This document shows positions 1 to 64,000 of a DNA stretch of 64,000 nt, in pieces. Positions within the stretch are counted from its first letter, which is position 1; every line of letters starts with the position of its first letter. The notes under the pieces are model-generated. The model had not been told where the DNA came from. It worked only from the letters and a program-made list of their open reading frames with translations, and ran no database searches. The DNA comes from Streptomyces halstedii (GTDB taxonomy: Bacteria > Actinomycetota > Actinomycetes > Streptomycetales > Streptomycetaceae). The translations under genes and the position numbers were made by a program. Location of the stretch: assembly GCA_000720535.1 (NCBI GenBank), contig JOAZ01000004.1:248001-312000 (forward strand), given 5' to 3'.

Positions 1-840
1 GCCGACCACATCGACCTGAACTTCGGCTGCCCCGTCCCCAAGGTCACCCGCAAGGGCGGCGGCTCCGCGCTCCCGTACAAGCGGCCGCTGTTCCGGGCGA
101 TCCTCAAGGAGGCCGTGGCGGGCGCGGGCGACCTCCCGGTCACCATCAAGATGCGCAAGGGCATCGACGACGACCACCTCACCTACCTGGACGCCGGGCG
201 CATCGCCGTCGAGGAAGGCGTCAAGGCCGTCGCGCTGCACGGCAGGACCACCGCCCAGCACTACGGCGGCACCGCCGACTGGGACGCCGTCGCACGCCTC
301 AAGGAGCACGTCCCGGAGATCCCCGTCCTCGGCAACGGCGACATCTGGAGCGCCGACGACGCCCTGCGGATGATGCGGGAGACCGGCTGCGACGGTGTGG
401 TCGTCGGCCGGGGCTGCCTCGGCCGGCCCTGGCTCTTCGGCGACCTGGTCAGCGCCTTCGAGGGCACCGGTGAGCGGCGGGCACCGACCCTGCGCGAGGT
501 CGCGGACGTGATGCTGCGCCACGCCACGCTGCTGGGGGAGTGGATCGGTGACGAGAGCAGGGGCGTGATCGACTTCCGTAAGCACGTGGCCTGGTACCTC
601 AAGGGCTTCGCGGTCGGCTCGCAGATGCGCAGGAACCTCGCGGTCACCTCGTCGCTGGAGGAGCTCGGCGCCCAGCTGCGCGAGCTGGACCTGGACCAGC
701 CGTGGCCGGACGGCGCGGACGGCCCGCGCGGACGCACCTCGGGCAACAACCGGGTGGCGCTCCCGGACGGCTGGCTGAAGGACCCGTACGACTGCGCGGG
801 CGTCGGCGCCGAGGCCGAGCTGGACACCTCGGGCGGCTGA
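1..840 (+). CDS. dusB: tRNA-dihydrouridine synthase, DusB-like, 5' truncated
   Basis: The reading frame is open from the first base, so the N-terminus lies outside the window. The enzyme reduces uridines in the D-loop of tRNAs with FMN and NADPH. The first visible residues contain the NFGCPVPKV motif with the catalytic cysteine, followed by the GGGSALP turn. Further on come the KMRKG and LHGRTT segments that bind the substrate and FMN phosphate, and GNGDI and VGRGCLGRPW near the end of the barrel. The 279 visible codons are most of a Dus protein of roughly 380 residues. The gene ends 40 bp before a strong hairpin. Assignment to Dus is secure; the DusB subclass is inferred from the usual actinobacterial type. 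Confidence 0.93.
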   Translation, partial: ADHIDLNFGCPVPKVTRKGGGSALPYKRPLFRAILKEAVAGAGDLPVTIKMRKGIDDDHLTYLDAGRIAVEEGVKAVALHGRTTAQHYGGTADWDAVARLKEHVPEIPVLGNGDIWSADDALRMMRETGCDGVVVGRGCLGRPWLFGDLVSAFEGTGERRAPTLREVADVMLRHATLLGEWIGDESRGVIDFRKHVAWYLKGFAVGSQMRRNLAVTSSLEELGAQLRELDLDQPWPDGADGPRGRTSGNNRVALPDGWLKDPYDCAGVGAEAELDTSGG

Positions 841-880
841 GTGGCCCACCCAGCAGGAGGCACGCAGTGCCCGCCACCGG

Positions 881-905
881 AGCCCGCTCAGATGAGCGGG
901 CTTTT
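881..905 (+). terminator. intrinsic terminator of dus
   Basis: A perfect 10-bp stem (agcccgctca / tgagcgggct) with a minimal loop is followed by a short T run. It stands 40 bp after the dus stop codon. Confidence 0.85.
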
Positions 906-1413
906 GTGTGCGCTCCGGACTCGCGGCGCCACGATGCGCGGGGAACCGGCCCGTCCGGGATGCCGTCCGGCGGGAATCGTCACTCACCGGCTCGCGACGG
1001 GTACCGGAACGTGACCGGTGTGGGTGACGCGAGCGTCCGTATGGTGACATCTGAGCGCGCACCTGAGAGTGATTCTCGCCACCCTTGAGGGGGTGGCGGC
1101 TCAGATGAGCGCTCATTTGGTTGCTGCATTTCTCAAATGGCGGCACTGGGTGCCAGTCGCCCGCACTTTGATCGATCGACGCATCCACTACCGTCCGTGG
1201 GTGGACGGGCGAGATCTCGCCACGCTCCGTGGTGATGGCTTCGAGAGGTGAACGAGGACCCCGGCCGGCCCGGATCGGCCCGTCACTTTAGATCTGCTGG
1301 CGGACGGGTGGTCAGGCCCCCATGACGCGCACGTGGGCGTACCCAGGCACCTTCGATCTGGGTATGTTCCTCGCCGTCAGGGCAGCCACCGCGTCCTCGA
1401 GGAGTCGAGACCC
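906..1413. other. intergenic region upstream of ppdK
   Basis: About 500 bp without a convincing gene. A 60-codon open frame at 1069-1251 has no recognisable similarity or good ribosome site. The composition is less GC-rich than the neighbours, for example around 1105-1185, which fits a promoter and leader region for ppdK. No specific regulator site could be named. Confidence 0.5.
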
Positions 1414-4125
1414 GTGTCGGAAAACAAAGATTCTCAGAAGTTCGTCTACGACTTCACCGAGGGCAACAAGGATCTGAAGGACCTCCTGGGCGGCAAGGGT
1501 GCCAACCTCGCCGAGATGACCAATCTCGGACTGCCGGTCCCTCCCGGCTTCACCATCACCACCGAGGCGTGCAAGGTCTACCTCGACAGCGGCGACGAGC
1601 CGGCCGCACTGCGCGGTGAGGTGAGTGCGCACCTCGCCGCGCTGGAGCAGCGGGTGGGCAAGAAGCTCGGCCAGGCCGACGACCCGCTGCTGGTCTCGGT
1701 GCGCTCCGGCGCCAAGTTCTCGATGCCGGGCATGATGGACACGGTCCTCAACATCGGCCTGTCCGACGCCTCGGTGGCCGGGCTCGCCACCCAGTCCGGC
1801 GACGAGCGCTTCGCGTGGGACTCCTACCGCCGCCTCATCCAGATGTTCGGCAAGACCGTCCTCGGTGTCGCGGGCGACCTCTTCGAAGAGGCGCTGGAGG
1901 CGGCGAAGGACGCCAAGGGCGTCACCGTCGACGTGGACCTGGACGCGGCCGACCTGAAGAAGCTGGTCAAGCAGTTCAAGAAGATCGTCGCCCGCGACGC
2001 CGGGCGGGACTTCCCACAGGACCCCCGCGAGCAGATGGACCTGGCCATAAAGGCGGTCTTCGACTCGTGGCACACCGACCGGGCCAAGCTCTACCGCCGC
2101 CAGGAGCGCATCCCGGGCGACCTCGGCACGGCCGTCAACGTCTGCTCGATGGTCTTCGGCAACCTCGGCCCCGACTCCGGTACGGGCGTCGCCTTCACCC
2201 GTGACCCGGCCAGCGGCCACCAGGGTGTCTACGGCGACTACCTCCAGAACGCCCAGGGCGAGGACGTCGTCGCCGGCATCCGCAACACCGTGCCGCTGGC
2301 GGAGCTGGAGTCGATCGACAAGAACTCCTACGACCAGCTGCTGAAGATCATGGAGACGCTGGAGACCCACTACAAGGATCTCTGCGACATCGAGTTCACC
2401 ATCGAGCGCGGTCACCTCTGGATGCTCCAGACCCGCGTCGGCAAGCGCACCGCCGGTGCCGCCTTCCGGATCGCGACCCAGCTCGTGGACCAGGGCCTCA
2501 TCGACGAGGCCGAGGCGCTCCAGCGGGTCAACGGCGCCCAGCTCGCGCAGCTGATGTTCCCCCGCTTCGACGACGAGGCCACCACGGTGCTGCTGGGCCG
2601 GGGCATCGCGGCGTCCCCGGGCGCGGCCGTCGGCAAGGCCGTCTTCGACTCGTACACCGCCGTCAAGTGGTCGCGGTCCGGCGAGAAGGTCATCCTGATC
2701 CGCCGTGAGACCAACCCCGACGACCTGGACGGCATGATCGCCGCCGAGGGCATCCTCACCTCGCGTGGCGGCAAGACCTCGCACGCCGCCGTCGTCGCCC
2801 GCGGCATGGGCAAGACCTGTGTCTGCGGCGCCGAGGAGATCGAGGTGGACACCAAGCGCCGCCGGCTGACGGTCGGTGACACCGTGGTGGAGGAGGGCGA
2901 CCTGGTCTCCGTGGACGGCTCCACCGGCAAGGTGTACCTCGGTGAGGTCCCCGTCGTGCCGTCCCCGGTCGTCGAGTACTTCGAGGGCCGCATGCACGCG
3001 GGCGCCGACGACGCCGACGAACTGGTGGCCGCCGTGCACCGGATCATGGCGTACGCGGACCGGGTGCGCCGGCTGCGGGTGCGGGCCAACGCGGACAATG
3101 CCGAGGACGCCCTGCGGGCCCGCCGCTTCGGCGCCCAGGGCATCGGACTGTGCCGCACCGAGCACATGTTCCTCGGTGAGCGCCGGACGATGGTCGAGAA
3201 GCTGATCCTCGCCGACACCGACGCCGAGCGCGAGGCCGCGCTGGAGACCCTGCTGCCCCTCCAGAAGGCCGACTTCGTCGAGCTGTTCGAGTCGATGGAC
3301 GGGCTGCCCGTGACCGTACGGCTGCTCGACCCGCCGCTGCACGAGTTCCTGCCCGACATCACGGAGCTCTCCGTGCGCGTGGCGCTCGCGGAGTCCCGCA
3401 AGGACGCCAACGAGAACGACCTGCGCCTGCTCCAGGCCGTGCACAAGCTGCACGAGCAGAACCCGATGCTGGGTCTGCGCGGGGTCCGTCTCGGCCTGGT
3501 CATCCCGGGGCTGTTCGCCATGCAGGTGCGGGCGATCGCGGAGGCCGCCGCGCACCGGAAGAAGGCCAAGGGCGACCCGCGCGCCGAGATCATGATCCCG
3601 CTCGTCGGCACCGTCCAGGAGCTGGAGATCGTCCGCGAGGAGGCCGACCGGGTCGTCGCCGAGGTCGAGGCCGCCACGGGGACCGACCTGAGGCTGACCA
3701 TCGGCACGATGATCGAGCTGCCCCGGGCCGCGCTGACGGCCGGTCAGATCGCGGAGGCCGCGCAGTTCTTCTCGTTCGGCACGAACGACCTCACCCAGAC
3801 CGTGTGGGGTTTCTCCCGCGACGACGTGGAGGCCTCGTTCTTCACCGCGTACCTGGAGAAGGGCATCTTCGGGGTGTCGCCCTTCGAGACGATCGACAGG
3901 GACGGCGTGGGCTCGCTCGTGCGCAGCGCCGTGGCGGCCGGCCGGGCCACCCGCCCCGACCTGAAGCTCGGCGTCTGCGGCGAGCACGGCGGCGACCCGG
4001 AGTCGGTGCACTTCTTCCACGAGGCGGGCCTCGACTACGTCTCCTGCTCGCCGTTCCGCATCCCGGTCGCCCGGCTGGAAGCGGGCCGGGCCGCCGCCGT
4101 GTCGAAGGGCAGCGACAGCCGCTGA
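1414..4125 (+). CDS. ppdK: pyruvate, phosphate dikinase
   Basis: Interconverts pyruvate, ATP and phosphate with PEP, AMP and pyrophosphate in the cytoplasm, linking the pyruvate and PEP pools. The protein has 903 residues, the normal length. The N-terminal ATP-grasp domain opens with LLGGKGANLAEM. The swivelling phosphohistidine domain has GGKTSHAAVVARGMG with the phosphorylated His457. The C-terminal PEP/pyruvate barrel carries LCRTEHMF, SFGTNDLTQ and the catalytic Cys855 in GVCGEHGG. The GTG start at 1414 was chosen because family similarity begins at KFVYDF a few codons later; an in-frame upstream ATG at 1333 would add an unlikely extension. It is a single gene ended by a hairpin. Confidence 0.97.
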   Translation: MSENKDSQKFVYDFTEGNKDLKDLLGGKGANLAEMTNLGLPVPPGFTITTEACKVYLDSGDEPAALRGEVSAHLAALEQRVGKKLGQADDPLLVSVRSGAKFSMPGMMDTVLNIGLSDASVAGLATQSGDERFAWDSYRRLIQMFGKTVLGVAGDLFEEALEAAKDAKGVTVDVDLDAADLKKLVKQFKKIVARDAGRDFPQDPREQMDLAIKAVFDSWHTDRAKLYRRQERIPGDLGTAVNVCSMVFGNLGPDSGTGVAFTRDPASGHQGVYGDYLQNAQGEDVVAGIRNTVPLAELESIDKNSYDQLLKIMETLETHYKDLCDIEFTIERGHLWMLQTRVGKRTAGAAFRIATQLVDQGLIDEAEALQRVNGAQLAQLMFPRFDDEATTVLLGRGIAASPGAAVGKAVFDSYTAVKWSRSGEKVILIRRETNPDDLDGMIAAEGILTSRGGKTSHAAVVARGMGKTCVCGAEEIEVDTKRRRLTVGDTVVEEGDLVSVDGSTGKVYLGEVPVVPSPVVEYFEGRMHAGADDADELVAAVHRIMAYADRVRRLRVRANADNAEDALRARRFGAQGIGLCRTEHMFLGERRTMVEKLILADTDAEREAALETLLPLQKADFVELFESMDGLPVTVRLLDPPLHEFLPDITELSVRVALAESRKDANENDLRLLQAVHKLHEQNPMLGLRGVRLGLVIPGLFAMQVRAIAEAAAHRKKAKGDPRAEIMIPLVGTVQELEIVREEADRVVAEVEAATGTDLRLTIGTMIELPRAALTAGQIAEAAQFFSFGTNDLTQTVWGFSRDDVEASFFTAYLEKGIFGVSPFETIDRDGVGSLVRSAVAAGRATRPDLKLGVCGEHGGDPESVHFFHEAGLDYVSCSPFRIPVARLEAGRAAAVSKGSDSR

Positions 4126-4224
4126 GCGTCCCGTCCGGCGGCCGGTGACCCGGCCGCCCTCATTCCGGGTCCGCCGACCGGCCGTCCCCACCCTCGCCGG
4201 GCCGGCGGCGGACCCGGAAATCCG

Positions 4225-4261
4225 GAAGCGGCGGCGCCCTGTGCGGGGGTGCCGCCGCTTC
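4225..4261 (+). terminator. hairpin after ppdK
   Basis: An 11-bp perfect stem (gaagcggcggc / gccgccgcttc) lies 100 bp past the ppdK stop. Its right arm belongs to a 24-bp unit that is tandemly duplicated at 4241-4264 and 4265-4288 with one mismatch. Confidence 0.7.
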
Positions 4262-4362
4262 GTCGTGCGGGGATGCCGCCGCTTCGTCATGTGAATACCG
4301 AACCATTCGGCGCCGTTACGTCTTTTCACCATTGGGCGAGCAAATCCGTGTCCGGCGGACCA

Positions 4363-4400
4363 GGGTGCGGTCCATGGATCCCCACCCATGGACCGCACCC
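4363..4400. repeat. perfect 15-bp inverted repeat
   Basis: The arms are gggtgcggtccatgg and ccatggaccgcaccc, separated by 8 nt. It could form a long hairpin (a second, bidirectional terminator) or be a dyad site for a protein. No T tract follows. Confidence 0.7.
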
Positions 4401-4672
4401 GGCCGGGAGGACTGGGCAGTACTGCCCGGCCCTCTCACCCCCATCGGGTACGGAGCCGCTCCGTCGTCACCTCCGCCGAACGGGCGAAGCCCCCCACGGC
4501 CCTCACTCGCTCTTTCGGTGACGCCGGAATCGCACCCGACGCCGTACAGCCTTTCGGGTGGCGACGGCGTGGGCGAGACGTTTCAACTCTGGCCGAAACC
4601 CCGTGGTGACCTCCTGTGACGATATGCATACCCTTTGATGGGGGAGATTGCGGTTGCAACAGTGGGGGTTCG

Positions 4673-5686
4673 GTGCTGCGTATCCATATGTCCGGGGTGG
4701 ACCTTTCCAGGGTCCGGATGGCCACCAGGCCGGACGCAATGTGGGAAACCATTCTCAGTTTCCACCGGCTGCGGGACCGGCGGGGTTCCACGGTCTTCGG
4801 GAAATGGCGGACGGAATCCCGGGCCCGGTTGAATGGTGAAGCACGTCTGCTGTCCGCCGTCGTGCCACCTCGTGGCTATTTCCCGGACTTTCTGACGCCT
4901 TCTCGGGAAGGTACGGAGCCGTTCGGCCTCGACGCGGGAATGGAGGCGCTCCGCGACACCCCGGAGGACCGTTTCCGCGGGGAACTGGGGCTGCTGGCCC
5001 GGCACTCCCCACGCCAGCGGCACCCGGGGGAAGCGCGGCCGGCCACCGCCCTGCTGGAGGCGCTCGCGGAGGGGCGCACCGAGCCGCTCGGCCGGCTCAT
5101 CGGCGCCCTGCGCGGCTACCACCGGGCCGCCGTGGAGCCGTACTGGGCGCACATCAGGGCCAGCGTGGAGGCGGACCGGGCGTTCCGGGGGCGGGCCCTG
5201 CTGGACGGCGGGGCGGAGGAGCTGCTGGCGACCCTGCCGTCCATGATCCGCTGGCGCCCGCCCGTGCTGGAGGCGGACTACCCGGTCGACCGCGAGCTGC
5301 GGCTGGACGGGCGCGGACTGCTGCTCCAGCCGTCGTTCTTCTGCCGTGGCACCCCGGTCGTCTACCGTGACCCGGCGCTGCCGCCGGTCCTCGTCTACCC
5401 GGTCACCCACCCGGCGGCCCCGGCCTTCGCCGAGGCCGGGCCCTGGCTCGGCCGACTGGTGGGCCACACCCGCTCGGCGGTCCTCCAGGCCGTGGGCCAC
5501 GGCTGTACGACGAGCGAACTCGCCCTGAGGACCGGGGTGTCGCTGGCCTCGGCCAGTCAGCACGCCTGCGTCCTGCGTGAGGCCGGACTCGTCATGAGCC
5601 TGCGGCACGGCAGCTCGGTCCTGCACACGCTCACCCCGCTCGGCGCCTCGCTGCTGAGGGGCGGAGCGCCGCTCGCGCTGTCCTGA
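4673..5686 (+). CDS. ArsR-type winged-helix regulator (DUF5937-like)
   Basis: Member of a family abundant in Streptomyces: a long N-terminal region of unknown function (beginning LRIHMSGVDLSRVR) and a C-terminal winged helix of ArsR/SmtB type. The helix-turn-helix is visible near residues 280-310 (TTSELALRTGVSLASASQH, then LREAGLV). No cysteine pair typical of metal sensing stands in the recognition helix, so it is probably not a metal sensor. The 337-residue length is usual. The GTG at 4673 follows a G-rich ribosome site by about 6 nt and matches the conserved family start; an earlier in-frame start at 4616 is less likely. Its targets cannot be read from the sequence. Confidence 0.85.
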   Translation: MLRIHMSGVDLSRVRMATRPDAMWETILSFHRLRDRRGSTVFGKWRTESRARLNGEARLLSAVVPPRGYFPDFLTPSREGTEPFGLDAGMEALRDTPEDRFRGELGLLARHSPRQRHPGEARPATALLEALAEGRTEPLGRLIGALRGYHRAAVEPYWAHIRASVEADRAFRGRALLDGGAEELLATLPSMIRWRPPVLEADYPVDRELRLDGRGLLLQPSFFCRGTPVVYRDPALPPVLVYPVTHPAAPAFAEAGPWLGRLVGHTRSAVLQAVGHGCTTSELALRTGVSLASASQHACVLREAGLVMSLRHGSSVLHTLTPLGASLLRGGAPLALS

Positions 5687-5874
5687 TACGGGGCCGGGGT
5701 GCGGGCCGGGGCTGCCGGAGGCCACAGAGTCGTGGCCGTACCGGGCGGCGTCCCGTTCGCACATGTGTTCCCGTGAGACCGATGAGTTCCGCCCGTCGCG
5801 ACCGTCTACCTCTCGACAGCGCTCGAACACGGCGCCGCGGAGCACATGACGTGCCAGGACGGAAGAATGGAACC

Positions 5875-6297
5875 ATGACCATGCCACAGATGATCTTCGT
5901 GAACCTGCCGGTCAAGGACCTGGAGGTGTCGAAGAGCTTCTTCGGGAAGCTCGGCTTCGGCTTCAACCCGCACTTCAGCGACGAGACGACGGCCTGTCTG
6001 GTCATCAGCGACACCATCTTCGCCATGCTCATCACCGAGCCGCGCTTCAAGGAGTTCACCAAGAAGGAGATCGCCGACGCGGGGAAGACCACCGAGGTCC
6101 TCGTCGCCCTGAGCGCGGAGAGCCGCGCCCGGGTCGACGAGCTGGCCGACGCCGCGCTCGCCTCCGGCGGATCCCCGGCCAACGACCCGATCGACATGGG
6201 CTTCATGTACGGCCGTTCGTTCCAGGACCCGGACCACCACATCTGGGAGGTCATGTGGATGGACCCGGAGGCCGCCGCGAACGGCGGACAGGCCTGA
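5875..6297 (+). CDS. VOC (glyoxalase/bleomycin-resistance fold) family protein
   Basis: A 140-residue single-domain VOC protein. MIFVNLPVKDLEVSKSFF at the start and SFQDPDHHIWEVMWM at the end are the two beta-alpha-beta-beta-beta signatures. Such proteins bind a metal or small molecule, and their functions range from lyases and dioxygenases to drug binding. The motifs do not decide which applies here. It resembles the proteins often annotated as glyoxalase/bleomycin resistance protein. The ATG at 5875 has GGAAGA 8 nt upstream; a longer frame from 5773 lacks similarity. It stands alone between two unrelated genes. Confidence 0.85.
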   Translation: MTMPQMIFVNLPVKDLEVSKSFFGKLGFGFNPHFSDETTACLVISDTIFAMLITEPRFKEFTKKEIADAGKTTEVLVALSAESRARVDELADAALASGGSPANDPIDMGFMYGRSFQDPDHHIWEVMWMDPEAAANGGQA

Positions 6298-6469
6298 GGA
6301 CCGGGACGGCGGCGGGGGGAGCGGCACGGCCCCACCGCCGTCCGGCCCGGCCGGGGGACCGGCCCGCGCCGGTCGCGAGGCTCCCGCGGGCACACCGGCC
6401 TCGCCGCGGTCCGGGCCCCCGCGGCCAACTGGTTGGACGGGCCACGTGTCTCCTGCCTAGGGTCACCCC

Positions 6470-7258
6470 GTGCCCGACATATCGCTGACCACCCTCGTCC
6501 TCCTGTGCCTGGCCGCAGCCGTCGCGGGCTGGATCGACGCGGTGGTCGGCGGCGGCGGGCTGCTCCTGCTGCCCGCCCTGCTGCTGGGGCTGCCGCACAC
6601 CCCGGCCGCCCATGTGCTCGGCACCAACAAGGCGGTCGCCATCGTCGGCACCACGGGCGCCGCCGTCACCTATGTGCGCAAGGCGCCGGTCCAGGTGGGC
6701 ACCGCCGTGCGGATCGGGCTGATGGCTCTGGCCGGGTCGATGACCGGCGCCTTCTTCGCGGCCGGTATCAGCAGCGACGTCCTCCGCCCGGTGATCATGG
6801 TGGTCCTGCTGGCGGTCGCGGCCTTCGTACTGGCGCGGCCGTCCTTCGGCACGGCGGCGGGCGACGGGACACGGCGCCCGGTCACCCGGGCCCGGCTGGT
6901 CACCGCGATCGTGCTGGTCGGCGGCGGCATCGGCTTCTACGACGGGCTGTTCGGGCCGGGCACGGGCACCTTCCTCGTGCTGGCCCTGACGGCGGTGCTC
7001 CACCTCGACCTGGTCACGGCCTCGGCCACCGCCAAGATCGTGAACGTCTGCACCAACGGCGGTGCGCTGGCGATGTTCGCCTACCAGGGCACCGTGCTGT
7101 GGCAGCTGGCCGCGCTGATGGCCGTGTTCAACCTGGCGGGCGGCATGCTCGGCGCGCGGATGGCGCTCAGCCGGGGCACCGACTTCGTCCGGGGGGTCCT
7201 GCTCGTCGTGGTGTTCTCGCTGGTCGCCAAGCTCGGCTTCGACCAGTGGACGGGCTGA
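6470..7258 (+). CDS. TSUP-family (TauE/SafE) membrane permease
   Basis: A polytopic membrane protein of 262 residues with about eight hydrophobic segments. The family signatures are GWIDAVVGGGGLLLLPALLL in the first helix and, after the midpoint, YDGLFGPGTGTFL. TSUP members carry sulfite, sulfonates, sulfoacetate or other organic anions across the cytoplasmic membrane; the substrate is not decidable here. The start is GTG 6470. It converges on the sortase gene with a gap of only 27 bp. Confidence 0.88.
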   Translation: MPDISLTTLVLLCLAAAVAGWIDAVVGGGGLLLLPALLLGLPHTPAAHVLGTNKAVAIVGTTGAAVTYVRKAPVQVGTAVRIGLMALAGSMTGAFFAAGISSDVLRPVIMVVLLAVAAFVLARPSFGTAAGDGTRRPVTRARLVTAIVLVGGGIGFYDGLFGPGTGTFLVLALTAVLHLDLVTASATAKIVNVCTNGGALAMFAYQGTVLWQLAALMAVFNLAGGMLGARMALSRGTDFVRGVLLVVVFSLVAKLGFDQWTG

Positions 7259-7285
7259 GCGCTCCCGCCCCCGGGGCCTCGCAGG

Positions 7286-7918
7286 TCACCGCACCCCGGT
7301 GAGGTGGGCGTACGCCACCACGTTGCCCAGGTAGCCCGTCTCGTCCGTGTAGCCGCCGCCGCAGGTGATCAGGCGCAGGGAGGCGTCCGGGGAAGGGCCG
7401 TAGACCCGTTCGTCGGGGAAGGCGTCGTTGGCGTACACCTCCACCGCGTCGATGGTGAAGACGGCCGTGCGGCCGTCCGCGCGGTCGATCTCGACCGCCG
7501 CCCCCTTCTTCAGGGAGCCCAGGGCGTAGAAGACCGCGGGCCCCTCGGCGTTGTCGACGTGTCCGGCGACGATCGCGGTGCCCTTCGCGCCGGGCGGGGT
7601 GCCGCCCCCGTACCAGCCCGCGAGGTTGGGGTCCCGGGCCGGCGGCACGTCGAGGCTGCCGTCCGCGCCCAGGCCGAGCCGGGTCAGGGGCGCGTCCACC
7701 TCGATGCGCGGGATGCGGATACGGACGGGCTCGGCGGCCCGCAGGGGCGCGGCGACCGTGGAACCCGCCCTCGGCCCCGGGTCCGCCTCGAAGGCCTGCG
7801 CGGCGGCCGGCTGGGGTGCGACCGTCCGGTCCGCCGCACCGCTCTGGACCAGCCAGAGCCCGCACAGTGCGACGATCCCCGCCGTCCAGGCCCTGGCGCC
7901 GAGCGTTCCACGGTCCAT
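7286..7918 (-). CDS. class F sortase
   Basis: A secreted, membrane-anchored transpeptidase of 210 residues with an N-terminal signal anchor (residues about 12-30). The sortase domain begins at VRIRIPRIEVDAPL. His120 in VAGHVD and Cys186 in LRLITCGGG are the catalytic pair. The usual conserved arginine in the strand after the cysteine is not obvious: that stretch reads GYLGNVVAYAHL, and the only later arginine is the last residue. GAGGACGAG precedes the ATG. It follows its likely substrate gene by 24 bp in one operon. Confidence 0.9.
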   Translation of the reverse strand: MDRGTLGARAWTAGIVALCGLWLVQSGAADRTVAPQPAAAQAFEADPGPRAGSTVAAPLRAAEPVRIRIPRIEVDAPLTRLGLGADGSLDVPPARDPNLAGWYGGGTPPGAKGTAIVAGHVDNAEGPAVFYALGSLKKGAAVEIDRADGRTAVFTIDAVEVYANDAFPDERVYGPSPDASLRLITCGGGYTDETGYLGNVVAYAHLTGVR

Positions 7919-7942
7919 GTCTCGTCCTCGCGGGCCGGCCGG

Positions 7943-8563
7943 TCAGGCGCTCCGTGTGCCGTCCGCGCGGCTCCGGCGCGCGAGCCACACACCACCGACG
8001 GCCGCCGCGCCGAGGAGGCCGCCGCCCACCGCGAGCTGGGCGGTGTCGGGGGCGGCGCTTCCGCCGACCCCGGTCCTGACGTGGCCGGAGGGCCGGTCGG
8101 TGGGGGTGGTGGGCGCGGGCCGGGTCACCGGCGGCTCGGAGGGCGGCCGGCCCGGTTCGGGGTCGGTGCCCGGCGGGGGCACCGGCAGGGGACGGGTCCC
8201 GGGCTTCGCTCCCGGATTCGTCCCCGGGCTTGTCCCGGCGTTCGCCCCCAGGTCCGCCCCCGCGTTCGTCCCCGTGGGGGAGTCGCCCTCGTCGCCCGTA
8301 CCGGACCAGGCGGACGATCCGGCGGCCAGTTCCGCGGCCGCCTCCTCGTCCAGCACCGCCCCGTCGTCGCAGAAGGCCTCGGCGTCCTCGGCCGTGAGGG
8401 AGTCCAGGCACTCCCCGGCGTCCGGTGCGGCCGTCGCCGCGGTGAGCGCCGGCCCCCTGCCGAGTCCGTCCGCGTACGCGGACGGCGCGGTGGTGAGGCC
8501 GAGCGCGGCGGCGGTGAGGGCCGCGGCGGCGGTACCGGTCACGAGGCGGGCGGGGCTGCGCAT
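7943..8563 (-). CDS. secreted, probable sortase F substrate with C-terminal anchor
   Basis: A 206-residue protein with a signal peptide (residues about 1-30, ending near SAYADG), a short acidic domain with two cysteines (GECLDSL, EAFCDDG) and a long Pro/Gly/Thr-rich spacer. The C-terminus has HVRTGVGGS, a hydrophobic stretch and an RRSRADG tail. This layout is that of a cell-wall sorting signal without a classical LPXTG. The start at 8563 has GGAGGACTT just upstream. Location in one operon with a class F sortase supports the substrate role. Function beyond surface display is unknown. Confidence 0.8.
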   Translation of the reverse strand: MRSPARLVTGTAAAALTAAALGLTTAPSAYADGLGRGPALTAATAAPDAGECLDSLTAEDAEAFCDDGAVLDEEAAAELAAGSSAWSGTGDEGDSPTGTNAGADLGANAGTSPGTNPGAKPGTRPLPVPPPGTDPEPGRPPSEPPVTRPAPTTPTDRPSGHVRTGVGGSAAPDTAQLAVGGGLLGAAAVGGVWLARRSRADGTRSA

Positions 8564-8762
8564 GGAAGTCCTCCGGGCAGACGGATGGGTCCTGCCTCCG
8601 AGACAACGGGCGCCGGGAGCCCGCCGCATGTTGACGGGCGGTCAGCTTTCACCCGTACGGCCCTGGGGAACGGACCCCGGGTCATGATCCTTCGCAGGTC
8701 GCGGCCCTCGTGGCGGCCGTCCGACCAGGGAGGTGCCGATCGGGTGACGACCTCACCACTCA

Positions 8763-8780
8763 ATGTGATGCACGTCACAT
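8763..8780. promoter_or_regulatory. CRP-type dyad ATGTGA-N6-TCACAT
   Basis: A perfect 18-bp dyad matches the canonical CRP/FNR-family consensus. It lies 200 bp upstream of the sortase-substrate start. Streptomyces has a Crp homologue; its use of this site is inference. Confidence 0.5.
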
Positions 8781-8854
8781 GTGTGGCGGGACCTGTGACG
8801 GGCACACGGTAGACACCCCCCACGGGACGGCATCCCCCCGCCGCCCCACGGCGA

Positions 8855-8895
8855 TCGCCCCCACCGGCTCACCCCCCCCGGGCCGGTGGGGGCGA
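8855..8895 (-). terminator. terminator hairpin after the DUF5990 gene
   Basis: A perfect 14-bp stem (tcgcccccaccggc / gccggtgggggcga) with a 13-nt C-rich loop stands directly behind the stop codon of the minus-strand gene at 8898. Confidence 0.8.
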
Positions 8896-8897
8896 AG

Positions 8898-9377
8898 TCA
8901 TGCCCCGCCCGTGGCGGACCACACGATGTCCGGTGGACGCACCCGGGCGCACCGCGGATGCCCCGCCTCGTCGCTCAGCCGCAGCCGGGCGGTGAGACGG
9001 CCGGTCCGGGCGGCGGCGGCGAGGACCTCCGGGTCGACGTCCGCCAGCATCAGCTTGGCCCGCCGGAACATGCTGAAGAGGCCTGTCGCGTCCACCGTCC
9101 CCCAGGACAGATAGACGAAGCGCCCGCCCAGCCGGTCCTGGACGTACGGCCCCGACACCTCGACGCCGTCCTCGGTGACCACCGCCGCGCAGTCCAGGGT
9201 CCAGACGGCGGACGGGGCGTCGCCCGGGTGCGGGCCGTACAGCTCCCCGGGCCGGTCCTTGCGCTGCACGCCGACGTGGACGTTGTCGTAGACGGGGGAG
9301 CCGGGGCCGGGGGAGCAACGGAGGCCCGGGAGCTCCGTCGCCTCGATACGGATCCGCATGGCGCCATGGTCCGGCAC
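8898..9377 (-). CDS. DUF5990 family protein
   Basis: A small cytoplasmic protein of about 159 residues. The family features are MRIRIEATELPG near the start, YDNVHVGVQ, and later GRFVYLSWGT and MFRRAKLMLADV. The function of the family is unknown. The GTG at 9377 has GGAGG 7 nt upstream; ATG 9359, from which family similarity begins, is the alternative. It is translationally close to the aminotransferase gene in front, whose stop codon lies at 9380-9382, so both are probably made from one message. Confidence 0.8.
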   Translation of the reverse strand: MPDHGAMRIRIEATELPGLRCSPGPGSPVYDNVHVGVQRKDRPGELYGPHPGDAPSAVWTLDCAAVVTEDGVEVSGPYVQDRLGGRFVYLSWGTVDATGLFSMFRRAKLMLADVDPEVLAAAARTGRLTARLRLSDEAGHPRCARVRPPDIVWSATGGA

Positions 9378-9379
9378 GG

Positions 9380-10174
9380 TCACACCTCCGTCCGAGGTGC
9401 GTCCTCGTACGTCCGGTCCAGGTCCCTCATCAGTGCCTCGTCCACCGCGAAGGCCCGGTCGTCGATCCGGTGGACGGGGACGACGCCCCGCGAACTACAG
9501 ACGAACACCGCCTGGTACGCGCCCAGATCCTCCAGTGTCACCGGCCGCCGCACGCTCACCCGGCCGGTACGCGCCAAGCCGTCCTCCAGCAGCGCCATGG
9601 TCACCCCGGTCAGCGCGGGAGCATCCGGCCAGACCACCGAAGTACCGTCCCAGAAACCGACGTTGGTCGTCGCCCCTTCGGTCACCACCCCGCCCGTGGC
9701 CGTCAGCAGCGCCTCGTCGAAGCCCGCCCGCAGGGCACGCAGCCGGTAGTAGGTCTGCCCGAACTCGCCGGGCCGCTTCACCGGCGCCACGGCGCGCGCG
9801 TACGGGACGGACATCAGGGCCCATGGGTCCGGGGAGGGCCGGGCCGGTTCGCCCACCGTCACCATCACGGCGGTCTCCGGGCGGTCCGGCGGCGCGTAGC
9901 CGTGCACCCGGACCGACGCGTCCCGTACGCCCGCGCCGTCGAGCGCGTGCCCGATCAGCGCGCACACCCGGTCCCCGCCCAGGGGGACGCCGAACAGCTC
10001 GCGGTTGGCCGCGTCCAGCCGGTCCAGGTGGAGGGAGAGGCCGCGTACCGCCCGGTCCCTGACCTGGAGGGCGGTGAAGTGGCCGAACCCGGCGAAGGCG
10101 GGGATCCGCAGATCCTCGGCGGTCGCGGGGCGGCCGTCCATCTCGACGTACGGCGGGAAGGCGGGAGTCGTCAT
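9380..10174 (-). CDS. PLP-dependent class IV aminotransferase
   Basis: A fold-type IV enzyme of 264 residues, related to branched-chain aminotransferases and aminodeoxychorismate lyase. The PLP lysine is in APVKRPGEFG (residue about 140). TEGATTNVGFW binds the cofactor phosphate. The N-terminal GHFTALQVRDRAVRGL and LHLDRL segments are typical of the small domain. Whether it transfers amino groups or lyses 4-amino-4-deoxychorismate cannot be settled from motifs; no folate genes stand near it. The start ATG 10174 was chosen by similarity (MTTPAFPPYVEMDG). Confidence 0.85.
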   Translation of the reverse strand: MTTPAFPPYVEMDGRPATAEDLRIPAFAGFGHFTALQVRDRAVRGLSLHLDRLDAANRELFGVPLGGDRVCALIGHALDGAGVRDASVRVHGYAPPDRPETAVMVTVGEPARPSPDPWALMSVPYARAVAPVKRPGEFGQTYYRLRALRAGFDEALLTATGGVVTEGATTNVGFWDGTSVVWPDAPALTGVTMALLEDGLARTGRVSVRRPVTLEDLGAYQAVFVCSSRGVVPVHRIDDRAFAVDEALMRDLDRTYEDAPRTEV

Positions 10175-10223
10175 GGGGCCACGGTAGGGGTGCCGGCCGT
10201 GGCCGATTCCCACGACCGCCCCT

Positions 10224-10250
10224 CCGCCGCCGTCCTGGGAACGGCGGCGG
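10224..10250 (-). terminator. hairpin between two minus-strand genes
   Basis: A 10-bp perfect stem (ccgccgccgt / acggcggcgg) with a 7-nt loop lies downstream of the gene ending at 10295 and upstream of the aminotransferase. Confidence 0.65.
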
Positions 10251-10294
10251 GGCCGGAACGGGGCTGGGGCTGTGGGTGTGGTGGTGTGAGAGGG

Positions 10295-10936
10295 TCAGCC
10301 GATGGTCGGGTTCCCGTCGGGGAGGTCCTCGGCGCCTTTGCACAGTTCGATGTCGCGGGTGACCGCGCGGGCGATGTCGGCCGCCAGCGCGGACAGTTCC
10401 GCCATGGTCGCCGGGTCCTCGGTTTCGGGGCCGCCTCCGATACCGACCGAGATTCCCATGAGGTTCATGCGCTTCGGGTTCGGGCAGTCGACGAACAGCG
10501 CGGCGTTGTTACGAGTGACATATCCTCCGGCCGCTCCCCACGTGATCGGGTGGTGGCCGGGCTTCGACGCGAGACCCCGCACCCATTCGCGGTCGTACTC
10601 ACGCTCCTGGATCCTGCTGTAACTGATCTCGAAGATCCGTCCGCCGCCGGACAGGTCGCACTTGCCCAGGCCCTTCGGCGTCGCGCCGGTGAAGAAGTTG
10701 TAGGCTCGCTCCTCCTCGAAGGCCTCACCCTTCTTGGGCAGCAGGGCCTTCACGTGGGTACTGGGTACGGCTTCCGCGCATACCCGGTCGGGTATGGAGA
10801 GGGCCGGTTCCCGGTCCGGCAGGAAGAGGGCGACCGCCGCTCCGGCGACCACCAGGGCGCCCAGAGCGGCGAGCGCGATCTTCTTCCGTCTGGTGCCGTG
10901 CGTCGGCGCCGCCGACGTGTCGGTACGCACGTTCAC
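10295..10936 (-). CDS. single-pass membrane-anchored hypothetical protein
   Basis: 213 residues. A short basic cytoplasmic tail (HGTRRKK) is followed by one transmembrane segment (IALAALGALVVAGAAVALFL) and an extracellular domain. The outer domain has cysteines at RVCAEAV, KCDLSG, VDCPNP and IELCKG, suggesting two disulfides. The architecture is like that of the protein at 48624-49220, and both may belong to one Streptomyces family of exported sensory or surface proteins. No catalytic motif is visible. Confidence 0.75.
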   Translation of the reverse strand: MNVRTDTSAAPTHGTRRKKIALAALGALVVAGAAVALFLPDREPALSIPDRVCAEAVPSTHVKALLPKKGEAFEEERAYNFFTGATPKGLGKCDLSGGGRIFEISYSRIQEREYDREWVRGLASKPGHHPITWGAAGGYVTRNNAALFVDCPNPKRMNLMGISVGIGGGPETEDPATMAELSALAADIARAVTRDIELCKGAEDLPDGNPTIG

Positions 10937-11133
10937 CGATCAACTCCCCGCCCGTTGGCGACCCATGGCGTAGCCCCTTACTCGTGCACGCTAGCAACGT
11001 GTGTGGGGTTCGCCCCGTCCGGGACGCCGGTGCGGCCGCCGGTCGCGTGGGTCAAGGCGCGGCGCTCGTACGGAGGCTGACGCGGCGACGGACAATCGTC
11101 GGGACACACACCGGCCGCACCGAGGAGAGACGC

Positions 11134-11472
11134 ATGACCGAGCCCGCATGGCTGAGCGTACTGACCACCACGGACAGCGAGGACAAGGCCCGGGAGCTCG
11201 CCCGGGGCGCGGTGGAGGCGCGACTCGCCGCCTGCGCGCAGGTCTCCGGGCCCGTCACCTCCGTCTACCGGTGGCAGGACGCCGTGGAGACCGCCCAGGA
11301 GTGGCAGGTGACGCTCAAGACCACGGCCCTGCGGTACGACGAACTGGAGGCCCACCTCATGGTCGCGCACGACTACGACACCCCGGAGGTCATCGCCACC
11401 CCCGTCGTGCGCGGCAGCGCCCGCTACCTGGCCTGGGTGGCGGCCGAGACGGCGCCCCCGGCCGCCCTGTGA
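11134..11472 (+). CDS. cutA: CutA1 divalent-cation tolerance protein
   Basis: 112 residues, the normal size of this trimeric ferredoxin-like protein. It shows the LTTTDSEDKARELARG start, ARLAACAQVSGPVTSVYRW and EWQVTLKTT. CutA1 affects copper and other divalent-metal tolerance in some bacteria; its molecular job is unsettled. GAGGAGA stands before the ATG. The stop overlaps the GTG of the next gene in a GTGA, so the two are translationally coupled. Confidence 0.93.
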   Translation: MTEPAWLSVLTTTDSEDKARELARGAVEARLAACAQVSGPVTSVYRWQDAVETAQEWQVTLKTTALRYDELEAHLMVAHDYDTPEVIATPVVRGSARYLAWVAAETAPPAAL

Positions 11473-11984
11473 CCGAGGACGGCCTGCCGTTCTTCGTCTA
11501 CGGGACGCTGCTCCCCGGCGAACGGAACCACGAGCGCTTTCTCACCGGCCGTGTCCGAGGACAGTGCCCGGCGGTGCTGCCGGGCGCGCTCCTGTACCAC
11601 GGTCCCGGGTACCCGTACGCCGTGGAGGGGCCCGGCGAGGTGCGCGGCGCGCTCGTCACCGCCGCGCCGGGCGCGTACGGCGAACTGCTTGCGTTGCTGG
11701 ACGAGTTGGAGGGGTACCTAGGCCCCGGTAGCCCTCGCAACCTGTACGAACGGGTGGCCCGGCCCGTGGTTCCGGGACCGGACGGGCCGGATGCCTCGGA
11801 CGGGCTGTACGTCCCGGACGGCCCGCACCGCGCGGATGTCCGGGCCGACCCGGCCCGCCCGGTCCGGGCCTGGGTCTACCTCGCGGGCGCCGCCGTGACG
11901 CGCTCCCTGCGCACCGGTGGCACGCCCGTCCCCGGGGGCGACTGGCTCGCCCGGCACCCTCGCCCCGGACCGGGCACCCCGTGA
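11469..11984 (+). CDS. gamma-glutamylcyclotransferase-like protein
   Basis: 171 residues of the AIG2/GGCT fold. FFVYGTLLPGERNH is the substrate-binding YGxL loop near the start, and LLDELEGY carries the conserved catalytic glutamate near residue 80. These enzymes release 5-oxoproline from gamma-glutamyl amines or peptides. The C-terminal third has a low-complexity Asp/Pro/Gly stretch before the final beta strand (RAWVYLAG). It is coupled to cutA by a 4-bp GTGA overlap. Confidence 0.82.
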   Translation: MTEDGLPFFVYGTLLPGERNHERFLTGRVRGQCPAVLPGALLYHGPGYPYAVEGPGEVRGALVTAAPGAYGELLALLDELEGYLGPGSPRNLYERVARPVVPGPDGPDASDGLYVPDGPHRADVRADPARPVRAWVYLAGAAVTRSLRTGGTPVPGGDWLARHPRPGPGTP

Positions 11985-11994
11985 TCCCGGGGCC

Positions 11995-12747
11995 TCAACC
12001 CGCCCCGTCCACCCCCGCGGGCTCGGCGGGCTCGGTCGCCGCCAGCGCCTCGGTCACGCCCGGCTCGCGGGGCCCGAGGAAGTGCGGATCCGGTTGGAAC
12101 ACCAGGTCCAGGACCGCCTTTCCCGCCGCGAACACCTCCCGGGTGCCGCCGTAGTACCAGGTCGCGTCGTGGACGGCGTCGACCCCGACCCCGTACGCGT
12201 CGATCCCGGCCGACCGGCACAGGGCGATGGCCCGCCGGATGTGGAAGCCCTGGCTCACCAGCACCGCCCGGTCGACGCCGAAGATCTTCTTGGCCCGGAC
12301 ACAGGAGTCCCAGGTGTCGAACCCGGCGTAGTCGCTGACGATCCGTCCGTCCGGCACGCCGTGCTCGGTGAGATACGTGCGCATGGCGTCCGGTTCGTCG
12401 TACTCCACACGGCTGTTGTCCCCAGTGACCAGCACCACTTTCACCTTGCCGGTGCGGTACAGCTCGGCCGCCGCGTCCAGCCGGTGCGCGAGGTACGGCG
12501 ACGGCCTGCCCTGCCACAGCCCCGCGCCGAACACCACGGCCACCTGCTGGGCCGGCGCGTCGGCCGTGGTGCGCACCCGGGCGTCGGCCACCGTGTGCAG
12601 CCAGGTCGCGGGCAGCAGGGCCGCCACACAGGCGAGCATCACGGCCCGCACCAGCCGCCGCCGGCCCCGCCGGGTCCGCGGCAGCCGGGGCCGTAGAGCC
12701 CTCAGCCGTCCCGCGACCGCCGGCCCCCGCCACGTCACCGACCCCAT
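11995..12747 (-). CDS. SanA/YdcF-type DUF218 membrane protein
   Basis: 250 residues with a basic N-terminus and one transmembrane segment (residues about 34-52). A Rossmann-like DUF218 domain follows: AVVFGAGLWQGRPSPYLAHRL, VVLVTGDN, DYAGFDTWDSC, LVSQGFHIRRA. This set is that of the SanA family, linked in enterobacteria to envelope barrier function and vancomycin exclusion at high temperature. The domain probably acts outside the membrane. It converges on the gene to its left with a 10-bp gap. Confidence 0.85.
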   Translation of the reverse strand: MGSVTWRGPAVAGRLRALRPRLPRTRRGRRRLVRAVMLACVAALLPATWLHTVADARVRTTADAPAQQVAVVFGAGLWQGRPSPYLAHRLDAAAELYRTGKVKVVLVTGDNSRVEYDEPDAMRTYLTEHGVPDGRIVSDYAGFDTWDSCVRAKKIFGVDRAVLVSQGFHIRRAIALCRSAGIDAYGVGVDAVHDATWYYGGTREVFAAGKAVLDLVFQPDPHFLGPREPGVTEALAATEPAEPAGVDGAG

Positions 12748-12830
12748 GCGGCACCCCCCTCACGTCCACCGATGCCTCAGGGACAGGGACGGGCGGGGCA
12801 CGGAAAGGGTTCGCCACCGGCCGTGTGACC

Positions 12831-12900
12831 GACGACGCACCCCGGGCCGACGACGCACCCCGGGCCGGCGGCGCACCCCGGGCCGGCGACGCACCCGCCG
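12831..12900. repeat. 18-bp tandem repeat upstream of dgt
   Basis: Three units of the gacgacgcaccccgggcc type stand at 12831, 12849 and 12867, followed by a partial fourth. The array lies in the 246-bp divergent region between the SanA-like gene and dgt. Confidence 0.75.
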
Positions 12901-12993
12901 TCCGAGCCCTCCGCCGCCCCCACCGCCCCGGAGCGTGGCCCGCGCCCCTGCGGCTCCGCCGCCCGCCACGGGAAGGCCGTTACTGTCGGGTCC

Positions 12994-14337
12994 ATGGACG
13001 GTACGTACGACACCCGGGACATCCAGGAGCGCGGCGCCGCGGAACACGGCGCCGTCTCCTACCGCGCCGAGGACACCGAACGCTGGGACGCCGAGGCCGA
13101 CAAACGGCCCGGCCGCACCGCGTTCCAGCGCGACCGCGCCCGGGTGCTGCACTCCGCCGCCCTGCGCAGGCTCGCCGGCAAGACCCAGGTGGTCACCCCC
13201 GGCACCCGGGGCACGGCCTGGGACGCCAGCCCCCGCACCCGGCTCACCCACTCCCTGGAGTGCGCCCAGGTCGGCCGGGAACTCGGGGCCGCGCTCGGCT
13301 GCGACCCCGACCTGGTCGAGACCGCCTGCCTCGCCCACGACATGGGCCACCCGCCCTTCGGGCACAACGGCGAACAGGCGCTGAACGACTTCGCGTCCGA
13401 CTGCGGCGGCTTCGAGGGCAACGCCCAGTCGCTGCGCCTGCTGACCCGGCTGGAGCCCAAGCGGTTCGTCCGCGACCCCCGTGGCGGCGAACTCGTCAGC
13501 GTCGGCCTCAACCTGACCCGGGCCGCCCTGGACGCCGCCACCAAGTACCCCTGGCCCCGCGCCGGGCACCCGAGCGACCCGGACTCGCCCAAGTTCGGGG
13601 TGTACGAGGACGACCTGCCGGTCTTCGCGTGGGTCCGCGAGGGCGCCCCGGAGGGACGTACCTGCTTCGAGGCCCAGGTCATGGACTGGTCCGACGACGT
13701 GGCGTACTCCGTGCACGACTTCGAGGACGGGCTGCACGCCGGGCACATCGACCCGGCCCGGCTCCTCGACGCCACGGAGCGCGAGGAGATCTGGGGCGTC
13801 GCGGTCGGACGGTACGTCCCCGCCGGCACCGACCCGGCGGAGCTGGCCGACGCCCTGGACCGGCTCGTCGCCCAGGAGTGGTGGCCGCACGGCTACGACG
13901 GCTCGGCGGTCGCCCAGGCCGGACTCAAGGACGCCACGAGCCAGCTCATCGGCCGCTTCTGCCAGGCCGCCGAGACGGCCACCCACCAGGCGTACGGCCC
14001 CGGCCCGCTCACCCGGTACGGAGCCGAGCTGGTCGTCCCCGCCCACGTCCGCAACGAGTGCGCCGTGCTCAAGGCCGTCGCCGACCGTTACGTCATGCAG
14101 CGCGCCGAGCAGGAGGTGCTCCGCGCCGACCAGCGGATCGTCATCGCCGAACTCGCCGCCGCGCTCACCGCCCGCGCACCGGACGGCCTGGAGCCCCAGT
14201 TCCGCGCGCTGTTCACCGCGGCCCCCGACGACCGGGCACGCAAACGGGTCCTCGTCGACCAGATCGCCGCCCTCACGGACGCCTCGGCCCGCACCCTGCA
14301 CCGGTCGCTCACCGGCACCCGGCAGACTGGAACATGA
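12994..14337 (+). CDS. dgt: deoxyguanosinetriphosphate triphosphohydrolase-like protein
   Basis: A 447-residue HD-domain enzyme that splits dNTPs into nucleosides and tripolyphosphate. It has the [13 protein letters not shown] and [14 protein letters not shown] motifs; His115 and Asp116 are the HD metal ligands. [17 protein letters not shown] contributes the last metal aspartate. Length and order match the short actinobacterial Dgt form. It lies upstream of dnaG, from which it is separated by a flavoprotein gene. An 18-nt palindrome directly follows the stop codon (14338-14355). Confidence 0.93.
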
Positions 14338-14355
14338 CCGGGTCACATGACCCGG
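14338..14355 (+). terminator. short hairpin after dgt
   Basis: ccgggtca and tgacccgg are separated by 2 nt immediately after the dgt stop codon. It could act as a weak terminator or a dyad operator. Confidence 0.4.
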
Positions 14356-14475
14356 GGCACCGGCGACGGGCCCCGGACGTGACCTGATCGGGGCACACCC
14401 CCTTTCGCCATCACGCCGCGTGCGGGACGCTCGCAGGTGGTGGCGCCGCGCAGCACAGCACCGAGGAGGCTTCAA

Positions 14476-15735
14476 GTGGTCGACGCAAACCGGACGTTCG
14501 TCATCGTCGGCGGTGGACTGGCAGGAGCGAAGGCGGCCGAGACACTCCGCGAGGAAGGGTTCACGGGCCGCGTGATCCTGATCGGCGACGAGCGCGACCA
14601 TCCGTACGAACGGCCGCCCCTGTCCAAGGGGTACCTGACCGGGAAGGAGGAGCGGGACGGCGTCTTCGTCCACGAGACGGCCTGGTACGCGCGCGCCGAC
14701 GTCGAGCTCCACCTCGGCCAGGTGGTCACCTCCATCGACCGGGCCGGCCGCTCGGTGCACCTCGGTGACAACACCGTCGTCCACTACGACAAGCTGCTCC
14801 TGGCCACCGGTGCCGAACCGCGCCGCCTCGACATCCCCGGCACCGACCTGGTCGGCGTCCACCACCTGCGCCGGCTCGCCCACGCCGACCGGCTGCGCCA
14901 CGTGCTGTCCGCCCTCGGCCGCGACAACGGCCACCTGGTGATCGCGGGCGGCGGCTGGATCGGCCTGGAGGTCGCCGCGGCCGCCCGGGGATACGGCGCC
15001 GAGGTCACCGTCGTCGAGCCCGCGGCCACCCCGCTGCACCACGTCATCGGGCCCGAGCTGGGCCAGATCTTCACCGATCTGCACACCGCGCACGGCGTCC
15101 GCTTCCACTTCGGCGCCCGCCTCACCGAGATCACCGGCCAGGACGGCCTGGTCCTCGCGGCCCGTACCGACACCGGGGAGGAGCACCCCGCCCACGACGT
15201 GCTCGCCGCGATCGGCGCCGCCCCGCGCACCGCGCTCGCGGAGGCCGCCGGGCTCGACATGGCCGCCCCGGAGCACGGCGGCGGGGTCGCCGTGGACACC
15301 TCGCTGCGCACCTCGGACCCGCACATCTTCGCCGCCGGGGACATCGCGTCCGTGGAGCACCCGCTGTTCGGCACCCGGCTGCGCGTCGAGCACTGGGCGA
15401 ACGCCCTGAACGGCGGCCCGGCCGCCGCCCGCGCCATGCTCGGCCAGGACGTGGTGTACGACCGGGTGCCGTACTTCTTCTCCGACCAGTACGACCTGGG
15501 GCTGGAGTACTCGGGCTGGGCGCCGCCGGGCTCGTACGACCAGGTGGTGATCCGCGGGGACGCGGGCAAGCGGGAGTTCATCGCGTTCTGGCTGAAGGAC
15601 CGGCGGGTGCTCGCCGGGATGAACGTGAATGTGTGGGATGTCACCGACGGCATCCAGCGCCTCATCCGGGGCGGCCGGGAGACGGACCCCGAGGCCCTGG
15701 GTGACCCGTCGGTGCCGCTGGACTCCCTGATCTGA
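14476..15735 (+). CDS. NAD(P)/FAD ferredoxin-reductase-type oxidoreductase
   Basis: A 419-residue flavoprotein of the rhodocoxin/putidaredoxin reductase type. The FAD dinucleotide fold is FVIVGGGLAGAKAAETL at residues about 8-25. The RPPLSKGYLTG loop follows, and the NAD(H) fold is VIAGGGWIGLEVAAAARGYG near residue 155. IFAAGDIASVEHPLFG is the second FAD contact. The last about 90 residues form the reductase C-terminal domain. It passes electrons from NAD(P)H to a ferredoxin. No ferredoxin or P450 gene lies beside it, so its partner is unknown. GTG 14476 has GAGGAGG upstream. Confidence 0.9.
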   Translation: MVDANRTFVIVGGGLAGAKAAETLREEGFTGRVILIGDERDHPYERPPLSKGYLTGKEERDGVFVHETAWYARADVELHLGQVVTSIDRAGRSVHLGDNTVVHYDKLLLATGAEPRRLDIPGTDLVGVHHLRRLAHADRLRHVLSALGRDNGHLVIAGGGWIGLEVAAAARGYGAEVTVVEPAATPLHHVIGPELGQIFTDLHTAHGVRFHFGARLTEITGQDGLVLAARTDTGEEHPAHDVLAAIGAAPRTALAEAAGLDMAAPEHGGGVAVDTSLRTSDPHIFAAGDIASVEHPLFGTRLRVEHWANALNGGPAAARAMLGQDVVYDRVPYFFSDQYDLGLEYSGWAPPGSYDQVVIRGDAGKREFIAFWLKDRRVLAGMNVNVWDVTDGIQRLIRGGRETDPEALGDPSVPLDSLI

Positions 15736-15833
15736 GCCCTGGTACGAGCCCCGGCCGGGGCGCCGCGCACCCGGGCGGCACCCCGGCCGGGCCGTCCCTC
15801 CGGGGACCGGGGGCCGACCCGTAGACTTCACAC

Positions 15834-17741
15834 GTGGCAGGCAGGATCAATGACGACGACGTGAAGGCGGTCCGGGACGCGGTCCCGATCGACGCCGTGG
15901 TCTCCGAGTACCTCCAGCTGCGTAACGCCGGGGGCGGCAACCTCAAGGGCCTGTGTCCCTTCCACGACGAGAAGTCCCCCTCCTTCCAGGTCAGTCCGAG
16001 CAAGGGCCTCTTCCACTGCTTCGGCTGCCAGGAAGGCGGCGACACGATCGCCTTCGTGATGAAGATCGATCACCTCACCTTCTCCGAGACGGTCGAGCGC
16101 CTCGCCGGGCAGGCGGGCATCACCCTGCGGTACGAGGAGGGCGGCTACAACCCCTCCCACCAGCGCGGCGAGCGCATCCGGCTGGTCGAGGCGCACAAGA
16201 TCGCCGCCGACTTCTACCGCGAGCAGCTGAACGGCCCCGAGGCCGAGACCGGCCGCCGCTTCCTCGCGGAGCGCGGCTTCGACCAGGACGCCGCCGCCCA
16301 CTTCGGCGTCGGCTACAGCCCGGCCGGCTGGGACCACCTCACCCGCTATCTGCGCGGCAAGGGCTTCACCGACCGGGAGCTCATCTCCTCCGGGCTCTCC
16401 CAGGACGGCCGGCGCGGCCCCATCGACCGCTTCCGGGGCCGGCTGATGTGGCCGATCAGCGACACCTCCGGGGACACCGTCGGCTTCGGCGCCCGCAAGC
16501 TGCGCGAGGACGACAACGGCCCGAAGTACCTCAACACCCCCGAGACCGCGATCTACAAGAAGTCCCAGGTGCTCTACGGCATCGACCTGGCCAAGAAGGA
16601 CATCGCCAAGGCCAGCCGGGCCGTCGTCGTCGAGGGCTACACCGACGTCATGGCCTGCCACCTCGCCGGGGTCACCACCGCCATCGCCACCTGCGGCACC
16701 TCCTTCGGCAACGACCACATCAAGATCCTGCGCCGGCTCCTGATGGACAACGGCAGCGCCCGGGTGATCTTCACCTTCGACGGCGACGCCGCCGGGCAGA
16801 AGGCCGCCCTGCGCGCCTTCGAGGACGACCAGAAGTTCGCCGCCGAGACGTACATCGCGATCGCCCCCGACAACATGGATCCGTGCGACCTGCGCCTCGC
16901 CAAGGGCGACGACGCCGTCCGCGACCTGGTCGAACCCCGCACCCCGCTCTTCGAGTTCGCGCTCCGCCAGATCGTCGGCCGCTACGACCTGGAGACCCCG
17001 GCGGGCCGCGCCGCCGCGCTCGACGAGGCGGCGCCCGTGGTGGCCCGGATCAAGAACAGCTCCTCGCAGCACGAGGTCGCCGTCCAGCTGGCCGGGCTGC
17101 TGGGCATCCTCGACACCCAGTTCGTCGTCAAGCGGGTCGGCCAGCTCGCCCGCTGGGCCCGCGACCGGGGTGAGCGCGGACCCCAGCCCGGCGGCCCCTC
17201 GCGCGGCGGTCCCGCCCGGCAGCAGGAGCCCGCCCCGAGGGCGCCCTCCGGCCCCGCGCTCAACCTCCGCAGCCCCGCCCACCGCACCGAGCGGGAACTG
17301 CTCAAGCTCGCCCTCCAGAAGCCCGCTCTGGTCTCCCCGGCCTTCGACGCCTACGGGGAGGACGAGTTCACCGCCCCGCCGTACGCGGCGGTGCGCCGGT
17401 GCGTCGCGGAGGCGGGCGGCACCGAACAGGGCCTGGCCGAGACCCGCGACTACCTCGCCGCCGTCCTGGACGCCGCCCCGGACGACACCGTGCGCAACCT
17501 CGTCACCGAGCTGGCCGTGGAGGTGTTCCACGGCAAGTCCATCGACGAGACGTACGCCGGCATGCAGCTCGTCCACGTGCGGCTGCGCGCCGTGGACCGC
17601 AGGATCCACGACGTCCAGGGCAGCCTCGCCCGCCTCGGGCACAACGTCGCCCCGGACCACCTCGCCGCCGCGCAGAACGAGGTGTGGGTCCTCCAGCAGT
17701 ACGCCGAGTCCCTGCGCAGCCACGGCGCCGCGGCGCTCTGA
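15834..17741 (+). CDS. dnaG: DNA primase
   Basis: Synthesises RNA primers at the replication fork. It has 635 residues. The N-terminal zinc finger is complete: Cys41, His44, Cys62 and Cys65 (CPFH and CFGC). The TOPRIM polymerase core shows VVVEGYTDVMA and FTFDGDAAGQKAA. The C-terminal helicase-binding domain is present after a Pro/Gly/Arg-rich linker near residue 450. The start is GTG 15834. The gene is followed after 254 bp by a sigma factor gene, recalling the dnaG-rpoD order of other bacteria. Confidence 0.97.
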   Translation: MAGRINDDDVKAVRDAVPIDAVVSEYLQLRNAGGGNLKGLCPFHDEKSPSFQVSPSKGLFHCFGCQEGGDTIAFVMKIDHLTFSETVERLAGQAGITLRYEEGGYNPSHQRGERIRLVEAHKIAADFYREQLNGPEAETGRRFLAERGFDQDAAAHFGVGYSPAGWDHLTRYLRGKGFTDRELISSGLSQDGRRGPIDRFRGRLMWPISDTSGDTVGFGARKLREDDNGPKYLNTPETAIYKKSQVLYGIDLAKKDIAKASRAVVVEGYTDVMACHLAGVTTAIATCGTSFGNDHIKILRRLLMDNGSARVIFTFDGDAAGQKAALRAFEDDQKFAAETYIAIAPDNMDPCDLRLAKGDDAVRDLVEPRTPLFEFALRQIVGRYDLETPAGRAAALDEAAPVVARIKNSSSQHEVAVQLAGLLGILDTQFVVKRVGQLARWARDRGERGPQPGGPSRGGPARQQEPAPRAPSGPALNLRSPAHRTERELLKLALQKPALVSPAFDAYGEDEFTAPPYAAVRRCVAEAGGTEQGLAETRDYLAAVLDAAPDDTVRNLVTELAVEVFHGKSIDETYAGMQLVHVRLRAVDRRIHDVQGSLARLGHNVAPDHLAAAQNEVWVLQQYAESLRSHGAAAL

Positions 17742-17995
17742 GCCGACCAGGTCGTCCCGGCGGCACCCTGCCCCGAGCCGACCACGTGGTCCCGGCGCCG
17801 CCGCGCTCCGGGCGGCCGCGCCCCGTCACCCGCCGGGGCCAGAAAGTCACCGCACGCCCCTCGTGGCGGCGATGTGTCGTACCCCACACTGGTGGCGGTA
17901 CCCCAGGCCTGTACGGCGCTCCGGGCAGGGCGTCGTGAGCCTGCCCGGACCTGGTACGGGCGCTGAGAGGGGCCGCTCACCTGGAGGTCGCCCCC

Positions 17996-19060
<1,065 letters not shown>

Positions 19061-19106
19061 GCCGGGCCCGACCCCGGGACTTAGCCCGGGACCGAACCCG
19101 GGACCG

Positions 19107-19155
19107 CGCCGGCCGGCTCCGTGGCCGTCAGGACCGAGCCCGGAGCCGGCCGGCG
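19107..19155. terminator. bidirectional terminator between hrdA and the ABC genes
   Basis: A perfect 15-bp inverted repeat (cgccggccggctccg / cggagccggccggcg) with a 19-nt loop sits between the two convergent transcription units. Confidence 0.75.
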
Positions 19156-19168
19156 TGTCCGCGCCCGG

Positions 19169-21091
19169 TCAGTCCACCTCGGCCGGTGCCGCGGCGAACT
19201 GCGCCGCGTACAGCCGGGCGTAGGCGCCGTCGGACGCCAGCAGCTCGTCGTGCGTGCCCTGTTCGACGATCGACCCGTTCTCCATCACCAGGATCACGTC
19301 CGCGTCCCGGATGGTGGAGAGCCGGTGGGCGATCACGAAGCTCGTACGGCCGTGCGCCAGGCGGGCCATCGCCTTCTGGATCAGCACCTCGGTACGGGTG
19401 TCCACCGAGCTGGTGGCCTCGTCCAGCACCAGGATCACCGGGTCCGACAGGAACGCCCGCGCGATGGTGATCAACTGCTTCTCGCCCGCGCTGACCCCCG
19501 ACCCCTCGTCGTCGATGACCGTGTCGTACCCGTCGGGCAGGGTGCGCACGAAGCGGTCGGCGTGGGCCGCCTTCGCCGCCTCCTCGATCTCCTCGCGGGT
19601 GACCTCGCGCGACGCGCCGTACGCGATGTTCTCCGCGATCGTGCCGCCGAACAGCCAGGTGTCCTGGAGCACCATCCCTATGCCGGAACGCAGTCCGTCC
19701 CGCGACATCTTCGACGCGTCCACCCCGTCCAGGGTGATCCGGCCGCCCGTCACCTCGTAGAACCGCATCAGCAGATTGACCAGGGTCGTCTTCCCGGCGC
19801 CGGTCGGGCCGACGATCGCGACCGTGTGACCGGGCTCCACGCTCAGCGACAGGTCCTCGATGAGCGGCTTCTCCGGGTCGTAACGGAAGGACACCTTCTC
19901 CAGCGAGACGCTGCCGAGCGGCTCCTTCGGCGACTCGGCCGGTACCGGGTCCGGCCCCTGCTCCTCGGCGTCCAGCAGTTCGAAGACCCGCTCGGCCGAC
20001 GCGACGCCCGACTGGAGCAGGTTGGCCATCGAGGCGACCTGCGTCAGCGGCATCGAGAACTGCCGCGAGTACTGGATGAACGCCTGCACGTCACCGATCG
20101 ACAGCGTGCCGGACGCCACCCGCAGCCCGCCGACGACCGCGACCAGCACATAGTTCAGGTTGGACACGAACATCATCAGCGGCTGCATGATCCCGCTGTT
20201 GAACTGGGCCTTGAAGCCCGCCTCGTACAGCGCGTCGTTCTGCTCGGCGAAGTCCTTCGCGGACTCCTCCTGCCGCCCGAAGACCTTCACCAGGGCGTGA
20301 CCGGTGTACATCTCCTCGATGTGCGCGTTGAGTTTGCCCGTCACCTGCCACTGCGCCACGAACTGCGGCTGCGACCGCTTCCCGACCCGCGCCGCGACCA
20401 GCACCGAGAGCGGGATGGTGACCAGCGCCACCAGGGCGAGCAGCGGCGAGATCCAGAACATCATGAACAGCACGCCGACAATGGTCAGCAGGGAGTTGAC
20501 CAGCTGGCCCATCGTCTGCTGGAGCGTCTGCGAGATGTTGTCGATGTCGTTGGTCGCCCGGCTCAGCACCTCACCGCGCTTCTGCCGGTCGAAGTACGAC
20601 AGCGGCAACCGCGCCAGCTTCGTCTGGAGGTCCTCGCGGAGCTGGAAGACGACCCGGTTGATGACCCGGATCGACACCCGGGAGGAGACCAGCATCAGCA
20701 GCCCCGCGCCGACGTACACCGCCAGTGCCATCAGCAGGACGTCGCCCACCGCGCCGAAGTCGATGCCGTGGCCGGGGACGAAGTCCACCCCGCTCAGCAT
20801 GTCGGCGAGCCCGCCGTCGCCGTGTTCGCGCAGGCCGTCGACGGCCTGCTCCTTCGTCGTTCCCGCCGTCATCTGCCGGCCGACGACCCCGGCGAAGATG
20901 AGGTCGGTGGCGCGGCCGAGGATCTTCGGCCCGACCACCGAGAGCGCCACGCTCAGCGTGCCGGCCGCCAGCATCAGGTACAGCGAGGACTTCTCCTTGC
21001 TGAACCGCCCCAGCAGCCGCTTGCCCGACCCCTTGAAGTCCGCGGAACGCTCGGCGGGCCCCATGGCCGCCCGTCCGCCCGGTCCTGCCAT
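19169..21091 (-). CDS. ABC transporter, fused permease-ATPase, second half of pair
   Basis: A 640-residue exporter half-transporter. Six transmembrane helices occupy about residues 35-340. The ATPase domain has Walker A GPTGAGKTT, the signature GSGVSAGEKQLI (a variant of LSGGQ), Walker B PVILVLDEATSSVD, and the switch histidine in IAHRLSTI. Together with the overlapping upstream gene it should form a heterodimeric multidrug- or lipid-type exporter. The start codon overlaps the stop of the previous gene by one base, so the two are translationally coupled. Confidence 0.92.
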   Translation of the reverse strand: MAGPGGRAAMGPAERSADFKGSGKRLLGRFSKEKSSLYLMLAAGTLSVALSVVGPKILGRATDLIFAGVVGRQMTAGTTKEQAVDGLREHGDGGLADMLSGVDFVPGHGIDFGAVGDVLLMALAVYVGAGLLMLVSSRVSIRVINRVVFQLREDLQTKLARLPLSYFDRQKRGEVLSRATNDIDNISQTLQQTMGQLVNSLLTIVGVLFMMFWISPLLALVALVTIPLSVLVAARVGKRSQPQFVAQWQVTGKLNAHIEEMYTGHALVKVFGRQEESAKDFAEQNDALYEAGFKAQFNSGIMQPLMMFVSNLNYVLVAVVGGLRVASGTLSIGDVQAFIQYSRQFSMPLTQVASMANLLQSGVASAERVFELLDAEEQGPDPVPAESPKEPLGSVSLEKVSFRYDPEKPLIEDLSLSVEPGHTVAIVGPTGAGKTTLVNLLMRFYEVTGGRITLDGVDASKMSRDGLRSGIGMVLQDTWLFGGTIAENIAYGASREVTREEIEEAAKAAHADRFVRTLPDGYDTVIDDEGSGVSAGEKQLITIARAFLSDPVILVLDEATSSVDTRTEVLIQKAMARLAHGRTSFVIAHRLSTIRDADVILVMENGSIVEQGTHDELLASDGAYARLYAAQFAAAPAEVD

Positions 21092-22824
21092 CAGGCGGCC
21101 TCCGCTTCCGTCAGCTGGGAGAGAACGATCTCCCGGTAGGTCTCGTTGCCGTCCATCAGTTCGCGGTGGCTGCCCGTGCCGACGACGCGGCCCTCGTCCA
21201 GCACCAGGATCCGGTCGGCGTCACGGATCGTGGACACCCGCTGCGCCACGATCACCACGGTCGCCCCGGCCGTCTCCCGTGACAGGGCGGCGCGCAGTGC
21301 CGCGTCCGTCGCGTAGTCCAGGGCCGAGAAGGAGTCGTCGAAGAGGTAGATCTCCGGCCGCCGCACCAGCGTCCGCGCGATGGCGAGCCGCTGCCGCTGG
21401 CCGCCGGAGACATTGGTGCCGCCCTGCGCGATCGGGGCGTCCAGACCGTGCTCCAGCCGCTCCACGAACTCCTTCGCCTGGGCCACCTCCAGGGCGTGCC
21501 ACAGCTCCTCGTCGGTGGCGTCGGGATTCCCGTACCGCAGGTTCGTGGCGACCGTCCCGGAGAAGAGGTACGGCTTCTGCGGGACCAGGCTCACCGACTC
21601 CGCCAGCAGCGCCGGGTCCAGGGTCCGCACGTCCCTGCCGCCGACGAGCACATCGCCGCCGGTCGCGTCGAACAGCCTCGGTACGAGCCCGAGCAGCGTC
21701 GACTTCCCGCTGCCCGTGGACCCTATGACCGCGGTCGTCTCACCGGGGCGCGCCACCAGGTCCACCGCCCGCAGCACCGGTTCCTCGGCGCCCGGGTAGC
21801 GGAACTCGGCGCCCCGTATCTCCAGATGTCCATGGGTCCGCAGCTCGGTGACCGGGTCCTTCGGCGGGACCACGCTCGAATCCGTGCCCAGGACCTCCTG
21901 TATGCGCTCGGCGCAGACCTCGGCACGCGGCACCATCATGAACATGAAGGTGGCCATCATCACCGACATGACGATCTGCATCAGGTACGCGATGAACGCG
22001 GTCAGCGCGCCGATCTCCATCCCGCCGCTGTCGATGCGGTGCGCGCCGAACCAGATCACGGCGACGGACGAGACGTTCACCACCGTCATCACCGTCGGGA
22101 ACATCAGCGCCATCAGCCGGCCGGTCGACAGGGCGACGGCGGTCAGCTCGGTGTTGGCGCCGCGGAAACGCTTCTCCTCGTAGGCGTCGCGGACGAAGGC
22201 GCGAATGACCCGGTTACCGGTGATCTGCTCGCGCAGCACCCGGTTCACCGTGTCCAGCCGGGTCTGCATCGTGCGGAACAGCGGCCGCATGCGCTTCACG
22301 ATGAGGCTCACCGCGATCCCCAGCACCGGCACCACCGCCAGCAGCACCGCCGACAGCGGGACGTCCTGGCCGAGCGCCATCACGATGCCGCCGACGCACA
22401 TGATGGGGGCCGACACCATCAGCGTGAACGTCATCAGGACGAGCATCTGGATCTGCTGGACGTCGTTGGTCGTCCGGGTGATCAGCGAAGGCGCGCCGAA
22501 CCGCCCCACCTCACGCGCCGAGAAGGACTGCACCCGGGCGAAGACCGACGCCCGCACGTCGCGACCGAGCGCGGACGCGGTACGGGCGCCGAAGTACACC
22601 GCGCCGATGTTGCAGACGACCTGGACGACGCTGACGGCGATCATCACGCCGCCGAACTCCAGGATGTAGCCCGTGTCCCCCCGTACGACACCGTTGTCGA
22701 TGATGTCCGCGTTGAGGCTGGGCAGGTAGAGGCTGGCGCAGGTCTGGAGGAACTGGAGTGCCACCAGCAGCAGAATCGGTTTTCTGTACGGGCCCAGAAA
22801 AGCCCGCAGGAGTGTTATGAGCAC
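21091..22824 (-). CDS. ABC transporter, fused permease-ATPase, first half of pair
   Basis: A 577-residue half-transporter with six transmembrane helices in the first 320 residues. Its ATPase has Walker A GSTGSGKST, signature NVSGGQRQRLAIAR and Walker B EIYLFDDSFSALD. The usual catalytic glutamate after Walker B is aspartate followed by serine (DDSFSALD), and the switch position reads VAQRVST (Gln for His). This half therefore carries the degenerate site of a heterodimeric exporter, while its partner at 19169 is consensus. The start is GTG 22824. The substrate is unknown. Confidence 0.92.
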   Translation of the reverse strand: MLITLLRAFLGPYRKPILLLVALQFLQTCASLYLPSLNADIIDNGVVRGDTGYILEFGGVMIAVSVVQVVCNIGAVYFGARTASALGRDVRASVFARVQSFSAREVGRFGAPSLITRTTNDVQQIQMLVLMTFTLMVSAPIMCVGGIVMALGQDVPLSAVLLAVVPVLGIAVSLIVKRMRPLFRTMQTRLDTVNRVLREQITGNRVIRAFVRDAYEEKRFRGANTELTAVALSTGRLMALMFPTVMTVVNVSSVAVIWFGAHRIDSGGMEIGALTAFIAYLMQIVMSVMMATFMFMMVPRAEVCAERIQEVLGTDSSVVPPKDPVTELRTHGHLEIRGAEFRYPGAEEPVLRAVDLVARPGETTAVIGSTGSGKSTLLGLVPRLFDATGGDVLVGGRDVRTLDPALLAESVSLVPQKPYLFSGTVATNLRYGNPDATDEELWHALEVAQAKEFVERLEHGLDAPIAQGGTNVSGGQRQRLAIARTLVRRPEIYLFDDSFSALDYATDAALRAALSRETAGATVVIVAQRVSTIRDADRILVLDEGRVVGTGSHRELMDGNETYREIVLSQLTEAEAA

Positions 22825-22949
22825 ACGTGTCTCTCGGAGTCGGCGAAGGGCAGAGGCCGGTCCATCCTGCGGTACACGGCGCCACGACTTCCATCGCTTT
22901 TCCCCAAACCCCGGTCAAAACCAGGGTGATGCCCCAGGGGCCGGGCCCG

Positions 22950-24404
22950 TCAGACCGTGTCCCCGGCCCCGAACGCCCCCGGGTGGATCTGGTCCCGCGT
23001 CGCCGCGTACTGCTGGCGCACGGCCCGGCCCACCGCCACCTCGTCCCCGGGTTCCAGCACCTGCGCCGCCGCGCCCCGCCAGGCCGGAGGCGTACGCGGA
23101 TCGAGCGTCCCGCGCGAGACCCCCAGCGCCCACGCCGCCTGGCGGGCCGCGCCCAGCGCCGCGTACTGCTCGGGCTGCGGTACGACGACCTGCGTACCGA
23201 ACACCGCGGGGGCCAGGGCCCGTACCGCGGGCAGCTCGGCCGCCGCGCCCAGCAGGAACACCCGCCGCACCTCCACCCCCCGGTCGCGCAGCACGTCCAG
23301 CGCGTCGGTCAGGGAGCACAGCATGCCCTCGAAGGCGGCCCGCGCCAGGTGTTCGGGCCTCATCGACTCGCGCCGCAGCCCGCTCAGCGTCCCCGCCGCG
23401 TGCGGCAGGCGCGGGGTGCGCTCGCCCTCCAGGTACGGCAGCAGGACGAGCCCCGAGGCGCCCGGCGTCGACTTCAGCGCGAGCTCCGACAGCTCCTCCG
23501 GCCCGCCGTCCAGGCCCAGCATCTCGGCGGTGCCGCGCAGCGCGCGTACCGCGTTCGAGGTGTGGACCACCGGCAGGTGCATCCCGGTCGCGTCGGCGAA
23601 CGAGGTGATCATCCCGCGCGGGTCGGCCAGCGCCTCGTGGTGCACGGCCATCACCGACCCGGAGGCGCCCAGCGACACCACGGCGTCACCGGCCGCGACC
23701 CCCAGCCCGAAGGCGGCGGCCATGATCTCGCCGGTCCCCGCCGAGATCAGCAGCCCCTCGGGCGTCGTCCCGGCGGTGTCGGCCGGGCCCAGCACCTCGG
23801 GCAGGGCGGCCTGGTGGCCGAGCGCCAGTTCCACGAGATCGGGCCGGTAGGAGCCGGACCCCGCCGACCAGTAACCGGTACCGGAGGCCGCGCCGCGGTC
23901 GGTGGTCCGGCGGGCCGGCCGGCCCAGCAACTGCCACACCAGCCAGTCGTGCGGCTGGAGGACGGCGGCGACGTGCCGCGCGTTCTCCGGTTCGGTACGG
24001 GCCAGCCAGCGGAGCTTCGCGACGGCCTGGGCGGCCTGCGGTACGGACCCGACGGCCTCGGCCCACGCCTGCCGCCCGCCGAGCCCGTCGATCAGGTCCG
24101 CGGCGGAGGCCTGCGCCCGCCGGTCGTTGCCCAGCAGCGCGGGACGTACGAGATTGCCCTGGCGGTCCAGCGGCACCAGCCCGTGCTGCTGCGCGGACAC
24201 ACCGATGGCCTCCACACCTTCGAGGACGCCCCCGGAGGCCGCCTCACCGAGGGAGAGCAGCCACGCCTGCGGATCCACCTCGGTGGCCTTGGCCTCGACG
24301 GGATGCGCGGCGTACCCCTGCCGCAGCACCGCACCGGTGTCCGTGTCGCAGACGACGATGTGCGTGAAAGCGGATGAACTGTCCAAGCCGGCGACTATGC
24401 CCAT
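22950..24404 (-). CDS. FGGY-family carbohydrate kinase, xylulokinase-like
   Basis: A 484-residue sugar kinase that phosphorylates a pentulose or similar sugar with ATP. The N-terminal actin-like fold starts VAGLDSSSAFTHIVV. VSAQQHGLVPLD matches the xylulokinase substrate loop, and the second fold has GDAVVSLGASGSV with VFLLGAAAELPAVR near the end. The ATG at 24404 was preferred to an upstream one at 24461 because similarity begins there. No xylose isomerase or sugar transporter lies beside it, so the sugar is inferred from sequence only. Confidence 0.85.
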   Translation of the reverse strand: MGIVAGLDSSSAFTHIVVCDTDTGAVLRQGYAAHPVEAKATEVDPQAWLLSLGEAASGGVLEGVEAIGVSAQQHGLVPLDRQGNLVRPALLGNDRRAQASAADLIDGLGGRQAWAEAVGSVPQAAQAVAKLRWLARTEPENARHVAAVLQPHDWLVWQLLGRPARRTTDRGAASGTGYWSAGSGSYRPDLVELALGHQAALPEVLGPADTAGTTPEGLLISAGTGEIMAAAFGLGVAAGDAVVSLGASGSVMAVHHEALADPRGMITSFADATGMHLPVVHTSNAVRALRGTAEMLGLDGGPEELSELALKSTPGASGLVLLPYLEGERTPRLPHAAGTLSGLRRESMRPEHLARAAFEGMLCSLTDALDVLRDRGVEVRRVFLLGAAAELPAVRALAPAVFGTQVVVPQPEQYAALGAARQAAWALGVSRGTLDPRTPPAWRGAAAQVLEPGDEVAVGRAVRQQYAATRDQIHPGAFGAGDTV

Positions 24405-24557
24405 ACCCGAGATTCTGCCGCACCGGCGGAGCCGGCCGGCACCGGGAGCCGTATTCGGCACGTATCCGGCACGTATCGGGCGTCACACCGGGCACCGTCC
24501 CGGTCGCCCTTCCGTCGCCCTCCCGTCCCCGGACGAGCCGCGCCGGGTCTCCCGCGC

Positions 24558-24615
24558 ACCCGGCGCGGGGCCCGTCAGGTGCCGGTACCCGGCGCGGGGT
24601 CCGTCAGGTGTCGGT
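24558..24615. repeat. 29-bp tandem duplication across a stop codon
   Basis: Two adjacent 29-bp copies (24558-24586 and 24587-24615) differ at two positions. The second copy contains the last codons and stop of the YtxH-like gene. Confidence 0.8.
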
Positions 24616-24912
24616 GGTGCCCCAGTCGTCGCCCCCGTGGCCGTTGTGCCCGCTGCGCTCCCGCAGCGACCGGACCCGGCCGGAGACCGACGCGGGCACC
24701 TTGTCGCCCACCTTCTCGCTCACCGAGTGGTAGGCCTTGCCCGCGAAGTCCCGTCCGCCCTGCGCGGCGGACTCCGCCGCGTTGCGTACGGCCGGATTCT
24801 CGGCCAGCCGCTGCACGGACTGCTTCAACTGCTCGTAACGCTCGCGCCCGGCCCGCGTGCCGAGCACGTATCCGAGGGCCACTCCGGCGATGAACGTGAG
24901 CCGGTACCGCAT
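24604..24912 (-). CDS. YtxH-like small membrane protein
   Basis: 102 residues. One N-terminal transmembrane segment contains the glycine-rich LTFIAGVALGYVLGTRAGRE motif of YtxH/general-stress proteins. A long amphipathic, probably helical region follows (RYEQLKQSVQRLAENPAVRNA), and the tail is hydrophilic and His/Gly-rich. The start at ATG 24912 is in keeping with family members. It is likely an inner-membrane protein of unknown role. Confidence 0.8.
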   Translation of the reverse strand: MRYRLTFIAGVALGYVLGTRAGRERYEQLKQSVQRLAENPAVRNAAESAAQGGRDFAGKAYHSVSEKVGDKVPASVSGRVRSLRERSGHNGHGGDDWGTTDT

Positions 24913-25093
24913 GGCTGCCACCCTTCCTACGCTCTGTGCGACGTGTGCCTGCCCGCCTACCCACGGGCACCCGAGATCACCCCGGCCCTACCGATTGGCG
25001 GAGCACCCCCCTGCTTGCGCTAATGTATGTGTCGCAGCGAACGTGCGCCGCTCGGCAGCAGCCAGGCAGGTACGTTTCGAGGCGCAGCAGCAA

Positions 25094-25166
25094 TCCCCTG
25101 TAGCTCAATTGGCAGAGCAGCCGGCTGTTAACCGGCAGGTTACTGGTTCGAGTCCAGTCGGGGGAG
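25094..25166 (+). tRNA. tRNA-Asn (GTT)
   Basis: A 73-nt cloverleaf. The acceptor arms TCCCCTG and CGGGGGA pair with one wobble. The D arm is GCTCAATTGGCAGAGC, the anticodon loop CTGTTAA with GTT, and the T arm CTGGTTCGAGTCCAG. No CCA is encoded. The anticodon stem is fully paired (GCCGG/CCGGC). Confidence 0.97.
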
Positions 25167-25171
25167 CGCGA

Positions 25172-25244
25172 TCCCCTGTAGCTCAATTGGCAGAGCATTC
25201 GGCTGTTAACCGGAGGGTTACTGGTTCGAGTCCAGTCGGGGGAG
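25172..25244 (+). tRNA. tRNA-Asn (GTT), second copy
   Basis: It is identical to the first copy except around the anticodon stem, which here is TTCGG/CCGGA, with one U-A and one G-U pair replacing the outer pairs. It stands 5 nt behind the first copy, so both are surely cotranscribed. Confidence 0.97.
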
Positions 25245-25254
25245 CGATCGGAAG

Positions 25255-25276
25255 AGGGCCTCTCGGGGCCCTTTTT
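25255..25276 (+). terminator. terminator of the tRNA-Asn pair
   Basis: An agggcc/ggccct stem with a 6-nt loop leads into five T residues, 10 nt after the second tRNA. Confidence 0.85.
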
Positions 25277-25465
25277 CGCGTCCCGCCCGGCCCCGGCCGG
25301 GGCCCCCGCCGCGACTCTTTCGGGGCAATCTCCCGCAGGCCGGAACCGGGCAGCACGCAGCGCTGTCTTCATGGTCACGCGAAGCCGACCATCCGCAGCG
25401 AGAGATCGTATGACCGGCTATGCTGCGGCAGACGGCGCGCACAGGTGTACGCGCCACGCCGATAC

Positions 25466-25539
25466 GGGGCGGTAGCTCAGCCGGTTAGAGCAGCGGACTC
25501 ATAATCCGTCGGCCGTGGGTTCGAGTCCCACCCGCCCCA
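25466..25539 (+). tRNA. tRNA with CAT anticodon (elongator Met or Ile2)
   Basis: A 74-nt cloverleaf. The acceptor is GGGGCGG/CCGCCCC, the D arm GCTCAGCCGGTTAGAGC, the anticodon loop CTCATAA and the T arm GTGGGTTCGAGTCCCAC. The first acceptor pair (G-C) excludes an initiator tRNA. Whether C34 is modified to lysidine (Ile2) cannot be read directly. It marks the left edge of the accessory region. Confidence 0.93.
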
Positions 25540-25584
25540 CCGTGCTGAGGTAACGGTTCGCCCGTTTGACCTGCGGATACGGCT

Positions 25585-25608
25585 AGGCCCCCGCCTCGGC
25601 GGGGGCCT
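25585..25608 (+). terminator. terminator after the CAT tRNA
   Basis: A 10-bp stem (ggcccccgcc / ggcgggggcc) with a very small loop, followed by TTC, 46 nt after the tRNA. Confidence 0.8.
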
Positions 25609-26175
25609 TCGTGCTCCTTCGCGATCATTTGCTCGGCCACGGCTCGGCCGAGTGGCCGGGAGGGGGACCCGTCCGGCGGCGGCTTGACGGTGCGTCGGGG
25701 GCAGGCCGATTCACGCGTGTGACTGCTCTCTGAGGAGGTCTGCGATTGTTCCAGGCGCAGGTCCAGCAGCAGCGGAGGCGCCTACACTCCGAGGCCCTCG
25801 CGTGAGCCTGGCTGCTTGGGGCTGTACCGGCGGATCGATGGGCCAGGCCGTCAGCGCGGGGGAGCGGGACGAGTTGTCGGGCAGCGTCAGGGACCGCTCC
25901 CTCATCGTGCTCTTGGGGCTCCTATGCGGCGGGGTTGCTGGACGGCCCGAACCTCCGCAGATTGCTTGCTCCCGAGTGGCAACGCCGTGGAGGGACCGGA
26001 GGCGGTCACTGCCGGTGTACAGGTGTTCTCGTCGTAGCCGGCTGCCTCCCGCCCGGAGGGCGGGTCGCCGCTCACCAGGCGCGTACAGCGACTGTGAGAA
26101 AGGCGGCGCCAAGGAAGCTGAGCAGTGGCCCAGGCGCATGCCTTCGATGAGATGACTGGAGGAGCGGTAGCCCTC
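25609..26175. other. gene-poor stretch right of the tRNA cluster
   Basis: About 570 bp in which open frames on both strands have no recognisable motif, ribosome site or codon pattern typical of the neighbours. No integrase, resolvase or repeat of the tRNA 3' end was recognised. It is probably decayed accessory DNA. Confidence 0.5.
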
Positions 26176-26211
26176 TTATTACATCAGCGGTGTATGCTGT
26201 AGATGTAATAA
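26176..26211. promoter_or_regulatory. 10-bp perfect inverted repeat, likely HigA operator
   Basis: TTATTACATC and GATGTAATAA are separated by 16 nt, directly upstream of the toxin gene in a conspicuously AT-rich island. Autoregulation by the antitoxin is typical of such modules and is inferred here. Confidence 0.65.
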
Positions 26212-26232
26212 AGTGCAGATGGGGTGACATGC

Positions 26233-26610
26233 ATGGCGTGGAAGATCGTTGTGGTCGAGCCGGCTCTTTCGTGGTTTCATGCTCTGCGCCGGACTGACCG
26301 CGACACCCTGATCCAGGTCAGCCAGGCTGTCACCGCCCTGCAGGAGGAAGGCCCCGCGTTAGGTCGGCCTCTGGTGGACACGATCAAGGGCTCGGCGTTG
26401 CCGAACCTCAAGGAGCTCCGCCCCGGTTCAGCGGGGGCCACGGAAGTGCGGCTGTTGTTCGTGTTTGACCCGGACCGCCAGGCTGTGATCCTGGTCGGTG
26501 GCGACAAGGCCGGCAACTGGTCCGGCTGGTACCGCGGTGCGGTGCCTCAGGCAGAGCAGGCGTACGCGGAACATCTCAAGCGAATCGACGGAGAGGACGG
26601 AGCACGATGA
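26233..26610 (+). CDS. HigB/RelE-type toxin
   Basis: A 125-residue RelE/ParE-fold protein of the phage Gp49/HigB subgroup; such toxins cleave mRNA on the ribosome. Visible family features are LPNLKELRPGSAGATEVRLLFVFDPDRQAVILVG, here given as successive conserved strands, and KAGNWSGWY. The toxin stands before the antitoxin, the order typical of HigBA. ATG 26233 has GGGG 8 nt upstream; an in-frame GTG at 26224 is the alternative. The stop overlaps the antitoxin ATG in an ATGA. Confidence 0.88.
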   Translation: MAWKIVVVEPALSWFHALRRTDRDTLIQVSQAVTALQEEGPALGRPLVDTIKGSALPNLKELRPGSAGATEVRLLFVFDPDRQAVILVGGDKAGNWSGWYRGAVPQAEQAYAEHLKRIDGEDGAR

Positions 26611-26945
26611 CTGAGCACCTCAAGGACTCGCAGGCCGTCTCGTGGGAGGACCTGACCAAGGAGTTCTCCTTCACCGACGCGGAGCAGGACCGGATCCAGA
26701 AGGGGGCGCAGGCACTGGTCCTGGCCTCCCGAGTCCACCGCCTTGCCGAGCTGCGGAAGCGGCAGCACACCACGCAAGTTCAGGTAGCCGAAGCCATGGG
26801 TGTCACCCAGGCCCGCGTCTCACGTATTGAGAAGGGCCAGCTGGAGCGCAGTGAGGTCGATACTTTGGCCGCTTATGTCAAGGCGCTCGGCGGCAAGCTG
26901 AAGATCGTCGCCGACTTTGGCGACCAGACGTACGTCCTTGGCTAG
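26607..26945 (+). CDS. HigA-type antitoxin (XRE helix-turn-helix)
   Basis: 112 residues with a helix-turn-helix of Cro/C1 type near the C-terminal half (TTQVQVAEAMGVTQARVSRIEKG). The N-terminal WEDLTKEFSFTDAEQDRIQ segment probably contacts the toxin. It should neutralise the toxin and repress the operon through the upstream inverted repeat. The ATGA overlap with the toxin gene ensures coupled translation. Confidence 0.88.
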   Translation: MTEHLKDSQAVSWEDLTKEFSFTDAEQDRIQKGAQALVLASRVHRLAELRKRQHTTQVQVAEAMGVTQARVSRIEKGQLERSEVDTLAAYVKALGGKLKIVADFGDQTYVLG

Positions 26946-27147
26946 GCGAGCCTGAGGGGTCGGATGGTAAGAACCGTTCCGGATCCGGCGGAGACTCGAC
27001 TCTTCGAGGGGATCGAGTCATGGCACGTTCCTCTCCCTGTCCCGTGAGCTGCGGCGTCGTGCGGCGGGTGCGCTTGGTCTTCGAGGCGCGCCCGGACTAC
27101 GGGACCGAGCGGGCCAGCGGTGGAAGCTGCTGCGGGCAAGCTCCGCG

Positions 27148-27576
27148 TCAGCGCGTCCGAGACGGCGCGTCAGTGGGTCCGCCGGGAGCAGATCGACTCC
27201 GAGCCCGATCGGGGACGACAACGGAGGAATCAGTCCAGGTCAGCCCTTGAAGTAGGGAGTTGCCGAGCTTTGAGTAGATCTCGGTGATCAGCGCCTTGAG
27301 TTCGGCGTCGCCGCCCTGCCGAGCAGACGGTGACGCCTGCCGCTGCTTGTGGGTGCAGCAGGTGGTGGGTGCGGTGCTGCGGTCCGTCGCGCTCTCGGGC
27401 ACCGCCACCTTCATGAACGCTGATGCCTCCGGGGCGCCCATGTCCTTGCCCCAGTGCGAGACCCGTCCGCCCGTCGCCCGGTGGTCACCCCCGTCGGCGC
27501 TCGAACAGGAGGTGAGCAGCAGGGCGGCCCCGAGGCCCGCGAGCAGCCGTGGCCGCAGGGCAGGCCGGTCATTCAA
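27148..27576 (-). CDS. lipoprotein-like gene, probably truncated
   Basis: A possible 142-residue lipoprotein starting at TTG 27576 behind GAGGAGAACC. The signal peptide PRLLAGLGAALLLTSCSS has a lipobox with the cysteine near residue 23. The next about 40 residues (GRVSHWGKDMGAPEASAFMKVAVPESATDR) look like a conserved exported domain. After that the sequence becomes low in quality (STAPTTCCTHKQRQ) before a recognisable helix, ALITEIYSKLGNSLLQGL. I read this as a gene shortened or rearranged after acquisition. No function can be given. Confidence 0.5.
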   Translation of the reverse strand: MNDRPALRPRLLAGLGAALLLTSCSSADGGDHRATGGRVSHWGKDMGAPEASAFMKVAVPESATDRSTAPTTCCTHKQRQASPSARQGGDAELKALITEIYSKLGNSLLQGLTWTDSSVVVPDRARSRSAPGGPTDAPSRTR

Positions 27577-28217
27577 CGGTTCTCCTCGCCGCCGCGCGAG
27601 ACGTCCCCGCAGGACCCTTCGCGGCCCAGAGGCAGCCGGTGCCACTCTGGGCGCTGAGCCACTGTGCACATCCTGGGTGTAGGTGATGCTGCCACCCGCG
27701 CATGTCGAATTCCTGAGCGAGGTCTACCTTGTGCAGCCGCTCCATGTCATCGTCGGAAATGGTGATACTGCCGGGGAACGTAGTCGATTTACCGGAGTTC
27801 CAGTTGTATCGGTCCCACACGTTGACCTGGTAGTCGAGCGAGACCTGTGGCCATTGCTTGATCCTGCGTCAGGACTCGGAGCTCGTGGGGGGTGGGAACC
27901 TCCGTATCGAACGTTCCCGGGCGCGCGTCCCCCGGCCTCCACCCGTACAGCGGGGCCATGATCCCCACCTCATGGTCCCGTTCATGAAATCGACATCGAC
28001 CACGACTGCTGCGAGGGGCCGGCCTGATGCCGTCGTCGGCGTCGGTGACGGCCTGGAACGCCTGGTCGAGGAGATCGGTCCACCGGGTCACCCGCGCGTG
28101 CTTTCCCGGGAGCCGGATCATGCGTGTACGCACTGGGTGCGAACCTGGTCCCGCCATCGCCAGGCGCACCGGCGCCGACGTTCTGCCACCAGGGCAGCCG
28201 TGAGCCTGGCCGTCCAC
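27569..28217 (-). pseudogene. decayed gene for a membrane/exported protein
   Basis: Pieces of one protein occur in different frames. The C-terminal piece (27569-27860) reads KQWPQVSLDYQVNVWDRYNW, then GSITISDDDMERLHKVDLAQEFDM, and is preceded by an in-frame stop near 27862. Further upstream VVVDVDFMNGTMR and GIMAPLYGWRPGD lie in different frames, and TDLLDQAFQAVTDADDG follows in another. The order agrees with one ancestral gene broken by several frameshifts. It lies just upstream of the lipoprotein-like gene and was probably in its operon. Confidence 0.55.
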
Positions 28218-28239
28218 TGTAAGCGGAAGGAACCCCCGT

Positions 28240-28776
28240 ATGTCTCACCCCGCCGTCGCCCGTCTGCGCGAGCTGCTCCCGCCGCCCGGCTCCGGCGGCG
28301 ACGCGGTGGACTGGAAGCTGATCGAGCGGACGACGGGCCTCGTGTTCCCCGCCGACTACCGTGAGCTCGTGGAGTTGTACGGCGGCGGCGAGATCAACGA
28401 GTACCTGTCTGTGAGCACGCCGCCGGTCCCCGGCTCACCGTACGGGGACCTCCTGGACAGAGGGGAACCCGCCCTTTCGGACCGGGACCGCGAGGAGTTG
28501 GGCGCCCTTCTACCGGGAGGCGCACTGCCGCCGCTGCTGCCCTTCGCGGGCACGGCGAGCAGCGATGTCGCGTTCTGGCTGCGCGAGGGCGCTCCCGACG
28601 ACTGGCGGGTGGCTGTCTTCCGGAGGCAGACGCCGCACGGGACGAGCCGCTGGACCGTGCTCGACGGCGGAACGGCGGCGTTGTGCGTGGCGGCTCTGAC
28701 CGGTGAGGTGCACCCGTTCAGCGAACGGCTCTCGGCGAGCGGAGGGCATGGGTTCGTGAGCTGGCGTGGCGTGTAG
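28240..28776 (+). CDS. SMI1/KNR4 family protein
   Basis: 178 residues. The family core is visible: WKLIERTTGLVFPADYRELVELYGGGEIN, then LLPFAGTASSDVAFW and WRVAVFRRQ. SMI1/KNR4 proteins in bacteria are frequently immunity proteins of contact-dependent or polymorphic toxin systems; no toxin gene is near, so this role is unproven. GGAAGGA precedes the ATG. Its last about 22 codons lie inside a direct repeat whose second copy is at 48532-48763. Confidence 0.85.
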   Translation: MSHPAVARLRELLPPPGSGGDAVDWKLIERTTGLVFPADYRELVELYGGGEINEYLSVSTPPVPGSPYGDLLDRGEPALSDRDREELGALLPGGALPPLLPFAGTASSDVAFWLREGAPDDWRVAVFRRQTPHGTSRWTVLDGGTAALCVAALTGEVHPFSERLSASGGHGFVSWRGV

Positions 28777-28933
28777 GGACCGGCAAGGGTGGGAGGTGGC
28801 TTCAGGCGGCACAGTCGTACCGTTCGGCGAGCCTGGTGGCCACTTCCCGCATCAGGGTCGCGTTGTCGCGCGTCGCGGTGTCCGGGTCGCTCCTCCTTCA
28901 GCCTGGCCGACCGCTCCTCATCCTGCGAGGGCA
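28708..28933. repeat. left copy of the island-flanking direct repeat
   Basis: Aligns with 48532-48763 over its whole length. 28812-28889 is identical to 48634-48711 (78 bp). The flanks differ by scattered substitutions and small gaps, including 8 nt missing here after 28889. It spans the 3' end of the SMI1 gene and the 3' end of a facing membrane-protein gene. Confidence 0.85.
28800..28933 (-). pseudogene. 3' remnant of the membrane-protein gene homologous to 48624-49220
   Basis: Only the last part of the gene remains. VPSQDEERSARLKEERP corresponds to the intact copy; then an 8-nt deletion shifts the frame of the conserved C-terminal tail (RDNATLMREVATRL in the intact copy). Upstream of about 28933 the homology stops abruptly. 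Confidence 0.75.
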
Positions 28934-29182
28934 CGCGATCTTGAGCTGGTTGAAGCCGGTGGGTCCGTCCATCTCCTCGCCGAGGATCTGGTGCACGTCG
29001 GAGCCGTAGGCGGCGATCATGTCGGCCATGGGCAGCCGCATGGACAGTGCCTTGTAGAGGCGGGCGTCGGCGCTGGAGGGCCGGCCGCCCGACTTCAGGC
29101 TGCCGACGAGCAGCAGCACGGCATCCTGTTGCTCGCGGCCCCGGTAGCTGAGGTCCGCTGCTCGGCTCGGGAACCAGGACAT
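28898..29182 (-). CDS. possible 94-codon chimeric open frame
   Basis: An ATG-started frame with good amino-acid composition (LSYRGREQQDAVLLLVGSLK, LYKALSMRLPMADMIAAYG, HQILGEEMDGPTGFN). Its last 12 codons run into the remnant of the membrane-protein gene in a different frame. It may be the end of an unrelated gene cut by the rearrangement. I do not recognise it. Confidence 0.3.
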   Translation of the reverse strand: MSWFPSRAADLSYRGREQQDAVLLLVGSLKSGGRPSSADARLYKALSMRLPMADMIAAYGSDVHQILGEEMDGPTGFNQLKIACPRRMRSGRPG

Positions 29183-29334
29183 GCGGAGCCCGTCTCCGCT
29201 GCCTCTTCGGGCAACCCGGCGCACTGAGCTGCCACGGGAGGATGCCGGTGACGCGGCACCCTCGGACGACCGGCCACCGGCTTCGGCCCCGGGGCGGGCA
29301 ACCACGGCTCGATCGGTGACCGAGCCGGGAACGG

Positions 29335-30918
29335 TCAGGAGCCGGCGGCGGCGTTGTGCGCGGTCTTGCGCACACCGATGGTGACCAGGGCCATGGCGGC
29401 GGCGGCCAGCATGCCGACGCCTCCGACGAGGGCGCAGGTGTGCAGCGCGTTGGTGAAGCTCGCTCCGTAGACAGCCCGGGCCTCGGCCGTGGCCGGGCCG
29501 GTGGAGAGGCGAAGGAAGGCACCGGCCTGGATGCCGGCGTCGGAGACCATGCCCAGCACCGTGCCCCGGTCGGTAGCGCCGAGGTCCGAGGCCGCGAGAT
29601 GGCCCGGCAGGGTGCTCAGGGTGCGGTTGGTGAGCAGAACACCGAAGACCGCTGGGCCGAGTGCGCTGCCGATCTGGCGCAGGGCGCTGTTGGCGGCGCC
29701 CGCGGTGGGGGCGAGGTGGGGCGGCAGGCTGTTCACGGCGATGGTGGTGATGGGGGCCGTGGCCAGGGCGATGCCTATGCCGAGGATGCCGATGACCGCC
29801 GCGGAGACGGCGACACCGGTGGACGCGTCGAAGGTGCTGACGAGGAGGGCGCCGACGCCGCCCACGACGAGGCCGGCGACCAGGACGAGGCCGGGGGTGG
29901 TGCGGACCATGAGGCGTCCGACCAGCGGGCCGAGGACGACGGTGAAGCCGTTGAGGGCGATGAGACGGATGGCGATGTCGAAGGTGGAGTCGTGGTGGAC
30001 GAGCCCGAAGTACTCGCTCAGGGTGAAGACGAGGCCGACCTGGGCGAAGAGGGTGAGGCACATGACGGCGGCGGTGCCGGAGAAGGCGAGGGAGGAGAAG
30101 AGCCGCATGTCGAGCATGGGGTGTGGGGAGCGCAGCTCGGTGACGACGAACGCGGCGAGGGCCGCGGCGGCGACGACGAATCCGATGACGACCTCGGCGG
30201 AGCCCCAGCCGGTGACGCCGCCCTGGATGACCGCGTAGACGAGGGAGGTGATGGTGACGACGGCCAGGAGCTGGCCGGGGAGGTCGAGGTGGCGTTCGCG
30301 GTCGGCGCGGGAGTCGGTCAGCAGGTACGCGCCGGCCACGGCGACGAGGGCGCCGATGATCACGCAGGGCAGGAAGATCCACCGCCAGGAGGTGTGATCG
30401 AGGATGAGCCCGTTGATCAGCGGGCCGAGCGTGAGGCCGAGACCGAGGGAGGCCGTCCACAGAGCGATGGCCTGTGTCCGCTGTCTGCGGTCGGTGCGCA
30501 CGTGGGTGAGCAGGGCGAGCGTGGAGGGCATCAGGGCGGCGGTGCCGAAGCCGGTGAGGGCCTGACCCGCACAGAGCTGCACGACACCGTTCGCGGTGAG
30601 GCAGACCAGACAGCCGACGACGACAAGAGCCAGTCCGGCGAGGAACACCTTCTTACGGCCGAAGATGTCACCGAGCACTCCGAAGGTCAGCAGGAGCGCG
30701 GCGGTCGGCAGGATGAAGAGGGTGGCGATCCACTGGAGTTGTGTGGTGGAGGCGTTCAGGGCCTGCTGGATGACGGGCAGGGAGACCGAGACACCGACGA
30801 CGGGCAGGTACGAGACCAGTACGCCCAGGCAGGCGAGCACCGTGGTGGCCGCCAAGTGCCTGGTCGGTGCGGTCTGTTGCGGTGACTGCTCTGATGCGGG
30901 CGACGTGATGGCAGGCAT
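29335..30918 (-). CDS. MFS transporter, DHA2 (EmrB/QacA) family
   Basis: 527 residues with about 14 transmembrane helices. The family signatures are SLPVIQQALNASTTQLQWIA in the first loop, LTFGVLGDIFGRKKVFLAG (motif A) and GFGTAALMPSTLALL (motif C of drug:H+ antiporters). Such proteins export drugs or aromatic compounds, using the proton gradient. It is the first gene of the catabolic island, and two copies of the island palindrome lie 218 and 284 bp upstream, so export of pathway substrates or toxic intermediates is likely. Confidence 0.92.
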   Translation of the reverse strand: MPAITSPASEQSPQQTAPTRHLAATTVLACLGVLVSYLPVVGVSVSLPVIQQALNASTTQLQWIATLFILPTAALLLTFGVLGDIFGRKKVFLAGLALVVVGCLVCLTANGVVQLCAGQALTGFGTAALMPSTLALLTHVRTDRRQRTQAIALWTASLGLGLTLGPLINGLILDHTSWRWIFLPCVIIGALVAVAGAYLLTDSRADRERHLDLPGQLLAVVTITSLVYAVIQGGVTGWGSAEVVIGFVVAAAALAAFVVTELRSPHPMLDMRLFSSLAFSGTAAVMCLTLFAQVGLVFTLSEYFGLVHHDSTFDIAIRLIALNGFTVVLGPLVGRLMVRTTPGLVLVAGLVVGGVGALLVSTFDASTGVAVSAAVIGILGIGIALATAPITTIAVNSLPPHLAPTAGAANSALRQIGSALGPAVFGVLLTNRTLSTLPGHLAASDLGATDRGTVLGMVSDAGIQAGAFLRLSTGPATAEARAVYGASFTNALHTCALVGGVGMLAAAAMALVTIGVRKTAHNAAAGS

Positions 30919-31135
30919 GGCACCTCAAGACAATTCTGGACAGCGGCGTCCGGCTGTCCGTGACGGGTGTCGGGATGGCCGACGAGTTGCGGCGGTGCGG
31001 TGGACGGGGGAGAAGCAGGCAGATCCGCGGTGCCCGCGAGGCAGGGGGGCGTCCGCCGCGTGGCACCGGTGAGGCGGCTCGCGCAGGGTCGGTGGCACGC
31101 GCTCCGCCCTGAGCTGCGGCCGACCGTAACCGCTA

Positions 31136-31147
31136 ATCGTGTACGAT
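31136..31147. promoter_or_regulatory. island palindrome 1 (ATCGTGTACGAT)
   Basis: Same 12-mer as at 43734-43745. It lies upstream of the MFS gene and is a likely operator of the FCD-GntR regulator encoded at 41181. Confidence 0.6.
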
Positions 31148-31201
31148 CACAAGATGTCTGAACGGTAAAATTCCCTGCTCGCCTGTACGTCTGAATGAAA
31201 T

Positions 31202-31213
31202 GTCGTACACGAT
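31202..31213. promoter_or_regulatory. island palindrome 2 (GTCGTACACGAT)
   Basis: Reverse-complement match to palindrome 1 at 11 of 12 positions, 66 bp away centre to centre (about six helical turns). Confidence 0.55.
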
Positions 31214-31484
31214 GCGCCTTGAGCGGGGGGTGATCGTCGTTCGGCGGACGGGCGGACGGGCGGCCGTCCGTCCGGGCAGCCGGACAGCGGGCCTGGTGCC
31301 GAGTGGGCCGCTGGACGGCGGGGTCGCTCCGGGCTCGCGGGCGAGCGTCCCGGGTGGGGGTGCCGGTGATCGAGGACGTGCCGTAGGGGGGCGCCGACGG
31401 GCGGGCCGTCGCGGCTCGGCGCGGTGCGCGCCTGGGCCGTTCAAGAAGCGTCCGCTGTCCGAGGGGGCCCGTTCGCGCGGCGGA

Positions 31485-31560
31485 CCGCCGGCGTCCCGTC
31501 AGGCCGCCGGCGTCCCGTCAGGCCGCCGACGTCCCGTCAGTCCGCCGACGTCCCGTCGGG
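31485..31560. repeat. four 19-bp direct repeats
   Basis: Units at 31485, 31504, 31523 and 31542 follow ccgccggcgtcccgtcagg; the first two are identical, and the third and fourth have one to three changes. They lie 42 bp beyond the IclR stop codon. A simple tandem array, not a CRISPR. Confidence 0.85.
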
Positions 31561-31601
31561 CCGGCGCGTCCGGCGACGCCGGTGAGTTCGTCGGCGGCGT
31601 C

Positions 31602-32291
31602 TCAGCCGACGAGTTCGCTGATGGCCTTGGCCGCGGTGGACAGCCGCTGGGCGATCTCCTCCGCGGGTCGATCGCTCGTCACGTAGACCACGGCGATCGC
31701 CGCCTGCACAAGGCCGCGGGTGTGCACGGGTACCGCCACCGACGCCACGCCGGGGATCACCTCGCCTCGGCTGAGCGCGTAGCCCCGGTGGCGTGCTTCC
31801 TCGACCGCCTGTTCCGTCTCGGGATCACCGGGGGACCCGTCCCGTGCCGACAGGATCGCCACTCCCGGGGCGCCCTTGGTCAGTGAGTGGCGGGTGCCGG
31901 GGCGCTGCATCACCGTGGCCGAGGCGTGGCGGGGCTCAACGCTCACCAGGGTGACGCACTCGTGCTCGTCGTCGATGGCGACGAAGGCGGTCATTCCCAG
32001 GTCTTCGGCCACCGAAGCCAGTTCGGGCAGCGAGATGGTGTGCAGATCGCGCTCCACCGACTGTGCCAGCACCACCAGTCCGGCGCCGGGAGCGTAGCGC
32101 CCGCCGTCCTGCCGGCTGATGAGCCGGTGACTCTCCAGGGTCCGCAGCATCCGGTACGCGATGGAGCGATGTACCCCGAGCTCACCCGCGATCTCGTCGA
32201 TGCTCAGCGGTCGTTGGGCGGCCGCGAGTACCTCCAGCACGCGGATGCCCCGAGAGAGCGTCTGGGATGCGGGCGCCTTGCTGTCCACCAT
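31602..32291 (-). CDS. IclR-family transcriptional regulator
   Basis: 229 residues. The N-terminal winged helix (LSRGIRVLEVLAAAQRPLSIDEIAGELGVHRSIAYRMLRTL, described here as the conserved HTH at residues 12-52) is followed by the effector-binding domain with GRYAPGAG, VTLVSVEPRH and GYALSRGEVIPGVASVAVPV. IclR proteins often control aromatic-acid catabolism in response to the substrate. It is divergent from the flavin reductase/HpaB operon, and two dyads lie in the 112-bp space between them, so it probably controls that promoter and its own. Confidence 0.92.
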   Translation of the reverse strand: MVDSKAPASQTLSRGIRVLEVLAAAQRPLSIDEIAGELGVHRSIAYRMLRTLESHRLISRQDGGRYAPGAGLVVLAQSVERDLHTISLPELASVAEDLGMTAFVAIDDEHECVTLVSVEPRHASATVMQRPGTRHSLTKGAPGVAILSARDGSPGDPETEQAVEEARHRGYALSRGEVIPGVASVAVPVHTRGLVQAAIAVVYVTSDRPAEEIAQRLSTAAKAISELVG

Positions 32292-32345
32292 GCCGCAGAA
32301 CTATAGCGGCCGCCCCCCTTGCGGGCCGTCAGCTTCACCTCTATC

Positions 32346-32360
32346 GTTCTTTATTAGAAC
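32346..32360. promoter_or_regulatory. inverted repeat GTTCT-N5-AGAAC
   Basis: A perfect 5-bp dyad in the IclR-reductase divergent region, 43 bp before the reductase start. A candidate IclR operator. Confidence 0.45.
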
Positions 32361-32364
32361 TACA

Positions 32365-32381
32365 AATTCGCATATAGAATT
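32365..32381. promoter_or_regulatory. inverted repeat AATTC-N7-GAATT
   Basis: A second perfect dyad, 4 bp after the first and 22 bp before the reductase ATG. It also resembles a degenerate island palindrome (TTCGCATATAGAA). Confidence 0.45.
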
Positions 32382-32403
32382 CTCACGATGTCACGGAGGC
32401 GTC

Positions 32404-32910
32404 ATGGGCGCTGGCACCACGCACCCCGCGGGTCTTGACCGACGCTTTCGAGCCTCGCTGGCCCGCTTCGCCACCGGCGTCACGGTGGTGACCTTCGACG
32501 GCCCGGGAGGCCGGCGCGGCTTTACGGCCAACTCGTTCATCTCGGTCTCGCTGGACCCGCCGCTGGTTCTGGTGAGCGTGGCCCGGAAGGCCCGGTCGCA
32601 CGACGAACTCGTCGACCGGCCGTTCGTGGTGAACGTGCTGGGCGCGGAACAGGAGGCCATGGCGATGCACTTCGCCGGGAGGCCCCAGCTGGAGCCCGGC
32701 TGGTCCGACAGTCCCGTCGGCCCCCGCCTGGACGGCGCGCTCGCGCACTTCGCCTGCGAGCCCTGGGCCGCCTACGACGGCGGGGACCACACCCTGTTCG
32801 TCGGCCGGGTCGTCGACTTCGACTACCGCCAGGGCGATCTGCTCGGCTTCTGCGGCGGCTCCTTCGTGACCATCCCCGAGCCCATGCTCGGCATCGAACA
32901 CCTCATGTGA
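32404..32910 (+). CDS. flavin reductase of a two-component monooxygenase (HpaC-like)
   Basis: 168 residues of the flavin-reductase-like fold. It supplies reduced FMN or FAD to the partner oxygenase. FRASLARFATGVTVVTF, GFTANSFISVSLDPPLVLVS and RPFVVNVLGAEQ are typical; DHTLFVGRVVDFDY gives the conserved glycine-histidine region. The ATG at 32404 has CGGAGG 5 nt upstream. The HpaB-type oxygenase gene follows after 26 bp, confirming the pair. Confidence 0.92.
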   Translation: MGAGTTHPAGLDRRFRASLARFATGVTVVTFDGPGGRRGFTANSFISVSLDPPLVLVSVARKARSHDELVDRPFVVNVLGAEQEAMAMHFAGRPQLEPGWSDSPVGPRLDGALAHFACEPWAAYDGGDHTLFVGRVVDFDYRQGDLLGFCGGSFVTIPEPMLGIEHLM

Positions 32911-32936
32911 CCCCACCCGTCCGCAAGGAGACCCCC

Positions 32937-34394
32937 ATGGGCGCACGTTCCGGCCAGGACTTCACCGACCGCCTGGCTCAGCGACACCCTCATGTCCAGA
33001 TCGACGGTGAGACCCTCACCGAAGGCGGGCTGGACCGCCACCCGGCCTTCGCCGGTCTGGCCCGCAGCTACGCCGCCCTGTACGACCTCCAGGTCAGCCC
33101 GGAACTGAAGGACACCCTGACCTTCACCTCGCCCACCTCGGGCGAGCGGGTCGGCACCTCGTTCCTGGTCCCCAGGACCTACGAGGACCTGGTCAAGCGG
33201 CGCACCGCGTTCAGCGCGTGGGCCAACTACAGCTTCGGCACGCTCGGCCGCACCGGCGACTACCTCAACAGCGGCCTCATGGCGCTCGCCGAGGCGTCCT
33301 CGTGGTTCGGCGAGTCCAACAAGGAGTTCGGCGAGAACCTCGTCCGCTACGTGGAGAAGGTCCGCGAAGAGGACCTTCTGACCACGCACACCCTGATCCC
33401 GCCGCAGGTCAACCGCAGTGTCGCCGCGAGCCAGCAGGCCGGCGGCATGCTGGCGGCCCGGGTGGTGGAGGAGGACGACAACGGCATCGTCGTACGGGGC
33501 GCCCGCATGGTCGCCACCATCGCGCCGATCGCCGACGAGATCCTCGTCTTCCCCTCCACGGTGCTGCGCAACACCCCGGAGGACGAGCCGTACGCCTACG
33601 CGTTCGCCGTCCCGATCGACACGCCGGGCCTGCGTCTGGTCGCCCGCCAGCCCGTGCTGCACGGCCGCGGCACGTTCGACGAGCCCCTCGCGTCCCGCTT
33701 CGAGGAGAGCGACGCGCTGGTGGTCTTCGACGACGTGCACGTGCCGTACGAGCGCGTCTTCGTGCTGCGTGACACGGCGATCTGCAACCAGTTCTATACG
33801 CGGACGTCCGCGACCGCGCACATGACGCACCAGGTGGCCACCCGCACCCTGGCCAAGTCCGAGTTCTACCTGGGCCTGCTCTCGGCGATGGCCGACGCGA
33901 TCGGCATCGGTCAGTTCGGCCACATCCAGGAGGACCTCGCCGAGGTCATCAACATCGTGGAGATCCAGAAGGCCCTGATCCAGTCCGCGGAGACCCAGGC
34001 GGCGGTCAACGAGTTCGGTGTCTTCACGCCGAAGTGGGAGCCGCTGAACACCTCCAGGAACTGGTTCCCGAAGGTGGCGCAGCGCTTCCCCGCCATCGTC
34101 CGCAAGTTCGGCGCGGGCGGCCTGATGGGCCTGCCCGGTGCCGAGGACGTGTTCGGTGCCGCGGCCGACGACGTGTCCACGTATCTCCAGGGCAAGGCGA
34201 TCGACGGCCCGGACCGGGTCCGCCTGTTCAAGCTGGCCTTCGACGCGAGCGTCTCCTCGTTCGCCGGCCGCCAGACGCTGTACGAGAACTTCTTCTTCGG
34301 CGACCCGGTCCGGATGGCCGGTGCCCTGGCGAACAGCTACGACCGCAGTGAACTCACCCAGCGCGTCTGGGACTTCGTGAAGCGCGAGGACTGA
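32937..34394 (+). CDS. HpaB-family FADH2-dependent monooxygenase, oxygenase component
   Basis: 485 residues with the acyl-CoA-dehydrogenase-like fold of 4-hydroxyphenylacetate 3-hydroxylase. The region TGDYLNSGLMAL, the sequence TTHTLIPPQVNRS, GARMVATIAPIADEILVF and the C-terminal VSSFAGRQTLYENFFFGDP are HpaB/PvcC-type landmarks. With the reductase in front it should insert oxygen ortho to a phenolic hydroxyl. The exact phenol is not given by the sequence. AAGGAG precedes the ATG by 7 nt. Confidence 0.92.
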   Translation: MGARSGQDFTDRLAQRHPHVQIDGETLTEGGLDRHPAFAGLARSYAALYDLQVSPELKDTLTFTSPTSGERVGTSFLVPRTYEDLVKRRTAFSAWANYSFGTLGRTGDYLNSGLMALAEASSWFGESNKEFGENLVRYVEKVREEDLLTTHTLIPPQVNRSVAASQQAGGMLAARVVEEDDNGIVVRGARMVATIAPIADEILVFPSTVLRNTPEDEPYAYAFAVPIDTPGLRLVARQPVLHGRGTFDEPLASRFEESDALVVFDDVHVPYERVFVLRDTAICNQFYTRTSATAHMTHQVATRTLAKSEFYLGLLSAMADAIGIGQFGHIQEDLAEVINIVEIQKALIQSAETQAAVNEFGVFTPKWEPLNTSRNWFPKVAQRFPAIVRKFGAGGLMGLPGAEDVFGAAADDVSTYLQGKAIDGPDRVRLFKLAFDASVSSFAGRQTLYENFFFGDPVRMAGALANSYDRSELTQRVWDFVKRED

Positions 34395-34508
34395 TCCGCA
34401 GGGCCCGGCGCGTGGCACGGGCGGCCGCCCCCGCCGTCGGCCGCCGCGCGCCGGGCCCGGCCCCCCAAGGGGAGTCGGCCACCCCGTTCCCTGTCCGTTG
34501 CGCATGAA

Positions 34509-34520
34509 TTCGTATACGAT
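34509..34520. promoter_or_regulatory. island palindrome 3 (TTCGTATACGAT)
   Basis: Contains the perfect 10-bp palindrome TCGTATACGA, 72 bp upstream of the first DUF3500 gene, suggesting a separate GntR-controlled promoter inside the cluster. Confidence 0.6.
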
Positions 34521-34591
34521 CGCGACTGTTCGTGCTGGACCGGGAGGCTCCGGTTTCCGGGGCCCGGTGCTCCGTACGTCAGAAGGAGACG

Positions 34592-35956
34592 ATGATGTCC
34601 CTCGGAGACTTCCGTGACCACCTTGTCGCCGCCGACGCGGCGCGACTGCGCGAAGCGCGCGGGCTGGATCCGTGGACCTACGCCGAGCCGATCCGGCAGA
34701 GCGACAAGGCGACCGGCCTCATCGACTACTGGCAACGCCTCTACTCCGAACCCTTCAAGGGCATCACCGCCGACGGGCAGGTACTCGAAGGGCGCTACGC
34801 ACTCGCCGACGAGGGATTCGACGTGGCCGGCGCCGTCACGGCCGCCAAGGGGGTCGTCGCCGCGCTGAGCGAGGGCGAACTGGCCCGGGTGCGACACCCT
34901 CTCGACGCCGCCGAATGGCGGGACTGGTACAACCCCGAGTGGCCGATGAACGCCCACGGCGTACGCCTCGACGAGGTCGCGCCCGAGGTCCGCGAAGCCG
35001 TGGCCGGCCTCATGCGTGCCTGCTTCAGCGACGACGGATACGTCAAGACCCGGCAGGTGCGCTCGGCCAACCTCTACCTCGGCGAGCTCTACGACCTGCG
35101 GAACATCATGAACGAGTGGAGTTACCACTTCCTGATGTTCGGCGAGCCCAGCGAGACCGGGCCATGGGGCTGGAACCTGTACGGGCACCACCTGGCGCTC
35201 AACTGCCTCGTCATCGGTTCGCAGATCGTGGTCTCGCCCACGTTCATGGGTGCGGAGCCGACCACGGTGGACCGCGGCGACGGCGGGAGCTTCGAGCTGT
35301 TCGAGCGCGAGGCGCTCACCGGCATCGAGCTCATGCGGTCCCTGCCGGCCGAACAGCGCCGGCTCGCCACGGCCTACCGCCGGATGAAGGACCCGGCGAT
35401 GCCCGAGGGCCGCTGGCACTTCGCCGACGAGCGGACCCTCGGCGGGGCTTACCAGGACAACCGCGTCATCCCGTACGAGGGAGTCCGCGCCCGCGATCTC
35501 ACGTCCGGGCAGCGGGAACAACTGCTCCGTGTCGTCGAGAGCTTCGTCGACTTCCTGCCCGAACGCCCGCTGCGGGCCCGGATGCGGCAGATCGAGTCGG
35601 CGCTCGACGACACCTGGTGGAGCTGGATCGGTCCCGACGACGGCGTCCAGCCCTTCTACTACCGGGTGCAGAGCCCCGTCGTCATGGTCGAGTTCGACAA
35701 CCACCAGGGCGTGTGGCTCACCAATACCGAACCCGCCCGCTTCCACGTGCACACGGTCGTGCGCACGCCGAACGGCAACGACTACGGCAAGGACCTCCTG
35801 CGGCAGCACTACGCCGCGAAACACCGGGCGGGCGCGGACCAGGCGCACGGCGAGCCGGGTGAACGCGCCGGAGCGAACGGTCACGGACCCGCGCACGAGC
35901 ACGGCACGCACCCGCACGCCGAAGAGCCGGACCGCACCGACGACCAACTCCGCTGA
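34592..35956 (+). CDS. DUF3500 family protein, long form
   Basis: 454 residues; no family function is known to me. Shared with the next gene are FGEPSETGPWGWNLYGHH with His199 and His200, a VIG...P..MGA.P strand, YYRVQSPVVMVEFDN (residues 356-370), RFHVHTVV with His385 and His387, and NDYGKDLLRQHY ending at His406-Tyr407. The invariant His/Glu/Asp set suggests a metal site or an acid-base active site. There is an N-terminal extension of about 60 residues over the second paralogue, and the last 40 residues are rich in histidine and acidic residues. AGAAGGAG precedes the ATG. It may catalyse the missing ring-opening step (inference). Confidence 0.85.
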   Translation: MMSLGDFRDHLVAADAARLREARGLDPWTYAEPIRQSDKATGLIDYWQRLYSEPFKGITADGQVLEGRYALADEGFDVAGAVTAAKGVVAALSEGELARVRHPLDAAEWRDWYNPEWPMNAHGVRLDEVAPEVREAVAGLMRACFSDDGYVKTRQVRSANLYLGELYDLRNIMNEWSYHFLMFGEPSETGPWGWNLYGHHLALNCLVIGSQIVVSPTFMGAEPTTVDRGDGGSFELFEREALTGIELMRSLPAEQRRLATAYRRMKDPAMPEGRWHFADERTLGGAYQDNRVIPYEGVRARDLTSGQREQLLRVVESFVDFLPERPLRARMRQIESALDDTWWSWIGPDDGVQPFYYRVQSPVVMVEFDNHQGVWLTNTEPARFHVHTVVRTPNGNDYGKDLLRQHYAAKHRAGADQAHGEPGERAGANGHGPAHEHGTHPHAEEPDRTDDQLR

Positions 35957-36056
35957 GCGGCCGGGGTCACACGGACACCGGTCCCGCACCGAACGGTCCG
36001 CGCCCGGCCCCGCCACGAGCGGCAGCCATGTACGAGACGAGACGACGGAGAAGCAC

Positions 36057-37220
36057 ATGGTGTCACCGATCGACCGCATACCGGACGGTGAAGGGAAACC
36101 GGGGCCGCTGACGTACGAGGCTCCGACGGCGATTCGGCAGATGCTGTTCGCCACCTGGGCGCTGCTCAACTCCCTGACCCACGGCCAGCGTGAGCAGGCG
36201 TTCCTGCCCATGGACGACGAGCGGCGCATCGACTGGGACTTCATTCCCAAGCCCGACCGCTGCGGTGTCCCGCTGTTCGCGCTGGACCGGCACCAGCGGA
36301 CCGTCGCCCACACCCTGCTCAAGTCCGGACTCAGCATCCACGGCTACAGCCAGGCCGTCTCGATCATGGCGACCGAGAACGTGCTGCGCGAACTTGAGGC
36401 CGTCCCGCGGGGTTTCGGGGCCATCGCCGGCGACTTCCGTGACCCGGAGGGCTACTGGTTCAGCTTCTTCGGCCGCCCGGGCTTCGAGGACACCTGGGGC
36501 TGGCGGGTCATCGGGCACCACATCTCCTTCAGCTACACCGTCATCGGACAGCGGTACCTCACCGTCACGCCGCTCGCGATGGGAGCCCAGCCCTTCCCGG
36601 CCGGGGTGCTCAACCCCCTGGGGGCGAACGAGGAACTGGCCTTCCGGCTCCTGGGCGCACTGGACGAGGACAAGCGGTCCACGGCCCTGATCCACCCCGT
36701 CGCCCCGGCGGACTTCGCCACCCGGCAGGTGCCCCGGGTCGGCGCCGAGGAGTGGCCCGACCACGTCGACCTCGGCATCGTCGGCTACAGCATCACCGAC
36801 GAGGACCGCGAGGCCCTGCGCTTCGTGAAGAGCGCGCCGTCCGGAATCAACGGCGCCGAGCTGTCACGGGCGGAACTCGACCTGGTGCACGAGCTGCTGT
36901 TCCGCTACTTCGACACCGTGCCCGAGGAACTCGCCACGCAGTACCGCGACGCGACGCTCGCGGAGGACCCGGAGCGCCTGACCTTCGCGTGGGCGGGCGG
37001 CACCGAGCCCGACAGCCCCCACTACTACCGGATCTCCACCGGGCGCGTCCTGGTCGAGTCCGACAACGCCGTGGCCCAGGGCCAGCACATGCACAGCGTC
37101 TGGCGCGACCTGGACAACGACCTGGGCCACGACCTGCTGCTCGACCACTACGAACACCACGGCCACCACGGCGCGCACCTGCGCCGCCGGCTGGAGAGCA
37201 CCCGGCCGGAGAGCACCTGA
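36057..37220 (+). CDS. DUF3500 family protein, short form
   Basis: 387 residues. The same pattern as its neighbour: FGRPGFEDTWGWRVIGHH with His154 and His155, then the MGAQP strand, HYYRISTGRVLVESDN (322-337), GQHMHSVW with His344 and His346, and NDLGHDLLLDHY ending at His364. The C-terminus is again histidine-rich (EHHGHHGAH). The two paralogues are clearly divergent (many substitutions outside the motifs), so they may act on different intermediates or as a heteromer. A 100-bp gap follows the first gene. No signal peptide is seen. Confidence 0.85.
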   Translation: MVSPIDRIPDGEGKPGPLTYEAPTAIRQMLFATWALLNSLTHGQREQAFLPMDDERRIDWDFIPKPDRCGVPLFALDRHQRTVAHTLLKSGLSIHGYSQAVSIMATENVLRELEAVPRGFGAIAGDFRDPEGYWFSFFGRPGFEDTWGWRVIGHHISFSYTVIGQRYLTVTPLAMGAQPFPAGVLNPLGANEELAFRLLGALDEDKRSTALIHPVAPADFATRQVPRVGAEEWPDHVDLGIVGYSITDEDREALRFVKSAPSGINGAELSRAELDLVHELLFRYFDTVPEELATQYRDATLAEDPERLTFAWAGGTEPDSPHYYRISTGRVLVESDNAVAQGQHMHSVWRDLDNDLGHDLLLDHYEHHGHHGAHLRRRLESTRPEST

Positions 37221-37224
37221 GCGA

Positions 37225-37284
37225 CGATCCGGTCGCGGTCACACGGACACACGGCGGTGTGGACGTGCGGCCGCGACCGGATCG
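37225..37284. terminator. long inverted repeat after the DUF3500 operon
   Basis: 14-bp perfect arms (cgatccggtcgcgg / ccgcgaccggatcg) are separated by 32 nt, starting 5 bp after the stop codon. Confidence 0.65.
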
Positions 37285-37352
37285 ATCCCGGCTCCGGGCC
37301 CGGGGAGGGGCACCCGCACAGGGGCGGGGAAACCAGGGAGGGGCGCACGGCC

Positions 37353-37390
37353 GGGCGTGGGCGCTCCGGGGAACCGGAGCGCCCACGCCC
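37353..37390. terminator. bidirectional terminator, 17-bp stem with GGAA loop
   Basis: Perfect arms gggcgtgggcgctccgg and ccggagcgcccacgccc with a 4-nt GGAA loop, between the convergent DUF3500 and flavin monooxygenase genes. Confidence 0.85.
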
Positions 37391-37398
37391 CCGCGCGC

Positions 37399-39192
37399 TC
37401 AGGCGGAGCTAGCCGCACCGGTCCTCGCCGGTCCGGCGTCCGCCGGTCCGGCCCGGTGCGCCAGCGAGGTCGTCAGAGCGGCCCGCAGAACGTCCTCCGG
37501 AGCCCCGGAGCCCTGCATGGCGCGGAAGGAGATGTGGTGGTCCGGCCGGACCAGCAGGCAGCCGTCCTCCTCGATCCCGCGTATCGAGGCCCAGTCGCCG
37601 TACACGTCCTCCACATCACGGCAGGGGCCGATCACCACGGTGTCCAGCGCGATCCCCAGCTCCTCGGACAGGACGCGTGCCGCGTCGCGCCATCCGTCGC
37701 CGCCGATCCCGGTCAGCACGGTGAAACGGCCGCGGCCGACCAGGTCCAGCGAGGACAGCTGCCGGCCACCGCGGGCGAGCCACACGTGGGGCAACGGGGC
37801 CCCCGGCGTCGTACAGGCCACGTGGAACAACTCCGGGTCCTCCACCGGCTGGACGACGGTCTCGTCCGGGACGATCGTCGCGGACGAGTACCGCTGTCCC
37901 AGTTCGACGCCGAGCGCGTTGAAGTTGTGGTCCTGCATCCGCACGGCCTCGGCGAGCCTGCGACGGCACTCCACGCCCTCCGGGGTGTCGGCCAGCCGGG
38001 CGTCGAGCCGCGCCTGCCCCTCCTCGACGGACTGGCCGGGCTCCAGACCCAGCGCCGCCGGGATCGCCATGAGTGCGGCCAGCGAGGTGTTGGCCCGCTG
38101 GACGATCTGCCGTGCGACGGGCGCGCGTTCCTCGGTGTAGGCGGCCAGCAGGGAATCGCCGCCCAGGCCGTCGAGCAGCAGGCGCAGCTTCCAGGCGAGG
38201 TTGAAGGCGTCCTGTACGCAGGTGTTCGCCCCGAGCCCGCCGGCGGGCGGGTGGCGGTGGGCCGCGTTGCCCGCGATCACGACCCGCCCCTGGTGCATCA
38301 CTTCGGCGTGCGCCTCATTGATCGTCCACGTGGAGCTGGAGACCGGCCGCACGTCGAGGGCCTCGTCCCCGACGTACGCGCGTACCGTCCGCACCACGGC
38401 CCCGGTGCTGGTGTCGGGCCGGCCACCGGCCGGGTCGTACGGCACGGACATCACCCACTCGTCCCACGGGCGCACGTTGACGAAGACGGCGTTGTCCACC
38501 GTGGCACCGCCTCCAGGGCGGAACACCTGATAGAGCGCGCCCGGCCGGTGCGCCGTGTAGGGCGAGAGATCGGCCTTGATCCAGTGGTTGACCATGTGCC
38601 CGAGGCCCATCATCCCCTCGACCTCGAAGCCGATCTCGCGGCACACCGCGCTGTTGTCGCCGTCCGCGCCGACCGCGTACCGGGACACCACCCGCACCCG
38701 CTCGCCGGTGACGCGGTCCCGGCAGAGCGAGACGACTCGCTCGTCCTCCTGCCGCATGGAGACCAGTTCGAGGTTGAAGACCACGTCGGCGCCGTACTCG
38801 CGCGCCGCCTCGCAGAGGATCGGCTCCAGGACGTGCTGATGGATGTTGGTCAGGTCGCAGGGGCTCGCCCCCGCGTAGTCGGACCGCCGGTCGGCCGAGG
38901 CACCCCAGGCACGTCGCCGGGCGATCTCCGGACCGGTGAAGCTCTCGGCCCACACGACCTGGCCCATGAGCGTGGCCGGCATCGCGGAGGCGATGACCCG
39001 GTCCTCGACACCGAGGTCCCGGAACACCTCCATGGTGCGCTGGTTGATGATGTGCGCCCGGGGCGAGTTGGCCAGACCCGGGTAGCGGGTGATCGCCGTG
39101 ACGCCCGCTCCCTCCCGGGCGAGCAGAGCCGCAGTCGTGAGTCCGGCCGGTCCGGCACCGACGACGAACACGTCCACATCGATGTTCTTCAC
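37399..39192 (-). CDS. FAD-dependent aromatic monooxygenase (TfdB/PheA type)
   Basis: A 597-residue group A flavin hydroxylase. VFVVGAGPAGLTTAALLARE near the start binds FAD and VGADGDNSAVCREIGF is the second motif. AGNAAHRHPPAGGLGANTC is the third; the first aspartate of the usual GD motif is asparagine here. The last about 180 residues form the thioredoxin-like domain of phenol hydroxylases. It probably hydroxylates a phenolic intermediate with NAD(P)H. GTG 39192 has GGAGG 6 nt upstream. It is transcribed alone, divergent from the FAH-RraA operon. Confidence 0.9.
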   Translation of the reverse strand: MKNIDVDVFVVGAGPAGLTTAALLAREGAGVTAITRYPGLANSPRAHIINQRTMEVFRDLGVEDRVIASAMPATLMGQVVWAESFTGPEIARRRAWGASADRRSDYAGASPCDLTNIHQHVLEPILCEAAREYGADVVFNLELVSMRQEDERVVSLCRDRVTGERVRVVSRYAVGADGDNSAVCREIGFEVEGMMGLGHMVNHWIKADLSPYTAHRPGALYQVFRPGGGATVDNAVFVNVRPWDEWVMSVPYDPAGGRPDTSTGAVVRTVRAYVGDEALDVRPVSSSTWTINEAHAEVMHQGRVVIAGNAAHRHPPAGGLGANTCVQDAFNLAWKLRLLLDGLGGDSLLAAYTEERAPVARQIVQRANTSLAALMAIPAALGLEPGQSVEEGQARLDARLADTPEGVECRRRLAEAVRMQDHNFNALGVELGQRYSSATIVPDETVVQPVEDPELFHVACTTPGAPLPHVWLARGGRQLSSLDLVGRGRFTVLTGIGGDGWRDAARVLSEELGIALDTVVIGPCRDVEDVYGDWASIRGIEEDGCLLVRPDHHISFRAMQGSGAPEDVLRAALTTSLAHRAGPADAGPARTGAASSA

Positions 39193-39396
39193 AGAGAACC
39201 TCCACCCGATCGGGAGTCGTTCGAAGGAGACAGCCGCCCCGCGTATCGCCGCCGGGCGCGCAGGGGAGAAAGGTGACCGCTGCGGACAGGGGCCCGGAGC
39301 GGGCCGACCACCGCCCCTGGCGGCGTTCCCGGACCGGCGGCCGGGCCGCGCGGGAGCGAGGCGGCGTGATTCCGGGGACGGGACGTACCTTATGGC

Positions 39397-39408
39397 TTCG
39401 TACACGAA
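39397..39408. promoter_or_regulatory. island palindrome 4 (TTCGTACACGAA)
   Basis: Located 205 bp upstream of the flavin monooxygenase start. One central mismatch from a perfect dyad. Confidence 0.55.
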
Positions 39409-39640
39409 AAGCAACAGTGCCGGAAAGGCGACAGTGCCTGAGCCCGGCGAAGATCCCGCACGGCGCGGGGGCGTGTGGCGGTGCCCGCCGCCGCAACGCG
39501 GCGCCAGGAGGTGCGGCGCGGGAAGGTGCGGCGCGAGGGGGTGCGGCGGCGCCGCACACGCGGCGCCCTCCCCTTCCTCTGTCCTTGACGGCCGGGCGCC
39601 GGGCGCGGTGCGGTGCGGTCTCTTGCCTCACCCTCACGGG

Positions 39641-39652
39641 AACGTATATGAT
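39641..39652. promoter_or_regulatory. island palindrome 5 (AACGTATATGAT)
   Basis: 30 bp upstream of the FAH-RraA ATG, a position fit for repression by steric block. It is more degenerate than the others but shares GTATATGAT with the site at 43549. Confidence 0.45.
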
Positions 39653-39681
39653 TTTTCAGTAACGATGCGACGAGGGGACCC

Positions 39682-41199
39682 ATGAGCGGAGAACCAGTGA
39701 CGGCAGGCGCACAGGCGGCGGAGGGGCCGGACCTCGGCTTCGGCGCGCTCCCGTCCCGTCCGGGAAAGATCATCGGCGTCCACCTGAACTACGCCTCGCG
39801 CGCGGACCAGCGGGGCCGGCGCCCCGGGCGGCCCTCGTACTTCCTCAAGCCGTCCAGCTCCGTCGGCACCGGTGGCGGCACCGTCGAGCGGCCGCCCGGC
39901 ACCGAACTCCTCGCCTTCGAGGGGGAGATCGCCCTCGTCGTCGGAACACCCGCGCGCCGGGTGAGCCGGGAGGAGGCCTGGGAGCACGTCGCCTGGGTCA
40001 CCGCGGCCAACGACCTCGGTCTGTACGACCTGCGGGCGAACGACGAGGGCTCCGGCCTCCGGGCCAAGGGCGGTGACGGCTTCACCCCGATCGGCCCGAC
40101 GCTCCTCGACGCGCGCGAGGTCGATCCGTCCGCCCTGCGGGTACGGACCTGGGTCAACGGCCGGCTCGTGCAGGAGGACACCACCGCGGGCCTGCTCTTC
40201 TCGCCCGCGCAGATCATCGCCGACCTCTCCCAGCACCTCACGCTGGAACGGGGCGATGTCATCCTCACCGGCACACCGGCCGGAGCCGGCGTCGTCGTAC
40301 CCGGTGACGTCGTCGAGGTCGAGGTTGACGCCCCCGCGACGGCGGGCGCACCCACCACGGGCCGGCTGGTGACCGAGGTGACCGAGGGCACCGTCACGTT
40401 CGACGGTGCGCTCGGCTCGCTCCCCTCGGCCGACGACACCCTGCGGACCGCCGCCTGGGGCTCACGCGAGGCGGCGGGACTCGGCGCGACGGCCGGCGGG
40501 ACCGCCCTGACCGAGGTGCTGCGCGAGAAGCTGATGCGGGCGCCCGTCGCGGGTCTCTCCGCCCAGCTGCGCAAACGCGGCCTGAACAACGTGACGATCG
40601 ACGGGGTCCGGCCCCTGCGCCCGGACACCAAGCTGGTGGGCACCGCCCGGACCTTGCGGTTCGTCCCCAACCGTGAGGACCTCTTCGCCAGTCATGGCGG
40701 CGGGTACAACGCCCAGAAGCAGGTCTTCGACAGCGTCCGCGCGGGCGAGGTCCTCGTGATCGAGGCGCGCGGCGAGAGCGGATCGGGCACCCTGGGGGAC
40801 GTCCTCGCCCTGCGCGCGCACGCACGCGGGGCCGCCGGCATCGTCACGGACGGCGGCGTCCGCGACGCCGGAGCCGTGGCAGCCGTCGGCATCCCCGTCT
40901 ACACCGCCGGTGCCCACCCCGCCGTCCTCGGGCGCAAGCACGTCCCCTGGGAGTCCGACGTGACCGTCGGCTGCGGAGGCACGGCCGTGCGGCCCGGCGA
41001 CATCGTGGTCGGCGACACGGACGGTGTGATCGTCATCCCGCCCGCGCTCGCCGACGAGGTCGTCGACGCGACCCTCGCCCAGGAGGACGAGGACGCGTGG
41101 ATCGCCGAACAGGTGGCGGCAGGCCACCCGATCAAGGGACTGTTCCCCTTGAACACCGAGTGGAGAGCGAGGTACGAGGCATGGCAGGCGGCCCGTTGA
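39682..41199 (+). CDS. fusion of fumarylacetoacetate-hydrolase-type and RraA-type domains
   Basis: 505 residues. Residues about 25-245 are an FAH-fold domain: GVHLNYASRADQRG, ELLAFEGEIALVVG with the metal glutamates, ANDLGLYDLR and LTGTPAGAGVVVPGD. Residues about 270-490 are an RraA/HMG-aldolase-like domain with LGDVLALRAHARGAAGIVTD, GGVRDAG and VVGDTDGVIVIPPAL. The first half should act as isomerase or decarboxylase on a ring-cleavage product; the second suggests a pyruvate-releasing aldolase or oxaloacetate decarboxylase. Such a pairing in one chain implies consecutive steps. The 3' end overlaps the GntR gene by 19 bp. Confidence 0.88.
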   Translation: MSGEPVTAGAQAAEGPDLGFGALPSRPGKIIGVHLNYASRADQRGRRPGRPSYFLKPSSSVGTGGGTVERPPGTELLAFEGEIALVVGTPARRVSREEAWEHVAWVTAANDLGLYDLRANDEGSGLRAKGGDGFTPIGPTLLDAREVDPSALRVRTWVNGRLVQEDTTAGLLFSPAQIIADLSQHLTLERGDVILTGTPAGAGVVVPGDVVEVEVDAPATAGAPTTGRLVTEVTEGTVTFDGALGSLPSADDTLRTAAWGSREAAGLGATAGGTALTEVLREKLMRAPVAGLSAQLRKRGLNNVTIDGVRPLRPDTKLVGTARTLRFVPNREDLFASHGGGYNAQKQVFDSVRAGEVLVIEARGESGSGTLGDVLALRAHARGAAGIVTDGGVRDAGAVAAVGIPVYTAGAHPAVLGRKHVPWESDVTVGCGGTAVRPGDIVVGDTDGVIVIPPALADEVVDATLAQEDEDAWIAEQVAAGHPIKGLFPLNTEWRARYEAWQAAR

Positions 41200-41879
41200 A
41201 CAAGGTCAAGACGCTGAGCAAGTCCCAGCAGGCGTATCACTGGATCAAGGAGCGCATCGCGCAGCAGGAGTTCACACCGGGCTACCGGCTGGTGCTCGCG
41301 ACGATCGCGGGTGAGCTGGACATGAGCGTGGTCCCGGTGCGTGAGGCGGTGCGCCAGCTCGAGGCCGAAGGACTCATCACGTTCGAGCGCAACGTCGGCG
41401 CCCGGGTGTCCATGGTCGACGACTCGCAGTACCGCACCACCATGCAGGTCATCAGCGTCGTGGAGAGCGCGGCGACCGCGCTCTCGGCACGCGAGCTCAC
41501 CGAGGCCGACCTGCGGCAGGCCCGCGCGGTCAACGAGATCATGGCGAGCCGGCTCGAACGGTTCGATCCGCGTGCGTTCTCCGCCCTCAACCAGGAGTTC
41601 CACCACATCCTCTACTGCCGGTGCCCCAACGCGCGGTTGCTGGAGATCGTCGAGTCCGAGTGGACCCGCCTGGGCCACCTGCGGGACTCGATCTTCGCGT
41701 TCGTCCCGGACCGGGCGCGGGAGTCCGTACGGGAGCACGAGGAGATCCTCGGCCTCATCGAGCGGGCCGCCCCCCTCAACGAGATCGAGGAGGCGGTGCG
41801 GCGCCACCGCAAAGGCACGCTCTCGGCCTTCATCGAACACGAACACCCCGACGAGGCGGCCGGTTTCCCGGCGCTGTGA
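41181..41879 (+). CDS. GntR-family regulator with FCD effector domain
   Basis: 232 residues. The N-terminal winged helix (AYHWIKERIAQQEFTPG, VPVREAVRQLEAEGLITFER) is followed by an all-helical FCD domain. That domain has metal-ligand histidines in NQEFHHIL, VREHEEILGLI and VRRHRKGTL. FCD regulators usually bind a carboxylic acid and recognise palindromes with a GTNTAC core; six such sites lie in the island. The start ATG 41181 lies within the end of the FAH-RraA gene, so regulator synthesis is coupled to the enzymes (autoregulation). Confidence 0.92.
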   Translation: MAGGPLNKVKTLSKSQQAYHWIKERIAQQEFTPGYRLVLATIAGELDMSVVPVREAVRQLEAEGLITFERNVGARVSMVDDSQYRTTMQVISVVESAATALSARELTEADLRQARAVNEIMASRLERFDPRAFSALNQEFHHILYCRCPNARLLEIVESEWTRLGHLRDSIFAFVPDRARESVREHEEILGLIERAAPLNEIEEAVRRHRKGTLSAFIEHEHPDEAAGFPAL

Positions 41880-41939
41880 GACCACAACGGCCGCGGAACG
41901 CCGACGTACCGCCCGCGGCCTCACGACGAAGGAGCACGG

Positions 41940-42725
41940 ATGCTGCCCGCCGAGACGATCGCCGCACTCGCCGAGGAGCTCGCCGACGCGGAGCGCGAAC
42001 GCGGGGTCATCCCGCGTCTCACGGCCCGTCATCCCGAGGCGACGGTCGATGACTCCTACGCGATCCAGGGCGTGTGGCGCGACAGGAACATCGCCGCGGG
42101 CCGCCGCCTGGTCGGCCGCAAGATCGGTCTGACCTCCCGGGCGATGCAGGCCGCCACCGGGATCACCGAGCCCGACTACGGCGTCATGTTCGACGACACC
42201 GTGTGGGAGAGCGGGGCGGTCATCCCGTACGACACCTACTCGAACGTACGCGTAGAGGTCGAGCTGGCCTTCGTGCTCGCGGCACCTCTCGAAGGTCCGC
42301 ACTGCACGCTCTTCGACGTCCTGCGCGCGACCGAATTCGTCACGCCCGCCCTGGAGATCCTCAACTCCCACTTCGAGATGGAGGGGCGCACCATCGTCGA
42401 CACCATCGCCGACAACGCCGCCTACGGCGGGGTGGTGCTGGGCGGTTCGCCGATGGGGCCCGGCCAGGTCGACCTGAGATGGGTGTCCGCGCTGCTGTAC
42501 CGCAACGAGAGCATCGAGGAGACGGGAGTCTCGGCCGGTGTCCTGAGCCATCCGGCCACCGGGGTCGCCTGGCTCGCCAACAAGCTCCACCAGCACGGTG
42601 CGCGCCTGGAGGCGGGAGAGACCGTCCTGGCGGGTTCGTTCACCCGCCCGGTGTGGGTCGAGCGCGGGGACAGCGTCCTGTGCGACTACGGAAAGATGGG
42701 AACGATCTCGTGCCGTTTCGTCTGA
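41940..42725 (+). CDS. 2-keto-4-pentenoate hydratase / 2-oxohept-4-ene-1,7-dioate hydratase (HpaH type)
   Basis: A 261-residue metal-dependent hydratase adding water to a 2-hydroxydienoate from meta cleavage. The FAH-superfamily metal ligands lie in NVRVEVELAFVLA. VGRKIGLTSRAMQ, EPDYGVMFDD and GVAWLANKLHQHG are landmarks of the HpaH/MhpD group. LEILNSHFEMEGRTIVDTIADNA and the match over the whole length favour HpaH over MhpD. GAAGGAG stands before ATG 41940. The next gene overlaps by 16 bp, its product acting on the product of this one. Confidence 0.9.
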   Translation: MLPAETIAALAEELADAERERGVIPRLTARHPEATVDDSYAIQGVWRDRNIAAGRRLVGRKIGLTSRAMQAATGITEPDYGVMFDDTVWESGAVIPYDTYSNVRVEVELAFVLAAPLEGPHCTLFDVLRATEFVTPALEILNSHFEMEGRTIVDTIADNAAYGGVVLGGSPMGPGQVDLRWVSALLYRNESIEETGVSAGVLSHPATGVAWLANKLHQHGARLEAGETVLAGSFTRPVWVERGDSVLCDYGKMGTISCRFV

Positions 42726-43525
42726 AGGCCCCGTTCCGCGACGCGCTGCGCGACGCCGCGCCCCGGCCGCTCGCCGGGATGTGGGTGTGCTCGGGCAGCG
42801 CGACCGTGGCCGAGATCTGTGCGGGCGCGGGCCTGGACTGGCTGCTGATCGACATGGAGCACGGCCCGAACGGGCTCGGGTCCGTGCTGGCGCAGCTCCA
42901 GGCGGTCGCGGCCCACCCGGTCGTCCCCCTGGTACGGGTGCCCGCCAACGACCCCGTGACGATCAAACAGGTACTCGATCTGGGCGCCCAGAACCTGCTC
43001 GTGCCCATGGTGTCCTCGGTGGCCGAGGCGCGGGCGGCCGTGGAGGCGGTGCGGTATCCGCCGCGCGGCCGCCGTGGCGTCGGGTCCGCCCTCGCGCGCT
43101 CGGCGCGCTGGAACCGCGTGGACGACTACCTCACCGAAGCCGACCGGTACACCTCGCTGTTCGTGCAGGTGGAGACGGTCGCGGGGGTGGAGGCCGCCGC
43201 CGGGATCGCGGCCGTCGACGGGATCGACGGCGTCTTCGTGGGGCCGTCGGACCTGGCGGCCTCGATGGGCCTCATCGGCCGGCAGACCCACCCGGACGTC
43301 ACCGCCGCCGTACTGCGGGCCTTCGACGCGGTCCGGGAGGCGGGCCTGCCGGTCGGGGTCAACGCCTTCGACCCCGCCGTCGCGCAGGCCTACATGGACG
43401 CGGGGGCCACCTTCGTCCTCGTCGGCGCCGACGTCGCCATGCTGGCCCGGGGCTCGGAGGCCCTGGCCGCCCGTTTCACCGCCGCCGCCACCGCCGCCCC
43501 GGACGCGGACCGCGCGAGCTACTGA
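42710..43525 (+). CDS. HpcH/HpaI-type class II aldolase
   Basis: 271 residues. It splits a 4-hydroxy-2-oxo acid (4-hydroxy-2-oxoheptane-1,7-dioate in the homoprotocatechuate pathway) into pyruvate and an aldehyde. DWLLIDMEHGPN is the first active-site segment. VQVET supplies a metal glutamate and FVGPSDLAASMG a metal aspartate. LVRVPANDPVTIKQVLDLGA is also typical. GTG 42710 lies inside the end of the hydratase gene, so the pair is translationally coupled. Confidence 0.92.
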   Translation: MPFRLKAPFRDALRDAAPRPLAGMWVCSGSATVAEICAGAGLDWLLIDMEHGPNGLGSVLAQLQAVAAHPVVPLVRVPANDPVTIKQVLDLGAQNLLVPMVSSVAEARAAVEAVRYPPRGRRGVGSALARSARWNRVDDYLTEADRYTSLFVQVETVAGVEAAAGIAAVDGIDGVFVGPSDLAASMGLIGRQTHPDVTAAVLRAFDAVREAGLPVGVNAFDPAVAQAYMDAGATFVLVGADVAMLARGSEALAARFTAAATAAPDADRASY

Positions 43526-43548
43526 GCTCCCGCCGGGGCCGGGCCGCG

Positions 43549-43560
43549 AATCATATACAT
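43549..43560. promoter_or_regulatory. degenerate island palindrome (AATCATATACAT)
   Basis: Reverse-complement similar to the 39641 site (shared GTATATGATT). A weak candidate. Confidence 0.35.
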
Positions 43561-43733
43561 CTCCCTCCCTCCCGAGAGTGCCCGGCGACGGCTTCTCCGG
43601 CAGGGGTGCGGCATCTCTGTGCGGCAGCCATGAACCCGCTGTGACCTGGGTGAATCCTGTGCGTGGAGACCCGGGGTGTGCCGTTTTCCCGCCCCCGTCC
43701 GGAGCCCGTCGCACCCTTCCTCCGATGTGCAAT

Positions 43734-43745
43734 ATCGTGTACGAT
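43734..43745. promoter_or_regulatory. island palindrome 6 (ATCGTGTACGAT)
   Basis: Identical 12-mer to the one at 31136, 113 bp upstream of the dienelactone hydrolase ATG. Confidence 0.6.
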
Positions 43746-43857
43746 CCAGAAAAACGTGATCAGGGCCGAAGAGGGCGGTCGCCGGGAAACGGCGGCAGCA
43801 GTCCGTGTCCCGGCCCGTACGCCCTCGACGACACCTCCGAGCGAGGAACGGCGACAT

Positions 43858-44595
43858 ATGAGTGATCAGGTCTCACGAGACGTCCCCTACACGCACGACG
43901 GCACACGGATGATCGGACACCTGTGTGCGCCGGCCGCTTCCGAAGGCCTCCCCGTTGTCCTGCTCGTCCACGACGCCTTCGGTCTGGGCGACGAGATGAT
44001 CGCCACGGCCGGCCGGATCGCTGACCTCGGGTACGCGGTGTTCGCGGCCGACCTGTGGGGTGACCGCACGCTTCCCAGGACGCACGCGGAGATCGGCCCG
44101 CTCATGGCAGGGCTGGCGGGGGACCGGCCACGCTGGATGGCACGGGTCGAAGCGGCCCGGGTGGCCGCGGCCGGGCAGCCCGAGGCCGACGCCTCCGCGA
44201 TCGCCGTCCTCGGTTACTGCTTCGGCGGTTCCACCGCGCTGGAGTACGTACGCACCGGAGGCGAGGTGCGGGGCGCGGTGAGCATCCACGGCGGCCTCGA
44301 CACCGTCGAGCTGGACTGGAGCGCGCCCACCCCCGGCGCGTCGGTCCTCCTGTGCACGGGGGCGGACGACCCCATGGCCCCCCTCGGGACGCTGGCCCGC
44401 CTCCGGACAGCCATGAGCGCGGCGGGCGTCGAGTGGGAGGTGGACCTGTACGGCGCCACCAAGCACGCGTTCACCAACCCCAGGGCGGCGAGCGACGACG
44501 CCGCCTACAACCCCCGCAGTGCCGCACGGGCGTGGGAGTCGTCCACCGGGTTCCTTCGCGCGCTCTTCCCCGGCACGCGGCCCGCCCCACGCTGA
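43858..44595 (+). CDS. dienelactone hydrolase family protein
   Basis: A 245-residue alpha/beta hydrolase. Cys121 in GYCFGG is the nucleophile typical of dienelactone hydrolases, Asp170/Asp171 in CTGADDP the acid and His203 in TKHAFTNP the base. LLVHDAFGLGDEM is the oxyanion region. It opens a lactone or cleaves an ester in the pathway; classical dienelactone hydrolase is an ortho-pathway enzyme, so its presence beside meta-pathway enzymes hints at an unusual intermediate. It is the first gene of the third island operon. Confidence 0.88.
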   Translation: MSDQVSRDVPYTHDGTRMIGHLCAPAASEGLPVVLLVHDAFGLGDEMIATAGRIADLGYAVFAADLWGDRTLPRTHAEIGPLMAGLAGDRPRWMARVEAARVAAAGQPEADASAIAVLGYCFGGSTALEYVRTGGEVRGAVSIHGGLDTVELDWSAPTPGASVLLCTGADDPMAPLGTLARLRTAMSAAGVEWEVDLYGATKHAFTNPRAASDDAAYNPRSAARAWESSTGFLRALFPGTRPAPR

Positions 44596-44680
44596 CCCCG
44601 CACCGATCGCGCGGCACCGGACCGGCCGGTGGCGCGGGGCCGGTCACGTCACCACCCACCCGCAGAAGAACGAGGACGCC

Positions 44681-45952
44681 ATGCTCGACATCGCCATCAT
44701 CGGCGCCGGCCCCTGTGGGCTGGCCACCGCGCTGCGCCTGCACCAGCGGGGACTGCGCCCCCGCGTCTACGAAGCGGTCCCGGAGCTGCGCCCCCTCGGC
44801 GTCGGGATCGACGTCAAGGTCTACGGCACGCGCGAGCTGGACGAACTGGGCCTGCTCGACGGTTTCCGGGAGATCTCCGTCGACGCCGACGAGTCGATCT
44901 TCTTCAACAACCACGGCCAGGAGATCTACGCCGAGAAGTGCGGCGTCCACATGGGTTACGAGCACGAGCAGCGCTTCGTGCACCGCGGCACCTTCCAGAT
45001 GTTCCTGTACCGCGAGGTGCTGGAACGACTCGGCGAGGACGCGGTCGTCCTGGGCGTGCGGACGACCGGCTACACGCAGGACGAGGACGGGGTCACCCTC
45101 CAGGTCGTGCACACGGACGGCACCGAGGGCGAGGTGCGCGCGGACGTCGTGATCGCCGCGGACGGCATCAACTCGGTGGTCCGCAGGCAGATGCATCCCG
45201 AGAGCGCGGACCCGAAGTACTCCGGTCTCACCATGTGGCGCGGCACGACGCTCATGGAGCCGTTCAAGACCGGGGGCACGATCCTGCACATCGGAGACCC
45301 CCGCGTCTCCAGCCTCATCGTCTACCCGATCGAGAACGACTTCGAGGGGACGGGTCTCACGCTCGTCAACTGGGTCGCCGAGGCCACCCGCGGCGAGTCC
45401 ACCGAGGACTGGAACCAGCGCGGTTCCGTCGACGAGATCCTGCCGTACTACGACACGTGCGAGATCGACTTCATCGACGTCCAGAAGATGCTCACCGAGG
45501 CACGCGAGGTGTTCCTCTTCCCGCTCATCGACCACGACCCGCTGGACAGCTGGGTCGACGGCCGGGTCGTGCTGGTCGGTGACGCCGCGCACGCGATGTA
45601 CCCGCGAGGCGGCAACGGCGCGTGTCAGGCGATCGTGGACACGCGCGTCGTCGCCGAGAAGCTCGGGACCGTCAGCGACCCCCACGAGGCACTCCTGGCC
45701 TTCGAGGCCGAGCGCCTGGAGGGCGTCAACCGGATCGTGCTGGCCAACCGTGGCGAGGGGTACGAGGTCATCCGCCGCATGGTCGCCGAGCGGACCGGCG
45801 GCGAACGGTTCGACGACATCGAGGCGGTCCTCCCGCTCGCGGAGGCCGACGAGATCTTCAGCAAGTACCACCAGCTCGTCGGCCAGCGGCGCACCGACGC
45901 GGGGGGCAAGCCGATGGCCGGCTTCCGCACCTCGGCGGCCGAGTCCGCCTGA
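44681..45952 (+). CDS. FAD-dependent monooxygenase (PhzS/salicylate-hydroxylase-like)
   Basis: 423 residues. IAIIGAGPCGLATALRLHQRG binds FAD, VIAADGINSVVRRQ is the second motif, and VGDAAHAMYPRGGNGACQ the third with its aspartate intact. It lacks the C-terminal domain of the other flavin monooxygenase in this island. PhzS-like enzymes carry out decarboxylative or simple hydroxylation of aromatic or heteroaromatic acids. The substrate is unknown. GAACGAGGACG precedes the ATG, and the SDR gene follows after 34 bp. Confidence 0.88.
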   Translation: MLDIAIIGAGPCGLATALRLHQRGLRPRVYEAVPELRPLGVGIDVKVYGTRELDELGLLDGFREISVDADESIFFNNHGQEIYAEKCGVHMGYEHEQRFVHRGTFQMFLYREVLERLGEDAVVLGVRTTGYTQDEDGVTLQVVHTDGTEGEVRADVVIAADGINSVVRRQMHPESADPKYSGLTMWRGTTLMEPFKTGGTILHIGDPRVSSLIVYPIENDFEGTGLTLVNWVAEATRGESTEDWNQRGSVDEILPYYDTCEIDFIDVQKMLTEAREVFLFPLIDHDPLDSWVDGRVVLVGDAAHAMYPRGGNGACQAIVDTRVVAEKLGTVSDPHEALLAFEAERLEGVNRIVLANRGEGYEVIRRMVAERTGGERFDDIEAVLPLAEADEIFSKYHQLVGQRRTDAGGKPMAGFRTSAAESA

Positions 45953-45986
45953 AAGCCCCCGTCACCCACCGAAAGGAGCGCTCCGC

Positions 45987-46772
45987 ATGGACCTCGGACT
46001 GACCGGACGGACGGCGTTCGTCGCGGCCTCGTCCCAAGGGCTCGGGTACGCGTGCGCCCGTTCCCTGGCGCGCGAGGGCGTCGCGGTCACACTCAACGGC
46101 CGCGAGCGGACCAAGCTCGCCGCCGCGGCCGAGGCGCTCCGTGAGGAGACCGGCGGCGGCGCGCGGATCTCCTGGGTCGCCGCCGACCTCACCACCCGCG
46201 AGGGCCGCGCCGCGATCGTGGCGGCCGTACCGTCCCCGGACGTCCTCGTCACCAACAACGCCGGTCCGCTCCCCGGCACCCTCGACGACTGGGACGAGGA
46301 GGCGCTCGTCGGCGCCCTGCGCGCCAACATGGTGCCGGCCGTCCAGCTGATGCGCGCCTACGTCCCCGGCATGCGCGAGCGGACGTTCGGCCGGATCGTC
46401 AACATCACCTCGGCGATGGTCAAGGGCCCCGCCTACGAGATGGGGCTCTCGACCTCCGCCCGGTCGGCCCTCACCGCGATCAGCAAGTCGATCAGCAACG
46501 ACGTCGTGGCCGACAACGTGACGGTCAACAACCTGCTCCCCGAGCGGATCGACACCCCGCGGCAGGAGTTCATGGTCCAGCGGATGATGGCCGCGCACGG
46601 GATCGGCCGGGACGAGGCCCGCGGGCGTATCGCCTCGACCGTCGCGGCGGGCCGGCTCGGCCGGCCGGAGGAGTTCGGCGACGCCTGCGCGTTCCTGTGC
46701 AGCGCGCAGGCCGGATACATCTCGGGCCAGAACCTCCAGCTCGACGGCGGCTCGTACCGGGGGGTCCTGTGA
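45987..46772 (+). CDS. SDR-family protein lacking the YxxxK pair
   Basis: 261 residues of the short-chain dehydrogenase fold. The cofactor loop (TAFVAASSQGLGYACARSL) and the NNAG motif (VLVTNNAGPLPG) are present. Ser142 in NITSAMV is in place, but where Tyr and Lys should stand the sequence has Ser155 and Arg159 (GLSTSARSAL). Other SDR proteins with LSxxxR at this place exist, so the gene is not broken, but classical dehydrogenase chemistry is doubtful. ATG 45987 has AAAGGAG upstream. Its stop overlaps the next GTG. Confidence 0.85.
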   Translation: MDLGLTGRTAFVAASSQGLGYACARSLAREGVAVTLNGRERTKLAAAAEALREETGGGARISWVAADLTTREGRAAIVAAVPSPDVLVTNNAGPLPGTLDDWDEEALVGALRANMVPAVQLMRAYVPGMRERTFGRIVNITSAMVKGPAYEMGLSTSARSALTAISKSISNDVVADNVTVNNLLPERIDTPRQEFMVQRMMAAHGIGRDEARGRIASTVAAGRLGRPEEFGDACAFLCSAQAGYISGQNLQLDGGSYRGVL

Positions 46773-47236
46773 GTACGGTCATGAGCGCGGACGCCGCGAC
46801 CAGGGCCGAACTGCTCGACCTGGAGGAGCGCCGTCGCGCCGCCCTCGTCGCCGTGGACCTCCCCGCGCTGGAGGACATGTTCGACGAGTCGCTCGTACAC
46901 ATCCACGCCCCTGGGCTCACGCACAGCAAGGCCCAGTTGCTGGAGCACGTCGCGACCCGTCAGGCCTACCTCGACTCGGCGCGGGGCCGGCTGAGGATCC
47001 GGATCGTCGGCGACGTGGCCGTCATGACGGGCCGGCTGACCAACCGGCTCCGTTCCCCCGAGGGGGGCGAGCGGGTCCTCGGCGGGGTCGTCACCCAGGT
47101 GGTGCGGCGCTGCGAGGACGGCGCGTGGCGGTTCCTCAGCTTCCAGATGACGCCGGACGGCGAACACGTATGGCCCGCGATGCCCTCGGAGCTGGAGGCA
47201 CGGGACGAGACCACAGGGAAAGACGGACACCCATGA
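46769..47236 (+). CDS. SnoaL/NTF2-like protein
   Basis: 155 residues of the cone-shaped alpha+beta barrel fold (DUF4440/nuclear transport factor 2-like). LLDLEERRRAALVAVDLPAL, FDESLVHIHAPG, and TQVVRRCEDGAWRFLSFQ match. Members include isomerases, dehydratases and small ligand binders. It starts with GTG overlapping the SDR stop and ends overlapping the ATG of the next gene, so it is locked into this operon. ATG 46781 is a possible alternative start. Confidence 0.8.
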   Translation: MSTVMSADAATRAELLDLEERRRAALVAVDLPALEDMFDESLVHIHAPGLTHSKAQLLEHVATRQAYLDSARGRLRIRIVGDVAVMTGRLTNRLRSPEGGERVLGGVVTQVVRRCEDGAWRFLSFQMTPDGEHVWPAMPSELEARDETTGKDGHP

Positions 47237-48087
47237 AGATCGCACGATTCCGCGTCGCCGACGGCCCCGTACGGCTCGGACGGGTCGACGGCGACCGGGT
47301 CACCGACATCTCCGACGTCCCCGGTGTGGGCACGTCGCTGCGCGCGATCCTGCCGGCGCTCGGCACACTCCGGGACGCCGTCCTCGCGGCCGACGGCCCG
47401 AGCCTGCCGCTCGACGCCGTCGCGCTCCAGGCGCCGGTCGACGACCCGCAGAAGTACCTCGGCATCGGCATGAACTACAAGGAGCACGCGGAGGAGGCGC
47501 GCCTGGCGGGCGTACCGATCCCGACCAGCCAGATGTGGTTCAACAAGCAGGTGTCCTGCATCGCCGGACCGTACGACGCGATCCACAAGCCGGCGTTGTC
47601 GGACGAGCTCGACTACGAGGTGGAGCTGGGCGTCGTCATCGGGCAGCGCTGCCGGCACGTGGCCGTCGAGGACGCGCGCTCCGTGATCGCGGGCTACCTC
47701 GTGACCAACGACGTGTCCGTGCGCGACTGGCTGGCCAAGCGGTCGCCCACCTTCACGCTCGGCAAGTCCTTCGACACCCATGGACCGATCGGCCCGTGGC
47801 TGACGACGGACGACGAGATCGCCGACCCGCACGACCTGCGGATGCGGCTGTCCGTGAACGGCGAGGTCCGCCAGGAGTCGCCCACCAACGACATGATCTA
47901 CGACATCTACGAGCAGATCGCCTACCTCTCGCAGGTCATGACGCTCATGCCGGGCGACATCCTCGCCACCGGCACCCCGGCCGGGATCGGCGCCCCCACC
48001 GGGCGCTTCCTCAGGGCGGGAGACATCGTGCGGGCCGAGATCGAGGGTCTCGGGGTGATCGAGAACCATGTCGTCGCCGCACCCTGA
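47233..48087 (+). CDS. fumarylacetoacetate hydrolase family protein
   Basis: 284 residues with an N-terminal small domain and the FAH catalytic domain. KYLGIGMNYKEHAEEARLAG, ELDYEVELGVVIG with two metal glutamates, VTNDVSVRDW with the metal aspartate, and ILATGTPAGIG are diagnostic. It is of the same group as 5-carboxymethyl-2-oxo-hex-3-ene-1,7-dioate decarboxylases, fumarylpyruvate hydrolases and related C-C hydrolases. It is the second FAH unit in the island, beside the fusion protein at 39682. An ATGA overlaps the previous gene. Confidence 0.9.
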   Translation: MKIARFRVADGPVRLGRVDGDRVTDISDVPGVGTSLRAILPALGTLRDAVLAADGPSLPLDAVALQAPVDDPQKYLGIGMNYKEHAEEARLAGVPIPTSQMWFNKQVSCIAGPYDAIHKPALSDELDYEVELGVVIGQRCRHVAVEDARSVIAGYLVTNDVSVRDWLAKRSPTFTLGKSFDTHGPIGPWLTTDDEIADPHDLRMRLSVNGEVRQESPTNDMIYDIYEQIAYLSQVMTLMPGDILATGTPAGIGAPTGRFLRAGDIVRAEIEGLGVIENHVVAAP

Positions 48088-48490
48088 CCGCGTGCCGCGC
48101 CGTGTCAGCGTCTACCTCCCCGGCTTCGGGCACGCCAACCCCATCCCGGCGGCGAGCCGCATCGGCCCTTTCCTCGCCTCGGGTGCCCTCACGGGCCGTG
48201 ACCCGGCCACCGGTGAGATGCCGGAGGATCTTCAAGCGCAGTGCGCGAACGTGTTCGCCCACGTCCGCGCACTCATGGTCGCCGTGGACGGCGCGACGGA
48301 CGACATCCTCAAGATGACGTTCCGGCTCGCCCGATACCGCGACCGCGACGCGCTCAACCGGGAGTGGACCACGATGTTCCCCGATCCCGCCCACCGGCCC
48401 GCGCGCCAGGTGGTCGCGGCGCGGCTGGACGGTGGCGCGCTCGTCCACTGCGACCTCATGGCGGTCCTCGGCGACCCGGGAGGCCTGTGA
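48068..48490 (+). CDS. RidA (YjgF) family protein
   Basis: 140 residues. The family's conserved arginine stands in HRPARQVVAARL, and the trimer-core segments (RIGPFLASGALTGRDPATG, QCANVFAHVRALMVAVDGA) are present. RidA enzymes hydrolyse enamines/imines; in aminophenol degradation a member acts as 2-aminomuconate deaminase. Its place as last gene of a catabolic operon, overlapping the FAH gene by 20 bp, suggests a pathway-specific deaminase and thus a nitrogen-bearing substrate (inference). Confidence 0.87.
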   Translation: MSSPHPDRVPRRVSVYLPGFGHANPIPAASRIGPFLASGALTGRDPATGEMPEDLQAQCANVFAHVRALMVAVDGATDDILKMTFRLARYRDRDALNREWTTMFPDPAHRPARQVVAARLDGGALVHCDLMAVLGDPGGL

Positions 48491-48610
48491 CCGCAGGCCG
48501 CGGCGAGGGCCGGGCCGCGGCGCACGGGCACGTACACCCGTTCGGCGAACGGCTCCCGGTGAGCGGAGGGCACGGGTTCGTGAGCCGGCGCGGCGTGCGG
48601 GGACCGGCAC
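48491..48610 (+). pseudogene. 3' remnant of an SMI1/KNR4 gene
   Basis: Only the last about 22 codons are recognisable (VHPFGERLPVSGGHGFVSRRG), matching the end of the intact gene at 28240-28776. The usual stop codon is changed to CGG. Upstream of 48532 the match fades at once into the end of the RidA gene. Confidence 0.75.
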
Positions 48611-48763
48611 GGCGGGAGGTGCTTCAGGCCGCGCAGTCGTACCGTTCGGCGAGCCTGGTGGCCACTTCCCGCATCAGGGTCGCGTTGTCGCGCGTCGCGG
48701 TGTCCGGGTCGACGGGCCGCTCCTCCTCCAGCCTGGCCAGGCGCTTCTCGTCCTGAGAGGGAA
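48532..48763. repeat. right copy of the island-flanking direct repeat
   Basis: Counterpart of 28708-28933; the identical 78-bp core is 48634-48711. It overlaps the 3' end of the intact membrane-protein gene. Confidence 0.85.
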
Positions 48764-49220
48764 CTTCGAGTGAGGCCGTGATGTACGGGGCGGTCGAGCC
48801 CATGCGGGCCGCGCAGCCGGCGGGCAGCGTGACCTCGGCCCGGTCGGGGAGTGCCCAGCCGGTGAACCCGGGACCGAGAGGGACGGCGCCCTTCTTGTTG
48901 TACGGGGCGCTCCGGGTGTCTTCGACGAGCAGGCTGTAGACGCCCCGGGGGGAGTCGCTGTCCGGGCCGGCGCGCAGCACGTGGCACGCCTTGAACACCG
49001 CGAAGTCGGTGGTCTTGCCCTTGCTCTCCCACTCGTCCGTGCTGACCTCGCCTCCCTTGCCGTCGTCGACCAGTTCCGCCGTCTCCCGGCTGAGCGCGCC
49101 GTGACACAGGGATTGCGGCAGCGGTGCCTTCTCCTCGTCGTCGGGCCAGAGACTCGCCGTCACGACGGCCACCCCGGCGGCGCCGAGCACGACGGTCAGC
49201 GGCAGCCACTTCTTGTCCAC
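48624..49220 (-). CDS. single-pass membrane-anchored hypothetical protein
   Basis: 198 residues. The N-terminus (MDKKWLPLTVVLGAAGVAVV) is a signal anchor, and the rest is extracytoplasmic with cysteines in SLCHGAL, FKACHVL, PAGCAAR and RYDCAA. The layout resembles the protein at 10295-10936. The C-terminal SQDEKRLARLEEERPVD and TRDNATLMREVATRL region is the part that also survives as a remnant at 28800-28933. No enzyme motif is visible. Confidence 0.8.
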   Translation of the reverse strand: MDKKWLPLTVVLGAAGVAVVTASLWPDDEEKAPLPQSLCHGALSRETAELVDDGKGGEVSTDEWESKGKTTDFAVFKACHVLRAGPDSDSPRGVYSLLVEDTRSAPYNKKGAVPLGPGFTGWALPDRAEVTLPAGCAARMGSTAPYITASLEVPSQDEKRLARLEEERPVDPDTATRDNATLMREVATRLAERYDCAA

Positions 49221-49465
49221 CGGTCACCGTCCCGTCCGCCGCGCGAAGCGGCCGCGGGCGAGCTGACGACCGCTGCCGCGCGGAGGAACACGGCGGGCGG
49301 GGCCGCGCCGCGCGCCGGTGCCGGCAGCCATGTCCCGGTCGGCTCCGTGGTGTTCGACGTCCGCCGAGGGCGCGTGGAAGTGTGAGCAGACCATGGGGGC
49401 ACGCTACGGCACCGCGTACGGCCCACAGCCCTCGGTACGTAATCCGGTCGGCACCGGCCCGCCGC

Positions 49466-51271
49466 TCACAGGTATCGGCGGAGTTCGTCCTGGTGCCGCT
49501 GGAGCGCGGGGGACATCGCGACCCGGTGCTCTTCGAGGAGGTTGCGGGCCATGGCGGTGGACGCCCTCTCGCCCTTGCCGAAGGCCTCGGCGAGGCGCTG
49601 GGCGTGGACGGGCTTGAGGCTCTCGCCGAACGGTGCCTCGTAGGGGTCGGTGATCGCCTCGATCAGGCACGGGCCGTCGTAGGCCATGGCCTCGGCGAAG
49701 ATCCGCGCGGCCTCGGCCGGGTCGTCGACACGGAAGGCGCGCAGGCCGCAGGCGCGCGCCACGGCCTGGAAGTCGATGGGATGCAGTTCGCAGCCGTACT
49801 GAGGGTTGCCCAGCAGGGCGGTCTGCTCCCACACCTCCAGGGCCAGGGAGTTGTTGTGGAGTACGACGACCTTGACGGGCAGGTCGTACTGGGCGAGGGT
49901 GGCCAGCTCGCCCATGCCCATCGACAGCGAACCGTCGCCGGTGAAGGCGATCACCGGGCGGTCGGGGTGCGCGAGCTGGGCTCCGATGGCGTAGGGCAGG
50001 GCGGCGCCCATGGTGCACAGGGTGCCGGAGAAGGAGTAGTTCATGCCCTCGCGCAGCCGCAGCCGACCGCCCCACGCGGTGACGGTGCCCGCGTCGCCCG
50101 TGACCACCGCGCGGTCGGGCAGGGCCTTGGACAGTTCCCAGGTGACCACCTGCGGCCGCATCGGGGTGCCCGAAGAGGCGGCCTGCTCGCCGATCAGGTC
50201 CCACCACGCCCGGTAGCTGCTCCGGGCGCGCTCCAGGAACGCGCGGTCGTCCTTGCGTTCCAGGTGCGGCAGCAGGGCCTGGAGCACCTTCCCGGCGTGG
50301 CCCACGAGACCGGCCTCGACCGGGTAGCGCATGCCGATGCGGTCGGCGTTCAGGTCGATCTGCACCCCGCGCGCCTGGCCGGGGCGGGGCCAGAAGTCGT
50401 AGTACGGGGTGGAGGAACCCACGATCAGGAACCCGTCGCAGTCCTCGAACGCCTCCTGCGAGGCGCTGGTGCCGATCAGGCCCATGCCGCCGGTGGTGTA
50501 CGGGCTGTCGTCCGGTACGCAGTCCTTGCCCAGGCCCGCCTTGACGATCGGCGCCCCCAGAACCTCCGCGACCCGCTCCAGTTCGGCCCCGGCGCCCCGG
50601 GCGCCCGCACCCGCGCAGATCGCCACCCGGCGGCATGAGTTCAGGATCTCCGCGGCGGCCGCGATCTGCTCCTGCGGCGGCATCACCTCGAACCGCTGCC
50701 CCGCCGTCGAGGTGTGACCGGGGACGTTCTTGTCCGAGACGGTGTCCTGCTCAAGGGTCCAGGACTGTACGTCGATGGGGATCGCCAGGTGCGACGGAGT
50801 GCGGTTCATCAGCGCGCTGCGCACGGCCAGGTCGGTGGCGGTGATCGCGTGGGCCGGGCCCATCACGCGCTCGGAGAACATGCACGCGTGCTCGAAGAGC
50901 CGGTCGGAGGGCACGTCTTGCAGGAAGTGCGCGCCGACGGTGTCGTGGTAGGCGAGGCCGGTGATCGCGATGACCGGAGCCCCGTCGATGCGCGCGTCGT
51001 ACAGGCCGTTCAGCAGATGGATCGCGCCCGGCCCCGCGGTCGCCACGCACGCGGCGGGCCGACCGGTGAACTTCGCGTAGCCCACGCACGCCAGCGCCGC
51101 GTTCTCTTCGTGCCGTACGTGCGTGAACCTCATCTCGGGGTGGGTGCGCAGCGACTCGAAGAACCCGTTGACCTGGTCACCGCAGATGCCGAAACAGGTG
51201 TCGACCCCCCAGGCCAGCAGGCGCTCGATGATCAGGTCGGAGGTGGTCTTCTTCGCTTCCGCACGTGCCAC
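49466..51271 (-). CDS. ThDP-dependent pyruvate oxidase / pyruvate dehydrogenase (quinone) type
   Basis: 601 residues. The N-terminal ThDP pyrimidine domain has GICGDQVNGFFESL and the activating glutamate in RHEENAALACVGYAK. The central FAD-binding-like domain includes ICAGAGARGAGAEL. The C-terminal domain has the GDGS...N ThDP-Mg motif (AFTGDGSLSMGMGEL, then VVLHNNSLALEVWEQ). The product is probably acetate plus CO2 (PoxB type) or acetyl phosphate. A C-terminal membrane helix as in E. coli PoxB is not obvious. GTG 51271 has GGAAAGG upstream. Confidence 0.88.
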   Translation of the reverse strand: MARAEAKKTTSDLIIERLLAWGVDTCFGICGDQVNGFFESLRTHPEMRFTHVRHEENAALACVGYAKFTGRPAACVATAGPGAIHLLNGLYDARIDGAPVIAITGLAYHDTVGAHFLQDVPSDRLFEHACMFSERVMGPAHAITATDLAVRSALMNRTPSHLAIPIDVQSWTLEQDTVSDKNVPGHTSTAGQRFEVMPPQEQIAAAAEILNSCRRVAICAGAGARGAGAELERVAEVLGAPIVKAGLGKDCVPDDSPYTTGGMGLIGTSASQEAFEDCDGFLIVGSSTPYYDFWPRPGQARGVQIDLNADRIGMRYPVEAGLVGHAGKVLQALLPHLERKDDRAFLERARSSYRAWWDLIGEQAASSGTPMRPQVVTWELSKALPDRAVVTGDAGTVTAWGGRLRLREGMNYSFSGTLCTMGAALPYAIGAQLAHPDRPVIAFTGDGSLSMGMGELATLAQYDLPVKVVVLHNNSLALEVWEQTALLGNPQYGCELHPIDFQAVARACGLRAFRVDDPAEAARIFAEAMAYDGPCLIEAITDPYEAPFGESLKPVHAQRLAEAFGKGERASTAMARNLLEEHRVAMSPALQRHQDELRRYL

Positions 51272-51525
51272 GGCGTGCCTTTCCCTCGTCGCTCGGCGCC
51301 CGCCGTGGCGGGACACCCTTCGGGTCCGGCGTTCAGCCAAGCCGACCGGGGCGGGGGCCGCACCCGTACGGCGTCCGTTCGGGCCGGGCGCCCCGCTGGG
51401 CCGGTGCCGGGAACGCGGGTGCCCGCCGGGCGCGGGCGTCTCCCCTCGGCCCCGGCGGCTTCGGCCCCGGGTCCGGGGGCCGCCCCGGGGCGCCGGGGCC
51501 CGGCGGCCGGTCGTTACCATCCCTC

Positions 51526-52791
51526 GTGACCGAAACAGCCGAACCACGTGTACCCCGCATACGTATCCTCGCCGACCTGACGCCCCTGCGGACCTCACTC
51601 GACTACCGGCGGCTCTGGTTCGGCAACACCGTCTCCTGGGTCGGGCAGGGCATGACGGCGCTGGCCGTCTCGCTCCAGGTCTACGACATCACCGGGTCCG
51701 CGTTCTCCGTCGGACTGATCGGTCTCTGCTCGTTCGTGCCACTGGTGCTGCTCGGGCTCTACAGCGGTGCGATCGCCGACACCGTCGACCGGCGCAAACT
51801 CGGTCTCTACAGCGCCGCCGGGTCCTTCGTCCTCTCCATAGCCCTGGCCGCCGTGGCCTTCGCCGGGATCGAGCACGTCGGATTCCTCTACGCGGTCGTC
51901 TCCCTCCAGGCCGTGTGCTTCGCCCTCAACTCACCGGCCCGCAGCTCGATGATCGCGCGGCTGCTGCCGGCCGAACAACTGCCCTCCGCCAACGCGCTCA
52001 ACGCGATGACGTCCACCACCGGGGGCCTGGTCGGCCCCATGCTCGGCGGCCTCATCGTCGGATGGTGGGGCTACCGGGCCGCGTACACCGTGGACGCCGT
52101 CACCTTCACCGCCTCCCTCTACGCGATGTGGCGGCTCCCGTCGATGCTTCCCGACCGGACGGCGGGCAAGGAGGCCGAGCGGGCGTCGGTCGCGGACGGG
52201 CTGCGCTTCCTGGGGACCCGCCCCAATCTCCGGATGACCTTCTTCACCGACATGTGCGCCATGGTGCTCGCCCAGCCCCGCGCCCTGTTCCCGGTGGTCG
52301 CCGTCCTCTGGTTCGGCGGCGACGCGAAGACGACCGGTCTGCTGGTCGCCGCCCCCGCCCTGGGCGCCCTCCTCGGCAGCGTGTTCTCCGGATGGCTGGG
52401 ACGGATCCGGCGGCACGGGCTGGCGGTCCTGATCGCCGTGTGCTGCTGGGGCGCGGCCATCGCGGTGTTCGGGCTGACCCGGCAGCTCTGGCTCGGGCTG
52501 GTCCTGCTGGCCGCCGCCGGATGCGCCGACTCCATCTCGATGGTCTTCCGCAACACCATGCTCCAGGCCGCGGCGCCGGACGAGATGCGCGGACGGCTGC
52601 AAGGCGTGTTCATCGTCGTCGTGGCGGGCGGCCCCCGCCTCGGTGACCTGCTGGCCGGTTCGGTGGCCGACCTCGCGTCCCCGGCCGTCGCGGTGACCGG
52701 CGGCGGAACGGCGTGTGTGCTGCTGGTCGTCCTGCTGGGGCTGCGCCGACGCGGGTTCGCCCGCTACGACGCCCGCGACCCGCAGCCGTAG
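51526..52791 (+). CDS. MFS transporter, EntS-like
   Basis: 421 residues with about 12 transmembrane helices. DYRRLWFGNTVSWVGQGMTA at the start, LYSGAIADTVDRRKLGLYS (motif A), and NSPARSSMIARLLPAEQLPSANAL are typical of the EntS/DUF894 group, which exports enterobactin-like and other small molecules. No siderophore genes are near, so the substrate is open. GTG 51526 is chosen by similarity. A GCCGCA repeat follows the gene. Confidence 0.88.
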   Translation: MTETAEPRVPRIRILADLTPLRTSLDYRRLWFGNTVSWVGQGMTALAVSLQVYDITGSAFSVGLIGLCSFVPLVLLGLYSGAIADTVDRRKLGLYSAAGSFVLSIALAAVAFAGIEHVGFLYAVVSLQAVCFALNSPARSSMIARLLPAEQLPSANALNAMTSTTGGLVGPMLGGLIVGWWGYRAAYTVDAVTFTASLYAMWRLPSMLPDRTAGKEAERASVADGLRFLGTRPNLRMTFFTDMCAMVLAQPRALFPVVAVLWFGGDAKTTGLLVAAPALGALLGSVFSGWLGRIRRHGLAVLIAVCCWGAAIAVFGLTRQLWLGLVLLAAAGCADSISMVFRNTMLQAAAPDEMRGRLQGVFIVVVAGGPRLGDLLAGSVADLASPAVAVTGGGTACVLLVVLLGLRRRGFARYDARDPQP

Positions 52792-52824
52792 CCGTAACCG
52801 ACCCGCGACCGCAGCCCTGGCCGT

Positions 52825-52870
52825 GCCGCAGCCGCAGCCGCAGCCGCAGCCGCAGCCGCAGCCGCAGCCG
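52825..52870. repeat. hexanucleotide repeat (GCCGCA)x7
   Basis: Seven perfect units from 52825 to 52866 with degenerate units on both sides, in the 149-bp gap between convergent genes. A likely slippage-prone site. Confidence 0.9.
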
Positions 52871-52940
52871 TAACCGCAGCCCCAGCCGCGACCGTGGTCT
52901 GCGCCGTCGTGTCGTGGCAGCGCGACAGGACCCGCGTCGC

Positions 52941-54299
52941 TCAGCCGCCGGACGCCGGGCCCACCACCGAGCGGGCCACCCCCAGCTCCACCAGGTCCTG
53001 GGGGCGCAGCCGGAGCTGGCCGGCGGTGGCGTGCACCTCCTCCGGGCCCCGCTTCAGGATCGCCGCCGCCAGCTCCGGGGCGATGACCGAGAAATAACTG
53101 TCGGCGGTCACATGGGTGTTGCCCGGTGCGGCGAGGGCGAGCGCGCCGCCCGAACCGCCCTCGCCGATGACCAGGCTCGTCACCGGCACCCGGGCACCGG
53201 CCACGGCCGCGAACACCTCGGCGATGGCCGCGCCCGCCCCCGTACGCTCCGCCTCGGCGTCGTTGGCCGCGCCGGGGGTGTCGATCAGGGTGAGCACCGG
53301 CAGGCCCAGCCGGTCCGCGAGCCGGATCACCCGGGCCGCCGTGCGGTAGCCGGCCGGGCGGGTCGCGGTGCCGCACTGGGCCGCGTACGCCACCGGCCGC
53401 CCGGCCCGCAGTCCGACCCCGCACAGCATCCCCGGATCGACGCCCCCGCAGCGGTCGCCGCGCAGCGCCAGCCGGTCGTCGAAGTACGCGTCCAGATAGG
53501 CGCCGGCCCGGGGCCGAACCGCCGCCCGTGCCTGTTCCACCGCGTCCCAGCCGGTCTCCGGCAGCCCGGTGGCCGACAGCGCCTCCGGCACCGGGGCGGG
53601 CCGCGCCGGGCCCGTCACGGTGAGCGCCGCCAGCCAGCGGCCCAGCGTCCGGCGCAGCTCGGCCGGTGCCACCACCGCGTCGACCTGGCCCGCCGCCCAC
53701 TGCCCCTCGGCGGTGTACGCGAAGGGGTCGGCGTCCGCCGGACGCACCCGCGACCCGGCGAACCCGGTCTGCGCGCCGGGCAGCGCCAGCACGACGTCGG
53801 CGCCCGCCCCCAGGGTGGCCCAGCCGCCCCCGGTCGCGGGGTCCCGCACCACGGCGATCTGCGGCAGCCCGGCCGCCCGCAGCCGCGCCGAGGCCCCGGC
53901 GACCCGCTGGAGCTGTGTCAGCGCGATCATGCCCTCCTGCATCCGGCTGCCCCCGGTCGCGACGAGCGAGACGAGCGGCAGCCGGCGCTCGGCGGCCAGC
54001 GCGTAGGCGGCCTCCAGCCGGTCCCCGGCGCGCCGGCCCAACGACCCGCCCAGGAAGCCGAACTCGAAGGCGACCAGGACGCAGCTCCGGCCGACGACAC
54101 GGGCCGTGCCGTGGAGGACGGACTCCTCCTCGCCGGTCCGCGCGGCGGCGCGGGCCCTCGACTCCCCGTATCCGGCCCAGCCGATCGGGCCGTCGCCCGT
54201 CTCCGGGCCCCAGGCCGGGCGGTGTTCGGCGAAGTCCTCGGTCACGGCGGCGATCGCGTCGCGGGCCGGCATCCGGCCGCCGCCCGTCCCCTCAGACAC
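52941..54299 (-). CDS. acyl-CoA carboxylase carboxyltransferase, fused beta-alpha type
   Basis: 452 residues holding both crotonase-like halves. The beta-type half has FEFGFLGGSLGRRAGDRL, VSLVATGGSRMQEGMIAL and PTGGGW-like DPATGGGWATLGAGAD. The alpha-type half has CGTATRPAGYRTAARVIRLA, TLIDTPGAAND and VIGEGGSGGALALA. It transfers carboxyl groups from biotin to acetyl-CoA or another acyl-CoA. No zinc finger of AccD type is seen. Biotin carboxylase and carrier must be encoded elsewhere. It overlaps matB by 8 bp. Confidence 0.87.
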   Translation of the reverse strand: MSEGTGGGRMPARDAIAAVTEDFAEHRPAWGPETGDGPIGWAGYGESRARAAARTGEEESVLHGTARVVGRSCVLVAFEFGFLGGSLGRRAGDRLEAAYALAAERRLPLVSLVATGGSRMQEGMIALTQLQRVAGASARLRAAGLPQIAVVRDPATGGGWATLGAGADVVLALPGAQTGFAGSRVRPADADPFAYTAEGQWAAGQVDAVVAPAELRRTLGRWLAALTVTGPARPAPVPEALSATGLPETGWDAVEQARAAVRPRAGAYLDAYFDDRLALRGDRCGGVDPGMLCGVGLRAGRPVAYAAQCGTATRPAGYRTAARVIRLADRLGLPVLTLIDTPGAANDAEAERTGAGAAIAEVFAAVAGARVPVTSLVIGEGGSGGALALAAPGNTHVTADSYFSVIAPELAAAILKRGPEEVHATAGQLRLRPQDLVELGVARSVVGPASGG

Positions 54300-55746
54300 C
54301 GAGCGACCGCTTCATGATCTTGCCCAGGTCGTTGCGGGGCAGCGCGTCGAGCAGCCGGACCACGCGCGGGCGCTTGTGCGGGGCCAGCAGTCCCGCCACA
54401 TGGTCCGCCAACTCCCTTTCACCGGGCGGCGATCCGGCGTCGGACGGCACCACCCAGGCCACGATCCGCTCGCCCAGGTCCGGATCCGGCTCCCCGGTGA
54501 CCGCCACCTCGCGTACGCCCGGGTGCTCCAGCAGCGCGTTCTCGATCTCACCGGCGCCGATCTTGTAGCCGCCGCTCTTGATCAGATCGGTGGCCTTGCG
54601 CCCGACGACGCGTACGTAGCCGTCGGGGTCGGCCGTCGCCATGTCGCCCGTACGGAAGAAGCCGTCCTCGGTGAAGGCGGCGGCCGTCGCGTCGGGCCGG
54701 TTGAGATAGCCGGTGAAGAGGTTCGGGCCGCGTACCTGGATCTCGCCGAGGGCGGCGGGGTCCTCCAGCACGGTCCCGTCCTCATCGACGAGGCGCAGCT
54801 CCACCCCGGCCAGCGGCGGGCCGACCGTCCCGGCGCGGGGGACGCCGTCCGCCCGTACCCCGGTGTTCATCAGGGTCTCCGTCATGCCGTACCGCTCGAC
54901 GACCCGGCGGCCGGTGGCCGCCGTGATCCGCTCGTGGTCGTGAAGGGGGAGCGCCGCCGATCCCGAGACCAGCAGCCGGGCGCCCGCGAGCGCCTTCCTC
55001 AGCTCCCCGGAGTCCTCGGCGCCGTCCAGCGCCCCGGCCAGCCGGTGGTACATCGTCGGGACGCCGAAGAGCATCGTGCCCCCGGACAGCAGCTCACGGG
55101 CCACGCCCTCGGGGGAGAACCGGCCGAGGTGGCGCACCGAACCGCCCCGGCGCAGCGGCCCGAGGACGCCCAGGACCAGTCCGTGCACATGGAACAGCGG
55201 CAGGGCGTGGACCAGGACGTCGTCGGCCGTCCACGCCCAGGCGTCCTCCAGCGCGTCCAGCGAGGCGGCGAGCGCCCGGCGCGGCAGCACGGCACCCTTG
55301 GGCGGGCCCGTGGTGCCGGAGGTGTACACGACCAGCGCGGGGGACTCGGCGGGAGGCTCCGGGAAGGCCCCCGGGGCCCGCGCGGCCGGGTCCACGTCGA
55401 GGCGCTCCACCCCGTCCAGGGCGGCCGGCAGTTCGTCACCGGCCCCGGCCAGCACCAGCGAGGGCGCGCTGTCGGCCAGGATGTGCGCGAGTTCCCGCCC
55501 GCCGGTCCTCGGGTTGAGCGGTACGGCCGGGACCCCGGCCCGGAGCGCGGCCACCACCGCGACCACCGTTGCGGCGGTGGGGGTGGCCCAGACGGCCACC
55601 CGTCCGGCCCCCGCGATCCGGGCGGCCAGGGCGGCGGAGGCCCCGGCCAGCCCGGCGTAGCTCAGGGCGTGTCGGCCGAACCGGATGGCCTCCGGGGAGT
55701 CCGTGCGGCCGGAGGTCTCGTCGAGTGCGGGCAGCAGAGAGGTCAC
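54292..55746 (-). CDS. matB: malonyl-CoA synthetase
   Basis: 484 residues of the ANL superfamily. VVYTSGTTGPPKGAVLPRRA is the P-loop, VERYGMTETLMN the A5 motif, and FFRTGDMATADPDGYVRVVGR plus LIKSGGYKIGAGEIE the hinge and A8 motifs, with the terminal lysine in NDLGKIMKR. The sequence agrees with Streptomyces MatB, which activates malonate and methylmalonate to the CoA esters, a source of polyketide extender units. GTG 55746 matches the family start. Coupling with a carboxyltransferase gene puts two malonyl-CoA-related activities in one operon. Confidence 0.9.
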   Translation of the reverse strand: MTSLLPALDETSGRTDSPEAIRFGRHALSYAGLAGASAALAARIAGAGRVAVWATPTAATVVAVVAALRAGVPAVPLNPRTGGRELAHILADSAPSLVLAGAGDELPAALDGVERLDVDPAARAPGAFPEPPAESPALVVYTSGTTGPPKGAVLPRRALAASLDALEDAWAWTADDVLVHALPLFHVHGLVLGVLGPLRRGGSVRHLGRFSPEGVARELLSGGTMLFGVPTMYHRLAGALDGAEDSGELRKALAGARLLVSGSAALPLHDHERITAATGRRVVERYGMTETLMNTGVRADGVPRAGTVGPPLAGVELRLVDEDGTVLEDPAALGEIQVRGPNLFTGYLNRPDATAAAFTEDGFFRTGDMATADPDGYVRVVGRKATDLIKSGGYKIGAGEIENALLEHPGVREVAVTGEPDPDLGERIVAWVVPSDAGSPPGERELADHVAGLLAPHKRPRVVRLLDALPRNDLGKIMKRSLGV

Positions 55747-55806
55747 CCGGCGAAGCCTAAGGGTGTCCCGGGATCCCTGGCGGGCGTATGACGGCGCCGC
55801 CCCGGC

Positions 55807-57018
55807 TCAGCCCTCGCCGCGCGGGATCCGCATCCGGCCGTACGCGTAGACGCAGCCCGCCAGCGCCAGGTCGGAGAGCAGCATGAAGCCGATCGAATAG
55901 GAGTGCCTGGCGCTGTAGACGGCGCCCATCACCAGGGGTGGCACGAAGCCGCCGAGGCCGCCCATGGCGCCGACGATGCCCGTGACACTGCCCACCTGGG
56001 CCTGCGGGGTGACCTGGGAGACCAGGGCGAAGACGCTGCCGCTCGCGGTGCCGAGCCCCGCCGCCATGCAGAGCAGCGCGACGGTGCCGAGCGGATTCAG
56101 CGGCGGATCGAAAGCCTGTACGATCGCGAACAGTGCGGCCGACAACAGCGCCGCGGCTGTCACCAGGGCCGGGTGGACCCGGTCCGAGAGCCAGCCGCCG
56201 ATCGGCCGGAAGACGACCGTGACCAGCGCGAACCCGGCGGCCTTGGCGCCCGCCTCGGTCGGGGACATCGCGTACCAGGTCTTCAGATACGTCGGCAGGT
56301 AGACCCCGAAGGCCACGATGCCGCCGAAGCCGATCGCGTACAGCGCGGACAGCTCCCAGGTGACCCGCAGCCGGCCCGCCCGCCCCAGCCGCCGGGCGAG
56401 CGAGGCCGTCGGCACCCGCCGGTCCGGGTGGTCGGTGACCAGGACCGCCGCCAGCAGCGAGTACACCACCAGGGCGGCGGCGACGAGCCAGAACGGCAGG
56501 TTCTTCCCGTGCTCGGCGATCCGGGGCGTGAAGTACCCGGACAGCGCGACCCCGCCCATGCCCATCCCGAACACCCCGAGCGCCAGACCGCGCTTCGCCG
56601 GCGGGAACCACGAGTTGACCAGCGGGATGCCGATCGCGAACGTCGTCCCGCCCAGACCCAGCAGGAAGCCCACGGCGAGCATCGCCCCGTAGGAGTCCCT
56701 CGCCGGGATCAGCAGCAGCACCGGCACGACCGTCAGCGCCGACACGGCCGGGAACATCAGCCGCGCCCCGAACCGGTCGGTCAGCGCGCCCGCCGGGACC
56801 CGGCCCAGCGAACCGACCAGCACCGGCACGGCGACCAGCAGCGACTCCTGGAACGAGCTCAGCCCGAGACGCGCCTTGAAGTCACCCGACAACGGCGAGA
56901 TCAGGTTCCAGGCCCAGAAGGTGAGCGTGAACCCGGCGGTGGCCATGACCAGGTTCCGGTACGCGGCGGACGACGGCGTCCGTACCGGCGCGGAGGGCTG
57001 CTCGCTCGCTGGGTCCAC
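55807..57018 (-). CDS. NarK-like MFS transporter (nitrate/nitrite porter family)
   Basis: 403 residues, 12 transmembrane helices. GRVPAGALTDRFGARLMFP and IPLVNSWFPPAKRGLALG, followed by GMGMGG, are the two signatures of the nitrate-nitrite porter family. In many actinomycetes such proteins take up nitrate; sugar-acid porters share part of these motifs. No nitrate reductase genes are nearby. GTG 57018 is the likely start; a later in-frame GTG eleven codons on is possible. Divergent from an Lrp/AsnC regulator gene. Confidence 0.87.
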   Translation of the reverse strand: MDPASEQPSAPVRTPSSAAYRNLVMATAGFTLTFWAWNLISPLSGDFKARLGLSSFQESLLVAVPVLVGSLGRVPAGALTDRFGARLMFPAVSALTVVPVLLLIPARDSYGAMLAVGFLLGLGGTTFAIGIPLVNSWFPPAKRGLALGVFGMGMGGVALSGYFTPRIAEHGKNLPFWLVAAALVVYSLLAAVLVTDHPDRRVPTASLARRLGRAGRLRVTWELSALYAIGFGGIVAFGVYLPTYLKTWYAMSPTEAGAKAAGFALVTVVFRPIGGWLSDRVHPALVTAAALLSAALFAIVQAFDPPLNPLGTVALLCMAAGLGTASGSVFALVSQVTPQAQVGSVTGIVGAMGGLGGFVPPLVMGAVYSARHSYSIGFMLLSDLALAGCVYAYGRMRIPRGEG

Positions 57019-57177
57019 ACGGCAAGTCAAGGGTCCGCGGGAACCCGCGGCCCGCCGGATTACTCCGTCCGGGGCGCACGCGCCTCGCCCTGACGCCCCT
57101 TGGCCCCCAGGCCTCCCACGGGCCCCGGAACACCCGCTCGGCCGACCTTTCCGGCCCCCGGCTGCGACAATCGGGAC

Positions 57178-57609
57178 ATGGACCGTCTGGACAGAGAGAT
57201 CCTCGGCATCCTCCAGGAGGACGCCCGGATCTCGTACCGGGACCTGGGTATGCGCGTCGGACTCAGCGCCAACGCCGCGGGCGACCGCGTGCGCCGCATG
57301 CGCCAGGAGGGGGTGATCCGCGGCTTCACGGTCATCATCGACCCGGCCGCCGACACCCGGTCGGGCCTCGTCGTCTTCATCGACGTCACCCTGCGCCTCG
57401 ACACGACCGCCGAGGAGTTCGAGCGGTCGGTGCTGACACTGCCCGGCATCACCGAGGTGGTGCACGTGACGGGCGGCCACGACTACCTCGTACGGGCCAC
57501 GGCCGCCGACTCCGGCGCGCTGGACGCGCTGCTGCGCCGGCTGAAGAAGGACGCGGGCGTCGCCCACTCCAACACCCGGATCGCCCTCAGAGCGGCGCCT
57601 GCCAGATGA
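57178..57609 (+). CDS. Lrp/AsnC family transcriptional regulator
   Basis: 143 residues. The N-terminal helix-turn-helix (DREILGILQEDARISYRDLG, then SANAAGDRVRRMRQEGVI) and the C-terminal RAM ligand-binding domain (VVFIDVTLR, VVHVTGGHDYLVRATA) are complete. Members sense amino acids. It may regulate the divergent NarK-like gene 159 bp away. Its 3' end overlaps the convergent kinase-like gene by 23 bp. Confidence 0.92.
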   Translation: MDRLDREILGILQEDARISYRDLGMRVGLSANAAGDRVRRMRQEGVIRGFTVIIDPAADTRSGLVVFIDVTLRLDTTAEEFERSVLTLPGITEVVHVTGGHDYLVRATAADSGALDALLRRLKKDAGVAHSNTRIALRAAPAR

Positions 57610-59092
57610 CGGTCGGCGACCGGCCGCCGCTCTCGGTACGCCCGTCGTCCGCCACCACCAGCCGTACCGCGGCCCGCCCGTCGGGCAGCCGGGCCGTCGC
57701 GTCCACCTCCACCTCGACCGACGAGACCCCCGCCCGGCGGTGCGCGGTGGCCAGCGCCTCGCGCAGCACCGCGAGCAGGTCCCCGGCCACCGGGTCCGGC
57801 ACCAGGGCGTCCACCGCCCCCGCGAACTGCACCGACGGCTGGAAGCCGAGCAGCCCCGCCGCGGCCGCCGTCTCGCGCAGCACCCGCCCCCGGAAGGTGG
57901 CGGGCGCGTCGGCCGGCGGCTGCTGCAACGCGAAGATCGCCGTCCGGACCTCCTGGATGGTGGAGTCCAGCTCGTCCACGGCCCGGGTGAGCAGGTCGCC
58001 GGTCCCGGCGTCCCCCGACGGGTCCTTGCGCCGGGTGGACTCCAGCATCATCTCCGTCGCGAAGAGCCGTTGTACGACGAGGTCGTGCAGGTCGCGGGCG
58101 ATCCGGTCCCGGTCCTCGTACACCGCGAGCTGCTCCCGGTACTGCTGGGCGTCGGCCATCACCATGGCCAGCGCGGCCTGCGAGGCGAACTGGGTGGCGA
58201 GCTGCCGCTCCGCCTCCGTGTAGAGCCGTTCCCCGCGCCGCCGGGGCAGCGCGAGAGTGCCGATGAGCCGTCCGCCGCTCTGCAACGGGAGCATCATGCT
58301 CGGCCCGAAACGGGACCGCACATGGGTCGTCATCCGGGGGTCGGTCGCCGAGTCGTCGAGGAAGACGCCCTCACCGCCCAGCAGTTGGACCAGGACGGGG
58401 GCGCCGGGCTCGATGACCGTGCCGACCAGGCCCGCCGGGTCGTCGAGGGTGGACGCGGCCACGATCTCCATCCCCCCGTCCGCCGTCGGCTGGAGGATCA
58501 CCCCCGCCGCCGCCCCGGCGAGGACCCTGGCCCGCTCGGCGACGGTCATCAGCGCGTCGGTCGTCCCCGTGCCGGTCAGCAGCGCCCGGGTGACGGCGGC
58601 GGCCCCCTCGATCCAGTGCGCCCGCTGCCGCGCCGCCTCGTACAGGTGCGCGCCGCCGATCGCCGCCCCGGCCTGGGAGGCCAGCAGCCGCAGCAGGGAG
58701 AGATCCGTGTCGGTGAAGCCGCCCGACCGCTTGCCGGTGACACAGAGGCTCCCCAGCACCTCGTCACGCACCTGGACGGGGGCACCGGCGAAGGTACGCG
58801 CCTTCGGATGGCCCGCGGGGACGCCGCAGGAGCGCGGGTCGGCCGTCAGATCGTCCAGGCGCAGCGGCCGGGGGTCGTCGGCGAGGGCCCCGACCACCCC
58901 CCCGTGGGTGTCCGGGAGGCCGGCGAGGTCACGGCGCTCGGCGTCGCTCATCCCGGTGGTGAACAGGTCGGTGACGCGGCGGCGGTCCCGGTCCAGCAGG
59001 GTCAGCGCGCCGTGGCGGGCACCGGCCAGCCCGGTGGCGGTGTCCACGATGTGCTGGAGGATGGTCCCCAGTTCGAGACCGCGCCCGGACAC
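57587..59092 (-). CDS. GAF-domain sensor histidine kinase-like protein with degenerate ATPase domain
   Basis: 501 residues. Two GAF domains (about 10-150 and 175-320) precede a HisKA_3 dimerisation helix with His336 in RIARDLHDLVVQRLF, as in DevS/DosS. The ATPase domain is abnormal: the N box (about 444-453) reads EALATAHRRAG without the usual asparagine, and after ADDG (482-484) the glycine-rich lid is missing, the chain passing directly to SPTVIWQAPL. Autophosphorylation is therefore unlikely. It lies 16 bp behind mbl, and no response-regulator gene is near. Confidence 0.85.
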   Translation of the reverse strand: MSGRGLELGTILQHIVDTATGLAGARHGALTLLDRDRRRVTDLFTTGMSDAERRDLAGLPDTHGGVVGALADDPRPLRLDDLTADPRSCGVPAGHPKARTFAGAPVQVRDEVLGSLCVTGKRSGGFTDTDLSLLRLLASQAGAAIGGAHLYEAARQRAHWIEGAAAVTRALLTGTGTTDALMTVAERARVLAGAAAGVILQPTADGGMEIVAASTLDDPAGLVGTVIEPGAPVLVQLLGGEGVFLDDSATDPRMTTHVRSRFGPSMMLPLQSGGRLIGTLALPRRRGERLYTEAERQLATQFASQAALAMVMADAQQYREQLAVYEDRDRIARDLHDLVVQRLFATEMMLESTRRKDPSGDAGTGDLLTRAVDELDSTIQEVRTAIFALQQPPADAPATFRGRVLRETAAAAGLLGFQPSVQFAGAVDALVPDPVAGDLLAVLREALATAHRRAGVSSVEVEVDATARLPDGRAAVRLVVADDGRTESGGRSPTVIWQAPL

Positions 59093-59108
59093 GGCGAGCC
59101 CTGCGGCC

Positions 59109-60146
59109 TCAGCCGGCCAGCGGGTCGAGGATCATCGGCTGGACCTTGCCGTCCAGCATGGCCCCGAGCCCGAGGACCGCGCAGACGTCGGGCCGCTCGG
59201 CGATGCGCACGGGCACGCCGGTCGCGTCCCGGAGCATCTGGTCCAGGCCCGGCAGCAGGGCGCTCCCGCCGACCAGCACGATCCCGGAGTCCGCGATGTC
59301 GGCCACCAGGTCGGGCGGGCAGTCGCGCAGCACCTTGCCCAGTCCGTCGTGCACCGCCATGAGCGGCGCGTGGATGGCCTGCCGTACGGCGGCGGTGTCC
59401 ACCGCCACCGTACGGGCCAGTCCGGTGGCCACGTCCCGGCCGTGGATCTCGGTGACGGCGGGGCCGCCCGGTGTCAGGCCGTTGCCGCTCAGGGCCAGTT
59501 GGAGCGGGCGCACGGACTGGCTCGGCAGCATCAGCTGGTGGTGCTGGCGCAGGTACTGGATCACCGCGTGGTCGATCGCCTCGCCCCCGACCGGGACGCG
59601 GACGGCCGTCACGATCGAGCCCAGCGAGAGCACGGCGATCTGGGTGGTGGCCGCGCCGCACACCATGATCATGGTCGCGGTCGGCTGTTCCACGGGCATC
59701 CCGCTGCCGACGGCCGCCGCGATCAGGGTGTCCACCAGCTCCACCCGGCGCGCCCCGAGCCCGACGAGGGTCTCGACGGTGGCGCGCTGGGCCAGTGGAT
59801 CGCTCTCGTGCGGGGTGCAGGCGGCGGCCCGCAGCCGGGGCTTGCGGCGCAACTGGCGGCGGAGCTTCTCACCGAGCAGGTGGCGCAGCATGCGCTGGGC
59901 CATGTCGATGTCCACCACGGTCCCGCCGGAGACCGGGCGGGCCACCCGGATGTAGCCGGGCGTACGGCCGGTCATCTGCTCGGCCAGCGCGCCCACGGCG
60001 ATGAGTGAGCCGGTACGTGTGTTCACGGCGGCGACGCTGGGTTCGTCGACGACGAGGCCCAGTCCCTTGACGTACACACGGGTCCTGGCGGCCCCGAGAT
60101 CGACGGCGACATGGCAACGGCGCAACTGATCGAGACTGACGGTCAC
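59109..60146 (-). CDS. mbl: MreB-like actin homologue, Mbl type
   Basis: 345 residues. The phosphate-1 loop is AVDLGAARTRVYVKG, the connect and phosphate-2 regions are VDTLIAAAVGSG and MVCGAATTQIAVLS, and the adenosine motif is IVLVGGSALLPGLDQML. In Streptomyces, MreB and Mbl act in aerial hyphae and spore-wall integrity. Several canonical MreB residues are changed (for example GAARTR in place of GTANT), as expected of Mbl rather than MreB, and no mreC or mreD gene follows. Instead it heads an operon with the GAF kinase-like gene. Confidence 0.87.
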   Translation of the reverse strand: MTVSLDQLRRCHVAVDLGAARTRVYVKGLGLVVDEPSVAAVNTRTGSLIAVGALAEQMTGRTPGYIRVARPVSGGTVVDIDMAQRMLRHLLGEKLRRQLRRKPRLRAAACTPHESDPLAQRATVETLVGLGARRVELVDTLIAAAVGSGMPVEQPTATMIMVCGAATTQIAVLSLGSIVTAVRVPVGGEAIDHAVIQYLRQHHQLMLPSQSVRPLQLALSGNGLTPGGPAVTEIHGRDVATGLARTVAVDTAAVRQAIHAPLMAVHDGLGKVLRDCPPDLVADIADSGIVLVGGSALLPGLDQMLRDATGVPVRIAERPDVCAVLGLGAMLDGKVQPMILDPLAG

Positions 60147-60299
60147 GGCAGGTTCTCCCGGAGCGCGGACGGGGCACCGGCGGCAGCCGGTCTTCCTGGC
60201 ATCGTCCCGCCGGGCCGGGGGCGGCGCGCGCTGGGCGGGTCCGTAGGGGGGACCTGGAACTGACGGCCCGCCAGGTGCCCACCAGATGCCCGTCAGGTG

Positions 60300-60880
60300 T
60301 CAGACGCGGCCGGGAAGCACCCGCTGGAGGAGGCCCCAGGTGAACTCCGCGACGTACGGGAGCCGGTCGGCCGGGTCGGTGAGGGCCAGGGCCCAGCGGG
60401 TCGGCGCGCTGCCCTCCATCGGCCGGACCGGCGCGAAGGCGCGGGCCACCTCGTCCACGGTGCACGACCAGGGCCGCAGGTCGCGGACCGTCCGCAGACC
60501 GGGGGCGGGCGCGCCCGGGGCACGGACCAGCCACTCGTTCCAGACGGCCCCGCCGGGCCCGGCCATCACCTCGAAGCGGAGGTCCGGCCAGAGGGGCAGC
60601 CGCCACAGGAGCGCGTCGCACTCCAGGTCACCGACCACGCGGCGTACGGAGGACTCGGGCTCACCCAGGGCGGAGCGGTAGCGGCGCAGCGCGCCCCGGC
60701 CGCGCGGGGCCCGGACCATGGCCTGCCAGCGGCGGTTGGCCTCCCGCATCTCGGCGAGCGAGGCGCCGAGATGCGGCGGGCGTCCTCCACGAGGTCCGGC
60801 TGGTGGTCGGCCATCCGGCGCAGCAGCACGAGCTGGAACTGGAGGGGGCCGAACGGGGCGGGAGCGGTCATGGCGCTCAT
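60300..60880 (-). pseudogene. conserved Streptomyces gene with a single-base frameshift
   Basis: The N-terminal part (MTAPAPFGPLQFQLVLLRRM and DHQPDLVEDARR) lies in one frame from ATG 60880 or 60871. The rest (HLGASLAEMREANRRWQAMV to WGLLQRVLPGRV, ending at 60300) lies in the next frame. Inserting one C near 60781 in the GCCCGCCGC run on the coding strand restores a continuous protein of about 190 residues. The protein is of unknown function, with conserved RYRSALGEPESSVRRVVGDL. Either a true recent mutation or a base-call error in a GC run. Confidence 0.75.
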
Positions 60881-60994
60881 CCTGCCGCGTCTGCCGCGTA
60901 TCGGACGGCGGACACCGGAATCCGTACTTCCACACAGGATCCTCACCTGGGCGGCTTCCTGCGGTGTCGCCCGCGCGTCTAGTCTGCGGGCGCC

Positions 60995-61705
60995 ATGGAT
61001 TACTGCCACCCGTGCCGACGCCACCTCAACGGCGCCCTGGTGTGTGCCGGTTGCGGTACGCCCGCCGAGGCTCCCGCCCCCTTCGCGGCTCCGGCACACC
61101 CGGACCACCGAGACCCCGGACCGCCGCCGGACGACCACGTCCTGCCCGCGGAGCCGGCGCCGCGGCGTGGTCGCGGCCGGCGGGGGCACCGCAGGCGCGG
61201 GCGCGGGGCGCTGCTGGCGGTGGGCGGTGTGGTGCTGGCCGCCGGAGCGCTGAGCCTGGCCGAGCTGGCGACCGAGACCGAGCACCGGGACAACGCCTCC
61301 GAGTACGTCACCGACGCCTCGGACCCGGCCGCGGGCGGTGCCGAGGTGCCCGTGACGCGTACGGAGACCGGCGGCCCGGGGCCGGTGGCCTCACCGACCG
61401 GGGACCCCGTGACGGCCTCGCCCTCCGGGGAGCCCGGGAGCGCCGAGGCCACCGGGTCCGCGACCGCCGAGGAGTCCCGGCCGTCCACCGCCTCCACCGC
61501 CTCCGCCTCCCTCACCGCGTCCGGTGCGGCCGAGGCTCCGTCCTCCACGGACCCGGGCGCGGACCCGCGGGACAGCGACCCTCCGGGCGAGCCGACGAGC
61601 CCCGGACCGAGCGGCGCTCCCGCGCCGCCGGAGCCCACGGAGACGCCCTCGCCCACCCCGTCGCCCACCGAGACCTGCACCCGGTGGCTCTGGTTCTGCA
61701 CCTGA
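60995..61705 (+). CDS. zinc-ribbon, single-pass membrane protein with Ser/Thr/Pro-rich tail
   Basis: 236 residues. An N-terminal four-cysteine zinc ribbon (YCHPCRRHL and VCAGCGTP) is followed by a Pro-rich and Arg-rich cytoplasmic linker and one transmembrane helix (LLAVGGVVLAAGALSLAEL). The long outer tail of Ser, Thr, Pro, Gly and acid residues ends CTRWLWFCT, with two cysteines. The tail is low-complexity and probably extracytoplasmic. I know no function. The start is ATG 60995. Confidence 0.78.
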   Translation: MDYCHPCRRHLNGALVCAGCGTPAEAPAPFAAPAHPDHRDPGPPPDDHVLPAEPAPRRGRGRRGHRRRGRGALLAVGGVVLAAGALSLAELATETEHRDNASEYVTDASDPAAGGAEVPVTRTETGGPGPVASPTGDPVTASPSGEPGSAEATGSATAEESRPSTASTASASLTASGAAEAPSSTDPGADPRDSDPPGEPTSPGPSGAPAPPEPTETPSPTPSPTETCTRWLWFCT

Positions 61706-61710
61706 GGTAT

Positions 61711-61781
61711 CTGGGGCACCTGGGGCACCTGGGGCGCCAGGCGGCCCGAGAGACCCGAGAGACCCGAGAGACCCGAGGGTC
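61711..61781. repeat. two adjacent 9-bp tandem arrays
   Basis: ctggggcac occurs at 61711 and 61720 with a variant at 61729. ccgagagac occurs at 61746, 61755 and 61764 with a variant at 61773. Both lie between convergent genes. Confidence 0.85.
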
Positions 61782-61808
61782 CGGGGCTCCCGTGGCGGGC
61801 CGGCGGGC

Positions 61809-62237
61809 TCAGTCCGTGCCCAGCATCCGGCGCAGCAGATCACGCAGATGGGTCCGCTCCGCCTCCGACAGCTCGGCCAGCGGTTCCCGGGCGAAGTCCA
61901 GGGCGTCCCGCAGATGTCGCGCGGTGCGCGCGCCCTCCTCGGTGGCGGCGGCCAGTTTGACCCGGCGGTCGGCCGGGTCCGGGCGGCGTTCCACCAGGCC
62001 GCGGAGCTCCAGCCGGTCGACGATGCCGGTGATGTTGGAGGGCTCGCACTTCAGCCTGCGGGCGATCTTGCGCATGGGCATCGGTTCGAGGGAGAGGAGA
62101 GCGAGGACCCTGGCCTGCGCGCCGGTCAGCGTGTGCGCGGCGGCGGCCCGGTCGTACTCCTCGTGGTAGCGGGCCACGACGTCACCGATCAGTTCTATGA
62201 CGTCCAGGGTCAGCGGGTCCGTGCGAGAGGTGGCCAT
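61809..62237 (-). CDS. MarR-family transcriptional regulator
   Basis: 142 residues. The winged helix is MPMRKIARRLKCEPSNITGI, then VDRLELRGLVERRPDPADRR with the MarR wing. The only cysteine is inside the HTH, so it is not an OhrR-type peroxide sensor although an Ohr protein is encoded nearby. Divergent from the CurA-like oxidoreductase; the 114-bp space holds an AT-rich dyad (TACT-TGAC-AGTA at about 62261-62272) that may be its operator. ATG 62237 was preferred to a TTG at 62255. Confidence 0.9.
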   Translation of the reverse strand: MATSRTDPLTLDVIELIGDVVARYHEEYDRAAAAHTLTGAQARVLALLSLEPMPMRKIARRLKCEPSNITGIVDRLELRGLVERRPDPADRRVKLAAATEEGARTARHLRDALDFAREPLAELSEAERTHLRDLLRRMLGTD

Positions 62238-62351
62238 GACACTCAGAATACCCAATTACTTGACAGTATGAAATATTAATGCGCATGGTTGTTTCAGGTA
62301 ATGAAGCAATCCGCGCTTTCCGTCCACGAGCCATCGAGGAGACACCCGACC

Positions 62352-63380
62352 ATGTCCGACGCACTTCCCACCTCCGGCCGCGCATGGCACCTCGTCGCCC
62401 GCCCGCACGGCTGGCCCGAGGCCTCGGACTTCGCGCTGCGCGAGGCGCCGGTGAGCGCTCCCGGCGAGGGCCGCGTCCTCGTGCGCAACCTGTACTTCTC
62501 GGTCGACCCGTACATGCGGGGACGGATGAACGACGTGAAGTCGTACGTCCCGCCCTTCAAGCTCGACCACCCCATGGACGGCGGCGCGGTCGGTGAGGTC
62601 GTCGCGTCGGAGGCCGAGGGCTTCGCCGTCGGTGACCACGTGCTGCACGGCAAGGGCTGGCGCGAGTACGCGGAGGTCCCCGCCGAGCACGCGGTGAAGG
62701 TGGACGCCTCGATCGCCCCGCTCTCCGCCTACCTCGGCGTGCTCGGCATGACCGGACTCACCGCCTACGCCGGGCTGTTCGAGGTCGCCTCCTTCACGGA
62801 GGGCGACGCCGTCTTCGTCTCCGGCGCGGCCGGCGCGGTCGGCAGCCAGGTCGGCCAGATGGCGAGGATCAAGGGCGCCTCCCGGGTCATCGGTTCCGCG
62901 GGCTCCGACGAGAAGGTCAAGCTCCTCACCGAGGAGTACGGCTTCGACGCCGCCTTCAACTACAAGGACGGCCCCGTCAAGGAGCAGCTCGCCCAGGCCG
63001 CTCCCGACGGCATCGACGTCTACTTCGACAACGTCGGCGGCGAGCACCTGGAGGCCGCGATCTCCTCGTTCAACGTGCACGGCCGCGCCACCATCTGCGG
63101 CATGATCGCGCAGTACAACGCCACCGAGCCGAGCCCCGCCCCGCGCAACCTCGCCCTCGTCATCGGCAAGCGGCTGCGCCTCCAGGGCATGCTCGTCGGC
63201 GACCACTCCGCGCTCCAGCCGCAGTTCATCCAGGACGTGGCCGGCTGGCTGTCCTCCGGGGCTCTCAAGTACCGCGAGACGACGGTTGAGGGCATCGAGA
63301 ACGGCTTCGACGCGTTCCTGGGCCTGCTGCGCGGCGAGAACACCGGGAAGATGATCGTCTCCCTGGACGGCAGCCGCTAG
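62352..63380 (+). CDS. NADP-dependent oxidoreductase, CurA/leukotriene B4 dehydrogenase type
   Basis: A 342-residue zinc-independent medium-chain reductase that reduces alpha,beta-unsaturated ketones or aldehydes with NADPH. FSVDPYMRGRM is the family's substrate-side motif, VSGAAGAVGSQVGQMARIKG the cofactor fold, and VYFDNVGGEHLEAAI the following conserved segment. GAGGAGA stands upstream of ATG 62352. Its promoter region is shared with the MarR gene; regulation by MarR and induction by electrophiles are plausible. Confidence 0.92.
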   Translation: MSDALPTSGRAWHLVARPHGWPEASDFALREAPVSAPGEGRVLVRNLYFSVDPYMRGRMNDVKSYVPPFKLDHPMDGGAVGEVVASEAEGFAVGDHVLHGKGWREYAEVPAEHAVKVDASIAPLSAYLGVLGMTGLTAYAGLFEVASFTEGDAVFVSGAAGAVGSQVGQMARIKGASRVIGSAGSDEKVKLLTEEYGFDAAFNYKDGPVKEQLAQAAPDGIDVYFDNVGGEHLEAAISSFNVHGRATICGMIAQYNATEPSPAPRNLALVIGKRLRLQGMLVGDHSALQPQFIQDVAGWLSSGALKYRETTVEGIENGFDAFLGLLRGENTGKMIVSLDGSR

Positions 63381-63445
63381 GCTCGGCGCAGGCCGCCGCG
63401 GTCGTGGGCGCGAACCGTGGCGCAACAGCAGGAGGAGTCACCCGT

Positions 63446-63874
63446 ATGACCATCCAGGGCATCGACGTCGCCTACACCGCCGTCGCCACCGCGGAGAACG
63501 GCCGTGACGGCCGCGTCGCCACCGACGACGGCAGGCTCGACGTCGTCGTCAACCCGCCGGAGGAGATGGGCGGCAGCGGGGCCGGCACCAACCCGGAGCA
63601 GCTCTTCGCGGCGGGCTACAGCGCCTGCTTCCAGGGCGCGCTGGGCGTGGTGGCCCGCAAGGAGAAGGCGGACATCAGCGGTTCCACGGTGACCGCGGCC
63701 GTCTCCATCGGCAAGACCGAGGCCGGCGGGTTCGGCCTCCAGGTGGCGATCAGCGCCTCCATCCCGAACCTCGACGCCAAGACCGCGCGGTCGCTCGTCG
63801 AGAAGGCGCACCAGGTGTGCCCGTACTCGAACGCCACCCGCGGCAACATCACGGTGGACCTGTCGGTCGTCTGA
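63446..63874 (+). CDS. organic hydroperoxide resistance protein (Ohr/OsmC)
   Basis: 142 residues. A thiol peroxidase detoxifying organic hydroperoxides. Both catalytic cysteines are seen, in YSACFQGAL and HQVCPYSNATRGN, and the active-site arginine region DGRLDVVVNPPEEMGG is present. It follows the CurA-like gene by 65 bp and is likely read with it. A strong hairpin follows. Confidence 0.93.
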   Translation: MTIQGIDVAYTAVATAENGRDGRVATDDGRLDVVVNPPEEMGGSGAGTNPEQLFAAGYSACFQGALGVVARKEKADISGSTVTAAVSIGKTEAGGFGLQVAISASIPNLDAKTARSLVEKAHQVCPYSNATRGNITVDLSVV

Positions 63875-63888
63875 CGTTCCGGTCAAGG

Positions 63889-63924
63889 CGAGAGCGGCGC
63901 TCCGGGAAGGGAGCGCCGCTCTCG
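63889..63924. terminator. terminator after ohr
   Basis: A 15-bp perfect stem (cgagagcggcgctcc / ggagcgccgctctcg) with a 6-nt loop between convergent genes. Confidence 0.9.
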
Positions 63925-63938
63925 TCGTCCGTCCGGCG

Positions 63939-64000
63939 TCAGGAGCCGACCTTGCGTTTGTTCCAGACGTCGAAGCCGACCGCGGCCAGCAGGACCGCGC
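63939..64000 (-). CDS. C-terminal end of a membrane protein, probably a sugar-ABC permease
   Basis: The last 20 residues, AVLLAAVGFDVWNKRKVGS and stop, are visible; the gene continues beyond the window. A final hydrophobic helix and a basic tail of this kind are typical of RbsC/XylH-type ABC permeases, but so short a piece allows only a tentative call. Confidence 0.45.
   Translation of the reverse strand, partial: AVLLAAVGFDVWNKRKVGS

Follow-up and report, generated by a model that had tools for sequence, protein, structure and literature searches.

Related pathways

Ring opening is the hard step in the breakdown of aromatic compounds, and it is normally recognized through a handful of dioxygenase families. 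The gene island described here lies in a 64,000-nucleotide stretch of Streptomyces halstedii DNA (the window, to which all coordinates refer), and its closest described counterparts are a fungal and a bacterial pathway. The Aspergillus DUF3500 protein AN10530 has been put forward, as a proposal, as the enzyme that opens the ring by converting 1,2,3,5-tetrahydroxybenzene to 5-hydroxydienelactone. A. niger is reported to have still grown on gallate after deletion of 17 putative ring-cleavage genes, and the FAMeDB article (2026) describes the tetrahydroxybenzene pathway as seemingly confined to fungi. Like the island, the fungal pathway combines a DUF3500 protein for the proposed opening with a hydroxylase that feeds it (gallate hydroxylase PhyA in fungi). 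The fungal cluster of Martins et al. 2024 is also said to include a FAH-like gene. The island differs in having two DUF3500 paralogues, HpaBC, HpaH/HpaI and a dienelactone hydrolase (DLH) family protein, and the likeness is drawn from protein family and gene neighborhood.

The second counterpart is the homoprotocatechuate (4-hydroxyphenylacetate) meta pathway, HpaBCDEFGHI, with which the island shares HpaB and HpaH equivalogs and HpaI-like and HpaG-like genes. However, the HpaD equivalog is absent from the whole genome (top score 47.3 bits versus a cut-off of 321.4), as is any HpaE over its cut-off (best 527.5 bits versus 638.35, on a different contig), and the island adds two DUF3500 genes, DLH and a second FAH gene. 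Rhodobacterales clusters (e.g., Thioclava, L160) share an FAD hydroxylase, DLH, a short-chain dehydrogenase (SDR), NTF2, FAH, HpaH, HpaI, IclR, GntR and DUF3500-A with the island, but carry HpaD where the island has DUF3500-B. They also include an amidohydrolase, and HpaB was not found in the stretch.

Gene content of the island

Profile searches recovered the full gene content of the original prediction (hydroxylases, lower meta-pathway genes and two DUF3500 genes) where it had been placed. Genes are on the plus strand unless noted. A divergent IclR-type regulator gene (31602..32291, minus strand; Pfam HTH_IclR and IclR_C) precedes an HpaC-like flavin reductase (32404..32910; PF01613; top NCBIfam match HpaC_Thermus at 118 bits, below the cut-off of 200) and HpaB, a 4-hydroxyphenylacetate 3-hydroxylase-type oxygenase (32907..34394; TIGR02309, 570.1 bits, above the cut-off of 480.2). 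The two candidate ring-opening enzymes follow: DUF3500-A (34592..35956) and DUF3500-B (36057..37220), the latter a candidate replacement for an extradiol dioxygenase. FAD aromatic hydroxylase 1 (37399..39195, minus strand; PF01494 and PF21274) carries a Rng_hyd_C domain and has an uncertain start codon, its open frame extending to 39414.

The lower meta-pathway genes begin with a FAH-RraA fusion (39682..41199; PRK12764, 805 bits, above the cut-off of 444) whose halves are HpaG-like (HpaG-C-term, 151 bits, below the cut-off of 276.4) and RraA-like. Next come a GntR/FCD regulator (41187..41879, start approximate; PF00392 and PF07729), the 2-oxohept-4-ene-1,7-dioate hydratase HpaH (41940..42725; TIGR02312, 352.8 bits, above the cut-off of 351.5) and an HpaI-like aldolase (42710..43525; PF03328, E 1.4e-46; TIGR02311, 305.3 bits, below the cut-off of 368.8), for which the bases point to a GTG start at 42710. 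The island's second half carries as much weight as these genes: DLH (43858..44595; PF01738), FAD hydroxylase 2 with a single FAD_binding_3 domain (44681..45952; PF01494; PRK07538, 462.4 bits, above the cut-off of 400), the SDR (45987..46772; PF13561), a DUF4440/SnoaL-like protein (46781..47236; PF14534), the second FAH-family hydrolase (47233..48087; PF01557, E 1.2e-72) and a RidA-like protein (48068..48490; PF01042).

The prediction that the island encodes no extradiol, intradiol or LigB-type dioxygenase held, with zero matches to PF00903, PF00775 and PF02900 there. In a genome-wide profile search, the same families matched 26, 3 and 1 stretches, respectively, outside the island. On the island's contig they yield only a 174-aa single-domain VOC gene (window 5773-6297), 26 kb off, and other contigs carry ring-cleavage-type genes: BphC/HsaC-like, unclassified VOC and protocatechuate enzyme. 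A ring-cleavage-type gene on contig C3 has a distant likeness (59 bits) to a Pseudomonas VOC protein.

Two lineages of DUF3500 proteins

DUF3500-A and DUF3500-B are the sole two matches to PF12006 in the genome (329 and 224.5 bits, cut-off 27.2), and in Pfam-A at E 0.001 both match this family alone and no known ring-cleaving dioxygenase family. As predicted, both contain GHH, E-x-D-N, H-x-H and H-Y in identical order. In a conservation alignment of 107 rows (DUF3500-A numbering, start at window 34592), GHH, E367, H385, H387 and R391 are conserved in 17/17 rows from L031-L046 and L059, in 63/63 rows L047-L109 and, bar one incomplete row, in the seven DUF3500-B rows; D369 is likewise conserved, with E instead in one of the 63. 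With the same residues kept across all three sets of rows, the shared motifs are not due to chance.

The two proteins belong to separate, well-supported clades (0.991 for clade A, 0.997 for DUF3500-B with ApmL). ApmL (Amc20; PDB 9x86), from amipurimycin biosynthesis, is the only solved relative, and its PDB entry is titled "dehydratase ApmL". DUF3500-B is closer to it (E 8e-36) than DUF3500-A is (7e-16), and position E222 of DUF3500-A is Q in DUF3500-B of the window and N in ApmL. Judging from the tree, and from the grouping of DUF3500-B with a protein titled dehydratase, DUF3500-A and DUF3500-B are not equivalent. Structure searches with the AlphaFold2 models (pLDDT 90.6 for A and 81.8 for B; alignments drawn from 56 and 44 of 87 DUF3500 stretches) returned ApmL as the sole strong match for both. 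ApmL shares the fold and core motif (GHH, E-x-D, H-x-H, R) of the window proteins but differs in its biosynthetic setting and in lacking the C-terminal NDxG...H segment.

Genomic neighborhoods and the exchange of DUF3500-B

The surveyed relatives comprise 79 loci listed among 580 confirmed, and bacterial clade A has 17 members. Within 10 kb of the clade-A gene, FAH genes occur in 17/17 loci, FAD hydroxylases in 16/17 and NTF2/DUF4440 genes in 15/17, whereas the same scan of distant DUF3500 loci (L060-L109) gave 1/50, 0/50 and 0/50. A group of 24 "other" loci was picked by hand and is not a control; L143, L145-L159, L164, L167, L177-L188 and repeat fetches of the same genomes fall outside the three neighborhood groups. 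The clade-A counts match the company that AN10530 reportedly keeps (FAD hydroxylase in 16/17 and FAH-like gene in 17/17 loci). Much of the island's gene set is found again in Pseudomonas, Paraburkholderia and Rhodobacterales, and one Pseudomonas operon (L034) consists of DLH, DUF3500-A, SDR, DUF4440 and FAH, with no dioxygenase-type gene found within 10 kb.

Dioxygenase-type genes lie within 10 kb in 7/17 clade-A loci (six VOC, one intradiol), and VOC genes in 9/17 when counting extends to 12 kb and past one locus edge. The LigB seed scan gave zero matches in any neighborhood; genome-wide in 22 genomes, the nearest same-contig matches to PF02900 are 21 kb (G403) and 25 kb (G405) away.

The presence of DUF3500-B divides these loci. 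In the stretches covered for the six clade-A loci with DUF3500-B (the window, L044, L031-L033 and L045), no VOC extradiol-type gene turned up, whereas 9/11 loci without it have one within 12 kb. Based on this gene distribution, which covers few lineages, DUF3500-B seems to take the place of an extradiol dioxygenase: in Proteobacteria the partner of DUF3500-A is a VOC gene, in Streptomyces and Micromonosporaceae it is DUF3500-B. In loci without DUF3500-B, the partner is HpaD in L039/L190, L040, L042, L043 and L160, while one orthologous VOC protein of 307-327 aa is encoded within 10 kb in L035 and L046 and at a distance of 11.4 kb in the L036 and L037 genomes. Eight genomes with DUF3500-B (those of the six loci plus G559 and G530, the latter with only the C-terminal half, residues 202-384) lack the HpaD equivalog, with best scores of 47 to 197 bits against a cut-off of 321. 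Conversely, no DUF3500-B orthologue was found in the five HpaD genomes searched (G407, G408, G410, G411 and G268), where further DUF3500 matches reach at most 84 bits against DUF3500-B; the HpaD copies in G407, G408 and G411 score slightly below the cut-off (310 to 318 bits).

DUF3500 proteins had been expected to co-occur with HpaH/HpaI but not with dioxygenases. This pattern applies to the loci with DUF3500-B but not to DUF3500-A as a whole, given the 7/17 and 9/17 counts above. Since a dioxygenase-like gene usually lies alongside DUF3500-A in Proteobacteria, DUF3500-A may not need to open any ring. In G559 the pairing is swapped, DUF3500-B lying with DLH/FAH and DUF3500-A with HpaH/HpaI, which suggests that the two may act at steps of one pathway.

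A possible ring-opening role

We tentatively propose that the island degrades a polyhydroxylated aromatic acid aerobically, with DUF3500 proteins rather than a classical dioxygenase opening the ring. HpaBC and FAD hydroxylases 1 and 2 would add hydroxyls, or exchange a carboxyl for a hydroxyl, to give a tri- or tetrahydroxybenzene-type ring. DUF3500-B, in the slot held by HpaD or another VOC extradiol dioxygenase in proteobacterial relatives, would open the ring whose product enters the FAH-RraA, HpaH and HpaI steps. DUF3500-A would open a second, tetrahydroxybenzene-like ring, its product passing, as in the fungal proposal, to DLH, SDR, DUF4440 and the second FAH. Opening could proceed with O2 and a metal or hydrolytically. 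If the separated carbons bear hydroxyls, acids would be released instead of an aldehyde, which would account for the lack of an HpaE dehydrogenase in the cluster.

It is slightly more likely than not that at least one of the two proteins opens a ring; that both do is possible, though short of probable, and support is weaker for the role of DUF3500-A than for the slot of DUF3500-B. The original prediction of a new type of ring-opening enzyme is supported in part. The fungal precedent, the neighborhood fit and the exchange of DUF3500-B speak for it; the dioxygenase-like neighbors of DUF3500-A and the non-equivalence of the two proteins speak against it, and ring opening by DUF3500 as such is not new, having been proposed in fungi. 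The novelty lies in the bacterial case and the exchange. With still more caution, we suggest that bacteria may have a DUF3500-fold ring-opening class unrelated by profile to known ring-cleaving dioxygenases. Its DUF3500-B branch would have displaced the extradiol dioxygenase in meta-type pathways of actinobacteria, and its DUF3500-A branch would be the basis of a bacterial pathway of the tetrahydroxybenzene type, which has been regarded as exclusively fungal. Should bacterial DUF3500 proteins also open rings, gene clusters that currently look incomplete would turn out to be whole, bacterial proteins could be used to test the enzyme class proposed in fungi, and genome searches could reveal degraders. 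A cheap and concrete test of function lies in the exchange between DUF3500-B and extradiol genes.

Alternatively, the DUF3500 proteins may act just before or after ring opening as lyases with acid-base chemistry (dehydratases, tautomerases or C-O hydrolases), the ring itself being opened by a dioxygenase from another part of this genome, for example its BphC/HsaC-like, unclassified VOC or protocatechuate enzyme. This serious, if doubtful, possibility fits the match of both models to a titled dehydratase with the same core residues, the VOC genes near 9/17 clade-A genes and the ring-cleavage-type genes on other contigs. However, those genes include no HpaD equivalog, and the island's own contig offers only the 174-aa VOC gene. 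The six loci with DUF3500-B have no VOC gene where relatives without it carry one, L034 has no dioxygenase-type gene within 10 kb, and fungi deleted for 17 putative dioxygenases are reported to have still used gallate.

It is unlikely that only one of the two opens a ring, either DUF3500-B in the extradiol slot with DUF3500-A serving a common step, or DUF3500-A as in fungi with DUF3500-B, nearer ApmL, dehydrating or tautomerizing the product. The separate clades, the substitutions at E222 and the swapped pairing in G559 are consistent with such a division; the partners of DUF3500-A across phyla would fit DUF3500-B as sole opener, and the L034 operon, with DUF3500-A alone, would fit the reverse. 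Yet the fungal proposal and L034 favor DUF3500-A while the exchange favors DUF3500-B, and jointly these fit two openers better.

Finally, ApmL comes from an antibiotic cluster and one DUF3500-B-like protein has P450 and decarboxylase genes as neighbors, but it is very improbable that the island serves to build or modify a natural product instead of breaking down a growth substrate: its HpaH, HpaI, FAH, DLH, IclR, GntR and MFS genes are typical for catabolism, and a large part of the gene set is also found in Pseudomonas, Paraburkholderia and Rhodobacterales.

Results

The aromatic ring-degradation island extends from a flavin reductase gene at 32404 to a RidA gene at 48490 in a window of 72% G+C, within a Streptomyces halstedii genome of 7.7 Mb. 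Pfam and NCBIfam searches identified HpaB and HpaH at equivalog level, together with HpaI-like and HpaG-like proteins, two FAD_binding_3 hydroxylases, DLH, SDR and DUF4440 proteins, and a second FAH hydrolase. Both DUF3500 (PF12006) genes, DUF3500-A (34592..35956, + strand) and DUF3500-B (36057..37220, + strand), lie directly 3' of HpaB and are the only two DUF3500 matches in the whole genome. Among the matches listed, the closest relative of the island was in Streptomyces sp. SID10853 (86% for DUF3500-A).

The absence of extradiol, intradiol and LigB dioxygenases from the island, noted in the original prediction, was borne out: no island protein matched these families. Genome-wide, profile matches comprised 26 stretches for PF00903 (VOC, the extradiol-type superfamily), three for PF00775 and one for PF02900, none of them in the island. 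Five of the matched proteins, inspected more closely, were a protocatechuate 3,4-dioxygenase, a BphC/HsaC-like protein that narrowly missed the BphC cut-off, a LigB protein that resembles DOPA dioxygenase but scored below its cut-off, an intradiol-like protein, and a VOC protein that fits no clear family. VOC-type HpaD was not found in the host genome (top score 47.3 bits versus a cut-off of 321.4), and HpaE scored under its cut-off. The window's only PF00903 match is a single-domain VOC (glyoxalase-superfamily) protein of 174 aa (5773-6297, + strand), 26 kb from the island.

A scan of genome contigs for relatives retained 79 loci out of 580 confirmed relatives. In a tree of 126 sequences, DUF3500-A belongs to a 17-member clade (support 0.991; hereafter clade A), while DUF3500-B shares a 28-member clade (support 0.997) with ApmL, a relative of solved structure. 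With neighbors counted at scores of at least 60 bits, all 17 clade A loci had an FAH gene within 5 kb, and an FAD hydroxylase (16/17) and an NTF2/DUF4440 gene (15/17) were common within 10 kb. By contrast, only 1 of 50 distant DUF3500 loci had FAH nearby and none had the hydroxylase; the difference in FAH gave a Fisher p of 5e-15, a value that overstates independence given related loci and groups of unlike taxonomy. In Pseudomonas (locus L034), DUF3500-A sits in a compact operon with MFS, IclR, DLH, SDR, DUF4440, FAH and chemoreceptor genes.

Dioxygenase-type genes also occur beside DUF3500-A. Within 10 kb, six of the 17 clade A loci had a VOC-type protein and one an intradiol gene. At L039, HpaD lies just past the locus edge, at 9.8 kb (seen in L190), and two further genomes (L036, L037) carry, 11.4 kb from DUF3500-A, an orthologue (620 to 636 bits) of the VOC proteins at L035 and L046. 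Within 12 kb, a VOC gene thus accompanies DUF3500-A at 9 of 17 loci; of the other eight, six have DUF3500-B and the remaining two are L034 and L140, the latter on a contig of just 7.8 kb. The Rhodobacterales VOC gene is HpaD: the Thioclava (335.9) and G410 (329.6) copies exceed the 321.4 cut-off, and three other genomes (G407, G408, G411) score 310 to 318. In Pseudomonas and Paraburkholderia (L035, L046, L200, L201), the orthologous VOC protein of 307-327 aa that accompanies the DUF3500-A operon matched PF00903 only, and the HpaD-model matches in the genome of L034 included no orthologue of it.

Within clade A, a VOC gene was present at 0/6 loci with DUF3500-B versus 9/11 without it, a mutually exclusive pattern with few lineages behind it. 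In Rhodobacterales (L040, L042, L043, L160 and G407 in L190), HpaD and one DUF3500-A accompany HpaH, HpaI and FAH. DUF3500-B accompanies HpaH, HpaI and an RraA-containing protein in the window, in SID10853 (L044) and in four genomes named Mangrovihabitans, Actinoplanes (two) and Winogradskya (L031-L033, L045); no HpaD was found in the stretches fetched beyond DUF3500-B at these loci. Two further genomes with DUF3500-B (G559, G530) had no HpaD equivalog; in G530, half a DUF3500-B adjoins HpaH/HpaI. Conversely, the actinobacterium G268 has HpaD, a single DUF3500 and no DUF3500-B, and none of the five HpaD genomes searched held a DUF3500-B orthologue; for Thioclava, coverage was of the plasmid alone. 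In G559, HpaH/HpaI lie on a different contig from DUF3500-B, together with an A-like protein, and this swapped pairing suggests that both halves of the island form one regulon.

Discussion

Ring opening by DUF3500 proteins fits the gap in the island and has a precedent in Aspergillus, where, according to a 2025 review, a DUF3500 protein is proposed to open 1,2,3,5-tetrahydroxybenzene. A 2026 paper regards that pathway as apparently limited to fungi, and the literature searched yielded no bacterial case. The exchange with VOC genes points above all to DUF3500-B as the opener. The VOC neighbors of DUF3500-A count against that role for it, and it could either be a further opener, paralleling the fungal protein, or play an auxiliary part. 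We slightly favor the view that at least one of the two proteins opens the ring, and regard opening by both as plausible but somewhat doubtful.

A role other than ring opening is a live alternative for both proteins, since the structure of ApmL (PDB 9x86) is titled a dehydratase. A dehydratase-like acid-base site could also, as the original prediction proposed, serve hydrolytic opening of an over-hydroxylated ring in its keto form. The data would accommodate either hydrolytic opening or O2-dependent cleavage.

DUF3500 proteins may have a different role in the widespread group formed by the 50 distant loci (L060-L109; Acidobacteria, Chloroflexi, Bacteroidota and others), because aromatic-pathway neighbors are nearly absent there; the conserved residues are kept. 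Elsewhere outside clade A, on plasmids of Paraburkholderia, Rhodococcus and S. chartreusis (L161, L162, L163), DUF3500 genes have Rieske oxygenase and PDR/VanB reductase genes as neighbors, an arrangement that suggests methoxy-aromatic substrates and would be compatible with their demethylation. On a Streptomyces plasmid (L164), a B-like DUF3500 gene occurs amid P450, PLP decarboxylase and acyl-CoA dehydrogenase genes, perhaps a natural-product cluster. Five actinobacterial genomes (G396 to G400) have 4 to 7 DUF3500 matches apiece, and a VOC gene scoring 64 to 89 bits to HpaD lies roughly 7 to 10 kb from each of two additional copies (L197, L199).

A paper on gallate use reports a 17-fold A. 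niger mutant, in which deletion of 17 putative ring-cleavage genes did not abolish growth on gallate. In its repressor mutant, the 20 most strongly upregulated genes include those for an FAD-binding monooxygenase and a SnoaL-like protein as well as an extradiol dioxygenase gene. One article (PMC13094099) prints "DUF3550" beside IPR021889, where the context indicates that DUF3500 was apparently meant. In Rhodococcus qingshengii RL1, the genes listed as singletons (PMC8416521) include an MhpA-like hydroxylase, MFS, HTH, DUF3500 and FCD genes with near-consecutive locus tags.
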